The position numbers and the translations under genes are program-made. The notes under the pieces were generated by a model. The model made no database searches. It had not been told where the DNA came from and saw only the letters and a list, made by a program, of their open reading frames with translations. From assembly GCA_905147135.1 (NCBI GenBank), contig LR990056.1, forward strand, positions 5,032,001 through 5,096,000: a stretch of 64,000 nucleotides of DNA, written 5' to 3'. This document shows, piece after piece, positions 1-64,000 of this stretch. Origin of the DNA: Blastobasis lacticolella. Its lineage: Eukaryota > Arthropoda > Insecta > Lepidoptera > Blastobasidae. Within the stretch, counting starts at the first letter, position 1; every line of letters starts with the position of its first letter.

Positions 1-2663
1 CGATTCGTTGCCTGAAACAATTGGCATCAGAGTGTAACGATGAACAAGTTCAAATGGTTATTGATGAAGATTTCTACGTCGATGATTTATTAACTGGTGA
101 TGATACAACTGAAGGTTTAATGAAAATTCGAGAAAGGGTTTGTGAAGTCTTAGCTTCTGGCTGTTTCAACTTAAGAAAGTTTCATTCAAATTTGCCTGCT
201 TGTGATACCTCAATGTGTTCAAAGGAGTCTGTAATGGTGGATCTGAGTGAACACGATCAGTCCAGCGCACTAGGGTTGAAATGGTTGCCTCAACGTGATC
301 AATTGCGATTTGTGATCAATGATACCTATGATACCAAGGTCACAAAACGAGTGATTCTGTCCACGATATCGCAAATATTCGACCCACTGGGACTGTTAAG
401 TGTTTTCCTAATAATTGGCAAAATTATTTTGCAGAAGCTTTGGCTACACAAATTGCAATGGGATGACCCTATACCTCGTGACGTATTAAACCTATGGTCG
501 AGGTTCCTGACTAGTATCGGTGGCCTCAATGAGCTTCTCATTCCTAGACCAGTTGTATGCAGTGTCCCAGTGATCATCCAAGTCCACGTCTTTTGTGACG
601 CATCAAAAGACGCCTATGGAGCATGCGTTTATATTAGATCAGCAGATGTCAAGGGCAATGTCGAGGTCCATCTACTTTGCGCCAAGAGCAGAGTAGCGCC
701 TCTAAAAGCAAATACAATACCCCGCTTGGAATTGTGTGGAGCTGTCACAGCAGCGAAACTTGTAGACAAGGTATTGTCAACCACTCGGTTAAAAATGCAA
801 CAGATCTATCTATGGACAGATTCTTCTGTAGTTCTTTGTTGGTTGAAGACACCACCAAACAAATTAAAGCAATATGTCAAAAACAGAGTCGCTGTTGTTC
901 AGGAAATGACAAAAGATTTCAGCTGGCGTCATGTGCCTACTGCTACAAATCCAGCTGATTTATTAAGTAGAGGTGTTGTGAAATTAAGCAGAGACCAAAA
1001 CAATTTGTGGTGGCATGGTGCCCCATTTTTAGTGAATCCTGAACAAAATTGTCCCAATAAAACATTTGATTTTTCAGAATCTGACTTACCGGAAGTAATG
1101 GCAAACGTGTGCGTTACAAATGACAGGGATCCATTTCCATTCGGGTCTTACTCTAAATTGAAAAAGTTAAAGAATGTAATGAGTTACGTCTTGCGGTTTA
1201 TACATAATTGTAGGAATCGCGATAAACGGTTAACGGGGCCCATTGCGCACACAGAAATTCAGAATTCATATACCAAATTGCTAAAACTATCTCAAGTTGA
1301 AACTTTTAATGAAGAATATTATACGCTGTCGAATGGCAAAGCGCTATCAGTCAAAAACAAGCTTTTGTCATTGAGTCCATTCATTGATCAGAATGGTCTT
1401 ATCAGAGTTGGCGGTCGATTAAAGTATGGAGATTTTGAATTCGATAAAAAACATCCGATTTTAGTTTCATCAAAACACCCCCTGACGAAGCTTATTTTTG
1501 AACAAGAACATTTGCGTCAAATGCATGCTGGTCCTCAGCAGCTTCTAAGTACAATTCGTGAGCATATTTGGCCTCTAGGTGGTCGTAGTTTATCAAAGCA
1601 TGTCGTACATAAATGCTTACGATGTTTTCGTTATAACGCAAAAAATGTGACGCCGATTATGGGCAATCTACCGCAGCAACGTCTCCAACCAGGGTACCCC
1701 TTCCAAACAACTGGTATGGACTATGCCGGTCCAATAACAGCATTAAACAGAAGAGGTCGTGGTAGTAAAACAGAAAAGACTTACATAGCACTCTTTGTTT
1801 GCTTTACTACAAAATCCATTCATCTTGAGCTTGTGAGCGACTTAAGTAAGGATTCCTTTCTTTCGGCTTTACGGCGATTCATAGCTAGACGGTCGAAACC
1901 ACAAATCATTTATTCCGACAATGGAACTCAGTTTGTTGGAGCTCATAACGAGCTTAAGAAGTTCTTTAAGGAGAACGCATTATCAATCTCTGAGAATATG
2001 TCTCAAAACGAAGGTATTGACTTCAAATTCATACCAGCATATACATCACATATGGCAGGGTTAGCAGAGGCAGGTGTTAAATCAGTTAAAATGCATTTGC
2101 GCCGCGTATTAGGTAATGCTCACTTGGTCTTTGAAGATTTGTATACAATCTTAACTCAAATTGAAGCTATATTAAATTCGAGACCCCTAACCCCATTATC
2201 CAACGATCCCCATGACTTGACGCCACTGACTCCAGGACACTTTTTGGTGGGGCGACCTCTAACCGCTTTGCCGACGCCAACGCTTGTCGACGCTAATAGA
2301 TCTCATATTACAAGATTTGAAAGATTGGAACAGATGCGCCAACAGTTTTGGATAAGATGGCAGAAAGAGTATCTCGCAGAACTACAGCAAAGAATAAAGT
2401 GGCGTGTCTCCAGGGGACGCCTTGAAGAAGGAACTCTCGTCTTAATCAAAGAAGATGCTATCCCTCCTATGAAGTGGAGTTTAGGAAGAGTCGTAAAGAC
2501 TTACCCTGGAGCTGATGGTATCAATAGAGTTGCAGATGTGCGAACAACTAAGGGTGTAATCAGACGCGCCTTCAACAGAATCTGCCCTCTCCCGCAGCAG
2601 ATCAATGATTCAGAGTTGGAAGACCAGTCTCCCAACGCCGGCGGGCATGTTGGAAATACGTAG
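1..2663 (+). mobile_element. BEL/Pao LTR retrotransposon pol, 3' part
   Basis: An open frame of 880 codons (21-2663, open at the window edge) carries the second half of a Pol polyprotein. It begins at the catalytic YVDD box of the reverse transcriptase (about residues 19-22). The linker and RNase H region follow (FCDASKDAYGA near residue 190), then an HHCC zinc-binding segment (about 490-540, with HLRQMHAG and CLRCF) and the integrase core. The DDE acids lie in GMDYAGP (about 567), YSDNGTQF (about 632) and GLAEAGVKS (about 680). The C-terminal WSLGRVVK...RRAFNRICPL block is typical of Pao-type Pol. Gag, protease and most of the reverse transcriptase lie left of the window. No stop or frameshift is visible here, so the copy may be young. 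It lies antisense to RRP12, probably in its eighth intron. The BEL/Pao assignment rests on these motifs. Confidence 0.93.
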
Positions 2664-2887
2664 GATCACGTGACCCGCGACTCGCGCTGTCCGCGGCCGC
2701 GGCCCCCGTCCCGCGGACCTCCCCACTCGCAAGCAGCACTCAGCCGAGGAAAGATCGCCTTACATTGATAATTTTTACTTCCAATGCATGTAATCAAATT
2801 ATCTACATAAATACAGTCCACTAATCGTTAAAAAGTTGATTTATTGAAGAGTTACAAAACCCACAACAGCCCGACCTACCTCTCACA
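2648..2887 (+). repeat. Putative 3' LTR of the BEL/Pao element
   Basis: A TG-starting segment (TGTTGGAAATACG) overlaps the last codons of pol, as is usual in BEL/Pao elements, and a plausible CA end lies near 2887. The first 100 bases are GC-rich (a string of cgcg/ggcc), followed by AT-rich sequence. The 5' LTR is outside the window, so neither the exact ends nor the target duplication can be confirmed. Confidence 0.5.
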
Positions 2888-2979
2888 GAAACAGGGATAT
2901 GCGTGTCTACATTAGAGAGTAGAGGCGGCGAAGGCGGCGCCGCCGTTTTCAGAATGATTAGTTTCATTCAAACTTATTG

Positions 2980-3232
2980 TAGAGCTCGTCTAATCTAAAA
3001 TGACGCGCCCCAATATCGCATTAACGCACACAAGCAAGTTTAAAATATGGACGCAATACATATACAAATGCCGTTGTAATTGGTCATTCAGTTGCCGGTG
3101 AGATTCAAACGTAGGAGCACGCGTCGTTCATTGGCTCCCACACAGATGAAGTATCGTTATCAATATTTGCACTCACACATCGAAATCAACTAACTAAGTA
3201 GTGGGGCACGTCATTTTAGACTAGACGAGCTA
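2980..3232. mobile_element. MITE with about 30-bp terminal inverted repeats and TA ends
   Basis: The left end (AGCTCGTCTAATCTAAAATG at about 2983) matches the reverse complement of the right end (AGCTCGTCTAGTCTAAAATG, ending near 3231), with further agreement through the following GACGYGCCCC. TA dinucleotides flank both ends, as expected for Tc1/mariner-type insertion. There is no coding capacity. Confidence 0.75.
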
Positions 3233-3239
3233 TAACTAT

Positions 3240-3392
3240 GTATGCTTAGATCTTTTAAACTACGCAACGGATTTTAATGCGGTTTTCCATAGTAGATACG
3301 AGTAATTCAAGGGGAAGATTTATGAGCAAGAAAAAAAGGATAGGTAGAGGTAAAGTAGGTGTACGCGAACGAAGTCGCGCCGTGTCCACTAG
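3240..3392 (+). mobile_element. Short non-autonomous Helitron, 3' end
   Basis: The segment ends in the hairpin CGCGA-acgaag-TCGCG followed by a short spacer and CTAG, next to T, the expected 3' terminus of a Helitron. The same internal landmarks (atTTTAATGCGGTTTTcca, attcaagrggaag, agcaagaaaaa) recur near 42700-43000 and 57700-57845. The 5' end is missing and the adjacent MITE abuts it. Confidence 0.7.
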
Positions 3393-3585
3393 TATTATTA
3401 TAAAAAAAAAGTGGTGGTGTTGGTTGTATACTATACGTTCGATGGAACCGTTATTAGTCAGAATGAAAAGGGTTGAAGGTTAGTTTTCGATACTTAGCGG
3501 CTTACATACTAAAAACAACCGTGATCATCAATTGGACACCCCTAAGCAAACATGAGCCTTACAACTATTATAATAAGAGTCATAC

Positions 3586-6500
3586 CTTCAAAGCATTGGT
3601 GGCCGAGGAGTTGATGTCGGCGACGTCCGACAGCCAGAGCTCCGTGACGCAGATGTTCACGAATAGAGGCAGGTTCGGCACGCACAGGTTCAAATCGATA
3701 CTACGGAAAGGGGTTGTCATTTAGTCAATTGCTACCTTTTGTAGTAGAAGAGGTACCATAGGGTGCGAAGTTATTTTCAGGTACAGGTAGGAAGGTAGGT
3801 ACCAAATTTAATTGAACATTGAATGTTCGAAATTGTACTCTCCAAACAAGTATTATTGTCTGACCCCAGGAATATTATGAGGTGTCCTCTCAGATTATTG
3901 AGTTATTTTTTAAAGCTCTTTTCTTACACTTAAACGCTGTCCTAATTGGTAAATCGGTCGTAGGACCATGGTTGCGCGACGGACGGTTTTGAGGTTGGTC
4001 GGGCGACTTCCGTCGCACGACCGTTGCCAATTAGGATAGCGCCTGACAAGTAACAGCTACAGTAGCGCCCCTTTCACACGACAGACCTCATATATTCCTG
4101 GTCAAGCTTCACCTATTCATACCGCGACTGTACTCGCAAATTAATTCGAATTTATACTCCAACTCCAGTAACCAGTAACCCCACACACTATTTTTTGCGA
4201 AAATAGGATTGTCATTGCATGTAATGCTCTGCCGGAATCAGTGTTCAGTGCTACATCAGTAAATTGTTTTAAAAATAGACTGGTTAGACATTACTGGTTA
4301 GAACTAAACGTCATCTACACGCATCATTTTACAGCTGCTAGTGTATAGTAAATAATAATAAACAAAAAGTCCTCGTCTTTATTTAACAATGTCTTATCAC
4401 AGTAGATTATAATTATATTGCTGGTTTTTTTTTTCATTTCTTTTACAACTAGTGCCAATAAGAAGAGACTTGGCGGGTCACGTGGTGCGACTTGCGCTGT
4501 ATACGATTACCTGCGCAAAATCCCCTCCACTGCCATTTGACAAGTCTCTTCTTTCGTGACGCGGGTTTTACATTCATTGATTACCCATTAATATCCATTA
4601 TAATGAATATCCATTTTGGACGAAGCACGATTATAAATTTCTTTTTGTTGTTTGACAGTTGTTTGTATTGACGTGACATGTATTTAAATTGCTTAACGAT
4701 TGATTAAATGAACAGAAAGTAAAGTTTCCATTACCTTGCAAGGCACGAATAGGCCTGTTGCAAAACCGCCGCCCAGGCCAACACCTGTCCGGTATCGTTG
4801 GCCGGCGGCCTGGCTGCCATCAGGGCCCTGCTGAGTTGCACCGCCAGAGCCGCGGTGAGATTCGACGTCTCGCTCGGACACGAGAAGAGCGCGTGCAGTG
4901 TGTGGAGACAGCACGTCTTTATGTAGACGTTGTTGTGAGTCATGAGCGAGAGGATGGCTTCGCAGTTCGACTGTGGAATAGGAAGGTTCTTGTATTGTTG
5001 ATTTCATAGGTAGTGTGCGCGCGAGTTCATGTTCGTCGGGCACGACCGTTTAAATAATTCGAGTAGCGTTAGCATTCAATTACCAAAGGCTCGGTACGTC
5101 GCCATCTCACTTGGGTTTGTTTGAGCGAGTGAGATGGCGATGTACAATCCATAATGTATTAAACTATCGCGGTTATTATTACACATTTTAAGGGTATGTT
5201 CCGGGTTTCCTACCGCGTACCTCGTACCGTGTACCGCGCCAGTCGTCCCGTGACCATGATGCATGCAAGTGTGTCGAAATATCGGGCTACTCGTCAACAG
5301 GGGCGTAGCTACCGCCGTATCTGCCGTATCAATTATACGGGGCCCCCGGGCCATAGGGGCCCCCAAACGTGTGTAAGCAAAAACTCGTTGTCCATAATTT
5401 CAGTTAAACTTTCCCTATTTCCCGATAAAAATAATTATTTTATAGAATTTCAGATCAGGGTCGGAGGCCCCTCCGCAAAAAAGACAATTGAAATCAAGTG
5501 ATACAATCCGTTTTCATTCGTTTAAGAGATATTTATCATTTTTATTGAAATAAACAAGGCAACGTAGTGCCCTCCACGCGCACTCATGTATTGCTTCATT
5601 GAACATTAGGTAAAATGTGCGCCTATCAGATGGCAAAAAGGGCAACAATTTTGATCTCATATTGAAAATTTCATATTTTGAGCACTATCTGTAGCACCAA
5701 AGGCTTAAGAAACTCCTTACTCCGTTCTTTCTTAAACGGGTCATATGGACCTGGTTCATAATATACCTTGGCCCACACGCATAATCGTCTTGGCTCACAC
5801 GCAATCAATATTTGTGTTTTTGTCTGTTTTCAAGTTAATAATGGAACGTTTAGATAGCCAAAATATCAAGAAATTTCGAGTTCTTACGCTCGCTCATTAA
5901 CTGTTCGCGAAGTTGATTTTATTATACTATAATCTCGTCAAAAATTTCGAGATAGCCCGGCGCTATCGTCATATTGCTGATTCAACGGAATTTTTTATTT
6001 AAATCGCGCAAGGTTTTTATGGATAAATTACAAAAATTACGTGCTCGCTGCGCTCGCTCATTCAATTAAATAAGTTATAATCGCGCAAGGTATTAATATA
6101 GCCAAGCCAAAGGCCAATATATTAGAAATTCCTAGCCCTACCTAGCCTCGCGAACCTGACTGTTAGAGACTATTGTCACACAAATGGAGGGCTCGCTATG
6201 CTACTTCAGCTGACACTAGGATTTACCCCCCCCCCCCCCCCCCCCGTTGTTAGTTAGGGGTCTCTGCTAGGGGGGCCCCTACACAATAATTGATACGGGG
6301 CCCCCGAAAGGCACGCTACGCCACTGCTCGTCAACAAAGGTACGCGGTAGAAAACCCGGAACATACCCTTAAAATGATGTATAATCCGTTTGAGTGAAAC
6401 GGTCGGGCGCGATGGACATGAACTCGCGCGCGCACAGTAGTTGTACAGGCTGTCAAAAATCTAGCTGATCTACTACCCTAAGATTGAAGTTACGTTGTAC

Positions 6501-9500
6501 TTCATAAAATGAGGTAAATTTTTCCCTTTAGCTACATTTTGGAGACATGGGAGTTTTGTCAACTAATAGACAAGTTTTGCCCGGCCTTGCGAGTAAGTGA
6601 TGAATGGGCCTGTATTGAAATCCCGGTTTCTAACTCTTTCCACTTGGCACGGTTTTCGGCCTTCTCACTCAATATCAATCAGACTTGTAAAATTGTGTGT
6701 TTGTGTGTGTGGGTCGTGAATAGACACTTCTGTATTCATAATAACAAGAAAACGCTGCTGGTTGCTATCCATCTGGAACACGAATGAGCTTTCTGGTCAC
6801 CTTCTAAGACATTCGTCGTCACGACTCATGTCAGTGGACACCACACTGCCCAGATTGCTAAACACAGACAGCTTCTCACCTTAATATAGTCCTTAGTGAA
6901 AACAGGCAGCACATCCCTAAGCAATGTGAGGGTGTGCAGCACCGTGCGGTGCCCAGACAGCAGGGCCTCCGCCTTGATCTGCGACAGGCAGAGCTCCGCC
7001 ACACGATTCGAGGCCGGGTGTACGCGAGGCGCCTGGGAAGCATACAATGAGGGTTATAGCTATTCCAGATCCACTAGATGACGCAACTGCGATGAGGCCT
7101 AATGTCAAAATAAAATCTGGAATGGATGTCATTTTACAGCAGTTGTTTTGACAACAGATCTTACTTCTCAGTAGTGGTATCTGGTTAATTTAGAAATCTT
7201 GAAAATCCTGATAGGTATGATTGAGTCAATGTATTGAATAATCATCTTTTGGCGTCCATATCCCGATTATGCTCTCGCGCGCAAGGGCCGGAACCCACCT
7301 TGACCATGACTTGAAAACTTGATAGTGATACCGGATTGATTTGATTGCTTATTCTAAGGTAGCTATTGTCATTGTCCCCCAAATAAACATATCTCTTTAA
7401 CACTCGTCGCAACTTACCGCAAGTGTCAAAAGAGATTGGTAGATTTGGTGGACAACGGGAATGATCCGTAAATGTGCACTCTTAATTATTATTATACTTG
7501 TATAATACATGTATACATGCACGTGTCCATTTACTTATATAAAATGCATAATTGAAATTGAAATTATTATCTTACCTTCGAATTTTCCGCTACAATCATG
7601 AAACCACTGGCTCGCAGTATTCCTGCTACAGCATGTTGTGCAGATTTGCGGACCTACAGATCATAATATACATGTTATTACTAAATCCTATAATTCAAAT
7701 ACAACAAGTTAGGGAATTAATGGAATTAAAGTAAGTATTTTGCACCTTATCTCGGTACTCATGTTTCTTAACCCAGTGTCATGAGGGTAGAAAATTGTTA
7801 CATGGATGTGGGGCAGGGGTCATTTTGACCCTATATTTAACCAAGCATATCTATGTATTATTAAATGGAATCACAATGTTTCTTACGAGGATATTTCGTA
7901 TTTTTCATCAAAACTATAACAACTATACTTTTCAATATTTCAACTATACTTTTTATAACAACAATTCTTTATTTATTTATTTATTTAAATGCATACTTAC
8001 AGTCAGTGTACAGTTTAATCACTGTAATAAAGGTTCTTAAAAAAGTACTGACAATAATTAAGGTTTTCCTAGCCTAATTTGATATTAAATTTTAAATTAT
8101 TCATACCAAATATCATAAAGAAAAATAAAATACTTATTTTATGCCTTCAATATTGTATGTTTGACATTGCTTTTATAGTTTCAAAACTATAGGTAATCAT
8201 TAACCTGCCGGGTTATTTTAACCGATTCCCCATGTCGCCGGGTTAAACAACAAACACAACAAACAACATAAACATAACAAACATTATTTCATTTGAAATT
8301 GGTGAGGTAAAAGAAGTATCAAAGCAATACTGATTGAATGAATGGTCATTCCCAATATCAATGTTACAAATAATTGTGACGTTCAACATAAATTAACTGT
8401 AGTCTTACCTTTGGCTTAGAATGGAGTACAAACGCAAGCACTGACTCAAACACTCTCATAGTAGATGAGTCACCCCATGCTGCATACTCTTGCTCTCTCA
8501 ATAGAACAGACAAGCAGCCAAGTGCACTCCTCAACAACGTCCCGTTGTCACTATTCGCGTAAGCCTCTAGTATATTCGTGAATATAGTTGCAGCGTCAGA
8601 GAATGTCTTTCTGAGAACTGTGGCAGGGACAGACTTGATACCCATTGAGAGAAGGGATAGCGTTGGGACAATGCTTTGTTCATCCTCCGATGATTTTAAT
8701 GTTTCTAGCTGTGAACAAATAATTTTATTGTGTATGGATAGGAAACACTGATCTTTAATAAATATTCATAAAAGTTCATTTGAATGGACTATTTAAATTT
8801 CCGTCTAATATACGTACTAGTGCTGCATAGTACTCTGTAGTGCTTTCCTTGCCCCCTTGGTCTTTGATAACTTCTGTTACAGCTGCCAACACCGCCAGCA
8901 TGTCTTTGTGCACAGCATTGTTTGAATCAAACTTGTACAGCAATCTGAAAACAATAAAATTGTTTTAAACACTTTAGTTATTATAAATTGTTCTTGATAA
9001 CTTTGCAGAAGCTGAAATGCTATCATACCGCCTTGCCATGAATCTTGATTTTTACCTTAACTAAATTAACGAAATGGAATTTATCATGTACAAATATAAA
9101 TTTATAAAAAGAAATAAAAAATAGCTTAAAAGAGCACTATCTCTATGACTTTGTAATAGTTTTATATATTTATTTATGTATTATATAATAATTTAGTAGC
9201 CTATATTATTATTGTATTATGTTTTAGGGGGTATTTTGTGGGGTAAGAAACATTGTAATTTTATAATTAGTTTTTAGTTGTCTCCCTACCTGTATAAGTA
9301 TGTTCTAGCTTTGTATGCTTTGCCCTTCCCGCTATACAATTTGCTTCACATAATTTGTTGTTAACTGGTAGAAATCTCTCATAGAGATAAGTTCGCCATT
9401 GTACTCATTTTTGTTCTAATTAAGTATGTATACAATAAAGAAGATAATAAAAAATAATGCCGCTGGACCCTAAACTGTTACTAAATATTAATTTTTCATT

Positions 9501-12500
9501 TAAAGTGGTTTTACACCCATACTAAATTTCTCTTGTTATTTTTTCACTCATTTGAGTGTTTGGTAATTGTGTTATGGTGTATTTGTACTCTTAGTATTTT
9601 TTTTTTATGTTATACGGCAGACAAACAGGCAAGCGGGCCACCTGATGGAAAGTGGTCACCGCCGCCTATGGACATCAGCAACACCAGGGGAGTCACTAAT
9701 GCGTTGCCCGCCTCTGAAGAGACCTCTAATATACCTCTTGAACGATCCATGTCATAGTCCAAAGGAAACACTGTGGCTGGGAGGTCATTCCACATCCGAA
9801 TCGTACGAGCGAGAAACGTTCTTTTGAACCTTCGCGTCGTGACCAACAGAGGGTCTACGTAGTGAGGATGAGTACCAAGCCCACGGCGGGTGGTGCGATG
9901 GCGGAATTGTGCTGTGGGCACCAGATCGAAAAGTTCCTCGGAACACTCCCCATTGTACAGCCGATAGAACACACACAGGGAGCCAAAGTCCCTTCGGTTT
10001 GCCAGTGGTTCCAACTTGCGTGTTTGTATAGGATCATCGACAATTCGTACGGCGCGTCTCTGTACGGAGTCCAGAGGATTAAGCAGGTCGGCAGTTTCGC
10101 CGGCCCAAAGATGGGAACAATACTCCATATGTGGCCGCACTTGTGCCTTGTACAGCAGCAGGCGCTGCCCTGGGGTGAAGTATCGCTTGGACCGGTTAAG
10201 CACTCCAAGCTTTTTGAAGCCAGTTTGGCCTTGCCTTCCAGGTGACTCCGGAATCGCACGCTATCCGATATGTCGACACCGAGGATCCCAATACATTTTG
10301 AGATGGAAAGGGGTGTTCCTTGAAACTGCGGCACTATGTCAAAGGGATCTTTTTTGGCGGAAAATGCGCAGACCTGTGTCTTCGAGGGGTTGAATTGGAC
10401 TAGGTTTAGTCTGCCCCACTGAGCAACTTGCTCCAAGGAATGTTCGATATTCGACACAAGTCTAATTCGGCTCTCCAACACCTCGGAACGAGGGACATTC
10501 GCTCGGCCAGTATAACTAAAATCTCCCGTACTGTCATCCGCATAACAATGAATACTCGGGATATTCAGCATATCATTGATATGCAGAAGAAACAGCGTGG
10601 GAGATAGTACTGAACCTTGGGGTAATGCAGCATTTATAGTCTTGGTATCGGAGCAGCATCCATCGACAACGACTTGGATGCTCCGTCCAGACAGGAAGCT
10701 GGATACAGCTTATATACAGAATTGCAGAGCCCCTGGGGGAGACCGTACTTCAGGAGTTTTTATAGAAGTGCCCTGTGCCAGACCCGATCTGCCTTGCTAT
10801 GTCAAGACTGACAGCCAGAGCCTCCCCCTTGCTCTCGACAGCCTCAGCCCACCGGTGCGTTAGGTACACCAGAAAGTCACCAGCTGAGCGACAATGGCGA
10901 AAGCCATATTGACGGTCACTGATCAGCTGGTGGTCCTCTAGGTATCCGAGGAGCTGGATATTGATAACCCGCTCCATCACCTTAGAGAGCAAGGAGGTTA
11001 CCGCTATAGGCCTGTAATTTGATGGGTCTGAATTATCACCCTTCTTGGGTATCGGATGCACAAGAGCTAGCTTCCACGAAGACGGCACCGTTCCAGAGGT
11101 ATAGGAAAGCTCGAATAAGCGCATTAGCACGGGAGACAACTCGGGAGCACATTTTTTAAGAACAATAGCCGGAATGCCGTCAGGCCCACTGGACTTCCGG
11201 ATGTCTAGGGAGAGAAGCACACGTCTAATAATTTTTTGGGTGAAACGAACTTCGGGCATGCTACCTTCACACCGCGAGATGGTAGGCGGTGCAGCTTCCC
11301 CATCATCCAGATTTGAGTTTTTGGCAAAGAGATTAACCAAGAGATCGGCTTTCTCCTTTGCCGTGTGTGCCAATAGGTCATCCGGCTTGCGCAAAGGTGG
11401 AAAAGAAGTCCGACAAAAGTTCCCCTCGACAGCTTTAGAGAGAGACCAAAAAGCACGACTCCCAGATGGGTAGCTGATTAGTCTCTCCCCAATTCCACCA
11501 ATGAACTTGAATTTTGCTCCAGCCATTATCCTTTTTGTAGACCTCGATACAGCATTGTACTTTTTCCTCAATTTGTGGGTGTTAGGGTCCTTGTGGGCCC
11601 GAGCCATTGTCCAGGCACGAAAAGCATCCTGCTTGAGGCGAGTTTCCTGAGCACTAGGCCTGTCGTACCAGGGCTGGCTCTTGCCGCCGAGGCGGACTAC
11701 AGAGGATGGGATAAAACATTCCATTCCCTGCAGTACGACATCAGCTACAGCGGCAACACAGGTGTTGGTGTCATTTGAGGAAAAGCAAAGCTGTATCCAC
11801 GGGTACGACGCGAAGAATTCTCGCAATCCATCCCAGTCTGCTGAGCCATAGTGCCCTACCTTGCGTGACCCACTGGGGCGAGCCTATTCGGGTATAGCAA
11901 GAGGCATCTCAGAACGGACCAGGCAGTGGTCAGATGTCCCAAGAGGAGCATCGACGGACACCCGATAACCGTCTGGGCGGGAGGTCAGCAGAAGGTCTAA
12001 CAAAGAAGGATCACGGCCCACAACATCCGGTAAGTAGGTGGGTTCTAATACCAGTTGCGTGAGACCATTGGCCAGAGCAAATTCGTAGGCGGTTCTCCCG
12101 GCAGGCTTGACCCTAGCCACTCAGTGTGGTGACCATTAAAGTCTCCTAAAACTACCAACTCAGCGGAAGGACATCGCTCAAGAACTTTGTCGGTAGCGCA
12201 TTGAACGTGCTCGAAAAACCGATTTGTCTCACCTACGCCGTGACGGTTGTTGTATAGGCATGCGTAGACACGGGAGGAACCTCCCTGTTCCACACACACA
12301 AACAAAACAGATTCGTCACTTTGTTCAATGGCAAGACGCCGACAGCAGATATCACCTTTGACGAATAAGCACACACCAGCGCGAGGAAGAAACCTGCTCT
12401 AACTTGTACCCAGGATAATGGAGATACGGTACGATACGATAAGTGTCGACCGGAGGTGATATCTGCGTTTCAGTCAGGAAGAGTAAGGCGGGCTTCGCCG

Positions 12501-14146
12501 TCTCAAGGTGGTGTTGTACGGAGGTTCAACAGTTGGAGTGGAGGCCCCTGATGTTGCAAAAGTCCACTCGAAGTGTGGAAAGGGGTGCTGCTGAAAAAAC
12601 CATACTCTTTCTTTTACGTTTTGCCATTTGTATTATTAGAGGGATGAAAAAAGGAGTGCTGTAACATTGGTATCCGGCAGGCCGAAGATAATTTGCTACA
12701 GGACGCTGCTGAGGGATGGGTTGTATGAAAGGCTGGCACGGGGGACGGTAGGGCCCCCGATCCCCCCTGAAGATACTTGTCGGGTCCACTCCGGTCTCCT
12801 ACCCCGGCGCGACAGGCATCCCCACGATTTTTCGCGCAGTTGGCGGGACAGCCTCCCGGGCCGGAGGTTAAAAGTGATGCCCAGGTTCGGCCCCTACTAA
12901 CTGGCGGGCGGCCAGCGACGAGCCGTTTCATCGGGTCTCCCTGGCCCCCGCGCCAACCTGTCACGCCCACCCCCTAACACGTCTGACACAAAACTAGGAC
13001 CTGCAGAGTACCCAGTTTGTGTTCAATAATGGGCAAAATGGGTTTGTTTTATTATTAACATGTGGAAATACATATTATGCTCAATTTGATATATTTAGTA
13101 AGGGCCAATAGCACAAACATTAATTTAAAACGTTAAACTCTTGAAAAGACAATCAAAGTTTACATGAAATTTGTATGAAAATCTTACCACTTTGATATAC
13201 ACAATGAATGACTTTTATATGCTTAAGTTTATTTATGTAGAAAGTTTACTTTTATCTTAATAATATTGTTATATTTATCTCTAGAACTACAATTCATAGA
13301 CAAATAATAAATAATGAAAGTTCTATTTAGGATGATAATTTAAGTGTTTTCAATTGTCTGCCTATAAAGAGGTTGAGGTCTTTCTTCTGCCCTAAGACTG
13401 GTTAACAATCTTAGGAGCTAAAAGGCACCTCATGATAGTATATAGTGTGCCTACAACTATTCTTAAGATATAGATTTAACTCAACATAAAAACTAGCATA
13501 ATATGTGATTAATGACAAAATGCTGACAGAAAAAGGAATACTCACTTGCTAAAACTAACATTTGAGCACTGACTCCAGTCAGAAGCAAATGTTTGAAAAG
13601 TTTTGAATGTCCCAGACTTCATAGATCCACTGTATTCCGTATCCGAGGCTTCATCGCCCGACTTTACAGACATACTTTCAAATTCTTTGGCTATAGTCAA
13701 TTCTTTTTCAGCGTCAGATGTTGGTTTAGTAGATTTATGACCATAAGTTAACATTGCTTCGTGTTTTGACACGGCTTGCTGCGTTAGTCCTGTGCTTCCT
13801 ACAGTTAAAAGTAATTAAAGGTACAATTTAATTAAAGGATCAAAGATATTGGACTGGACAATCAAAATTTTTGTTTCTTTTATAGGTTAGAAAAAATTGG
13901 CTTATTATGCCGATAATTGACAAAATATGATGATTTCTATCGCCGGCATGGTATGTAAGAATATGCTAATATTTAAGTACAATTTGTAATTCAATAATAT
14001 GAAAACTTACCCAAATTTTCTTGGAAAAAACGCGACTTAGCCATTTCCCTGTACTTTTGAGTTTTCGGGTTAGAGTTTGAGGATTGACCCTTCGTCCATC
14101 TTTTCCCCTTTGATTTACCTTTTAGTTTAGATCTAAACTTCCCCAT
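3586..14146 (-). CDS. RRP12: RRP12-like ribosome biogenesis HEAT-repeat protein (5' eight exons, partial)
   Basis: Coding exons on the minus strand: 14011-14146, 13546-13798, 8818-8944, 8409-8708, 7576-7653, 6880-7032, 4735-4970 and 3586-3700. All have GT-AG junctions and join in frame to 466 codons; the remainder (orthologues are about 1,300 residues) lies left of position 1. The start is MGKFRSKLKGKSKGKRWTKG, a basic N-terminus followed by SSNSNP and SRFFQEN, as in animal RRP12. Helical repeat segments follow, including AVLAAVTEVIKDQGGKEST (exon 3), FVLHSKPK joined to VRKSAQHAV (exons 4-5), and HTLTLLRDVLPVF (exon 6). The family acts in the nucleolus and nucleus in pre-40S/pre-60S maturation and export. 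The 78-nt exon 5 was found by matching the conserved KxRKxAQH block. Introns carry the BEL element, a LINE, a TIR element and MITEs. It is divergently arranged with Merlin. Confidence 0.93.
3935..4041. mobile_element. Hairpin MITE, about 107 bp
   Basis: CGCTGTCCTAATTGGTAA at the left pairs with a right end whose reverse complement is CGCTATCCTAATTGGCAA, and the pairing continues through CGGTCGT. The whole element could fold into a near-complete hairpin. It lies in RRP12 intron 7. Confidence 0.65.
4190..4380 (+). mobile_element. LINE 3' remnant (reverse transcriptase C-terminus)
   Basis: Translation gives NALPESVFSATSVNCFKNRL and a further 20 residues to a stop. This is the W-N-LP-x-V-x-x-A-x-S-V-x-x-FK-x-RL ending typical of Jockey/CR1-like LINE proteins. 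An A-rich tail (aataataataaac) follows. Confidence 0.6.
4461..4552. mobile_element. 92-bp MITE, copy 1, with 12-bp perfect TIRs
   Basis: AGAAGAGACTTG at the left is the exact inverse of CAAGTCTCTTCT at the right. A second copy lies at 48289-48380 with only a few differences. Similarity continues for about ten bases past the right TIR (ctttcgtgac) in both copies, so the true end may lie further out. Confidence 0.7.
5013..6437. mobile_element. TIR element of about 1.4 kb with nested hAT insertion
   Basis: The terminal arms are about 40 bp (gcgcgagttcatg...cgaccgttta at 5013-5053; the inverse at 6396-6437), flanked by TA on both sides. A second inner inverted pair (about 5185-5225 against 6341-6378, around GGGTATGTTCCGGGTTT) suggests a fold-back core. 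A perfect 13-bp stem (TCGCCATCTCACT and its inverse) lies at 5100-5140. The centre is occupied by a separate hAT element at 5298-6326. It carries no transposase and lies in RRP12 intron 6. A related solo arm is at 37491-37574. Confidence 0.7.
5298..6326. mobile_element. Non-autonomous hAT element with 8-bp target duplication
   Basis: The element begins CAGGGGCGTAGC and ends GCTACGCCACTG (12-bp TIRs, one mismatch). It is bounded on both sides by the exact 8-bp duplication CTCGTCAA (5290-5297 and 6327-6334), which is diagnostic for hAT insertion. There is no transposase. It contains a run of about 20 C at 6227-6246. A 636-bp relative is at 50411-51046. Confidence 0.9.
7040..7575. other. RRP12 intron sequence without recognised gene
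   Basis: This stretch separates RRP12 exons 5 and 6. A short piece at 7250-7320 (ctctcgcgcgcaagggccgg, ccaccttgaccatgac) resembles the SINE family seen at 58370-58560. Nothing else is supported. Confidence 0.4.
7740..8400. other. AT-rich RRP12 intron, nothing recognised
   Basis: This is low-GC DNA between RRP12 exons 4 and 5. Short open frames here are AT-rich and show no family motif. Confidence 0.4.
9230..9460 (+). mobile_element. LINE 3' tail remnant
   Basis: The sequence aaatctctcatagagataagttcgcc, followed by ttgtac and an AATAAAG signal, is a common 3'-UTR ending of lepidopteran LINEs. No coding part is recognisable. It lies in RRP12 intron 2. Confidence 0.5.
9600..12990 (-). mobile_element. 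Decayed near-full-length non-LTR retrotransposon (Jockey/CR1-like LINE)
   Basis: Read on the minus strand, broken frames run in the order expected for a LINE. First come apurinic endonuclease segments: FCNIRGLHSN near 12530, VVLGDFNGHHTEW near 12100 and GTSDHCLV near 11920. Reverse transcriptase follows (358-codon frame 10750-11826 with SSGPDGIPA, NYRPIAVTSLL and YGFRHCRSA; catalytic YADD near 10540), then a C-terminal region ending VWNDLP-type (IRMWNDLP, near 9705). The 3' end is a poly(A) run, seen as T at 9600. At least four frameshifts or stops break the protein, so it is inactive. It lies in RRP12 intron 2 in the same orientation as the gene. Its 3' end recurs as fragments elsewhere in the window. 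Confidence 0.88.
13000..13530. other. AT-rich RRP12 intron, nothing recognised
   Basis: This is intron sequence between the LINE 5' end and RRP12 exon 2. No coding or repeat signature could be supported. Confidence 0.4.
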
Positions 14147-14650
14147 TTTTCAACCCAAAAATACGATTTTCACGAAAATAACACACCACACGTGGTATAG
14201 CAATTTTCAAATTGACTGAAGTGAAGTTAGCTGCAAAAACATGTCAAATAAATGTCACAACAACATGCATACCAACATAACCAAACTAACTTTTTTGTAA
14301 GTGGCAACATCGAAAGCCATCGACAATTTACGTTCCTATTTACGCATACTAAAAGAAAGAAAAACAGTTTTTAGCTGTCAATCTGTCATAAATCATACGT
14401 AAATGGAACGTAGGCTTCCGAATTTTTCTTTCATTCACCTCGTAATTGTTTCATTGACGTTTTTCTTGTTTGTAAATAATAACCGCTGGAAATAGTACGC
14501 AATGTTGAATTATACGCATTCCTCGATCGGTTGCACATTACGTAAACGGTAACCATTGCGCGATAATTGTTTTACAGTCGAATAATCTGTCATAACCTAT
14601 CGCACTGTGTTTTGCTCATTTCCAATACGAGTAGTAAAATATGCTATGTG
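14147..14650. promoter_or_regulatory. Divergent RRP12/Merlin promoter interval
   Basis: Only 504 bp separate the RRP12 start codon (minus) from the Merlin start codon (plus), so both promoters and 5' UTRs probably lie here, unless upstream 5'-UTR exons exist. No TATA box is convincing. An imperfect inverted repeat (TTTACGTTCCTATTTACG at 14328 and CGTAAATGGAACGTAG at 14398) spans the middle and could be a small MITE or a regulatory palindrome. Confidence 0.5.
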
Positions 14651-17600
14651 ATGATGCCTCCGTTTAGAAGGAAAAAAGCTACTAAATCGTTCCCAGTTAA
14701 AGTTTGCACCTTGGACGCTGAGCTAGAGTTTGACCTTGAGGTAAATACAGTTAACAAACTTATACTTTTCATAGCAAACCCATTGTTTATAATTCAGGCA
14801 GTGATTAGCGTGAATTAACACAATAAGTCCTTATGAGTCATGACCCAAGCCCTGAGGTCACTTTGTAGCACTTATGCTGAACTGCTAAACAGTGTGATAA
14901 TAAATGTTTAATTGTGTTAAAATGAGATGGTTGAAGTATATTTAGACTTGATTAGATAAGTGGTCATTCGAGTTGCAGGAATGTGGCGCTGACCCATACA
15001 TATGACCTGTTGTTCACAAAAACAATTTTCAGAATAAATCAAGGAAACATGTGTAAATAAATTACAATGTTATTGTGGGTATTTATGAAACTTTTTACTG
15101 AGGGTATAAGCTTTATTATAGTATTGAATATTGACAATAATTTTGTTATGCCAATCTTAGAATGTAGGATACAACGTATCTGCAGTTTTAGTAGAAATAG
15201 GTGCTGCAGATGTTACTTTTATTACAGTGGCGTGCAACTGGACGTGACCTATTTGACCTAGTATGCCGAACAATAGGGTTGCGAGAGACATGGTTCTTTG
15301 GATTACAATTCGAGGACACAAAACATTTCATAAGCTGGTTGAAAATGGATAAAAGAGGTATATGATTACATATTGATAAGGACTGCAAAATATTTTATAT
15401 AATCTACTTATAATATATCTAATATTATTAATTTTGACTAACATATTACGTACCTACTTAAAAATTAAACCAATTATTTTTGTTGTAATAATTCTTGAAC
15501 TAGTCTAACAGATTTTAACCTGTAAGATTCCAATGAGTTTTATTATAACTGGTTTATTTTTGTTCCAGTTCAAGACCAATGTGTATCTCAGATGCCAGGA
15601 ACTCCGTTTATGCTGCTCTGTAAGCTATATCCAGAGGATGTGGCCGAGGAGTTGATACAGGAGGTTACTCAGCACCTACTGTTCCTCCAGGTAAAATAAC
15701 ATTGTATACTAATCCCTGAGTTGCAAAACTATTTTGTAAAAGAGTTTTAAAAATTTTGTTAAACTACAATTCTCAGAAGTTTCTACAGGAATGGTCATTA
15801 TAATAGGCATGATGACTGAATCTTCTTTATAACTTTACTTGATATATTGTTTATAACAAACACAAAAGTAAAATTAGTTTTTTAATATCTTCAAAAATAA
15901 GCAAGATGCGATAGAAGAGATGCGAGAGAAGCGATATGAATAATAGAAATTCCTAATTAGACAGAGAGACTATGACCATGGTTGACTATTTCCATTTCAG
16001 TTTATGTTATATTTCCTTATTTTCTAAGCTATTTTCATATTCAGTTTCAGTCATTATCCCTATTTACTTGCACGGTAATAGCTTAAATTTGTAGTTGCTA
16101 CACATATTAGATAAATATATCCTGTCATTCTCTGTAAGTCGACGAACTTGTGACTTTTTCTTGAGGATGGAATTTATCATTTATATCTGCCATTTTATTG
16201 TTTTGAATTTTTTCTTAATTTCTTTTAACTTACTTTACTTTAGGGCTTTGTTTTTATTTACTTTATCTGAACAGCTATTAGTTTAGTAGAATGAATTGTA
16301 TTTGATTTGTGCTAATTTTCAGGTGAAGCAGGCAATACTGAGTATGGATGTTTACTGTCCACCGGAGGCGTCAGTACTACTGGCTAGTTATGCTGTACAA
16401 TCTAAGGTATTCCTACTTAATATTATACACGCAAAAGTTTGTACGAATGAATGGATGTCGTGTAAAAACTCCTGTATGGAATTTGATCCTCCTGTATGAA
16501 TAAATTATGCGTAACATAGCCAAGACTAACACTTACGGCCAGTTTCTCGTCCGTTAATCAATTGTTAATCATCATTAAAAATTTGCCATTGTTATCTATG
16601 GTGAGTTGTAAGACAGAGACTAGAGTTTTGATTGATGATTTAGATTGACAAGTGATTCAGAAGGGGGTAAGGCTATAATTTATGTCGAAATTCAAAGTGG
16701 TTCCTGCGGAAATAGGGGCCCTATGAAACCACTCGCATCCACGCGGGCGCACTACCTATCTCTTTCACACTCGTGGTAAGTTGCTAGATATAGAAAAGAT
16801 AATCATTTGAAGAATTTCGAGCGTTCGCGTGGAGGCGAGCTGTTTCGAAAATAGGGCTACTGGTCCGGAACGTAATAATCGAGTTATATGCGATCGAGGT
16901 CATGGGATAAAACTTTTATTTTCAATTTTCCCCAATAAAACGTTTTTAAACTATACCAAGCATTAACCCAGTAATTCTGATGATAATTCTAGTACGGCGA
17001 CTTCGAGGAGACTCTGTACAAGCCGGCGATGTTGGCGCGCGAGGACCTGTTGCCGCAGCGCGTCATCGACCAGTACCAGATGACCTCCGAGATGTGGGCC
17101 GACCGCATCAAGATATGGTTCGTGCAATACTGGCATTTTGTACCGCGTGACCAAACCAGGAGTGACGATTTGCGAAAGGCACGTGGATACTGGATGCGGC
17201 AAGCCGAGGCTAAAGTGCTGCGCATTTGTGCTAGTTGGGGGAGGCCTATGTACAGTGAACTAGTATAATGATGATGATGACGATTATAGTATAGTATATT
17301 AGTATATAGATTAGTAATTAATTAATAGAAAAGCGTATCCTGGCAGAGGCCTGGATAAGCGCTATAACAATGATGACGATAGATTATAGTATGTTTTATA
17401 CTTTAAATAATTAAGTTTTTACCGTATGGAGTAAATCTTTCCTAACTTATGAGGGACAGAGTGCCTTAACGCCAAGATATTGCCATGAGCCTTGAGTCGG
17501 CGCCCCAAAGTATTAATTTCGCCACCACTATTGGTTGACTGTATACTGGCTAGACTGTATAGTAACATTACTCAATAAATTCCATATCAGGTATGCAGAC

Positions 17601-20600
17601 CACAAAGGTATGTCCAGGGATGAAGCTGAGATGGAATACCTCAAAATAGCGCAAGATTTGGACATGTACGGAGTGAACTACTTTTCCATAAACGTAAGTG
17701 ATTTGGTAAACTGTAAACTTATGCCAATTAAATTAGTAAATTTTGTCATGTGTTTACAACTGATTTTCCCAAATACTTCGATAATGGGTACGGTTTAACA
17801 CGGTGCTAATTGGGGAGAGGTGTTTCAATGATTATTTAATTATTTGACAATGCCTTTTGCAATAACTTTGCTAGATTTTTTTATTCTCAACTTTTCACGT
17901 AAGTTGAAATATCTATAGTGGACGGTATACACAGCAAATATTGGCAAAAAACCGCAAATCGATGTACAGGATAGCCGTTTGGTATACGAGTACTTTAGGT
18001 TTAAACAATCATGTTCACCGGTAGTTCCTAAAAATATTCCCAGGGGGGGAGCAGTAATATCGATATTAATTTTTTATATGGGATTTGAATTTTTTTTCTC
18101 AGATTCCTATCGTGTTTGGTATTAAATGAAAGGGCATCATAAGCCGGTTCTAAAAATATACTACACCAATACCATTCGGCTACCTGTTTTCTAAAAATCC
18201 ACGAAATATTTTCAAAACATACCAAGTTTGGACTCCTCCAGGTAGGAGACGGATTAGTAAATTTTTGTATAACATACGCCAAATGTCTCTAAATATACCC
18301 ATATCCAACGACAAAAAGGCGATTTAAAAAATATTTTAATTTACTAATTTAAAAAAATTTTTTCTTTATTAAAAAGTTGAGATTTAGTATTTTTTTAAAC
18401 TTATCGAACTCTACTGTACTGTACTATTATTATTGTGTTTTATGCTATTATCTATGTAAAAAATTGCTCTTACGGTTTCTATCTCCCCCTCCCACTTTCC
18501 TCTCTCCCTCCGCACTCCTCACTCTGCACCTAAGCGAATTTGATTGAAAAATCCTATTAATAATTTCGTTGTCCACTGTAAAATCCTCTCAGGTGCAGGA
18601 GGAGAAGGGGGGGGGAAGCGTATTAATATCAATTTAACATAGATTAACAATAGTAAAGTGCAGTACAGTTCGATATGATTCAAAAAATACTAAATCTCAA
18701 CTTTTTAATAAAGAAAAAATATTTTAAAATTAGTAAATTAAAATATTTTTTAAATCGCCTTTTTGTCTTTGGATATGGGCATATTGAGAGTCATTTGGCG
18801 TATATTTTATAAAAATTTACTAATCCGTCTCCTACCTGGAGGAGTCCAAACTTGGTATGTTTTGAAAATATTTCTTGGATTTTAAGAAAACTGGTGGCTG
18901 AAAGTTATTGGTGTAGTATATTTTTAGAACCGGCTTATGATGCCCTTTCATTTGATACCAAACACGATAGGATTCCAAAAAAAAAAATTTGGATTCCCAT
19001 ATTAAAAATTAATGTCAATATTACTGCCCCCCCCCTGGGAATATTTTTAGGAACTACCGGTCAAAATGATTGTTTTAACCTAAAGTACCCGTGTACCAAA
19101 CGGCTATCCTGTACATCGATTTGCGGTTTTTTTTTTACGTAGCTCGACCACTACTACCCTCAAATACTGGTAACACTTTACAAGTACAGACTTGTAACGA
19201 CTGAAGCACTTGTTTCTATGGCCAAGCAAAAAAAGAAATTACTGACTTGTCTCCAAACAAACAAACAAACAAATCTTTATTTCAGACAAATTGTACAGGG
19301 TTATGCGAACACGTTGGCAACCGTGCTAGTCAAAGACTGTGTTACGTATGCCAGCGCCCTCCACCAGCGCATCTGGATCTGTTTTACAAAGTTAATTTAT
19401 AAAAGATAAAAAATACAATTTTTGGAAACCTTATAATCCTTTCTCATCTGTTCTAGAATAAGAAAGAGACAGAGCTATATCTCGGTGTGACGGCGCTCGG
19501 ACTCAATATATACGAGAAGGACAACAAGCTCACGCCCAAAACCACTTTCCCCTGGTCAGAGATCAAGCACATATCGTTTGACGATAAAAAGTTCATCATC
19601 AAGTTTGTGGACAAATCGGCCAACAATTTCATCTTTTTCTCGCCCAAGGGCATGAACAAATTGGTAAGTATTGTAAAGTTATGTGGTCTTTATTTTTATC
19701 AAGATGAGATTTCATTAGTTATACTTCTCTTCCTAGTCATTTCTTCTTAAAACATCCTAACCAATGGGGTAAGTTCCATAAGTGTTGAATATTGACAAAG
19801 AAATTGGACGTAGGCAGAGAAGGAGCCTTCTCACAGCTTAAGTCATCGCCGACAGCCTAGGGATATATATTATATATATTTTGTTTTCTTTTTTAATGGT
19901 GCATATAACGTGTCCAAAAGATACGTCTATAAGTTATAAAATTTTGATACCCCTTCATAACCACTGCTATTGTAAAATGTTCTAGCTTTTTTTATGACAT
20001 TGAGTCATTGTGAGTCAGTGACAGTGTACATGCTCTATGGTGGAGACTCCATCTATGCTCTATGTCCAATTTCTTAGAATATTTATAATTTTATCATTAA
20101 TCATTTATTCATTGTATTTGTTTATATAATATGTGTCGTCCCTCTCCGTTAAATGACAAATCAGTGTGGTAAACAAGAGATAAACGCTATCCGTACTTAC
20201 TACAATGCTTGCCTTACGGGTGCACAAAAGGCAAAAAGAGATTCGCAGAAATTTTTGGCATTAACTTCGTAATTGCAGCACTTGGTTTGAAGTCATGGTC
20301 ATTCTCCTTATTCGTTGCTTACTATCAACTCAAATCTAACTATCACTTAATTAACACACACGATAAGTTCATTCGCGTTAAGAAAATAGCGAATAAAGGT
20401 GTTTTCACAGTGGAGTAAAAATTCAAACAAATTAATAAATAATTTAGCAGAGTAAATATTTAAAGAATATTAAGGTATTATTTTCGGCCTTCAACTGGTC
20501 ACTGTGAACTATAGCTATCTAATTTGTTACGGCCTGATTGGTCAAATGGCGGGGCTAAGCTGACGGACAACGATGACTCACTATTTTCTAATCGCGAATG

Positions 20601-23600
20601 GAATGTACGAGTTTGATCAACAGACATTGTTTACGTAAAACAAATTTCGAGCGATTTCGAAATTTGGTTCCTATGCCTGCTCATGCCGCCAAGACCATGA
20701 CATCAAACCTGAAAGCTACGGTCGCACTAACAGGAGGCTTGCTTAGAGTCGAGTAGAGAGAGTAGGGAAGGCGCCAAGCGCGCAATGCGGCAGGCTCCAA
20801 CATTATATAACGTTTCATTTCGCCACTCTCTAGAGGGCTAGGCTCTGGGCCACTGATATCAAAATAAGTCAATAGAAGTTGTCATGCAGATGATCTGATA
20901 GACATCTTTTGCCCATAGTATCTGAGACTTGACAGTTGTTGCGATGTAGGACAGTTATGCGCAGTAGTGGCCGAGGTGGCGACAAATGCTTTCGATAGTT
21001 CGACGCCCCATACGGCGTTTCTACTTACTTATCTTGTTTTGTTAGCGCTCTAGCCCCTAAGCAAGTCACCTGTCAGCGTACCGTAGCCAAAACGTGTCGC
21101 AAGTACTTCCAAATTGGTTCTAGGCGGAAACGCAGCTAAACGAACTGCTACCCTGCGATAAGCTCTGCGTCCAGAGCGGCCGTGGGCACTGCGGCCCCCG
21201 GATGCGGGTCTCCAGCGCGGCGGTGAGGCCCCGCGGCCCCGCGGATACCGGGCCATGACACTGCGACTCCCGTAGATTGCGATAGTACGCCCTGGGCTGG
21301 GTAGTTGCGTCCATTTGTAGTTAGGTTGTTGCAGTTTTTGTTGGACTATTGTCCAATGTTATTTTTTTCTGTACTATTTGTATATGTAACACTTTCGCTG
21401 CGGCCGACGCAACAAATGCGTCCGCAATCAGCGCTACGCGTGTGATTCTTGACACTGCACTAGCATCTCTGGTATTTGAGTTAGCAGTGGAAGTGTTAAC
21501 TTGGATGATAGGTAATTTATAGGTATCCCATATTCCCATCAAGTCTTCTGACTCATGTATAAATACAATAACCCTAAAACCTTCTTTTTTTCAATTTAAA
21601 TTAGTATCATTACAAAATCAAAACGTTTATTTTATTTAGGTTTTTACAAACACTTATGAAGTCAATATTTATTTAAAATGCTAGGCTAACATACTTTCTG
21701 AAATTGAAAAAATTATCGGACGTGTCCATACCGAAATGGACTTTATGCAGTATGCAGTAAAGTAAATAATCCTTGTTAAGTCCATAAGTATACTATCGCC
21801 ATCTACCGGTAGCCGCAGTGTTGTAGTCCAAGGACGTGAGAGTATACGCCGCGAATGAACTGCTTAGTCCGGGAGGTGGTGTCTAAAATACTGCATGCGT
21901 ATTATTCTGAATAATACGACCGTTTGTACCTTTTAAAAATCAGTGGTGGCGGTGCTTTTTGGCATTAATATTCAAAATTTCATCATTTTACCACCAATAC
22001 CCCAGTTAAATAGCTGCATGCGATTCGAGAAGGATTTTTTTAGCAGCAGACCGAGTTTGATCTGAATTTGTCAAAACATTCGGTCGTGGTATAAATAAAT
22101 TATTTGACTAATATGTTGTCAAAACCAATAAAAATAAATAAATAAATTTTGTTCATAAATGATTAAATATTATATCTTGACAGTGATTTTGATAAGCTCT
22201 CTAATTCTACCAGCCACTTTCAGAACCATTACCCTTACGTCTTATACTTTAAATAATAAGTATACCATACATACATATAAAGCTTAATGGTGATTATGTC
22301 AATACATTAATAACGTAATGGAATTCTCCCTTGCAAAATTTACTCGGTGATTTTTTGTTGGACATGCCATGCTTGCGTGGTTGAATGAGGAGTATCCACT
22401 TAGTAATTTTCCCCCCTATCTCTTTTTCCGTCTCTGACATTATTCCATGTTATGATTCCACCAGATCTTGGACCTTTGTATCGGCAACCATGATTTATAC
22501 ATGAGGAGGAGGAAACCAGACACCATGGAAGTCCAGCAGATGAAGGCCCAGGCTAAGGAGGAGAAGCAGGTAACTTGCAATTTTCATGCTTATTCTACGA
22601 TTGTTAGTCTGTCTTGTCGAACCTTTAAATTAAATGATTCAGAGTCAATGGTACCTGACGAGTAAGTCAATGATAACGGACGAGTTAGTCAATGGTAACG
22701 GACGAGTTAGACAATGGTAAGGCACGAGTTAGTCAATGGTAACGGACGAGTTAGTCAATGGTAACGCACGAGTTAGTCTGTGGTATTGTTATATCTATCG
22801 TATAGACTCACTATTTTCATTATCTCTATTCCTCTCGTATTTTTAGGCGTCATAGACAATCATCATCATCACAGCCCATACATAACAGTCCAATGTAGGA
22901 CATAGGGCCTCTCCCACGAGAGAGGAGGTTATTGCCACAATCTCCATGCTTGGTAGGTGAGTTGGAGATCGCAGTGTTGTAAATTTAGAAATGGAATACG
23001 CTGCTGCCCATTCAGCCTACGGAGACTCTAGAACTTTTGCCCCGAAAACATTAGTCGCCTTGTACGACACCCACGAGCGAGTATAAGGGATTGAGGCTAA
23101 TCTACTCTGCCGGATACCACACGGCCATCGACAATATCACGGGTCCCTTACTCTTGTTGAATTACGCAGTTAAGATTAGAGAAGTTAGCCAATCATGCCG
23201 CTAGTTTTAACCTTTTCGACACCACATTAAATACAACAGACGTCACTCACACGCAAGCATGTCTAAGAAGTAACACGAATGTCAACCTTAATCAGACAGT
23301 CTAAAAAAGATACGTTAGACTTATGTAGATCTCTTTTACATTGTCTGTTTTGACTGATATATCCGTCATTGGCGGCGAACCAATGGTGCGGACGTCGCCG
23401 TCTTTGGCGTCGAAAGGGTTATAGGCTCGTCGTCGGGGGACCACGAAACGGCTTTAATCTAGGGGGGTAATGGATTAGGAACACTCCATCCATGCGGCTA
23501 GCCACACGCGGTTTTGTGGTGGCCTTAGCTGTGGGGGCTTAGTGTGTCTGTAGCATCGCCCGAACGGACTTTGTTTAATTGAAAACCAGTTTCATCGAGA

Positions 23601-26600
23601 TGGTTCTCAGCTTTCTTTCATTAAAAATTTTTTTTTTTTTTAATTAATATTCGGTGACAAACTCACACTGCGCCATCTAGCCCCAAACTAAGCAAAGCTT
23701 GTGATATGGGTGCTAGATAACCGATATACTACTTAAATACTTTTAAATACATACTTATTATAAATAGCACACCCAGACCCGTAACAGAAATTAAAATTCA
23801 ACATTTAAATTTCTGCCCGGCCGGGAATCGAACCCGGGACCTCTTGCGTGTTGACCACTGAACCACTCAGGTCGTCATTTCAGTACTACCTTTCCGCCCG
23901 CGTGAACTACAAGTTATATCGCGTGGGAGTAAAAAGTAGCCTATGCATCCTCAGGTTCTAAACTATCTCCATGCCGAATTTCATCAAAATCCGTGAAAGC
24001 CATGAAAGCGTAACAGATAGACAGGAGCTACTTTCGCATTTATAATATTAGTAGTCTACTCGTGACCATGACGCATGCAACTGCGTCGAAATATTAAGGT
24101 AAAAACAATACTAACCGTGGTAACAAACCCGATTATGTGTAGTGAATAACCACGAAAGTCTACCACTAAAACCCATATTAGTAGAGATACGTAGGCTAGT
24201 TCCGACATCTCTCGGTGTCGGTTCAATTCAATTCTATTTATTACGGTAACACAGGTAAAAAGATATAACATCAATCAATACATATAAGAAAACAGCAAAA
24301 AAAGTGTGCCTGTACATTGAATATATCTACAAAAAATAATTTAGGTCGATGATGATCATTTAAAATGGTCGCTCGGAATAAAGAACTGCCCCGAAAACCG
24401 GCGCGGATCTAGTTCCTAAAATAGGTTGTGGGCAAGACCATCTGAAAATCGACGAAGTGCGAGTTCGATTTCGCAGCAAAGTATTTAAAGGTCTTGCACT
24501 AAGTTTTCCATTTATCGTTAGCCTATGGACCTCAATTACGTTGGTATGCCACAGCACAGCAATTCCGAATCGATTTATTAATTTTGCAATTTGTTATAAA
24601 TGTTTTTTATTGTTTATTTTATATTATGTGATTGTTGTAATGTGGTGTCGTTGTTTATCGATAAATATCTTTCATTCATTCATTGAATCAGGGTTGTGGG
24701 CATGCCCGTCATGCTCACAACGCTAGATCCGCGCGTGCCTGAAAACTATTTCCACGCGTACGAAGTCGCGGGCAAAAGCGATTACATGTAAGTAAGTCGG
24801 TTGGTTGATATGGTGTCCGGTCCCCAGCGGCGGCAGGTGGAGCGCAACAAGCTGTCGAAGGAGAAGCAGCTGCGCGAGGCGGCCGAGCGCGAGCGCGCCG
24901 CGGCCGAGCAGCGCCTCATGCAGTACCAGGACGAGATACGGCTCGCTAATGAGGCGCTGGTCAGTATGCGGTCATACGTGTGTTTAGTATACTCATATGA
25001 CTTGAAGTCCTTTATTTTATATTATTTTATTTACTTAAGGAAAACCAACAGCAATGATATCCATATTAAATAATATCGGCATCACAGGGTCAATTACAGG
25101 TTTCCACTGATAGAAATTGGATAAACTTATATTTAACTAAAAGTTAAGCATAACGAACAGTCTGTAAGACTACAATTTCAAACTTAAACTAAAACTTACC
25201 TTCAATACCCTAAAGTAATGCAACAATAGTTTGCTTAATCCAGCAACCTAAGTCGTCAGAGAGCAGTCAAAATGGAATAGCATACACATACACACAGCAT
25301 AAGGTCTATTTTTGTATCACTTAAATATTTTACGCGCGGGGCATGATACAAAAATGGACCATAGTCTGTGAGCAATACATTTCGTTTTGCTCTCTGATGA
25401 CTTAAGTTGCTGCATTCATCAAAGGTGTAATCAGCCCCTTATTTGGTAAACAAATAAGGCGTAGAATCAGAGACGTTCAGTAGAAAGAAATTCATACATT
25501 GACCTGTTTCTGTTGCTCTCGCGTAAATATATAGATGTCAATGGTTTCTAAATTTGTAGCAGTAAGTGATGATCAAATTTATATTTCCAGTGAAATTACA
25601 GTCAGTCGCAGTTTCATCACAATGTTTTCCCTCACCGTAAAAGCATCGGTTAGAGTTCAACTGTAATCTCGTTACCGAGTCGGTCCCCTTAACCACTGGC
25701 CAACGTCCATAAAACTAACACCACATAGAACTTTAAAACTGCAATATTACCCAACTCCCCACAGCGGCGATCGGAGGAGACCGCGGAACTGCTGGCGGAG
25801 AAAGGCCGCGTGGCTGAGGAGGAGGCGTCCCTGCTCGCGCAGAAGGCGTCTGATGCCGAGCGGGAGAACGCTAGGCTTCGGTTGTCGGCCATCAGGACCG
25901 AGGAGGAGAAGGTACTGTGTCGTTTTAAAACCTGAACGGAATGTTTGAAAGATGCAAATCGTTGATCTGTAATAATTTCAAGGGCCTGTCACGCTTTGAT
26001 AGAGTGAACAATTTGAGTGAATAGATTTAACTTATTTATGAATAAGACCGCATATCTATGAACAATTCAGCATTTAGTATTCTCCCCGCATTCTCTCTAG
26101 TATTCTCTCCGTATCTATGAAGAATTCAGCATTTAGTATTCTCCCCGCATTCTCTCTAGTATTCTCTCCATATCTATGAACAATTCAGCATTTAGTATTC
26201 TCCCCGCATTCTCTATAGTATTCTCTCCATATCTATGAACAATTCAGCATTTAGTATTCTCCCCGCATTCTCTCTAGTATTCTCCCCGTATCTATGAACA
26301 ATTCAGCATTTAGTATTCTCCCCGCATTCTCTCTAGTATTCTCCCCGTATCTATGAACAATTCAGCATTTAGTATTCCCCCCCTAGGTGTCACTAGAGCG
26401 CGCCACCCGCGAAGCGACAGCGCTCACCGCGCGTCTCGTCGAGGAGTCGGAGCGTCGCGCGGCCGAAGCCGAACGGCTCAAGGGCGAGCTTCGCGCCGCG
26501 AGACGCGCCGAGGCCAACGCCAAGGAACGCTTGCTCGCCTTCCTGGGGAGGACCTCTACGGGGTCGCTGCCACAGGTCAGTGGGCTCCCCCCTAGGTGTC

Positions 26601-29600
26601 TGGAGTTAGCCACCCGCGAGGCGACTGCCCTCACTGCGAGGCTGGTCGGCGGAGCGGCTCAAGGGTGAACTGCGCGCACATAGGTAGCGCTGACTGTCCT
26701 ACATCGCGCTAGAGAAGTGTGCGAACTTTCGCGGCATATATACTACTTCCGACAATCAACTGTTGGACTCCTGGTCCCCTGGACATAACAACCGGCCTCT
26801 GGTAAGTGCTCTTTTTCACCTTCTGCATCTTCGCTTCACCGCCAAAGTGGGGACCCACAATGTGGTGGTGAAGTATTTACGCACCTGGCCGGTTGTTGTG
26901 ACCAGGGGTATAATAGTTGATCGTCGTAAGTAGTATACGAGTATATGCCGCGGAATTTGATACACTTCTCTAGCGCGATGTAGGATTGTCAGTGCCATCT
27001 ATGTGCGGATGTTTGCCAACCTTGTGTTCATGTGTTAGTAATGTTGAGTTTCCATATTGGAGCGATGTATTATGTCACTACATACCTCTTGAACGACCCC
27101 ACGTCATAGACAAAAAGAAATACTGTGGCTGGGAGCTCATTCAACATCCGAATATGGATTATGGATAATAACATACAATTCCCAACCCCAGAGCGCGTCC
27201 TTCCATTCTCGATAGCTTAGGCTAGGCTTAGCCCCACATGGCATTTATTTACCCTATTTTGATTTCTATGAGCACCCCAGGGCGCGTCCCCCCATCCTCG
27301 ATAGCTTAGGCTAGGCTCGGCCCCCCTTCCGCTGTCCCCGACTATGTGAAATAAAGGAACACAGCCCGGCCCCCCGCAGCCCGCGTCCCCGGTGCCCTCC
27401 AGCCTGTTCCCGTCGACGTGCTCGCTGCCCGCGTCGCTGGGCGCGCCGCCGCCATGACAGCTTGGCCCCACGGGGCATTCCTACCCTGTCCCACCCTAGA
27501 GCGCGTCCCCGCCTACTCGGTAGCTTAGGCTAGGCTCGGCCCCTTCCCGCTGTCCCCGACTATGTGAAATAAAGGAACACAGCCCGGCCCCCCGCAGCCC
27601 GCGTCCCCGGTGCCCTCCAGCCTGTTCCCGTCGACGTGCTCGCTGCCCGCGTCGCTGGGCGCGCCGCCGCCATGACAGCTTGGCCCCACGGGGCATTCCT
27701 ACCCTGTCCCACCCCAGGGCGCGTCCCCGCCTACTCGGTAGCTTAGGCTAGGCTCGGCCCCTTCCCGCTGTCCCCGACTATGTGAAATAAAGGAACACAG
27801 CCCGGCCCCCCGCAGCCCGCGTCCCCGGTGCCCTCCAGCCTGTTCCCGTCGACGTGCTCGCTGCCCGCGTCGCTGGGCGCGCCGCCGCCATGACAGCTTG
27901 GCCCCACGGGGCATTCCTACCCTGTCCCACCCTAGAGCGCGTCCCCGCCTACTCGGTAGCTTAGGCTAGGCTCGGCCCCTTCCCGCTGTCCCCGACTATG
28001 TGAAATAAAGGAACACAGCCCGGCCCCCCGCAGCCCGCGTCCCCGGTGCCCTCCAGCCTGTTCCCGTCGACGTGCTCGCTGCCCGCGTCGCTGGGCGCGC
28101 CGCCGCCATGACAGCTTGGCCCCACGGGGCATTCCTACCCTGTCCCACCCTAGAGCGCGTCCCCGCCTACTCGGTAGCTTAGGCTAGGCTCGGCCCCTTC
28201 CCGCTGTCCCCGACTATGTGAAATAAAGGAACACAGCCCGGCCCCCCGCAGCCCGCGTCCCCGGTGCCCTCCAGCCTGTTCCCGTCGACGTGCTCGCTGC
28301 CCGCGTCGCTGGGCGCGCCGCCGCCATGACAGCTTGGCCCCACGGGGCATTCCTACCCTGTCCCACCCTAGAGCGCGTCCCCGCCTACTCGGTAGCTTAG
28401 GCTAGGCTCGGCCCCTTCCCGCTGTCCCCGACTATGTGAAATAAAGGAACACAGCCCGGCCCCCCGCAGCCCGCGTCCCCGGTGCCCTCCAGCCTGTTCC
28501 CGTCGACGTGCTCGCTGCCCGCGTCGCTGGGCGCGCCGCCGCCATGACAGCTTGGCCCCACGGGGCATTCCTACCCTGTCCCACCCTAGAGCGCGTCCCC
28601 GCCTACTCGGTAGCTTAGGCTAGGCTCGGCCCCTTCCCGCTGTCCCCGACTATGTGAAATAAAGGAACACAGCCCGGCCCCCCGCAGCCCGCGTCCCCGG
28701 TGCCCTCCAGCCTGTTCCCGTCGACGTGCTCGCTGCCCGCGTCGCTGGGCGCGCCGCCGCCATGACAGCTTGGCCCCACGGGGCATTCCTACCCTGTCCC
28801 ACCCTAGAGCGCGTCCCCGCCTACTCGGTAGCTTAGGCTAGGCTCGGCCCCTTCCCGCTGTCCCCGACTATGTGAAATAAAGGAACACAGCCCGGCCCCC
28901 CGCAGCCCGCGTCCCCGGTGCCCTCCAGCATGTTCCCGTCGACGTGCTCGCTGCCCGCGTCGCTGGGCGCGCCGCCGCCATGACAGCTTGGCCCCACGGG
29001 GCATTCCTACCCTGTCCCACCCTAGAGCGCGTCCCCGCCTACTCGGTAGCTTAGGCTAGGCTCGGCCCCTTCCCGCTGTCCCCGACTATGTGAAATAAAG
29101 GAACACAGCCCGGCCCCCCGCAGCCCGCGTCCCCGGTGCCCTCCAGCCTGTTCCCGTCGACGTGCTCGCTGCCCGCGTCGCTGGGCGCGCCGCCGCCATG
29201 ACAGCTTGGCCCCACGGGGCATTCCTACCCTGTCCCACCCTAGAGCGCGTCCCCGCCTACTCGGTAGCTTAGGCTAGGCTCGGCCCCTTCCCGCTGTCCC
29301 CGACTATGTGAAATAAAGGAACACAGCCCGGCCCCCCGCAGCCCGCGTCCCCGGTGCCCTCCAGCCTGTTCCCGTCGACGTGCTCGCTGCCCGCGTCGCT
29401 GGGCGCGCCGCCGCCATGACAGCTTGGCCCCACGGGGCATTCCTACCCTGTCCCACCCTAGAGCGCGTCCCCGCCTACTCGGTAGCTTAGGCTAGGCTCG
29501 GCCCCTTCCCGCTGTCCCCGACTATGTGAAATAAAGGAACACAGCCCGGCCCCCCGCAGCCCGCGTCCCCGGTGCCCTCCAGCCTGTTCCCGTCGACGTG

Positions 29601-32188
29601 CTCGCTGCCCGCGTCGCTGGGCGCGCCGCCGCCATGACAGCTTGGCCCCACGGGGCATTCCTACCCTGTCCCACCCTAGAGCGCGTCCCCGCCTACTCGG
29701 TAGCTTAGGCTAGGCTCGGCCCCTTCCCGCTGTCCCCGACTATGTGAAATAAAGGAACACAGCCCGGCCCCCCGCAGCCCGCGTCCCCGGTGCCCTCCAG
29801 CCTGTTCCCGTCGACGTGCTCGCTGCCCGCGTCGCTGGGCGCGCCGCCGCCATGACAGCTTGGCCCCACGGGGCATTCCTACCCTGTCCCACCCTAGAGC
29901 GCGTCCCCGCCTACTCGGTAGCTTAGGCTAGGCTCGGCCCCTTCCCGCTGTCCCCGACTATGTGAAATAAAGGAACACAGCCCGGCCCCCCGCAGCCCGC
30001 GTCCCCGGTGCCCTCCAGCCTGTTCCCGTCGACGTGCTCGCTGCCCGCGTCGCTGGGCGCGCCGCCGCCATGACAGCTTGGCCCCACGGGGCATTCCTAC
30101 CCTGTCCCACCCTAGAGCGCGTCCCCGCCTACTCGGTAGCTTAGGCTAGGCTCGGCCCCTTCCCGCTGTCCCCGACTATGTGAAATAAAGGAACACAGCC
30201 CGGCCCCCCGCAGCCCGCGTCCCCGGTGCCCTCCAGCCTGTTCCCGTCGACGTGCTCGCTGCCCGCGTCGCTGGGCGCGCCGCCGCCATGACAGCTTGGC
30301 CCCACGGGGCATTCCTACCCTGTCCCACCCTAGAGCGCGTCCCCGCCTACTCGGTAGCTTAGGCTAGGCTCGGCCCCTTCCCGCTGTCCCCGACTATGTG
30401 AAATAAAGGAACACAGCCCGGCCCCCCGCAGCCCGCGTCCCCGGTGCCCTCCAGCCTGTTCCCGTCGACGTGCTCGCTGCCCGCGTCGCTGGGCGCGCCG
30501 CCGCCATGACAGCTTGGCCCCACGGGGCATTCCTACCCTGTCCCACCCTAGAGCGCGTCCCCGCCTACTCGGTAGCTTAGGCTAGGCTCGGCCCCTTCCC
30601 GCTGTCCCCGACTATGTGAAATAAAGGAACACAGCCCGGCCCCCCGCAGCCCGCGTCCCCGGTGCCCTCCAGCCTGTTCCCGTCGACGTGCTCGCTGCCC
30701 GCGTCGCTGGGCGCGCCGCCGCCGGCCGCCGACGCGCCGGAGCCGAACGCCTACGAGCTGGTCGAGGATTTGGACGACTCCGAGCCGCATATTCACCGGT
30801 TGAGCTTGGAGATCGAGAAGGAGAGGTGGGTGATACTTGCTTGTTTTTCTTGTTCTTAGCGTGTTCAATGGTCGTAGATTATATGTTGTAACTTCGAATT
30901 TGAGATACCCGGACGGCGATGTAAAAGAGGAGAGGTGGCATACATAAATTTCGCTTAAACAAATGAGCAGGCATTCGACGGCCATGTTCTTCTTTTTTCT
31001 TAAAAGGCTGCATAGGTCTCTGTTGGTATGAAATACCTATAGACAGATTACTGGCTACGCCCTTGGTTGGCGCTACTGAGACGTGAGGTTTGACGTCAAA
31101 ATAAAGTTTTGTCCTAGGCTAAAATCCATCCGTCATGCAGCAGTTGTTTCGGTCAATTAGTTTTTTGACAATGGATCTTACTTCTCAGTAGTAGATTTTG
31201 AAATCATCATGTCCTCTATCAAATGTTATCTAGTGGATTTTGAAATCTCGAAATTTGACATTCGTTTTTTTTTCTACGAAATGACAAGCAGACAGCCCAC
31301 CTGATGGTAAGCGGTAACTGTCGCCCATTACATCTACGAATCACGCATTTAGGTTGCTGGTAACAAAAATGCATCGCAGGTGCGTTGTCACTGTGAGAAC
31401 TGAGACGCCTCGTGCCTGTAATTCGATTTTGACACTCTTAAGGGCTTAGTAGTCTGAAATTTAGTGGTTCGTTACTAGTTACCACTAAAACCGTGTAAAC
31501 GATTATTCATTAAATAATAACTTAAAATTAAGTTATTATTATTATGAGTTAATAGGCGAGCAGCCAAAATCTGATGTGCCTATATCTGGGCTGGTGTCTT
31601 TAATTATTGTTCTCGATCAGCGGAAACACTACACCTCATTGTACAGAGTTTTTGGCTCACTTTTAACTACTCATCGAGTCTAAGTTGCTCATTTAGTTAC
31701 CACTTAATCATGATATATAATATGACGATCTTACGATAACATGTCTGCTACGCAGAGATCCTGGGTTCGATACAGACAGAAATTTTTTTTAAATTTCTGT
31801 TACGGGTCTGGGTGTTATATTATGTATAATAAGTATGTACTTAAAAGTATATAAGTAGTCTATCAGTTATCTGGCACCCATTACACAAGTTTTGCTAAGT
31901 GTGGTGCTATATGGCGCTGTGGCAATTGTCCAAGCAGATATTTATATTCACTTGTATCCCTTTAGAGTGGAATACCTGGCCAAATCCAAACACCTGCAAG
32001 CCCAGCTGGACAACCTTCGCTGCGAGTTCAGCGGCTTGCGCGTGGACGCGCGCGCCGCGGACGCCGCCGCTGCTTTGGACCGCCTACACGAGGCCGCCGC
32101 GAGGAACGGCGACGACAAGTACTCCACGCTGCGAAGGCTCAAGCAGGGCTCCACCAAGACCCGGGTCGCCTTCTACGAGGAGCTGTAA
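14651..32188 (+). CDS. Mer: Merlin (NF2) FERM-domain tumour suppressor, complete
   Basis: Thirteen coding exons: 14651-14740, 15228-15357, 15569-15690, 16323-16406, 16993-17117, 17591-17693, 19457-19663, 22465-22569, 24828-24959, 25765-25911, 26387-26575, 30635-30825 and 31966-32188. They join in frame to 615 codons plus TAA, the usual Merlin length. The FERM domain spans about residues 15-310 ([52 protein letters not shown]). The coiled-coil is about 320-475, a proline-rich linker begins exon 12, and the C-terminal domain ends TRVAFYEEL. The serine in [10 protein letters not shown] (about 535) matches the PAK-regulated serine of human Merlin. The protein is a membrane-cortex scaffold upstream of Hippo/Warts signalling. 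Two adjacent ATGs exist (14651, 14654) and either may start translation. The Blue Box reads YQMTSEM instead of YQMTPEM. Confidence 0.96.
17118..17285 (+). mobile_element. RTE-type LINE 3' fragment at the exon 5 donor
   Basis: Directly after the Merlin exon 5 donor the frame remains open to 17268 and encodes [12 protein letters not shown]...GRPMYSEL. This resembles the C-terminus of RTE-clade proteins (WMR-A ... GEAYVQ-W). A GAT/ATG microsatellite follows, as in RTE tails. Confidence 0.5.
17946..19136. mobile_element. Long fold-back element, arms about 500 bp
   Basis: The sequence from 17951 (accgcaaatcgatgtacag) to about 18455 recurs in inverse from about 18635 to 19127. About 180 bp of spacer remains, and this is itself partly self-complementary (ctccccctccc against gggggggg). 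Corresponding frames in both arms encode the same peptide segment ([17 protein letters not shown]) with substitutions, confirming that the arms are diverged copies. It lies in Merlin intron 6. It is either a fold-back transposon or a repeat pair; no transposase is present. Confidence 0.8.
19245..19440 (-). mobile_element. LINE/SINE 3' fragment
   Basis: On the minus strand the piece ends in TCTGAAATAAAGATTTG followed by TTTG repeats, a polyadenylation-signal ending typical of retroposons. It lies just before Merlin exon 7. Confidence 0.4.
19670..22460. other. Merlin intron 7, few recognisable features
   Basis: A 2.8-kb intron. The piece at 20870-21010 (tgcagatgat, gtggccgaggtggcgacaaa) is related to sequence at 58240-58330 and, in inverse, 58880-58965, so it belongs to a dispersed repeat. 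A GC-rich patch lies at 21140-21310. No exon-like or family-specific coding sequence could be supported. Confidence 0.4.
22643..22785 (+). repeat. 22-bp tandem repeat, about six copies
   Basis: The unit acggacgagttagtcaatgg plus ta repeats about six times with scattered substitutions. It begins about 75 bp downstream of the Merlin exon 8 donor, in intron 8. Each unit contains a GTAACG or GTAAGG donor-like hexamer. Confidence 0.85.
22857..23160 (-). mobile_element. RTE-type repeat fragment
   Basis: The sequence begins with a CAT microsatellite followed by cagcccatacataacagtcc and ggacatagggcctctccca, the inverse of the widespread lepidopteran RTE 3' end. Only the non-coding tail is recognisable. 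It lies in Merlin intron 8. Confidence 0.5.
23648..23875 (-). mobile_element. tRNA-derived SINE, copy 1
   Basis: On the minus strand a tRNA-like head carries an A box (TGGTTCAGTGG) and a perfect B box (GGTTCGATTCC). It is followed by the body AAATTTCTGTTACGGGTCTGGGTGT and ...GGGGCTAGATGGCGCAG. The same body occurs at 31735-31930. The RNA polymerase III promoter elements look intact. It lies in Merlin intron 8. Confidence 0.7.
24058..24155 (+). repeat. Dispersed repeat, copy shared with 51421-51515
   Basis: The sequence cgtgaccatgacgcatgcaa, followed by gtcgaaatatt and ccgtggtaacaaacccgat, matches 51421-51515 in inverse. Its first 35 bases also match 5249-5285. The class is unknown. Confidence 0.55.
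24394..24745. mobile_element. Possible TIR element before Merlin exon 9
   Basis: A perfect 12-bp inverted pair, GCGCGGATCTAG (24401-24412) and its inverse (24723-24734), has weaker similarity outside it. An internal cattcattcattg microsatellite suggests that a retroposon tail is also present. The ends are not firm. Confidence 0.35.
26053..26386 (+). repeat. 59-bp tandem repeat abutting Merlin exon 11
   Basis: Nearly six copies of a 59-bp unit (tatctatgaacaattcagca, then tttagtattctccccgcatt and ctctctagtattctctccg). The last copy is truncated and runs straight into the exon 11 acceptor (ccccctag at 26379-26386). Each unit contains pyrimidine-rich CTCTCTAG, so each carries an acceptor-like site. 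Confidence 0.9.
26590..26685 (+). pseudogene. Decayed partial duplicate of Merlin exon 11
   Basis: Fifteen bases past the exon 11 donor, cccccctaggtgt repeats the acceptor and start of exon 11. The following sequence encodes [15 protein letters not shown] before a deletion of about 30 bp. It resumes at gcggagcggctcaagggtga with a frame break and ends. Compared with 26380-26490 it shows many substitutions, so the duplication is old. No donor follows, and it is probably non-functional. Confidence 0.8.
26690..27180. other. Intron 11 sequence with a small inverted pair and LINE scrap
   Basis: Sequences around 26700 (ctacatcgcgctagagaagtg) and 26960-26985 (cacttctctagcgcgatgtag) are exact inverses, and ccaccgccaaagtgg-type segments pair inside, giving a fold-back of about 280 bp (26695-26990). 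At 27085-27165 a piece matches the 3' part of the LINE at 9735-9800 (tacctcttgaacga, tactgtggctggga). Confidence 0.6.
27190..30634 (+). repeat. 218-bp tandem array carrying the exon 12 splice acceptor
   Basis: Fifteen near-identical 218-bp units precede authentic Merlin exon 12. Their acceptor-equivalent exon starts are at 27365, 27583, 27801 and so on every 218 bp to 30417. Each unit holds intron sequence with AATAAA, the acceptor GGAACACAG, the first 89 nt of exon 12, and a 38-bp segment starting atgacagcttgg. In the exon reading frame the copied part meets TGA immediately (CCA TGA). A degenerate half-unit without exon sequence lies at about 27190-27270, which suggests the order of events. 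Only a few substitutions separate the units (for example 28930 C to A; ccccaggg in place of ccctagag after the second), so the array is recent or homogenised. Confidence 0.97.
31265..31345 (-). mobile_element. LINE 3' tail fragment
   Basis: A T-run is followed by a degenerate gacaagcagacagcccacct and gatggtaagcggt. This is the same 3' end as the LINE at 9603-9660, read on the minus strand. It lies in Merlin intron 12. Confidence 0.5.
31735..31930 (+). mobile_element. tRNA-derived SINE, copy 2
   Basis: A degenerate tRNA-like head (gggttcgatac) is followed by aaatttctgttacgggtctg and ggtgt, with the body ending tggtgctatatggcgctgtgg. It has the same body as the minus-strand copy at 23648-23875. 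It ends about 35 bp before the Merlin exon 13 acceptor, so it may supply part of the branch-point region. Confidence 0.65.
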
Positions 32189-35100
32189 GGTGAGGAGCTG
32201 TGAGGTGAGCAGGTTGTTGTGACAGTGGCGAGGCCTACACGAGGCCGCCGCGAGGAACGGCGACGACAAGTACTCCACGCTGCGAAGGCTCAAGCAGGGC
32301 TCCACCAAGACCCGGGTCGCCTTCTACGAGGAGCTGTAAGGTGAGGAGCTGTGAGGTGAGCAGGTTGTTGTGACAGTGGCGAGGCCTACACGAGGCCGCC
32401 GCGAGGAACGGCGACGACAAGTACTCCACGCTGCGAAGGCTCAAGCAGGGCTCCACCAAGACCCGGGTCGCCTTCTACGAGGAGCTGTAAGGTGAGGAGC
32501 TGTGAGGTGAGCAGGTTGTTGTGACAGTGGCGAGGCCTACACGAGGCCGCCGCAAGGAACGGCGACGACAAGTACTCCACGCTGCGAAGGCTCAAGCAGG
32601 GCTCCACCAAGACCCGGGTCGCCTTCTACGAGGAGCTGTAAGGTGAGGAGCTGTGAGGTGAGCAGGTTGTTGTGACAGTGGCGAGGCCTACACGAGGCCG
32701 CCGCGAGGAACGGCGACGACAAGTACTCCACGCTGCGAAGGCTCAAGCAGGGCTCCACCAAGACCCGGGTCGCCTTCTACGAGGAGCTGTAAGGTGAGGA
32801 GCTGTGAGGTGAGCAGGTTGTTGTGACAGTGGCGAGGCCTACACGAGGCCGCCGCAAGGAACGGCGACGACAAGTACTCCACGCTGCGAAGGCTCAAGCA
32901 GGGCTCCACCAAGACCCGGGTCGCCTTCTACGAGGAGCTGTAAGGTGAGGAGCTGTGAAGTGAGTAGGTTGTTGTGACAGTGGCGAGGCCTACACGAGGC
33001 CGCCGCGAGGAACGGCGACGACAAGTACTCCACGCTGCGAAGGCTCAAGCAGGGCTCCACCAAGACCCGGGTCGCCTTCTACGAGGAGCTGTAAGGTGAG
33101 GAGCTGTGAGGTGAGCAGGTTGTTGTGACAGGGGCGAGGCCTACACGAGGCCGCCGCAAGGAACGGCGACGACAAGTACTCCACGCTGCGAAGGCTCAAG
33201 CAGGGCTCCACCAAGACCCGGGTCGCCTTCTACGAGGAGCTGTAAGGTGAGGAGCTGTGAAGTGAGTAGGTTGTTGTGACAGTGGCGAGGCCTACACGAG
33301 GCCGCCGCGAGGAACGGCGACGACAAGTACTCCACGCTGCGAAGGCTCAAGCAGGGCTCCACCAAGACCCGGGTCGCCTTCTACGAGGAGCTGTAAGGTG
33401 AGGAGCTGTGAGGTGAGCAGGTTGTTGTGACAGTGGCGAGGCCTACACGAGGCCGCCGCAAGGAACGGCGACGACAAGTACTCCACGCTGCGAAGGCTCA
33501 AGCAGGGCTCCACCAAGACCCGGGTCGCCTTCTACGAGGAGCTGTAAGGTGAGGAGCTGTGAAGTGAGTAGGTTGTTGTGACAGGGGCGAGGCCTACACG
33601 AGGCCGCCGCAAGGAACGGCGACGACAAGTACTCCACGCTGCGAAGGCTCAAGCAGGGCTCCACCAAGACCCGGGTCGCCTTCTACGAGGAGCTGTAAGG
33701 TGAGGAGCTGTGAGGTGAGCAGGTTGTTGTGACAGGGGCGAGGCCTACACGAGGCCGCCGCGAGGAACGGCGACGACAAGTACTCCACGCTGCGAAGGCT
33801 CAAGCAGGGCTCCACCAAGACCCGGGTCGCCTTCTACGAGGAGCTGTAAGGTGAGGAGCTGTGAGGTGAGCAGGTTGTTGTGACAGTGGCGAGGCCTACA
33901 CGAGGCCGCCGCGAGGAACGGCGACGTCAAGTACTCCACGCTGCGAAGGCTCAAGCAGGGCTCCACCAAGACCCGGGTCGCCTTCTACGAGGAGCTGTAA
34001 GGTGAGGAGCTGTGAGGTGAGCAGGTTGTTGTGACAGTGGCGAGGCCTACACGAGGCCGCCGCAAGGAACGGCGACGACAAGTACTCCACGCTGCGAAGG
34101 CTCAAGCAGGGCTCCACCAAGACCCGGGTCGCCTTCTACGAGGAGCTGTAAGGTGAGGAGCTGTGAAGTGAGTAGGTTGTTGTGACAGTGGCGAGGCCTA
34201 CACGAGGCCGCCGCGAGGAACGGCGACGACAAGTACTCCACGCTGCGAAGGCTCAAGCAGGGCTCCACCAAGACCCGGGTCGCCTTCTACGAGGAGCTGT
34301 AAGGTGAGGAGCTGTGAGGTGAGCAGGTTGTTGTGACAGTGGCGAGGCCTACACGAGGCCGCCGCGAGGAACGGCGACGTCAAGTACTCCACGCTGCGAA
34401 GGCTCAAGCAGGGCTCCACCAAGACCCGGGTCGCCTTCTACGAGGAGCTGTAAGGTGAGGAGCTGTGAGGTGAGCAGGTTGTTGTGACAGTGGCGAGGCC
34501 TACACGAGGCCGCCGCAAGGAACGGCGACGACAAGTACTCCACGCTGCGAAGGCTCAAGCAGGGCTCCACCAAGACCCGGGTCGCCTTCTACGAGGAGCT
34601 GTAAGGTGAGGAGCTGTGAGGTGAGTAGGTTGTTGTGACAGTGGCGAGGCCTACACGAGGCCGCCGCGAGGAACGGCGACGACAAGTACTCCACGCTGCG
34701 AAGGCTCAAGCAGGGCTCCACCAAGACCCGGGTCGCCTTCTACGAGGAGCTGTAAGGTGAGGAGCTGTGAGGTGAGCAGGTTGTTGTGACAGTGGCGAGG
34801 CCTACACGAGGCCGCCGCAAGGAACGGCGACGACAAGTACTCCACGCTGCGAAGGCTCAAGCAGGGCTCCACCAAGACCCGGGTCGCCTTCTACGAGGAG
34901 CTGTAAGGTGAGGAGCTGTGAAGTGAGTAGGTTGTTGTGACAGGGGCGAGGCCTACACGAGGCCGCCGCAAGGAACGGCGACGACAAGTACTCCACGCTG
35001 CGAAGGCTCAAGCAGGGCTCCACCAAGACCCGGGTCGCCTTCTACGAGGAGCTGTAAGGTGAGGAGCTGTGAGGTGAGCAGGTTGTTGTGACAGGGGCGA

Positions 35101-37158
35101 GGCCTACACGAGGCCGCCGCGAGGAACGGCGACGACAAGTACTCCACGCTGCGAAGGCTCAAGCAGGGCTCCACCAAGACCCGGGTCGCCTTCTACGAGG
35201 AGCTGTAAGGTGAGGAGCTGTGAGGTGAGCAGGTTGTTGTGACAGTGGCGAGGCCTACACGAGGCCGCCGCGAGGAACGGCGACGTCAAGTACTCCACGC
35301 TGCGAAGGCTCAAGCAGGGCTCCACCAAGACCCGGGTCGCCTTCTACGAGGAGCTGTAAGGTGAGGAGCTGTGAGGTGAGCAGGTTGTTGTGACAGTGGC
35401 GAGGCCTACACGAGGCCGCCGCGAGGAACGGCGACGACAAGTACTCCACGCTGCGAAGGCTCAAGCAGGGCTCCACCAAGACCCGGGTCGCCTTCTACGA
35501 GGAGCTGTAAGGTGAGGAGCTGTGAGGTGAGCAGGTTGTTGTGACAGTGGCGAGGCCTACACGAGGCCGCCGCGAGGAACGGCGACGTCAAGTACTCCAC
35601 GCTGCGAAGGCTCAAGCAGGGCTCCACCAAGACCCGGGTCGCCTTCTACGAGGAGCTGTAAGGTGAGGAGCTGTGAGGTGAGCAGGTTGTTGTGACAGTG
35701 GCGAGGCCTACACGAGGCCGCCGCGAGGAACGGCGACGACAAGTACTCCACGCTGCGAAGGCTCAAGCAGGGCTCCACCAAGACCCGGGTCGCCTTCTAC
35801 GAGGAGCTGTAAGGTGAGGAGCTGTGAGGTGAGCAGGTTGTTGTGACAGTGGCGAGGCCTACACGAGGCCGCCGCAAGGAACGGCGACGACAAGTACTCC
35901 ACGCTGCGAAGGCTCAAGCAGGGCTCCACCAAGACCCGGGTCGCCTTCTACGAGGAGCTGTAAGGTGAGGAGCTGTGAAGTGAGTAGGTTGTTGTGACAG
36001 GGGCGAGGCCTACACGAGGCCGCCGCAAGGAACGGCGACGACAAGTACTCCACGCTGCGAAGGCTCAAGCAGGGCTCCACCAAGACCCGGGTCGCCTTCT
36101 ACGAGGAGCTGTAAGGTGAGGAGCTGTGAGGTGAGCAGGTTGTTGTGACAGGGGCGAGGCCTACACGAGGCCGCCGCGAGGAACGGCGACGACAAGTACT
36201 CCACGCGGCGAAGGCTCAAGCAGGGCTCCACCAAGACCCGGGTCGCCTTCTACGAGGAGCTGTGAGGTGAGCAGGTTGTTGTGACAGGGGCGAGGCCTAC
36301 ACGAGGCCGCCGCGAGGAACGGCGACGACAAGTACTCCACGCGGCGAAGGCTCAAGCAGGGCTCCACCAAGACCCGGGTCGCCTTCTACGAGGAGCTGTA
36401 AGGTGAGGAGCTGTGAGGTGAGCAGGTTGTTGTGACAGTGGCGAGGCCTACACGAGGCCGCCGCGAGGAACGGCGACGTCAAGTACTCCACGCTGCGAAG
36501 GCTCAAGCAGGGCTCCACCAAGACCCGGGTCGCCTTCTACGAGGAGCTGTAAGGTGAGGAGCTGTGAGGTGAGCAGGTTGTTGTGACAGTGGCGAGGCCT
36601 ACACGAGGCCGCCGCGAGGAACGGCGACGACAAGTACTCCACGCTGCGAAGGCTCAAGCAGGGCTCCACCAAGACCCGGGTCGCCTTCTACGAGGAGCTG
36701 TAAGGTGAGGAGCTGTGAGGTGAGCAGGTTGTTGTGACAGTGGCGAGGCCTACACGAGGCCGCCGCAAGGAACGGCGACGACAAGTACTCCACGCTGCGA
36801 AGGCTCAAGCAGGGCTCCACCAAGACCCGGGTCGCCTTCTACGAGGAGCTGTAAGGTGAGGAGCTGTGAAGTGAGTAGGTTGTTGTGACAGGGGCGAGGC
36901 CTACACGAGGCCGCCGCAAGGAACGGCGACGACAAGTACTCCACGCTGCGAAGGCTCAAGCAGGGCTCCACCAAGACCCGGGTCGCCTTCTACGAGGAGC
37001 TGTAAGGTGAGGAGCTGTGAGGTGAGCAGGTTGTTGTGACAGGGGCGAGGCCTACACGAGGCCGCCGCGAGGAACGGCGACGACAAGTACTCCACGCGGC
37101 GAAGGCTCAAGCAGGGCTCCACCAAGACCCGGGTCGCCTTCTACGAGGAGCTGTGAGG
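32189..37158 (+). repeat. 151-bp tandem array derived from the end of Merlin exon 13
   Basis: After the real Merlin TAA (32186-32188), the last 106 nt of coding sequence (from cctacacgag at 32083) plus 45 nt of 3' UTR are repeated 33 more times. Copies start at 32234 and every 151 bp, with one 136-bp unit (36160-36295) lacking a 15-bp gaggagctgtaaggt-type segment. Units carry shared variants: cgcgagg/cgcaagg, gacgacaag/gacgtcaag, gacagtgg/gacagggg and cacgctgcg/cacgcggcg. The block from 35406 recurs from 36297 in the same variant order (891 bp), and another block recurs at 1,359 bp (9 units). The array would form a very long 3' UTR if transcribed. Each copy contains TAAG-GTGAGG and TGAG-GTGAGC donor-like sites. 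A hexamer AATAAA lies at 37266. Confidence 0.97.
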
Positions 37159-37159
37159 T

Positions 37160-37250
37160 GAGAAGGTTGTTGTGACACAGGGCAAGCGGGTCGTCTGATG
37201 GAATAGACTGTGAGCGCGCCGCAGGGTATCCTATGTCATCGAGAACAACA
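37160..37250 (-). mobile_element. LINE 3' tail scrap at the array end
   Basis: The sequence acagggcaagcgggtcgtct followed by gatggaa matches the LINE 3' region at 9635-9655. The array breaks off exactly where this repeat begins. Confidence 0.45.
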
Positions 37251-37265
37251 ATAACGGCCGTTTTT

Positions 37266-37271
37266 AATAAA
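37266..37271 (+). terminator. Candidate Merlin polyadenylation signal
   Basis: This is the first AATAAA after the 151-bp array in the sense direction. It would give a 3' UTR of about 5.1 kb containing the array. Use of an earlier, non-canonical site cannot be excluded. Confidence 0.35.
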
Positions 37272-37490
37272 ACTTAGGAATCGCCTAAATTCCCTCGTAA
37301 CCAGGTTTTAACTAATCAGCAACGTCCAAATTAAGTTAAGAAAGATCATAGCCGATTCCAAAAGTTTGTGAGAAAGGCAATACTTTCGGCAGTCACACTT
37401 CCCGGTACGGTACAGTTGTAATTATTTTTTTATCGACTCAGACTTTCTTCTTTTCGTAGCGATAGCTACGCGATTAGGTACTGTAGGCGC

Positions 37491-37574
37491 GCGAGTTCAT
37501 GTCCATTGGGCACGACCGTTTAAATAATTAGAGCAGCGTTAGCATTCAATTATTGAAGGCTCGATACGATGTAT
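37491..37574 (+). repeat. Solo arm of the 5013-6437 TIR element
   Basis: The sequence gcgcgcgagttcatgtccat and the following cacgaccgtttaaataatt...gcgttagcattcaatt match 5013-5095 closely. TA precedes it. No partner arm is seen nearby. Confidence 0.6.
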
Positions 37575-37579
37575 CGATC

Positions 37580-37670
37580 CTTTAGGGCATCAGCAACACC
37601 AGGGGCGTCACCAGTGCGTTGCCCACATATCTAATGATTCCTCCAATATACCTCTTGAAGGACTATTAGG
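37580..37670 (-). mobile_element. LINE 3' fragment
   Basis: The sequence catcagcaacaccaggggcg followed by tcacc, gcgttgccc and tatacctcttgaa matches 9670-9745 of the large LINE, with the same orientation on the minus strand. Confidence 0.6.
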
Positions 37671-37712
37671 AGGAAGGAGGATACATCAGACTTATCAATT
37701 GTTTGTTTTACA

Positions 37713-37908
37713 GGCAGGAGGTCTCCATGACATCATTGGTGTTGGACTACTCCAAGAACTGGGATATCACCTAGATATACCTCTAGCAACGCTAGTTGAT
37801 AGCAATTTTTCTCACGTAATATTTGGTATGAAATTGACGGAAATTTTGATAGACGCTGTATCAAAATCTACTTGTTGTAAAAATTTTGTGAACATCGTAT
37901 CACACTAG
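37713..37908 (+). other. Unassigned exon-like open segment
   Basis: A strong acceptor (ttgtttgttttacag) opens a frame reading AGGLHDIIGVGLLQELGYHL and on to a stop at 37908. A GTAATA donor-like site occurs at about 37819. I do not recognise the peptide. It could be a terminal exon of an alternative Merlin transcript, a remnant of another gene, or chance. Confidence 0.2.
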
Positions 37909-37919
37909 TAAAAAAATGA

Positions 37920-38700
37920 CGACGACGACGGCGCTTCCAAAAAAATAAATTCTACGATAAATGTCGTTGTCTAAAAAATCAAAATAAAATAAATAAAGGT
38001 GAAAAATACACTTTTACATAGGTATTGTTCGCCGAATAATTTATTATTAAACATAACAATTTTGAGGTTTTGCACAATTGAAAAATCAATTGATAGGCAA
38101 TTTTTTTTAAACAAGGACCGTGCAGTTTCGGCCTACATAAATCGCTTAACATTATTGGTCATGTAGGCTTGGGGTCCATACATTGCCGCCGGTCCTCCAT
38201 TTTCGACCTTACGACTTTGTTCCTAAAACTAGACGAAGTAATAAAAGTTCATGACATGGTGCCTTATTAAATAATTATTTTAAAATAGAGATATACATCT
38301 GTATACAATAGTAATAATAACCTTATGCTATTTAATATTTTCTAAAGAATATCTATTGAAACTAAATCTTTCATTAAATACTTTAAATATTTACTAATAT
38401 TATGATCTTTATTTTTGCAAAAACGAACCTAAATATTTATTATATTGTACTAAACGTGTGTTTATAATGCGCCGAACTATTTTCAGCTAAAGTCGTGGCC
38501 TAAGATTTAGTCGAAATTGTCTTTTTTAAATTAACACATTTTTATACGCTTTTTGTACTAAAACTAAGTAATATAAATTTTATAAAGGTTATACTAAGAT
38601 CTGCGTAGTTAGCTTTCAATTTAATATGTTTAACTTAGAATTATTTTTTTATTAAATGTATGTTACGGTCAAAGTGATTATGTAATATATTCAATATGCA
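37920..38700. other. AT-rich intergenic DNA, nothing recognised
   Basis: Low-GC sequence with several AATAAA hexamers near 37940-37995. No coding or repeat signature is supported. Confidence 0.4.
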
Positions 38701-38727
38701 TATTTAATAAGTCTCATTGAGGGGGCT

Positions 38728-39655
38728 GTGGTGCTACCATGTAACTCGAGTGCTTTCGATAACGAGTCGGTATCGGATCGATAGCTGTACGTTTCGAAAA
38801 GTTAGTTTGTGGCATTGTTATCCAAGTCCAAACTAATATTAAAAAGACCTGTCTTTTACGATAACATTGGGCATTGACGGTGTATGAATGGAAAGCTGGG
38901 GAAGGACATAGGCAACTCTTTATATCCGACAATAACGAATTTTACGCCAAATGTTGGGGTCAGGCGGGTGTATTTTTGCAAGTATTTTCATGAAAATAGT
39001 ACAAAATGAATTATAAGCCATCATTATATTTCGCTCACAGATGCGTAGCAACTCTGATGGTAACGCAGACTCCACCATGCGTAAATGGAAAGCTGCATAC
39101 TTTTCCAGTGTAACGTTCAGCGTTTTATGTGCTCTTTCTTTTTTTACTGTGCATTCAGTTAGTCATACAGTAACTTTTTCATCTTTTATGTCACTTAGTT
39201 TAGAACCAGTGCCTGTACTCAAATTGACTGACTCTCCGATTCTTCCTCTTCTAAATCTACATTTAAGGTTTCCTTTATGATTTAGTGGAGTTTTATGATT
39301 TATTTCTATGAGCATTTTGAAGGTGCATACTTAATCAATCAATCAAGTTATATTTACTTTGTTGTAAGCCATTTTTGTTGGCGGTTCGTGTGAACAATCT
39401 CCTCACAACTGCATGTTCTTCCTTCTTATTTTCTAGGTCCATCATTGTTTTCATGGTCGCCAGAGGTCTTGGGTGTATTTGATTGCAGGATATAGTAGCA
39501 CATGGTGAAATAAAAACCACCATTACGTTTCTTAATGTCTCTGTCGTATCGGAGCTCTACTCGTGCCACGGACAAACTTTTCGTGCGTTCAGGAAACGAT
39601 ACCGTCACAATATCCACCTGTTACCTAAGACGACCGAGTTACATGGTTGCACCAC
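38728..39655. mobile_element. TIR element of about 930 bp
   Basis: GTGGTGCTACCATGTAACTC at 38728 and the inverse of CGAGTTACATGGTTGCACCAC at 39635-39655 form 21-bp TIRs with one mismatch. No transposase frame is present and no clear target duplication was found. Confidence 0.6.
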
Positions 39656-40379
39656 TGCATTGTCGTGGAGTGGCTGATGACTGCTACTTAATATGTCCAT
39701 TTATGAAAAAACTACGTTAAAATCGGTTTGATGAAAATAGGACTATTTTCTCGCAAAACGGTGTTAAATGAAATGGCGGCATTTTAAATGGCGAGATATC
39801 ACGTCCCTATCCGTAAGGAATTTAAAACCTTCATATATTTTTTTAAAGTAACTATTAACGAAATATTAATTAAGTAATACAAAAAATTCAGTCATCATGC
39901 CTACGCCCCATTGCCAATTTAGACTGTAACCTACGCCTGAAATCATGAACAATTACAAAATATTCGTTATTGTCTCTATAACTCGTGTATACCATTATAA
40001 AGATCTGTTTTACGATCGTAAAATATTTTTTAAAGAGTTGTTTCGGGTACCACAAAAGGTAACTAAATGTAATGTAATTATTAACTAATTGATTTTTTTA
40101 AATATGTTTTTAGAGCTCATAGAGAGGCCTTATATCTCGCTCTACCCAAATTTATCTTTTTGTGGTAAAGCCCATAAAATATACGAAATTTGAACCAAAG
40201 TTAATGTGGTACAAGCAGATGCAGTTGCGTAGAATTCGATGCAATTATCAGCAACTGCAAAATGCGGATTTTTTTACTATGAACATTGAAAATTTCAATT
40301 TAAACATGTATGTACACTAAACATATACATTAAAACTGCTCTGTTATAACATTTGCTCTAGTAGCGCATCGTTTTTCCT
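39656..40379. other. Intergenic DNA, nothing recognised
   Basis: AT-rich sequence between two TIR elements. No open frame or repeat could be assigned. Confidence 0.4.
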
Positions 40380-41905
40380 GTCAGAGATGGCAAACCATTG
40401 GCTCGCATGCCTAGTGTGGGCATAACGAGAAATTCCTGGCAGGATAATATTAAAACTGTGACGACACAATAAATAATGAGTAACTAATCAATTAATTATG
40501 AGTAGTTTCGACAATAACTCGACGCGTACATATAGAAGTGTACTGAAATAGACCGTACCGAATGTTATCATTATCACCGCTTTCATAAGTTTATTTGTAT
40601 TTTTAGATAATCTCTGATTACCTCGTTCGAGATATGTGTGATGCAAGCCTAATAGATAGCGCGGCTGATCGCAAGCGGTAACTGTAATTCTCACTCACCG
40701 CGTAATTCCTGCCCGGCTAGCATAAGTGTGCCCGCGACACAGCTCGCGCCGCGAGAGAGTGTTTGTTTTCTTCTCTCAACACTAAGATGAAAGAGATAGC
40801 AGTATCTATGTCGCGGCTTTTTTCGCTTATCGCGTGCGAGACAAACTTGTGGTACCTGTCTCTGTTGCTCCCGCGTACAGAGCCGTGTCTTTGAATCGCG
40901 CAAACGTAATGAATACATTTTGCGTTGGCCGGCAGAGAGAGTAGACCAATCCCATCCATTGAAGAGTATCGAGGTGATAAATTATTGTAGTACTAACTGT
41001 GTAGCTAGTGGATACCTACATCCGTAAGCCAGAAAATGTGAAGCAGCTTTTCCTGTTGACTATTTTCGACACTGCTGCCAAACGTGAATGTAATGTCATT
41101 ATTCCCACTAACTACACTCACGGCATTATTATTTAATGCTAGGATAGACTACGGGTTTCTGAGTGATGGGGGCTGTTTTTTTAGATTTCCGCGCTGCGAA
41201 TTCGACACTTTTATCTAGTCACAAAAATATTATTAAACGTCACTGAAATCGATTTCTACAATTAACGATGGTCGAAGATAGTAGAGAATATGGTTTTTGG
41301 CTGCAATAAAAATTTCAGTGTCATTATTAATCGGGGTTTGTGGAAGAATTTGCACCCAAGGGCCTAATTCCTGGGATATCTCGATTTCGACATTTATTCT
41401 AACCACATATGTCCATTAATAATGACATTAAAATATCGATTGCAGCCAAATATATATTCTTATCTTTCTTCAACAGCCGTATGTTGTCTAAATAAATTTC
41501 AGTGACGTTTTAATACAGTTTTTTGGCTAGAGAAAAATATCGAATTTGAGATGTCACAGCGTGAAAATCGCCCCCTGGTTATCGTTCTAATCTTGACATA
41601 CACATTATTCTTGTTGGAGCTTACCCATGCATGTTTCTAATGTGCATTCAGTACAAACAATAGTAATTGTAAGCAGTATTCCCGTAATCAATGGTATTTC
41701 AAATCGATTTCACGGGTAATCTCGCTCGTTCCGTATAGGTAAGTACTAAAAACTAAATTAGTATTCGAGCATCTAAAATACCTATCGACTACCCAAAGCA
41801 TAACGTTTTAAATACCTATTTTGCCATTCGCCAGTTATCGGAAACGGATCTCATAGGCTCGAACGTATTTTTTTACAATTTTTATAAAGGTTTGCCATCT
41901 CTGAC
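40380..41905. mobile_element. Possible hAT-like element with perfect 17-bp TIRs
   Basis: GTCAGAGATGGCAAACC at 40380-40396 is the exact inverse of GGTTTGCCATCTCTGAC at 41889-41905. The CAGAGATGGCAAA motif resembles hAT termini, but the flanking 8-mers do not match. The interior has no recognised transposase and contains a separate fold-back at 41168-41575. Confidence 0.5.
41168..41575. mobile_element. Fold-back MITE nested in the 40380-41905 element
   Basis: Terminal GGGGGC and its inverse GCCCCC open imperfect arms. Clear inner pairs are aacgtcactgaaat (41239) against tttcagtgacgtttt (about 41498) and the segment around ttggctgcaataaaaatttc (41295) against its inverse near 41440. The centre holds about 60 bp. 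Confidence 0.6.
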
Positions 41906-42520
41906 TTCTAGCCTAAGTTAAGACAGTTCAAATATTTACCAGACCATTCTGTTGATGTACCTTTTTCGTTTTGTGTTTAGCTTCTAAGTTACTCGTGTAT
42001 TTTTATTTTATATCCTATAACTTGACTGCGTTAGTTTAAGTGAATCAGCATACATAATAACTTAAGTACAACACTTTCTAAACTACAATTGTTTAACTGT
42101 TTTGAATTCATTTATGACCCTATGGTCTCGGGGTAACTTCGCGAGAATTATTTCGAACTCGTATTTCATTTCTGGGTCTGCGTGTTTGTGTGCTTGCTTA
42201 CATAGCTATGTGTATTTATTCATTCATCAATTCACTACACAGTAATGCAACGTGTAAGTCCCTATACTTACGTTGATAACCTTAGGTGTAATACGCGCAC
42301 CATCAGACTGGGATTAATAGAACCTTGTCGAAGTAAATCGAATGACAGCTTTCGGGAGAATCACGCTACACCGCGTATGTTCAAGCCGAGTCTCGGACGT
42401 AGCACCATCGAATAATATCCCATATATTTTGTATCGATACGCTCAACGCTCATGCTAAACCGAAGGGCAACCGAGTATTTATTATAAAGAGATCATAAAT
42501 GTTTCGGTATAACATGAGCG
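41906..42520. other. Intergenic DNA, nothing recognised
   Basis: No gene is supported. A 27-bp stretch near 42483 (ttattataaagagatcataa and onward) recurs exactly at about 45237. Confidence 0.4.
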
Positions 42521-42524
42521 TGTC

Positions 42525-43005
42525 TATCTATACATACGAGTATCATAAAACAAAGTTGCTTCCCGCCGTTTGTCCCTATGTAAGTATCTGTTTATTGTAC
42601 ACAATATAACAAATACAGAAAGTACAGATTAGTTATGACACAACAGGCACTACTTATCTCTAAAAGAAATATCGATGTACGCTTTGATCTTTAAAATAAC
42701 GCAACGGAATTTAATGCGGTTTTATTTATTGATTTAGGCAATGACAACACCCGCAGAACACATTGTTACATTATAAACAGTTTACATGAAATAGGTTGTT
42801 GCAATGAGTGTCATATTGGTGACACAACATTCGCGTTCAATGTGTCATATAAAAACATGTAAGTAAAACAAAGAATAGGGAAAAAATTGATTGATTGATT
42901 CAAGAGGAAGGTTTATAAGCAAGAAAAAAGGGTAGGTAGGGGTATAGGGGTAGGGTAGGGTAGGGGAAGGACGCCACGCGAACGAAGTCGCGATGGGTCC
43001 AGTTG
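42525..43005 (+). mobile_element. Non-autonomous Helitron, interrupted copy
   Basis: The 5' part (cataaaacaaagttgcttcc, tgtccctatgtaa) and the 3' part (attcaagaggaaggtttata, cgcgaacgaagtcgcg) match the shorter copy at 57643-57845. Extra sequence separates the halves and the CTAG end has decayed. Confidence 0.6.
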
Positions 43006-43596
43006 TAAAAAATATATGGGATATTTGACCGTGCATCGGTCGAGACTCGGCTCGATGAGTCATCCTTTAGTGATAGCGTCCAGAATGCCATATGGAACTT
43101 TGTCGAAATAAAACAACAACGTTGCGCAGGCACACACATATTGCAGTGATTGTGGCAGATAAGAAATGGAAACATTAGCGGAAATATAGCTTATAACTGA
43201 CAACGTTATTTTTATATCCATCGACTATTTATAAAGTTAAAGAAGGAATAGGTGTTCTATGTAAGTGTAACAACTGTGTTTTTTACTTCAGAATTGTGAT
43301 GAAACAGTTTTATGTGCCTTAAAAAATGATATAATTAGTTGTTAGATGCTACACCTATTTTGTAAATATATTTTAATAGCAAATTTTTAAGTATTTCGTT
43401 TTATTTGCCGTTCTAAGCGTGTTACAATAGAAGGAGACAAAAACAACAGTAATATTGACCGCGAGGAGGTGTCAGTTGTCTTTTCTTCAATATAGTTTCT
43501 CTATTAGTACCTTTATACGATACATTGAATATTATTGTTGTACAAAATTTTTGTCTTTCCAATGAAACGTGCTGTAGTATAAGTACCTACCTCTCT
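43006..43596. other. Intergenic DNA, nothing recognised
   Basis: No coding or repeat signature is supported between the Helitron and the following MITE. Confidence 0.4.
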
Positions 43597-43604
43597 CTAC
43601 ATAG

Positions 43605-43773
43605 CATAGGCGTAGGAAGAGGGAGGGCCGGGTGGGCCGTGCCCACCCCAGAATGGTCTGGTGCCCACCCCAGGATGAGGTGCTCACTGGCTGTACATTG
43701 GCGATTGACTCGGCTTCATCAGCCACCTCAGGGGCCAGGCCCCCCCTGGAAAATAGCCCTAGATACGCCAATG
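43605..43773. mobile_element. GC-rich hAT-type MITE with 8-bp duplication
   Basis: The left end CATAGGCGTA pairs with the right end TACGCCAATG. The flanks CTACATAG (43597-43604) and CTAGATAG (43774-43781) match in 7 of 8 bases, as expected for an aged hAT target duplication. The 169-bp interior is unusually GC-rich. Confidence 0.7.
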
Positions 43774-44094
43774 CTAGATAGGCCAACTGTCCTGTATTTT
43801 ACATGATATCCCGTTTTTCAGTCCTGTCCGATTTTTTGGGGTCTCAAGGTTCCTAACGGAACGAAAGACCTTGGTCGACCTCGCTACGCCCCTATTCGAC
43901 AGCGGTATTATGTTGGAAACATAACGACATACAACTAGTCTCAACGTAGGTTGGAATGTGGAGCATTTGTGAATCGTCTGTATCAATAGTCGTAATATTC
44001 TTATTTGTATAGTTATTAGTGTTGCCAAGAGACTGCATTGTTAGTCCACAATTGAGCTACAATCAGACTAGCATATAGTCCAATGGGAATCATC

Positions 44095-44330
44095 CGCATC
44101 GGAGTGCATGGGGTCCGTCTTCAGCAGATATGGCAGATCAGGTAATTACTGTGACACGATTGCCGTCTGACCTTCGGGACTCTGTGACAGGGGTACCTGC
44201 CTAGATTGGATCATGGTTACACTTTCCGTCGCCTGAATGTGCAGGTTTCAATATGTTTCGCTCACCGTGAGGTCATTGCCGTGAATGTCATTGGTTTAAA
44301 TTAGTATCTAGCAAAATACCAAAAACGTCT
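44095..44330 (-). mobile_element. SINE family 2, minus-strand copy
   Basis: In inverse it carries the body cggtgagcgaaacat, cattcaggcgac and gatccaatctaggcaggtac, shared with 48070-48290, 58370-58560 and 62730-63070. Confidence 0.55.
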
Positions 44331-44464
44331 TGAACTTCCTATTGAGATCCAATCGTTAGCAGACCTAAGAGCCCTGCTGGGGACTGTTGGCTAGGCCGTG
44401 TGATAGCCGACAGAGTAAGTAGAAGTTTGAAGTTTGGTGCTAAACATCTTCTGCGATCCCAACC

Positions 44465-44655
44465 CGCCAAGCGTGGCGATTATGGCAAGCATAGCCCCCA
44501 GCATGACAAGTAGGCTTCCCACAAGGTGGACCAATGACCTGGTAATTATCGCTGGTACCAGCTGGGCGGAAGGCACAGGCCCGGCCTTTGTGGGGGGGCC
44601 TATGCCCAGCAGTGGGCGTCTTTCGGCCGATATGATGACGATGACGAGTAGTAAA
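44465..44655 (+). mobile_element. RTE-type LINE 3' tail
   Basis: The segment ending ggcctatgcccagcagtggg, then cgtctttcggccgatatgatgacgatgacgag, is the widespread lepidopteran RTE ending with a GAT-rich tail. Confidence 0.6.
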
Positions 44656-44955
44656 TAAATAATTTTAAAGTAGACCATCAAAATTATAACATAAACATTG
44701 CATTTAATTTCAAAAATATACACCGCAATCTTATAACAATATTATGTTGATACGCATCCTGCGTATAGTAATGTACACTCTATCTAGTTACAAGAACAAA
44801 AAATAAGCCGAAGAAAATTTACAATTACCTAAGTATCCACTGCAATTATTATATTCATTTGGCATAATGATATTATGTGTATGCATTTCCAACAATTCAA
44901 TTGTTCAGTCAGACAAAGCTTGTTTAATAAAAAGCTGATGTTATAGGCACTAGAA

Positions 44956-45216
44956 ATGCTAACAAGATATCTTACAAATATTTCAAAAATAAGTAATACT
45001 TGTAAACTTAAAACAAAAATAAATATCTACTATATGACTTTTCTCAATAAATGGGGTTTTCATTTCAACATATTTAAAGGTAGTGTTATCAATCCAATGA
45101 TAAATAGATTGGAAATTTTAAATAAATACAATAAAGTAGCCAAATCATTTAAATTTAAAGTTTATAAAGCAAAGCCTTCCTTCATTTATGGAACAAATCC
45201 TTTTGAACACAGTTAG
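44956..45216 (+). CDS. Small AT-rich open frame, doubtful
   Basis: An 86-codon frame starts MLTRYLTNISKIS and ends YGTNPFEHS. It is lysine- and asparagine-rich with a basic N-terminus that could act as a mitochondrial presequence. I recognise no family. A polyadenylation hexamer lies about 230 bp downstream (near 45448). It could be a real small gene or chance in AT-rich DNA. Confidence 0.25.
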   Translation: MLTRYLTNISKISNTCKLKTKINIYYMTFLNKWGFHFNIFKGSVINPMINRLEILNKYNKVAKSFKFKVYKAKPSFIYGTNPFEHS

Positions 45217-45710
45217 CGTCCTTGCAATGCCTTCATTATTATAAAGAGATCATAAATGTTTCAATTGAAATAGCAGTTAATTAAAAATATTTAAATCACT
45301 GTACTACTAATTAGTAAAATATGTGTGATAATGTTAAACCGTACTTAACTAGAATATTACAAGCTGCATTTGCATATTTACAATCTGAGGAATATAGGTA
45401 AAGTATCTCCGATATAATAATGTTCTAACTGAATTATTAGAGACAAAATAAAACATTTAGGTAAATATTTGTCTTCTTTTCAACATAACAATGTTTCAAA
45501 TTAACAATTGAGTAGGCAAACAGAGTGCCCGCTCCTATCTAGTAAATCAGTATTGTCTTTTTGTCTTTCTCCATTGCAAATAATGTGACATGACGTCCTA
45601 CCAAAATGATCTACTAAATTACAGAACTTAATTTACTTTCTCAGTCAAGCAAAATGGACAAAAATGGCGAAGCCATTCAACCACTTTTTATAAGGCATTT
45701 TCTATAAAGT
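45217..45710. other. 3' flank of the KIAA2013-like gene, nothing recognised
   Basis: AT-rich DNA, probably including the 3' UTR of the minus-strand gene ending at 45711. Confidence 0.4.
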
Positions 45711-47585
45711 TCAAGGTTTATTATATAGTCGTTTGTAACTAACACCACTGTCACAAAACTCATTCATGATTATTCTACATAGGAATAGATGGAAGACTAC
45801 GATTAGGGCTATAATAGATATCCAGAATAATGGATTTAGGCCGCCCAAACTGTGGCCATGTTTGTGCAATGCAATTACATGATGTTCATGGGCTGGAGCC
45901 TCTACCACTTCCTTTACATGGATAGTATGCCTCAAATCTTCCATGTGTTGCTTATCAGCAGTTACATAAAGAAGGGATGTTAATGGTTCAGTCATTTTCA
46001 CTGGGAAATACTTTCTGTAAGGACCTAATTGTACTGGGTCTTCAAGACAGGCAGCATCACAACCATAGTAGTTCTTATCGGAACGGTCAAGAGCCACGAA
46101 AATGGCGGCTTTATTGTCTTCTTGTACCACAACACTGATGTTTACGTGTGTCATGTTCCCATAGTTAACTCTACGGAACAAAAAGTCTCTATGCAACTTT
46201 GATGGGTGTATATTGTACTCCAAGTGCTGATTGCTGAAACGTAAAGCCCCGAAGCTTAATATCATGGCTTGATTAACACCACTGGCTCCAGCCTTCAACA
46301 GTTTATGACATCCTTGCTTCTCCAATGTCAACAACCAAACACTAGCCACTGTATTTAGGTTCCCTAAAGAATTCAGTGGTTTCCACAGATTATAAGCATC
46401 TAATGTGGAATGCCCTCCATAACAACCTTCAGAATAAGTCAAAGTTGTTAAAATATCAGCTCTCACAGCAGGCATTATATGCTCCTCATGCTCGAAACTT
46501 CGTACTTGCGATAGAATAGCATAGATAGTGGCATTAATTCTGTCACCATTTATTATACCTTCAGCTTTAGAATCAGAAATGTAAAAACCAGTGAACCACA
46601 GGCTATTCCATACACGTGCATGGGTTTCCCTTAGGTTCTTTACAGCTACTCGGTCTTCAGTCAATGCTATCACCTTTACCATTTCTTCTATAGCTCTTTT
46701 TTCGACAATGTCCTTTTGTTTCGCATAATCAGACTTCCTTATTGGGTGGCTATATTGTATGGTTGTAAAGATTAGTAGGTCCAAGCCATCTCTAGCATCC
46801 ACCTGCATTGTTCTAGGCAATTTGCGACAGACTACAGATACGGCAATGACATTCTCACTATCGGGTATTGCTATCATACCGGTCACAACTTCATACTCCT
46901 TTGTGTCTACCCCTTGATGCAATTTTACAACCTGCTCGACAGCTGTGGGCCAATCAGAAACTCTTGGTGTCGATAATTTTATAACCTTCGCAGCATTGGA
47001 TGGGTTATTTACCCAAATTTCTTGCACAAATAAAGAAGGGATTGTTCTATGAGTATAGTATTGATATTGCACACTCAAACCCGTATTACTGCACTGAAAT
47101 CTGTGAACGATACCTTTCTTATACTCTGCTACAGTAAACTCCTTTATCTCATTATCATTTATAATGTACAATGGGTGGTAAAAGACTGGGAGCGATAACG
47201 TTCGTCCACGTTTTATGTTTAAGTGGCTGTCATGTTCCAATGATAAGCCTACTAGACCATTACCAACGTAAGGCACGTAATTGTGGCTCTGAGACAACGT
47301 AGAGTCCGCTTCGTGTCTCATATAAGCGTCATACTCCTCGAAATCTTTATCAAATTGTGATAAAAACTTTTGTTGACAGACATTCTGGTGCAAGTCCGAT
47401 TGCTTGCTACCAAAAAGCCAGCTGCTTATTAGTGGTCCCAGGTACAGCAGTAAGAAGACGGCCACAAGGATAATGAGTACCAGCTTCTTCCTCGTTATTG
47501 GCCCTTCAGTAATTCTGTTGATCCGCCTCATAAACTCCCCGGCTCGGCGGTTCATATCGGTGATATCGTTTCGGCCGCTTTCCAT
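45711..47585 (-). CDS. KIAA2013-like (DUF2152) membrane protein, single exon
   Basis: Codons 1-624 from ATG at 47585 (MESGRNDITDMNRRAG) to TGA. An upstream in-frame extension exists only through a GTG and is not used here. An N-terminal membrane anchor spans about residues 32-55 (KKLVLIILVAVFLLLYLGPL), a large luminal or extracellular domain follows, and a second hydrophobic segment lies near the C-terminus (PLFWISIIALIVVFHLFL). Family-like blocks include YVPYVGNGLVGLSL, RGRTLSLPVFYHPLY, YSEGCYGGHSTLDAYNLW and DRSDKNYYGCDAAC. I assign the conserved KIAA2013/DUF2152 family from memory of these blocks; its molecular function is not established. The gene is intronless in its coding part and undisturbed by repeats. 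Confidence 0.85.
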   Translation of the reverse strand: MESGRNDITDMNRRAGEFMRRINRITEGPITRKKLVLIILVAVFLLLYLGPLISSWLFGSKQSDLHQNVCQQKFLSQFDKDFEEYDAYMRHEADSTLSQSHNYVPYVGNGLVGLSLEHDSHLNIKRGRTLSLPVFYHPLYIINDNEIKEFTVAEYKKGIVHRFQCSNTGLSVQYQYYTHRTIPSLFVQEIWVNNPSNAAKVIKLSTPRVSDWPTAVEQVVKLHQGVDTKEYEVVTGMIAIPDSENVIAVSVVCRKLPRTMQVDARDGLDLLIFTTIQYSHPIRKSDYAKQKDIVEKRAIEEMVKVIALTEDRVAVKNLRETHARVWNSLWFTGFYISDSKAEGIINGDRINATIYAILSQVRSFEHEEHIMPAVRADILTTLTYSEGCYGGHSTLDAYNLWKPLNSLGNLNTVASVWLLTLEKQGCHKLLKAGASGVNQAMILSFGALRFSNQHLEYNIHPSKLHRDFLFRRVNYGNMTHVNISVVVQEDNKAAIFVALDRSDKNYYGCDAACLEDPVQLGPYRKYFPVKMTEPLTSLLYVTADKQHMEDLRHTIHVKEVVEAPAHEHHVIALHKHGHSLGGLNPLFWISIIALIVVFHLFLCRIIMNEFCDSGVSYKRLYNKP

Positions 47586-48069
47586 CACAAACGAAACTTT
47601 TTTCAGAATGTAACTTTTATTCAGCCCTGGTAAAAACACTGCTTCATGTGAAACTAGTAATAACCATTGTAAATTAACGATAATTTATTATTATTCATTA
47701 ATTTTACGATCAAAACGATACAACTCACAAGCGAATAATTTGGATGATTGACACATGATTGACAGATACAGGGTTGCCATATAGGTATTTAAAAATTTCT
47801 TAATTTATATTCGCCAGATCTTAAATTATTTTTCACTAAAATGATACACTTGTATGAAAAATTTCTTCTTATCTTCCTCTCATTGCCCTTCTCTCCGCTT
47901 ACCAACCTTTGAAAAGCTGGTTAAAATGCACTTTCTCGCATCTGTCACAAAGAGATCCATCATCATCATCGTCTCACTCATATCGGATACAATTATGATA
48001 AATACCAAAAATGTTGATATTGATTTGTAATGTACAATAACTATTATCTGTTTATAGTATTATATTGTT
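47586..48069. promoter_or_regulatory. 5' flank of the KIAA2013-like gene
   Basis: This stretch should include the promoter and 5' UTR of the minus-strand gene. No specific motif is convincing. Confidence 0.3.
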
Positions 48070-48288
48070 GAAATATGCCACTGTCGGTAGCCTAGTGGTA
48101 AACGTATCCAACTCGCAAAGCGAAAGGCATCGGGTTCGGCTGCCGCCGTCTACCCATGACTCTTTTGAACACTAATCGACTTTCGGCGAGAGAAAACATC
48201 GTGACAAAATCTGCATATTCAGGCGACTAAATATGTAACCATGATCCAATTTGGTCAAGTTCTCCTTTGGTATAGATAGTGTCAAATA
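48070..48288 (+). mobile_element. SINE family 2, plus-strand copy
   Basis: A tRNA-like head (GTAGCCTAGTGG A box; GGGTTCGGCTGCC B-box-like) is followed by gagagaaaacatcgtgacaa, cattcaggcgac and ccatgatccaatttggtc. It is interrupted at its 3' end by the 92-bp MITE, and the family 3' end may continue at 48500-48570 (ccaaatcctggatcatggtc). Confidence 0.65.
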
Positions 48289-48380
48289 AAAAGAGACTTG
48301 GCGGGTCACGTGGTTCGACTTGCGCTGTATACGATTACCTGCGCGAAATCCCCTACACTGCCATTTGACAAGTCTCTTCT
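48289..48380. mobile_element. 92-bp MITE, copy 2
   Basis: It differs from the copy at 4461-4552 by only a few bases (gtggttcg for gtggtgcg; gcgcgaaa for gcgcaaaa; cctacact for cctccact). It has the same AAGAGACTTG/CAAGTCTCTT ends. Confidence 0.7.
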
Positions 48381-48399
48381 TTCGTGACCCATGTTATAG

Positions 48400-48625
48400 T
48401 TTTTTTATACCACCAAGGTGGCAAACAAGCTTACGGCCTGCCTGATGGTAAGTAGTCACCGCGGCCTATGGACGTTTGCAATACCACGGAAGTCAGATGA
48501 TAGTCGCTCTACTGTAATTATCTGATGTGCCAAATCCTGGATCATGGTCAAGGAGGATCCCGGGCCCTCGTGCAAGAAGAGTGCACCGAGACATTAACTC
48601 CAAGATGATGATGATGATGATGAAG
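48400..48625 (-). mobile_element. LINE 3' fragment, then SINE and GAT-repeat tail
   Basis: ttttttataccaccaaggtg followed by gcaaacaagctta, acctgatggtaag-like sequence and ttgcaataccacgg matches 51243-51330. It is followed by SINE family 2 sequence and a (gat)n run at 48603-48625. Confidence 0.5.
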
Positions 48626-48847
48626 CGATAAGACCACCGGTTGCTTTTTCTTTTTTCCTTTGTTTTTGCAATGTATTTGTGTATAAGCAATAAAGAATTT
48701 TCATTCAGTCATTAATTCATAAAACAGTTTCGCCGCGTAATCGCCAAATTTTGCCAGAATGGCGAAAAATACCCCAATCTAGCAACACTGGACAGCACAC
48801 AGATCAAATGATTTTTGAGTTGACAGATAGACAGGTGTTGCCAGTTA

Positions 48848-49439
48848 TGCTTTGTCTAAAATAGGATGATAATTTTGACAGCTCACTAATTGTTGGTCCT
48901 TGGCGCACACCCATGAAGTTTCATGTTTTATTTCGGTAAAATGTACTACGGATAATATCGTACTTCATAGACAGGCCCCGCCCCTTTAGTGAAGTGCCAC
49001 GAATAACGAATAACAACAGACAATCGTAAATCGGCATTCAAATAAAATAATCGAACATTTAAAATTAATATTTTGATAATTAAGTTGTTTTTTGCAACTA
49101 CAACTCTAATTCCTTATTTGGATTTCACCCAAAGAGACCTTCCACGACAACGATTTCGACTCGCGCGTATTCTACGGAATAGGCTGACTGATTAAATAAA
49201 AATACGCACGGGTCGAAATCGTCGTTGTGGAAGGGTTTTTAATGTCGTATTAATAAATTATTATTTCAAAAGAAAATAAATCGTTTATATTGTATAACAT
49301 GTACTGAATAACCATGCAACTATCGATTCCAAGTTCTATGAGAATGATAATCGATAATCGAATATATTCATTAACGATTTTACATTACCTCATCCCTACT
49401 GTGAATTGTCAAAATTATCATCCTATTTTAGACAAGGTA
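48848..49439. mobile_element. MITE with about 35-bp TIRs and TA target duplication
   Basis: TTGTCTAAAATAGGATGATA and the following ATTTTGACA at 48852-48880 are the exact inverse of 49408-49436. TA flanks both ends (48846-48847; 49440-49441). The element contains a second, small hairpin at 49138-49234. Confidence 0.85.
49138..49234. mobile_element. Hairpin MITE of 97 bp, nested
   Basis: CCTTCCACGACAACGATTTC and the next 14 bases pair with the inverse at 49201-49234 with three or four mismatches, leaving a loop of about 30 bp. It lies inside the 48848-49439 element and could form a precursor-like hairpin RNA. Confidence 0.75.
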
Positions 49440-49441
49440 TA

Positions 49442-50083
49442 GTAAAACTTACTCGAGAATCGACATTGAGTCGATTCTCAAGCTTTATTTAGTTTAAATG
49501 CTATAAGTACAATCTACACTAGGTAAAGCTGGTGTTTTTTGTTACTTTATTATGATGATAACATTTCTGAAGCCGCCAATCGATTCAATAATTATGTCGA
49601 TTTAGAACGCATGAGTCACATGATTTTAGAATTGGGGTCAATCATGTTGCTGGCTACTAAATAAGCCACCTCCCAGACACTCCCGGTACATATACGGAGT
49701 GAACTGTAGTATCCGCTTGCCTGTGGTTCACACCTATATTCTTTGAAGAGGACCGAGCTGAGCTGGGGGGCAGAAAATTCCGTGTCTTTAGAAACATCAC
49801 AATTCCAGAAAACGAACCTTTTCCACTACTTAATGCGTTCTTTAACTATCCGATGCCGAAACGTGTACTTACTACTTAGCTACAGTGCAGCTGGTCCACT
49901 TCATCTTCATCGCTCCCAACCCTGGAGCATGGACTTGTAACCGCTTTCTGTCCCCAAGACCCACAGGCTCTCGGCACTCACCGTGGTCATAGCACTTCCA
50001 GTATATTAGTACAGGAAAGATACTAAGATACGGCTTGCGCACAAATCCGATTTTTTTTAATTACCACCGTCAATATTAGTAAA
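49442..50083. other. Intergenic DNA, nothing recognised
   Basis: No coding or repeat signature is supported. A short palindrome, ctcgagaatcgacattgagt followed by cgattctcaag, lies at 49453-49482. Confidence 0.4.
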
Positions 50084-50262
50084 TCTATATATATCAAGAA
50101 CGGCTGAACCGATTTGGCTGAAAATTGGTGGGGAGGTAGCTTAGAACCAGGAGACGGATATCGGATATTTTTTAACCAATTTTTTTTACTAGTAGTAGAA
50201 CTAGGGTTAGGGTGGTGTAGGGTTAGAACGCTACGCGAACGAAGTCGCGTCGGGTTCACTAG
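50084..50262 (+). mobile_element. Short non-autonomous Helitron, intact ends
   Basis: It begins TCTATATATATCAAGAACGG and ends with hairpin CGCGAACGAAGTCGCG, spacer and CTAG. It sits between A (50083) and T (50263) without target duplication, exactly as Helitrons insert. Confidence 0.8.
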
Positions 50263-50410
50263 TACTGTATAGAAGTAATGAGCGAAAACAAAATGATCTT
50301 ATAGCCCTACCCGTGGAGCACGTATACTTTAAATTCTAATTTGAGTCAGAAGCAGTACGTAACGAGTACATCGATTAGATTAAAGAATTTGCACTGGTTT
50401 GGTCACTTAT

Positions 50411-51046
50411 CAGGGGCGTAGCTACCGCCGTATCAGCCGTATCAATGATATGGGGCGCCCGGGCCACAGAGGCCCCCAAACGCGTGTAAGCAAAAACTAG
50501 TTATCCTTAATTTAAAATAAACTCTTCTCTAGTTCCCGGGGAAAAATATTATTCAATGGAAAATTTCAATCCATGGGGGCCCGCTCCGCCAAAATAGTCC
50601 CAAAAATTTCGAGCTCACTCATTAAATGTTCGCGAAGTTAATTTTATTAAATAATCTCGCCACACCAAAATGTCAAAAATTTCGAGTTCGCCTGGCTCTA
50701 TCGTCCATTTACTAATTTTACGTTATTTTTTATTTAAATCGCGCAAGGTTTGAAGGAATACATGCATAAATTGTGAGCTCGCTTCCCTCGCTCATTCAAT
50801 GATATTAGCTATTTTTGTAATAATCACGCAAGGTTCTAATAAAGCCTGGCTTATTTAGAGTATATTGACACAAATGTAGAGTTTATTTTTATTATTAACA
50901 CGCGAATTGATGTGAGTTCGCTGCGCTCTACCATTTATTGACTTGAGCTTAGACCAGGATTTAAATAACTTAGTTGGCGGTATTAGCTAGGGGGGGCCCT
51001 TGACAACTATTGATACGGGGCCCCCGGAGGGCAAGCTACGCCACTG
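50411..51046. mobile_element. Non-autonomous hAT element, copy 2, with 8-bp duplication
   Basis: CAGGGGCGTAGCTACCGCCG at the left and GCTACGCCACTG at the right are bounded by the exact 8-bp duplication TCACTTAT (50403-50410; 51047-51054). It is the same family as 5298-6326, shorter by about 390 bp through internal deletion. Confidence 0.9.
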
Positions 51047-51239
51047 TCACTTATTGTGTAAGCCCCAGGCATACGAGGGAAATAGGTACCTACCGGTAGG
51101 TGTTACCTGTCGATATCAGGAAAGAGGTCGCCAGGGCGGCCCTGGAAGCGTTGGATTGACATTGCTGTGCCAACGTTTCACCTACTACGTAAAAATTCCG
51201 AAGTCTGAGCGAAACGCAGAAGAAAGGGTAAGGGTCGAT

Positions 51240-51345
51240 TTTTTTTATACCACTAAGGTGGCAAACAAGCTTGCGGTAAGCAGTCACCGCAGCCTACGGA
51301 CGTTTGCAATACCAGGGGCATCACCCACGCGTTGCCGACCCCGTA
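51240..51345 (-). mobile_element. LINE 3' fragment
   Basis: A T-run then ataccactaaggtggcaaac, gcagtcaccgcagcctacgg and gcgttgccgaccc. This is the same family as 48400 and the LINE 3' end at 9603-9710. Confidence 0.55.
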
Positions 51346-51420
51346 AAAACCTTTTAACTCTAGTAGAAGTCAAGATTGACCACTTAGATAAATCTAAGGT
51401 AAAACAAAACAGTGCCCTAA

Positions 51421-51515
51421 CCAATTTCACTACACATTTTATCGGGTTTGTTCCCACGGTTGGTAGTGTCTTTACCTCGATATTTTGACGCAGCTGCATG
51501 CTTCATGGTCACGAG
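51421..51515 (-). repeat. Dispersed repeat, inverse of 24058-24155
   Basis: cactacacattttatcgggt, then ttgttcccacggttggtagtg and gcatgcttcatggtcacgag, is the inverse of the intron 8 copy in Merlin. Confidence 0.55.
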
Positions 51516-51539
51516 TTGACTGGAGCCGTTGACTAGTGT

Positions 51540-54065
51540 CCTAACCGCCATGGGCTTAACATATACTAAATCGGTAGACTGTATGGTACAGCAATCTTTG
51601 TTGGGAAAATAAATGAAAAAAACCTCTAAGAACACTACTTTAATGGATTACGCTAAAGTCCATTACAAAACTCAATATAGCATTATCACAATTCACAGTA
51701 AATGAAGAAAAGTTTCAAAAACATTTGTAAATATTTCAAAACAGCACCATCATTTATAGGTATTTCAAAATTTTTCAAAAATCTTGTATATTTTATGAAA
51801 TCTTTAGGAACAATAATATACAATAAGAAACGGTCGTAAGGTAAATAATAATTTTCCATTATTGCTGGTGACTTACTAGTGCATGTTAGATGATGTGCAG
51901 ACATTGAAAGTTTTGGAGCAAGAGCACAAATAGTACAATACAACTTACACAATCAATATATCTATACCGAATTTAATTGTATTTATTCAATTTATGGTAA
52001 ATGTTTAAATGTTATATTAATGGTCAGTTCATAATTAGTGCTAGCAATTTATTTTCATGGCATGGTCTGCACAACATCCTAACACAACATTTTATTTACT
52101 ATAAAATATTGTACATTAAATCTTATCTATCAAATCTTATAAAAATATCATAAATCAAAATATAAAATCAAAATGGGAGATTCACAAGTTTTAGTTAAAC
52201 ATAGACGTAGAAAAACATAGATCAACCACAGGAAGAGAGTTTAAAATGCACTTCGCAGGAATGTAGGTAGTCATTCTTAAGATTTTTTAATTCTATTTGT
52301 TAAATGCTATCGACACATTCATCGTCTTAAACTTAAATAAATAATTTAGTATCTTTAAAATAGCAAGAACAAATCATATTTATAGTAAATAAATGTCTTA
52401 AATTTTTAATTCACGTTAAATTTTTTAATACTGAAAAAAGAATTTAAATGAAGAGATCTAAATATAGGATAAAATTTATCGTTCTAAATTTCTGTTATTT
52501 TACAATTCTTGATAAAATACAATAGATTCTGTAATTTTATAATTTAAATATAAAGACAACATAATATGGAGGCTTTGACAGCACCCATAGCTCGTAAAAT
52601 ACGGCTTGATCTCTGCCAGTGACAGCTGTCATCGCGAGTGCCACGTATAACGTTGCGTGTAGTATTTGTATGTAAATACAATATTATTTTATGAACTATG
52701 CTTTCGCAAACAAAAGAGCCGAGATATTAGCCAACCAATCGCAGACATCTTTCATATTGCCTAAGTTCCTACAATTCATTATTATGGGGCCTCTAAACGG
52801 TCATTTTTACTATTGTGGTTTCAGGCTCACTCCATGTTGAAAGGGGACTCCATACATGCTACTCTACTATGACTTAACTTGACATAAAGTTTGCCGCAAG
52901 TGATGAAGTGACAATATTGCTGTCACATTTCATAAATATTGGTAGTTTAGTTTAGAGGCCCTCTTAAAGCAAATCAATTGCAAAAAAATTGCTGCTATGT
53001 CCATCTCCTATTTACAAAACTGTTCTAATGATAACCAATTGCGGCTTATTTAATTTGCACTGACGGTTTTCTGCGTGAAAGATAAATATCATGCACGGAA
53101 TGTATCTCAGAATCTTTTATTGTGCCTCTCTTTCCAACAGTCAATTAAATACGATATTTAAAACATACTTAATATCAATAAATAATGTATACTTAATATA
53201 TAAAATATCTGAAAATATCTCCTTTAAGTAAATAACAATAAAAAATTATCTATTTATGCCAACATTAAAAACGAGAGTTTTATTACTGCTGTCTCATTGA
53301 CATTTTCATTGAAATATCTATTTTGTCTGGGATAAATAGACTCACATTATAAATGCAAACATGGGTAAAATAAACTCTATGTGATAGCTCCGAAAAGTCA
53401 AAGTGATATGACAATTGTTTCATCATCACTATTGGACTCAGGAAAAACGTGGTATAGCCTATATTATTGGACCCCCTAAGAAAGCACCATTATAATTTAC
53501 AATAAAATCTTAGCACATCTTTAGTTAGCTAACACACACTACCCTTAAGGACATCCATATCAAAATTTCATCGTTATTTGTTACCGTGAGAGTTCAAAAT
53601 TGTTCAGCACAACTGATCATACGGCGTTTTAGATAATATCTATACTTATACGCCGAATCTTTGTAATCATGGCATATTAACTTATAAGAGTCCAACACAA
53701 TTTCAGGTTTAACTGTGCAAATAAAGTCGCCACCGTCGCATTAAAACATATTAAAATTCGATAGACAATATTTGTTATCTATTTCAATCAAGTTGGTTGC
53801 TCTGTATGTGGACAGTTGTCACACACATACGTCTGACACGTGTCATTTATTAGACATTTAATTTTGTCAAACAACTGACAAATGTCAGATCATACGTCAG
53901 ATTTAACTGCACGGTTAAAGTTAAAAGTTAAAACAGAACATGTGTTGGACACTTTACAAATATCGAAAGTCATTAGGCGAGTACTTACAACGAGATATTG
54001 TTCTCCAAATTCTTTTGATGGTAAAATTCACGTTTTGCTACAAAATAGTTTAATTTGTTGGTACG
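51540..54065. other. AT-rich 3' flank of carboxypeptidase D
   Basis: About 2.5 kb of low-GC DNA with no recognised gene. The first minus-strand AATAAA after the stop is at 53846-53851 (about 215 nt downstream) and is the best polyadenylation candidate. A longer 3' UTR is possible. Confidence 0.4.
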
Positions 54066-57000
54066 TCAGTCCCGGTCGGGTCTAAGGAGGACGATGTCCT
54101 CCTCAGAGTCCGTGTCCGATGGCGGTAGTTCCTCTTCGTCGTAGTATGGCTTCCGGAGTATCTCTGCGGAAGTAAAGTTGGATGTAGGTTAAGTGTTAGG
54201 TTAGTTGTGTGATGGTAGTTGTAGCTGGACCGTTAACTGGGTGGCTAGATATTTAAAACATAAATAAGATTTCAAATGCTTTCTTTTTCATAACAAAGTT
54301 GTACACGCGTTTTAGTTAACTGGATACCATCTACGATAAGTCAAGAGTACTTCTGAAGACAAATTTAAGGGGCCCAAACTCGATGGATTTATCATGCGTA
54401 GTTTAGGAGTTCCTATGACCTTCCGGCTTCATCATTAGACCCTGGACAATATGTAAGGTTACAGTTTTTGTCAATACAAAATAAACTAGCACAAAGGAAT
54501 TATCCTGTATCTTCAGATCAGCTGAATGGTACCATAACATTGCATTGTCACTGAACTTATATAACCACTCACACGTTCACGGGAAGCGTAGTACCCGAAA
54601 AAACTATTCTCCACCGTCCAAGGGAACCACAGTCCCAAAGTCAGTTTGTTACCTGATGACAGTTGACAGCTGTCATTTGTTTTACAAAATGTCCATAGAT
54701 GGTTCTGTATTAAATTATTAATCCATGATAGTACAGATATCAGTATATGGCTCTTTAAGAAATTTTTCATCTATGGTAATATTTGTTTTTCTCGAAAAGG
54801 CGCGCCCGGGTAGTGTAACTATAGCGGATGTGTGAGACTAAGAGATGAGATGAGATCGAATTAAAGATCAAAAATGTAAACAAATAGGTTGCCACTATAA
54901 AAAAATAACCGAAATGGTGGATTATTTAAAAATATTTTACTGAATTAAATAGGGTACAATGTTTTTTTGTTACATATTTGTGCTGTTTCAATAAAATATG
55001 GGTAGTTTTCAATTATGTCACAGGTAATGTTGAGAAACTCTAAACATTTGGTTCGTTGTTACAGTACATTATTGCAAAGGCTTGGAAAGTAAGGGATTGA
55101 CCAACGCCGAGACATATTTAATTAATTTCTCAAATAATAATACATAAAATAATATTAGATTCAAAATAGCGGCCACTTCTTTCTAATATTTGAGTTTTAA
55201 AAGGACTAAAATATTTTCAGAGTTACTTTTTACGTTTTTAATAAATTAAATAAATGGGGTTAAATCGATTTGTTTCGTTTTCGAAAGTTTACCAGCCATT
55301 GTAAAGAACACTGATAAGTGTCCATGATTATGCAAACCAAAGGTTTTATACCCCTGGATAGTCCCTTTGACATTGACAGTTGTGTGATTACATTTTTGAT
55401 CTTTAATTTCATCTCCAACTATAGGTACGCTTGCGCCCCGGACGCTTGAGTGGATAAGTGTGCAAAACAGCTTAATCGGGTGTAATTCAGCTCCCAAGAT
55501 TTCACCCAAACTAACAGGAACATGGTAAGATAAAAGCTTGTAAATGTAAGTAATCAAATCAAGACCAACTAGTATCTAGTATCCCATGGCCAGGCCCAGG
55601 CCTCGCTGCTATATTACTTAATTATAGCTTGCTGTTGGTGTTCTAAATAAAGTAAAAATAAACAAGTAAAATATAGTGAGCTGACCGTATTTGGGCGTGT
55701 CCTCGAAGGCGGGCTTGTCGCTGGTGGGTATCTGCGTGAAGAGGTACTCGCGGCGGGCCTCGCGGGCGCGCGCGCGGCAGCTGAAGCACCACGACGCCAG
55801 CGCCACCACGCACACGCCTACCAAGCCTGGGGGTGGGGGAGGGCTCTTAAGCAGTATTCCAATAAGGTATAGTAAGTAGGTAAGTATATATGAATGCCGA
55901 AGAACGAGCGAAGTGGGCCAAAATAGTAGGAAGGCGGACCCCGGGAAGGAAGGCGTCAGCGCAGGAGCGCAACCGAGACATAGCGCTGAGATCATGATGA
56001 AGTAGGTAAGTATATAATTGTTCTTCAAGAAGGTTCAGAAGACTCTTACTCTTGAAGCCATGAGCACATAAGCTGTTTTGCGCCATTACCAAGTCTTGCA
56101 CGCAATTTTGATGACTTTCAGAACAAGTCGAGTTCCAAACCGTTGTTTTATACCATATACCACATATATACTCTGTGGCAAAGCCTCACCGAGGCTGTTT
56201 AGCCAGGATCTACAGCTGCGACCCAAAGCAGTTAAATTTTGACATTCAGGACGCTCGAGGACAATCTAACACTCTCCTGGGGTATTTATGATCCGCTCGC
56301 CTTGAGTCGATTTTGTACATTTTATTTTATATTTTTATTTTATACGGTAGGCAAACAGGCAAGCGGGCCACCTGATGGAAAGTGGTCACCACTGCCTATA
56401 GACATTAGCAACACCAAGAGTATAGCTAGTGCGTTGCCCACCTCTATAACATGTTGCTCTAGCAGCAAAAGGCAAATGCCCCTCCACTGCCAAAGCCACG
56501 GTTCCCCAAATCCCCACCCCATGGAGCACTGGAAACCTTACTCACCGGCAGAAACACAATACTATTTAAAAGAGTATTATTTAGCTGCGATATTCTGTAA
56601 GGTGGAGGTACTTCCCCAGTCAGGCGGCTCCAATTCGAACGAGATACCCCGCTATGCCCTACCTCTCTTACACATTCTACATATTATGTAAATTAAGAAA
56701 CTACGACTGGCATAGACTGTTCGATTTGTGAAATATGTAAGTCCTGCAGGATAATACGAATACAAAATACAAATATATACATAATTAGGGGTCTTCGACC
56801 AGTCTAATCTAAGAAATAAGAATCAACCTAATGACACGGCGGGAGCGTAAGATCTGCAAAGAGTGAGTAAACAAAATGAGTACCCTGAACCGGCGTAAAT
56901 GTATGAATGTATGACTGTGGAAGAGGCAAAAGATGTCTGCCAGGATCGTAGCTTGTGGCTACTGTCTCTGCCTACCCCTATGGCACACGTGCGTGAGTGT

Positions 57001-60000
57001 GTATGTATGTATGTAAGATGTAAGGGTGGTCTTACCAGCCAGCATGACGAACACGAGCCTTGGCAGTCCCAGCACCAGGTCGTCCTTCTCCAGCTTGAAG
57101 AACATGCTGGCCAGCACTCGCTTTTCCAGCTGATAGGAGAAATAAACAAGTTATTACTTAACCATATTATAATTATTTATACATACATCAATTATAATTA
57201 TTTATAAACATATTTATGTACGCTATGTTAAAGGTCAATCGTTCATGTTGTAATCTTGAATCGGTGCCTCGACAATTTTCTTTTCTGTAACCAAGGTTAA
57301 GCAATCTTCCACCACTCGTAGTATATGCCAAGCCCCCCCTCCCCTTAAAGTTTTTACGTAGTATTGACAAGCATGATTTTTAATTATTTCGCAGGCAGAA
57401 AGTGTAACAAATGAAAATAATTTGACTCATATTTGCAATTTCTTGCGGCGAAATCGACTACATAACAAAAATTTAAGCCCCCTCCCCCCCGCTCCTGTGA
57501 CTAAGTTTAGTATTTTGAAGATCTCTCTCCCACTAATCGGGTCACGTAGTATGGGTGTGTTCCCTTAGGTGTGCCTCCTAATACTGTAGGCGAAGCGGGG
57601 TTGACCAAGGTATTCCGCTGCAGACCCTGACTGGTTGAACAGTCTCTATATAGTATAAAACAAAGTCGCTTCCCGATGTCTGTCCCTATGTAATGTACGA
57701 TTAGATCTACGCCACGGATTTTAATGCGGTTTTCAACGACAGATAAACAAATTCAAGAGGAAGCTTTATAAGCAAGAAAAAGGGTAGATAGGGGTAAACC
57801 TAATGCGCACACCAAACGCGAACGAAGTCGCGCCGGGTCCACTAGTTACTACATCAATAAAAACATATTCCTCACCTTCAAATGCCGCACTTTAGTGACA
57901 TATCCCTCAGCCGCTAGCGACAGTTGGACCTCCTTTCCCAAAAACCGAACCGGAATGCCGACCACGAATCGGCTGACCGCGTCTGTCTTGTTCTCCGCCA
58001 CCGGCTTCACGGAGTTCATTGGGAACACTTTCACTGTGGCGCCTGGGAGGTAGGTGCTGTCGTAGGCTAGGACTAGGCCTGGGTAACGGGGAAAAAATCA
58101 TCTTGTCAAATGACATATTCTGACGTAATATTTTAAAATTTTAATAATTTCTTATTCGTATTTTTGTATACCGATGACAGGTCACAGAGGAGCTATATTT
58201 AGACTTGAATTGTATGTAAATAACCTGTGTACCACATAATTAATATCTGACACCTGATAGTTAAGATAAGATATTGCACATTGGTAGCCGAAGTGGCGAC
58301 AAGTTTTTTCGATAATTTGATACCCATGTCATGTCAAAAATAATAATCATCTTCATCTTAGCGTTATTGTAACGGCTGTGCTATCGCGCGCGAGGGCTCG
58401 GGGTCCGTCTCGACCATGATCCAGGTTTTGGCAGATCAGGTAATTACATTGGAGCAACTGCCACCTGACTTCCATGACCCTGTTACCAGGGGAACCTGAC
58501 CAGATTGGATAATGAATACATAGGAACACATTCAGTCGCCTGAACGTAATCGTCGTTATTGAAATGGCGTCTAATCTAAATCTAAATAATAAAATCGAGT
58601 GGACAATATTTTACTGCATCTGCAATATGCAATATAGAAAAGATTCTATTGTATTGTTCAGCCACACTCTACTGTTGTGATATGGTGCGTCCTTTTCTAC
58701 TCGACATGAAGTTTGCTGTGATGGTCGATTTACATTGGTCAAGGACAGAGGCGAGTGGTGAGTACAAGGACCCATACGGGCGAGTGACTGTTTACATTAC
58801 AGCGTCCAGTATCATTTCCCTGTCAATATAAACGTCAACAAATATTTGTCATTTTGTGTAAAACTCAACTACTGCGCATTACACTACTACTGCGCAATAA
58901 CTGTCGGGTGTCAGTTACTATGGACAAAACATGGGCACCGGATCATCTGCATGGCGACAAACTAACCCACTTCTACTTGACTTATCCTATTTGATTTTTT
59001 TCCAAATAAGCATTTAAACATGAAATTTGATTTCTGTGACAATGAGGGTAATTATTTAGTGACGTCACTCACCGGTAACGTATATGATGTTGGGATCCTC
59101 TTCGAGTTTTATCTCCTCGAACTGCCCGCCAGGGATCTGGTCGGCGTCCTCGCGCTGCATCACTATGTCTATGTGCTTCAGGACACCCTCCTCCACGCGC
59201 CACTTCACTATCTGAGGGTTAGGGAGGATTTTTGTTGAAAATAATTGTGTAAAATAGTAAAGGAAGTGTACAAGACAGTAGCAAGGTTTTAAAATTCGTC
59301 TGTCACGTGTGGGAATTATAGGAAAGAAGTACTTATTTTCATAACATTATGACGTTATACCTATTGTTTGCGTCGACGAGAATTCGACTCATGCGACTTA
59401 AAAAGCACTTTATTTAGGTGCCGAATAATGCAAGTATTTGGCGATATTTATTATGTTTTATATAGCTGTTGGTACTTCAACAAATAAATGGGCTGTATTT
59501 TGTTGCATAGGGGAAAAATTGTAACCGGTACCGTGGAAGGCAAAAGACCAAAAGGCCGGAGCCCCAAGCGATGGCTCAATCAGGTGTCGGAATGTCTGGA
59601 AATGCTGGTGAGCGCGACCCATCAAGAGGCCGCCGATCGCAGCTCGACAGAGTCACGATCCTCAGCATTGAGGGTCCAATTTAGGAGGGAAGGGGAAAAA
59701 TACATTTGAAATGACATATACCTCGATGAACTAATAGAGAAGGCTTGATTATCTCCATGGCAACCCCATAGCTGGACCAGCACGAGAGTAGGAGGAGTCA
59801 TATCCTTTCGTATAATGCACGTTTTTTTCCGAACAACAAACGAGGGAAGATATTACCATGGCCAGATCTCCTACCCGCTACAGCCCCCACTCACCTGGTC
59901 CCGGTAGCCGTGGCAGCGCACGATGACGGTGTAGCGCGCGGGCGGCAGCAGGGCGCGGTAGATGGCGGCGTTGCGCGACCCGCGGCACCGCCGCAGCACG

Positions 60001-62598
60001 CACTCACCTGGTCCCGGTAGCCGTGGCAGCGCACGATGACGGTGTAGCGCGCGGGCGGCAGCAGGGCGCGGTAGTGCGCGGCGTTGCGCGACCCGCGGCA
60101 CCGCCGCAGCACGCACTCACCTGGTCCCGGTAGCCGTGGCAGCGCACGATGACGGTGTAGCGCGCGGGCGGCAGCAGGGCGCGGTAGTGCGCGGCGTTGC
60201 GCGACCCGCGGCACCGCCGCAGCACGCACTCACCTGGTCCCGGTAGCCGTGGCAGCGCACGATGACGGTGTAGCGCGCGGGCGGCAGCAGGGCGCGGTAG
60301 TGCGCGGCGTTGCGCGACCCGCGGCACCGCCGCAGCACGCACTCACCTGGTCCCGGTAGCCGTGGCAGCGCACGATGACGGTGTAGCGCGCGGGCGGCAG
60401 CAGGGCGCGGTAGTGCGCGGCGTTGCGCGACCCGCGGCACCGCCGCAGCACGCACTCACCTGGTCCCGGTAGCCGTGGCAGCGCACGATGACGGTGTAGC
60501 GCGCGGGCGGCAGCAGGGCGCGGTAGTGCGCGGCGTTGCGCGACCCGCGGCACCGCCGCAGCACGCACTCACCTGGTCCCGGTAGCCGTGGCAGCGCACG
60601 ATGACGGTGTAGCGCGCGGGCGGCAGCAGGGCGCGGTAGTGCGCGGCGTTGCGCGACACGCGGTACTGGCGCGCGGGCCCGGCCACCGCCAGCGTCGCCG
60701 TCCGCATCGGCGCGCCGGTCGCGTTGCGGACGTAGCCCACCACGCCTGCCACGGATTGTTATTATTTGTATTGTTTATCGGGCAGGCAGTTGTGAACAAC
60801 TGTTGGGTTGCCTGCATCCGGCTTCTCTCTAAACAAAATTATTCTGCCTGTTGTGATCTTAAGAATTTGTGTAATCTATTTTTAAATCCGTTTGTGTTCC
60901 CTGCGGTCACCACCGCCTCAGGCAGCCCGTTCCAGGGTTTATGTAGTAAGTTACACCAGTTACACAAGCTAGCATTACCCTCGATTAGGTCAGACGCTGT
61001 CCGTATGACCGAGAGATCGATAGGATCTTAAGTGGAGGTGGGTTATTGTCCCCATGCCTGTTTAAACATTCATTCAAATTCAACCATTTCTATTATTATG
61101 TAACTAAAAGTGTAAATCTGTTGGCAAATAAAATAAATAAATAAATAAAATTATGGTACCAACTTATCTGACCCGGTGACAGCATGGCTGTTGTTGATAT
61201 GACAATTTTTTCAGTGGCCACCGGATCCGATAAGTTTGTACGACTATACGACTTTTAATGTCTCGAATGGTACCACTAATAAGCATGCCGAAACTAGCAT
61301 GTGTAACTGGAGCTATAGAGTTGTTCATACAACAGTTCTGTGGGTCCAGCCAAGATATAATCGCTTTGCAACAACTCTACTGCCACTGACGATCGGAACC
61401 CGTCGGCTTGTTCGGCGTGTGGGGCGTTCGTAGATCTGCGCAGTACTGCGAACGCTTCGAAGCCGGAAAACGTATCCGACGGGTTCCGATTATCAGTGAC
61501 AGTGGAGTTGCTACGGAGCGATTTACATCTTGCACCCGCTGGTGAGAAAGGGCGAGCGATTTTAAAGGCGTCCTCGGTATTGTCCGAAGAGTGTAACCAG
61601 TTTCCCAAAAATGTACTCTATGTGTAGTACACATAGAGGTTTTTGTTGTTCACTGAGCGTACTACACTGTGCACATTTTAAGACGTGGGTCTCAAACGCT
61701 TCGGACGTTCGTCCCGCAGACAACTGTATTAAATATAGCATAAGATCCGAGCATTAGAGCGGTATCTGGAAGTCTCGAGCGATTCGACACCGTTCTTGGG
61801 ATTTGAGTACCGCCCAAGGGCCTCCGATGTAAATTAATTTCGGTTAATAATACTTGATCCTACCCACTATATAATATAACAAAAGTTTTCGTGACACAAT
61901 AACAAAAAAGAAACCGTACACCACAAACCTGTATTAGTGAGTTCGATGAAGCTCATAAGGCCAGCGATGTTGTCCCTCCACACCCATCCGATGTCGTCCC
62001 CGGCCGGCATCTTGCAACAACTGAGGCCGACCGATATGATCGGCGTATTGAACCTCTCACAGAGCACATTCACCAAACTCTCACGAACATCATTCTGGTT
62101 TAGCAGCGAACACTCGTACTTGTCGCTCGTACTTCTGGCGTCCTGGTACTTTTCGGCGAATTTCTGGTATATGCCCTTGGATAACTCGGGGAAAGCCACG
62201 TCTTCTGTCCCCGAAGCGAGCTCCAGAACCAAGTCGTACTTCTCAGATTCTAGGAGATCAACGAAAGCCTTCTCTCTCGTGTAATTCGACAAGGGATTGA
62301 CGTTCTTCTTCGTCAAATAGTTGTATAGGCTGTCACCGAATTCTTCTTCGATGGGTTGGATGGCGCATTTGTCGCCTCCATCGTAATTTCTGAGGACTTT
62401 CTCGTATAGGATGTCCAAGTTTGGTATGAAATGCAGGACGGTGTTGTTCAGTATGTGCTTGTGGATTGGCTCGCCCAGGGAGTATGCGGTGGTGAGGTGA
62501 CGTGCGAAGTTGAGGAGCATTTCCTGCCCTAGCGGCTGGGAGGCGTAGAAACTACTCATGATTGCAATGTGGAACTTAGTCTCCTCCGGTGAACCCAT
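54066..62598 (-). CDS. CPD: Carboxypeptidase D (silver), C-terminal seven exons, partial
   Basis: Minus-strand exons 61929-62598, 60573-60745, 59073-59211, 57876-58078, 57036-57129, 55686-55826 and 54066-54163 join in frame to 505 codons plus TGA. The 5' part lies right of the window. The first exon is a metallocarboxypeptidase-like domain in which the usual zinc-binding HGNE stretch reads YASQPLGQEM, so it lacks metal ligands, as in the inactive third domain of carboxypeptidase D. Transthyretin-like beta modules follow (GYVRNATGAPMRTATLAV; YRALLPPARYTVIVRCHGY). One membrane helix spans an exon junction (LVFVMLAG-LVGVCVVALASW). The tail is basic then acidic (PPSDTDSEEDIVLL), consistent with trans-Golgi sorting. 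The enzyme family trims C-terminal Lys/Arg in the secretory pathway. Confidence 0.93.
55246..55480 (-). pseudogene. Doubtful Cu/Zn superoxide dismutase-like fragment
   Basis: A minus-strand frame contains VNVKGTIQGYKTFGLHNHG, which resembles the V-x-G-x-(I/V)-x-G-(L)-x-G-x-H-G-F-H-x-H pattern of Cu/Zn SOD, followed by TMAGKLSK. Spacing and neighbouring residues fit poorly. It lies in the last carboxypeptidase D intron. It may be a coincidence. Confidence 0.2.
56335..56470 (-). mobile_element. LINE 3' fragment
   Basis: tatacggtaggcaaacaggc, followed by aagcgggccacctgatggaa and gcgttgcccacctct, is very close to 9610-9715 of the large LINE. Confidence 0.65.
57643..57845 (+). mobile_element. Non-autonomous Helitron, about 200 bp
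   Basis: It begins near tctctatatagtataaaaca then aagtcgcttcccg, and ends with hairpin CGCGAACGAAGTCGCG, spacer and CTAG before T. It is the best-preserved of the family with copies at 3240 and 42525. It lies just downstream of exon 57876-58078 of carboxypeptidase D, in an intron. Confidence 0.75.
58370..58560 (-). mobile_element. SINE family 2, minus-strand copy
   Basis: In inverse it shows gttcaggcgactg, ccaatctggtcaggttccc and ctgccaaaacctggatcatg, the body shared with 62730-63070. Confidence 0.55.
59505..59720 (+). mobile_element. RTE-like LINE C-terminal fragment
   Basis: The frame encodes GTVEGKRPKGRSPKRWLNQV and ATHQEAADRSS, the GKR-xGR-P-xRW-x-D/N...A-DR ending of lepidopteran RTE-type proteins, without the rest of the enzyme. 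Confidence 0.6.
59893..60572 (-). repeat. 113-bp tandem array carrying a carboxypeptidase D splice donor
   Basis: Following the real exon end (60573, reading leftward), the last roughly 85 nt of that exon plus about 28 nt of intron are repeated six times. This gives donor sites CAG-GTGAGT at 60572, 60459, 60346, 60233, 60120, 60007 and 59894, exactly 113 bp apart. Units are almost identical; the most distal differs at a few bases (gtagatggcgg for gtagtgcgcgg). Because 113 is not a multiple of three, use of a downstream donor changes the frame. The start of the copied block lies in a short stretch where exon and intron resemble each other (cgac-cgcgg). Confidence 0.96.
60755..61010 (-). mobile_element. 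LINE 3' fragment abutting a carboxypeptidase D acceptor
   Basis: On the minus strand it encodes KPWNGLPEAVVTAGNTNGFK and NRLHKFLRSQQAE-stop, a LINE protein C-terminus. The non-coding tail ends aatacaaataataacaatcc, immediately before tggcag, the acceptor of exon 60573-60745. Confidence 0.65.
61020..61150 (+). mobile_element. Retroposon tail with (aaat)n
   Basis: Sequence ending ctgttggcaaataaaataaa then taaataaataaaa has the look of a LINE/SINE poly(A)-type tail. The body is too short to classify. Confidence 0.4.
61159..61238. mobile_element. Small inverted-repeat element, about 80 bp
   Basis: AACTTATCTGACCCGGTGAC at the left pairs with the inverse of gtggccaccggatccgataagttt at the right. 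The centre is 30-35 bp. Confidence 0.45.
61333..61546. mobile_element. Fold-back element, about 214 bp
   Basis: The strongest stem is ACTGATAATCGGAACCCGTC-type sequence, seen at 61377-61412 against 61474-61512 in inverse. Pairing extends outward through aagatataatcgcttt against its inverse near 61525, and inward through gcgttcg. It is an imperfect hairpin over its whole length and lies in a carboxypeptidase D intron. Confidence 0.65.
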
Positions 62599-62729
62599 CT
62601 GTGAGGAAATATGAAAATTACTTTTTAAAGGGCTTCCTGTTTGTTTATGTGAAAATAGTAGAGTCCGCTAGACACTTCCAGTTTACCGAAAATTATTGTT
62701 AAGTTGTAATTAATTGTTTCCTATTGTAA

Positions 62730-63070
62730 GTTAAGGATCCGACTTACAACGTAAGGTAGCGAGTTCGATCCCTAGTGCCGCTATGTACCAATGCTATTTT
62801 CTGACTTATTCACATACATTAATTGAACACTAAACCGATGCTCTTACAGTGAGGGAAAACATCGTGATGAAATCTGTACATTCAAGCGACTGATGGTATA
62901 GCCATGATCCGATCTGGTCAGGTTTCCCTATTAACATGGTCACGGAGGTCCGACAGTGGAGCGACTGCCATACATTAGACGGCAGTATTTCCACTGCAAC
63001 TACCTGATCTGCCAAATCCTGGATCAAGGTCAAGGCGGAAAACCAGCTCAACCACGATACTGACGCCAAG
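62730..63070 (+). mobile_element. SINE family 2, most complete copy
   Basis: The tRNA-like B box (gcgagttcgatccctagtgc) is followed by agtgagggaaaacatcgtga, cattcaagcgactg, ccatgatccgatctggtcag, a gtccgacagtggagcgactg block and ccaaatcctggatcaaggtc. Other copies at 44095, 48070 and 58370 align to parts of this one. Confidence 0.65.
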
Positions 63071-63099
63071 GTAACAATTATTTTTCATCATTAAACAAG

Positions 63100-64000
63100 T
63101 ATAACAAACAAATTGGATCTCAATCCTGCTAAGTGTTCAATTGTGACTTATGGTCGCAAGCGAAACTTTATATTTTTCGATTATGTTCTTAAAAGACAAA
63201 AGCTTCAAAGAGTTTCAGTGGTGCGTGATTTGGGCGTTCTGCACGACTCCAAACTTATATTTGATTCACATATCAACGCTATAGTAGCTAAAGCATATAA
63301 GGTGCTTGGTTTCATAATGCGATGTTCTAAAGAATTCAATTCCATTAAAACTATGAAGATATTGTATTGTACGTTTGTCAGGAGTATTCTGGAATACGCA
63401 TCTCAGGTTTGGAGTCCGTGCTATACTGTTTACAAGTCACGTATCGAGGCAATACAAAAAAAGTTTATGCGTTATTTATGCTATCGAGCGGGTCAGTATT
63501 ATGAATCCGACAATTATTTACGCCTATGCAAGAAACACCACCTTCCTCCACTTCTCAAACGAAGAGAAATAGCAGACCTGAGATTACTTATCAGATTTGC
63601 ATCTGGTACTGTTGATTGCCCGGAACTTCTCTCTCGTATTTTTATTAAAGCGCCTGTAAGATCCTTTAGACACCACTACCCTCTTTATGTTCCCGAAGCT
63701 ACCACCAACTATAGGAGGAATACCTTTCTGTTACGAGCAGCTCAAAATTTTAACGTCTTGTCCAAAGTTGTTGACATTGACCTGTTTAATATAAGTTGTG
63801 AATCGGCGAGAAATCGTGTTCTTAAGTATTACTTTGACACACTGTAACGTAAGTAATTTGATAAATCGAGTCGAGCAAAGATAATTTTTAGGCTTAAGTT
63901 GTTGTGTTTCCTCAACGGTTGTACTTCTTTTTGTCTATTGTATTTTTATCAGTGGAGGCCTATAATTGGCTATGTAATGTTATTGTTGTTTTTATTGTAA
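63100..64000 (+). mobile_element. 5'-truncated LINE reverse transcriptase C-terminus (Jockey-like)
   Basis: An intact frame (63113-63847, 244 codons) covers the region after the catalytic box: LNPAKCSIVTYGRK, VRDLGVLHDSKLIFDSHI, RSILEYASQVWSPCY and IEAIQKKFMRYLCYRAG, then a C-terminal domain ending in a stop. A 3' UTR continues to the window end. The upstream part of the enzyme is absent, as in 5'-truncated insertions. It lies in the carboxypeptidase D gene, in the opposite orientation. Confidence 0.85.

What the first reader, a model, noticed from the sequence alone, without database searches (positions are those of the whole stretch)
26053..60572. Three independent tandem arrays, each made from an exon edge with a splice-type signal
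Within 33 kb two unrelated genes carry arrays whose unit straddles a coding exon boundary: 218 bp (Merlin exon 12 acceptor, 15 extra copies), 151 bp (end of Merlin exon 13 with stop and donor-like sites, 33 extra copies) and 113 bp (carboxypeptidase D exon donor, 6 extra copies). Ordinary minisatellites have no reason to sit on exon edges three times in one locus. The sequence shows the arrays directly. A shared local mechanism (GC-rich exon edges prone to slippage or rolling-circle-like re-insertion, or a replication or transcription conflict) is inference. An assembly or polishing artefact is the main competing explanation, although phased variants between units argue against simple read duplication.
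Basis: partly seen in the sequence, partly recalled or inferred. Interest (0 to 1): 0.88.

Follow-up and report, generated by a model that had tools for sequence, protein, structure and literature searches.

The report
Exon-edge tandem arrays in one lepidopteran
In this butterfly or moth genome, short gene pieces that include the end of an exon have been copied head-to-tail, up to dozens of times, in at least a dozen genes, probably because splicing (or a stop codon) hides the extra copies from the protein.

Summary
The three arrays are real: 218 bp (Merlin exon-12 acceptor, 16 copies), 151 bp (end of Merlin coding sequence, 34 copies), 113 bp (carboxypeptidase D exon donor, 7 copies). Arrays 1 and 3 straddle splice junctions supported by homology; array 2 straddles the stop codon, and splicing there is not shown. 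The host is a lepidopteran with a searchable 577-Mb assembly. A mechanism particular to this locus is not supported: the same kind of array occurs in other genes. A three-donor pattern gave 284 matches; three control patterns gave 59, 36 and 76. I examined 18 places from three scans: 11 are arrays on an exon's donor edge (AKT, CENP-E-like kinesin, GTP-binding protein 1, SID-1-like, HD-PTP and others), 2 on a coding end, 5 not exonic or unresolved; with the non-splice motif, 4 of 6 are donor-edge. Typical unit: last 70-105 bp of a GC-rich exon plus 12-38 bp of intron. Best explanation: frequent tandem duplication in GC-rich exons, of which those leaving an intact splice site or stop ahead of the copies survive, then grow unseen by the mRNA. 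Known in kind, new in scale and regularity. Acceptor and wider-period scans did not complete; no reads or RNA were available.

The parts
27273..30723 (+). Array 1: 218-bp unit (143 bp of intron end with the acceptor, first 75 bp of Merlin exon 12), 16 acceptor copies; the last, at 30650, is the one that continues into the exon
30650..30825 (+). Merlin exon 12 (true copy)
   Evidence: tblastn with lepidopteran Merlins, splice-site sequence
32082..37162 (+). Array 2: 151-bp unit (last 107 bp of Merlin coding sequence with the stop codon, about 44 bp beyond), 34 unit starts; one 136-bp unit at 36159
31966..32188 (+). Merlin exon 13 up to the stop codon (the true coding copy is the first unit of array 2)
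59881..60663 (-). Array 3: 113-bp unit (last 85-91 bp of a carboxypeptidase D exon plus 22-28 bp of intron), 7 donors; the first, at 60573, is the true exon end
60573..60745 (-). Carboxypeptidase D exon encoding part of the regulatory-like domain
   Evidence: tblastn with P0121-P0123; Pfam CarboxypepD_reg 31.9 bits, just under its 32.3 cut-off
26053..26382 (+). 59-bp x 5.6 array ending 4 bp before the exon-11 acceptor
26585..26660 (+). Decayed second copy (about 80%) of the acceptor edge of Merlin exon 11, just past that exon
   Evidence: self-comparison; both stretches printed

Best explanation
These are members of a genome-wide class of exon-edge tandem arrays. Step 1 (inferred): GC-rich exonic segments of about 100-220 bp are often duplicated in tandem in this lineage. 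Step 2 (inferred, fits the anatomy): a duplication inside an exon would shift the frame or alter the protein and is lost. One that crosses the exon's 3' edge and carries the whole donor, or crosses the 5' edge with enough intron for a working acceptor, or contains the stop codon, leaves an intact gene, because the true copy ends before the first extra copy (or begins after the last). Step 3 (inferred, in line with published splice-site behaviour): exon definition pairs the two splice sites closest across the exon, so the extra copies stay in the intron or 3' UTR and do not reach the protein. Step 4 (block-wise variants seen in array 2): freed from selection, the arrays grow by multi-unit duplication or unequal exchange to dozens of near-identical copies.
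For: The donor triple pattern gives 284 matches; its reverse TGAGTGGA 59, the non-splice motif TGGAGATG 36, and that motif reversed 76; the four motifs occur 3, 2, 3 and 2 times in 200 kb. Of 18 places examined outside the window, 11 are donor-edge and 2 coding-end arrays. Of the 6 places found with TGGAGATG, 4 are donor-edge. In 13 units of 99-127 bp (CPD included) the intron part is 12-38 bp, so each carries a complete donor or donor-like site. Of those 13 periods 4 are multiples of 3, as chance would give, and none of the window's three is, so the copies are not kept in frame. GC-matched 113-bp segments lie wholly inside an exon more often than on an edge (0.50 against 0.18), yet no array resolved here lies wholly inside an exon. 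The first decoy acceptor of array 1 leads to a TGA after 25 codons and the other units differ little. The exon-proximal copy equals the array consensus and the farthest copy is the most diverged in all three window arrays. PMC9225289, abstract: with large flanking introns the sites closest across the exon are chosen.
Against: No transcript was seen, so use of the exon-proximal copy is inferred from the need to keep the protein intact. Donor against acceptor edges could not be compared: the acceptor scan did not complete. Only periods of about 98-128 bp were scanned. The 76 matches of the reversed non-splice motif were not looked at. TGGAGATG (CATCTCCA) may itself favour coding sequence, and in one of the 4 cases it overlaps the donor. 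Exon-internal 3n arrays, which the model also predicts, were not looked for. Breakpoint homology is mixed: clear in a few arrays, absent in AKT and C20. The exon part is more uniform than survivorship requires. The splice scores are crude: 4 of 18 real donors here score under 5, and most real acceptors under 8.
Confidence: 0.66

Rival explanations
1. A mutational process aimed at the 3' ends of exons makes the arrays (for example breaks or re-replication where RNA polymerase pauses at the donor, or an R-loop over the GC-rich exon end), with survivorship only a secondary filter.
For: Donor edges dominate among places found with a non-splice motif (4 of 6); the exon part, one mismatch allowed, is 78-109 bp in 14 measured arrays (13 plus Merlin array 2).
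Confidence: 0.2
2. Ordinary GC-rich minisatellites that happen to lie in exons because exons are the GC-rich part of this genome; the edge is hit because units are about as long as exons.
For: GC-matched placement in the window, array loci left out, straddles an edge with probability 0.68, 0.26 and 0.11 for the three sizes.
Against: Does not explain why the arrays with resolved exons in the scans are on donor edges or coding ends rather than inside exons. It is, however, close to step 1 of the preferred explanation.
Confidence: 0.08
3. Assembly or polishing artefact.
For: In array 1, 12 of 16 units show no difference from the consensus, and reads were not available.
Against: Array 2 has phased variants recurring in blocks: a-e-f at copies 9, 18, 25 and 31. 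Arrays with unrelated units occur on many chromosome-size contigs, and far-end copies are diverged.
Confidence: 0.04
4. Functional arrays: multiple splice sites kept by selection for alternative splicing or, for array 2, for regulation through a spliced or very long 3' UTR.
For: A minisatellite giving multiple donors is used in human IFI6 (PMC4526556, passage). Array 2 has 32 AAG|GTGAGG and 26 GAG|GTGAG sites.
Against: Array 1 units contain no donor-like site of score 5 or more, and the decoy read leads to an early stop; conservation between species could not be tested.
Confidence: 0.06

Closest known systems
Internal tandem repeats at exon-intron boundaries in human segmentally duplicated genes (2009, PMC2812944; passages seen)
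   Same: Tandem repeats straddling exon-intron boundaries; copies may be spliced out; new introns or alternative splicing
   Different: There the repeats were found by comparing human paralogs; here single genes carry up to dozens of copies, in many genes of one insect, and those resolved are mostly on donor edges
Minisatellite giving multiple splice donor sites in human IFI6 / 6-16 (Turri et al. 1995, seen only as cited in PMC4526556)
   Same: Each repeat unit carries a donor
   Different: One gene, and (recalled) a 12-bp unit; two downstream repeats are used as donors. Here units are mostly about 100-150 bp with 70-108 bp of exon
Human introns from tandem arrays (Zhuo et al. 2007; seen only as a reference in PMC2812944; not held)
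   Same: By its title, tandem arrays and splice signals
   Different: Content not read
[quoted passage not shown] potato RdRp PMC4974935, Drosophila PMC2891723; passages seen)
   Same: A short tandem duplication of an exon segment or intron-exon edge brings splice signals along
   Different: Those cases give new introns within the message; here the copies seem to stay outside it and multiply

Membership tests
Minisatellite / VNTR | head-to-tail copies of a unit of tens to a few hundred bp with high identity | tested here: met
Minisatellite / VNTR | copy-number variation between individuals | not testable with these tools
   one assembly only
Tandem repeats at exon-intron boundaries | unit straddles a true exon boundary | tested here: met
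   arrays 1 and 3 by homology and splice sequence; 11 of 18 places elsewhere, 8 of them with a protein match
Tandem repeats at exon-intron boundaries | array 2: splice junction inside the unit | tested here: inconclusive
   stop codon in all 34 units; strong donor-like sites; candidate acceptor at 37714; no transcript
Tandem-duplication intron gain | duplicated segment supplies both donor and acceptor of a new intron | tested here: inconclusive
   array 1 units show no donor-like site of score 5 or more, array 3 units no acceptor-like site of score 8 or more, but real sites in the window also fall under these cut-offs
IFI6-type multiple-donor minisatellite | several repeat copies used as donors in mRNA | not testable with these tools
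   no RNA data
Dispersed satellite or transposon | unit present elsewhere in the genome | not tested
   the own-genome DNA search covered only 26053-27053; the three units were not searched

The most novel reading that the evidence does not exclude
A mutational process in this lineage acts on the last ~90 bp of GC-rich exons at the donor, tied to co-transcriptional events there, and has seeded perhaps hundreds or more genes (an extrapolation) with arrays of up to dozens of identical functional-looking donors: a natural genome-wide experiment in splice-site competition and a reservoir for new exons and introns.
Probability: 0.25. Interest if true: 0.85.

Novelty: new variant of a known kind. 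Interest (0 to 1): 0.68.

Why it matters
If it holds, this genome offers many natural constructs with 3 to more than 40 near-identical competing donors or acceptors beside a coding exon. That allows a direct test of how exon definition picks one of many equal sites. It also shows a tolerated route by which exon pieces accumulate beside genes, and a recurrent trap for gene annotation and transcript assembly.

Tried and rejected
Special DNA structure as the common cause: single-strand DNA folding of the three units (first 150 bases for arrays 1 and 2) and five control stretches gave ordinary z-scores; of the three units only array 1 has a G-quadruplex motif.

Local mechanism: rejected because of the genome-wide scans.

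Polar growth from the exon outward in array 2: Spearman 0.31, p 0.08, not convincing.

Breakpoint homology: 8 arrays compared. The summed score exceeds the null, but one array (HD-PTP, score 13) is confounded by a single mismatch inside the unit, two score 0, and the cut at the first mismatch makes the measure ambiguous.

A KS test on the intron fraction held one wrongly anchored value (GTP-binding protein 1, corrected) and missed the SID-1-like array; I do not use it. The far-end comparison stopped on an error before three arrays and did not find its anchor in a fourth.

Baseline: 20 stretches of 10 kb at preset, not random, places on C1-C10 held 2 arrays with a unit of at least 60 bp and 2.5 copies, both AT-rich; too few for a rate. 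The reversed-motif control proved not clean, since TGAGTGGA can lie within a GTGAGTGGA donor, and 4 of its 7 arrays are donor-edge.

Not achieved: the acceptor-motif scan, the AGGTAAGT scan and the wider-period scan did not complete. Ten literature searches listed no report that I recognised as such arrays in Lepidoptera; the library lacks most subscription papers.

Full report
What is in the window. The window lies in a lepidopteran genome: the best named hits of the Merlin query are Lepidoptera at 74-82% identity (an unnamed one reaches 85% over part), and those of the neighbouring KIAA2013-like protein are Lepidoptera at up to 79% (an unnamed one 80%). Merlin runs on the + strand in 13 coding exons from 14654 to 32188. 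Carboxypeptidase D lies on the - strand, with seven exons recognised from 62598 down to 54067. Tandem Repeats Finder confirms the three arrays. Array 1 has 16 acceptor copies in a unit of 143 bp of intron and the first 75 bp of exon 12; the last copy continues into the exon. Array 2 has 34 unit starts with the last 107 bp of the Merlin coding sequence (stop included) and about 44 bp beyond; one unit is 136 bp. Array 3 has 7 copies of the last 85-91 bp of a carboxypeptidase D exon and 22-28 bp of intron. None of the three periods is a multiple of three.

What is corrected. Array 2 is a coding-end array. Its donor-like sites after the stop score higher (11.1 and 9.9) than every Merlin donor (at most 9.1) on a matrix I recalled, and a candidate acceptor with AATAAA motifs beyond it lies at 37714, but a spliced 3' UTR is not shown. 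Two further features sit at exon edges: a 59-bp array that ends 4 bp before the exon-11 acceptor, and a decayed second copy of the exon-11 acceptor edge at 26585-26660.

Chance inside the window. With arrays collapsed to one unit, random units of 218, 151 and 113 bp straddle an exon edge with probability 0.123, 0.085 and 0.057. With GC at least that of the unit minus 0.05 the figures are 0.83, 0.35 and 0.18, or 0.68, 0.26 and 0.11 with the array loci left out. So the window alone gives only moderate evidence beyond GC. All five arrays with a repeat score above 200 lie on or within 75 bp of an exon edge (uniform placement 8.6e-5). These figures are after the fact, since the window was picked for its arrays.

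The genome. The window is contig C17:5032001-5096000 of an assembly of 577,033,349 bases in 45 contigs. The pattern of three AGGTGAGT with gaps of 90-120 gave 284 matches; its reverse, TGAGTGGA, gave 59. A motif of the same letters chosen for lack of splice likeness, TGGAGATG, gave 36, and its reverse 76 (these 76 were not examined). Matches within one array are not independent, so arrays matter more. The listed places of the donor scan, which stop within C6, are 6 arrays; the window's own array on C17 lies beyond the list. The reversed motif gives 7 places (one shared), TGGAGATG 6. I fetched all or part of these 18 distinct places. Eleven are arrays on an exon's donor edge. Eight of them have a protein match: AKT (PDB, E 4.3e-33), a laminin-EGF gene and an EF-hand gene with a 35-bp unit, a dymeclin-like gene (E 1.9e-5, under the Pfam cut-off), HD-PTP (PDB 5lm1, E 7.7e-7; Pfam under cut-off), a CENP-E-like kinesin, GTP-binding protein 1 (PDB, E 5.4e-18; no Pfam match) and a SID-1-like gene. 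Three have an open frame into a donor but no family (C20:2.25M, C13:5.30M, C26:4.92M; for the last the upstream end was not reached). Two are coding-end arrays: a dynein light intermediate chain and an unnamed frame on C1 that ends in TAG just before GTGAGT, without a Pfam or PDB match. Five are not exonic or unresolved: C6:2.62M and C23:4.50M are arrays not tested for coding, C7:2.48M is an imperfect two-copy repeat, C27:3.55M is a diverged repeat, and C28:8.22M shows no array by Tandem Repeats Finder. So with the motif chosen without a splice signal 4 of 6 places are donor-edge arrays; in three the motif lies inside the exon, in one (C13:5.30M) it overlaps the donor.

Anatomy. In 13 measured units of 99-127 bp (AKT, laminin, dynein chain, dymeclin, C1, carboxypeptidase D, HD-PTP, C20, C26, kinesin, C13:5.30M, GTP-binding protein 1, SID-1) the part before the donor or donor-like site is 70-105 bp when cut at the first mismatch and 78-106 bp with one mismatch allowed; the part after it is 12-38 bp. 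Merlin array 2 gives 108-109 bp. The scan window fixes the period but not this split. Unit GC is 0.61-0.81 in the units for which one search printed it. Four of the 13 periods are multiples of three. Of eight arrays compared at the far end, six lose identity to the unit within 5-15 nt of the last donor (AKT 5, C13:5.30M 5, C20 7, dymeclin 10, HD-PTP 14, laminin 15) and two later (kinesin 31, C1 56).

How it most likely works. A tandem duplication that crosses an exon's 3' edge and carries the complete donor leaves the exon, from its acceptor to the first donor, as it was. Exon definition pairs the sites closest across the exon when introns are large (abstract of PMC9225289), so the extra copies stay in the intron. 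For an acceptor array the true copy is the last, next to the exon's own donor; units of array 1 bring 143 bp of intron and no donor-like site of score 5 or more, though 4 of 18 real donors here also score below that. For a coding-end array the stop in the first copy shields the rest. Duplications inside an exon lack such a shield. Use of the first decoy in array 1 would give a stop after 25 codons, and inclusion of array-3 copies shifts the frame and meets a stop by the second extra unit, so the protein would suffer if decoys were used often. The recurrent variant blocks in array 2 (a-e-f at copies 9, 18, 25, 31; repeated 4-unit blocks 3 against 0.28 expected, P 0.009) point to multi-unit duplication or unequal exchange. 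Shown: the arrays, their edges, the variants. Inferred: the duplication mechanism, the purge of internal events, the use of the exon-proximal site.

Relation to what is known. Tandem repeats at exon-intron boundaries that may be spliced out are described in human paralogs (PMC2812944, passages), a donor-bearing minisatellite in IFI6 (PMC4526556, passages), and tandem-duplication intron gain in plants and flies (PMC4974935, PMC2891723, passages). The present class differs in number, copy count and the regular donor-edge unit. I recognised no report of it in Lepidoptera in the listings of ten searches.

Limits. One assembly, no reads, no RNA. Only periods of about 98-128 bp and three motifs were scanned; the acceptor scan did not complete. 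The donor excess over acceptors is therefore a lead, not a measured ratio. The units themselves were not searched for copies elsewhere.

Noticed in passing
window 26675-27007: Inverted-repeat element (about 70% self-complementary) in Merlin intron 11; its arms give over 100 further matches in the genome. Looks like a MITE.
   Followed up: partly
window 9855-12400 (-): Remains of a reverse-transcriptase element: open frames with a sub-threshold RVT_1 match (29.4 against 29.6 bits); a similar stretch shows in the frames of L035 beside AKT.
   Followed up: no
proteins P0001-P0036: 15 of the 36 best Merlin homologs have an insertion of 10 or more residues against Ostrinia Merlin, 14 of them in the part encoded from the end of exon 11 to exon 13; some hold what looks like a second copy of an exon edge (P0002, P0010). 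May be annotation in part.
   Followed up: partly
window 22643-22785: 22-bp x 6.5 array beginning 74 bp past the donor of Merlin exon 8.
   Followed up: no
Papilio machaon (P0036, P0122, P0165) and Eumeta (P0032, P0123): Contigs of the same length hold Merlin, carboxypeptidase D and (Papilio) KIAA2013, which suggests the genes are neighbours in other Lepidoptera too.
   Followed up: no
genome C1 (L029-L030) and C4 (L033-L034): Coding-end arrays in which a stop codon is followed within about 0-20 bp by GTGAGT, like Merlin array 2.
   Followed up: partly
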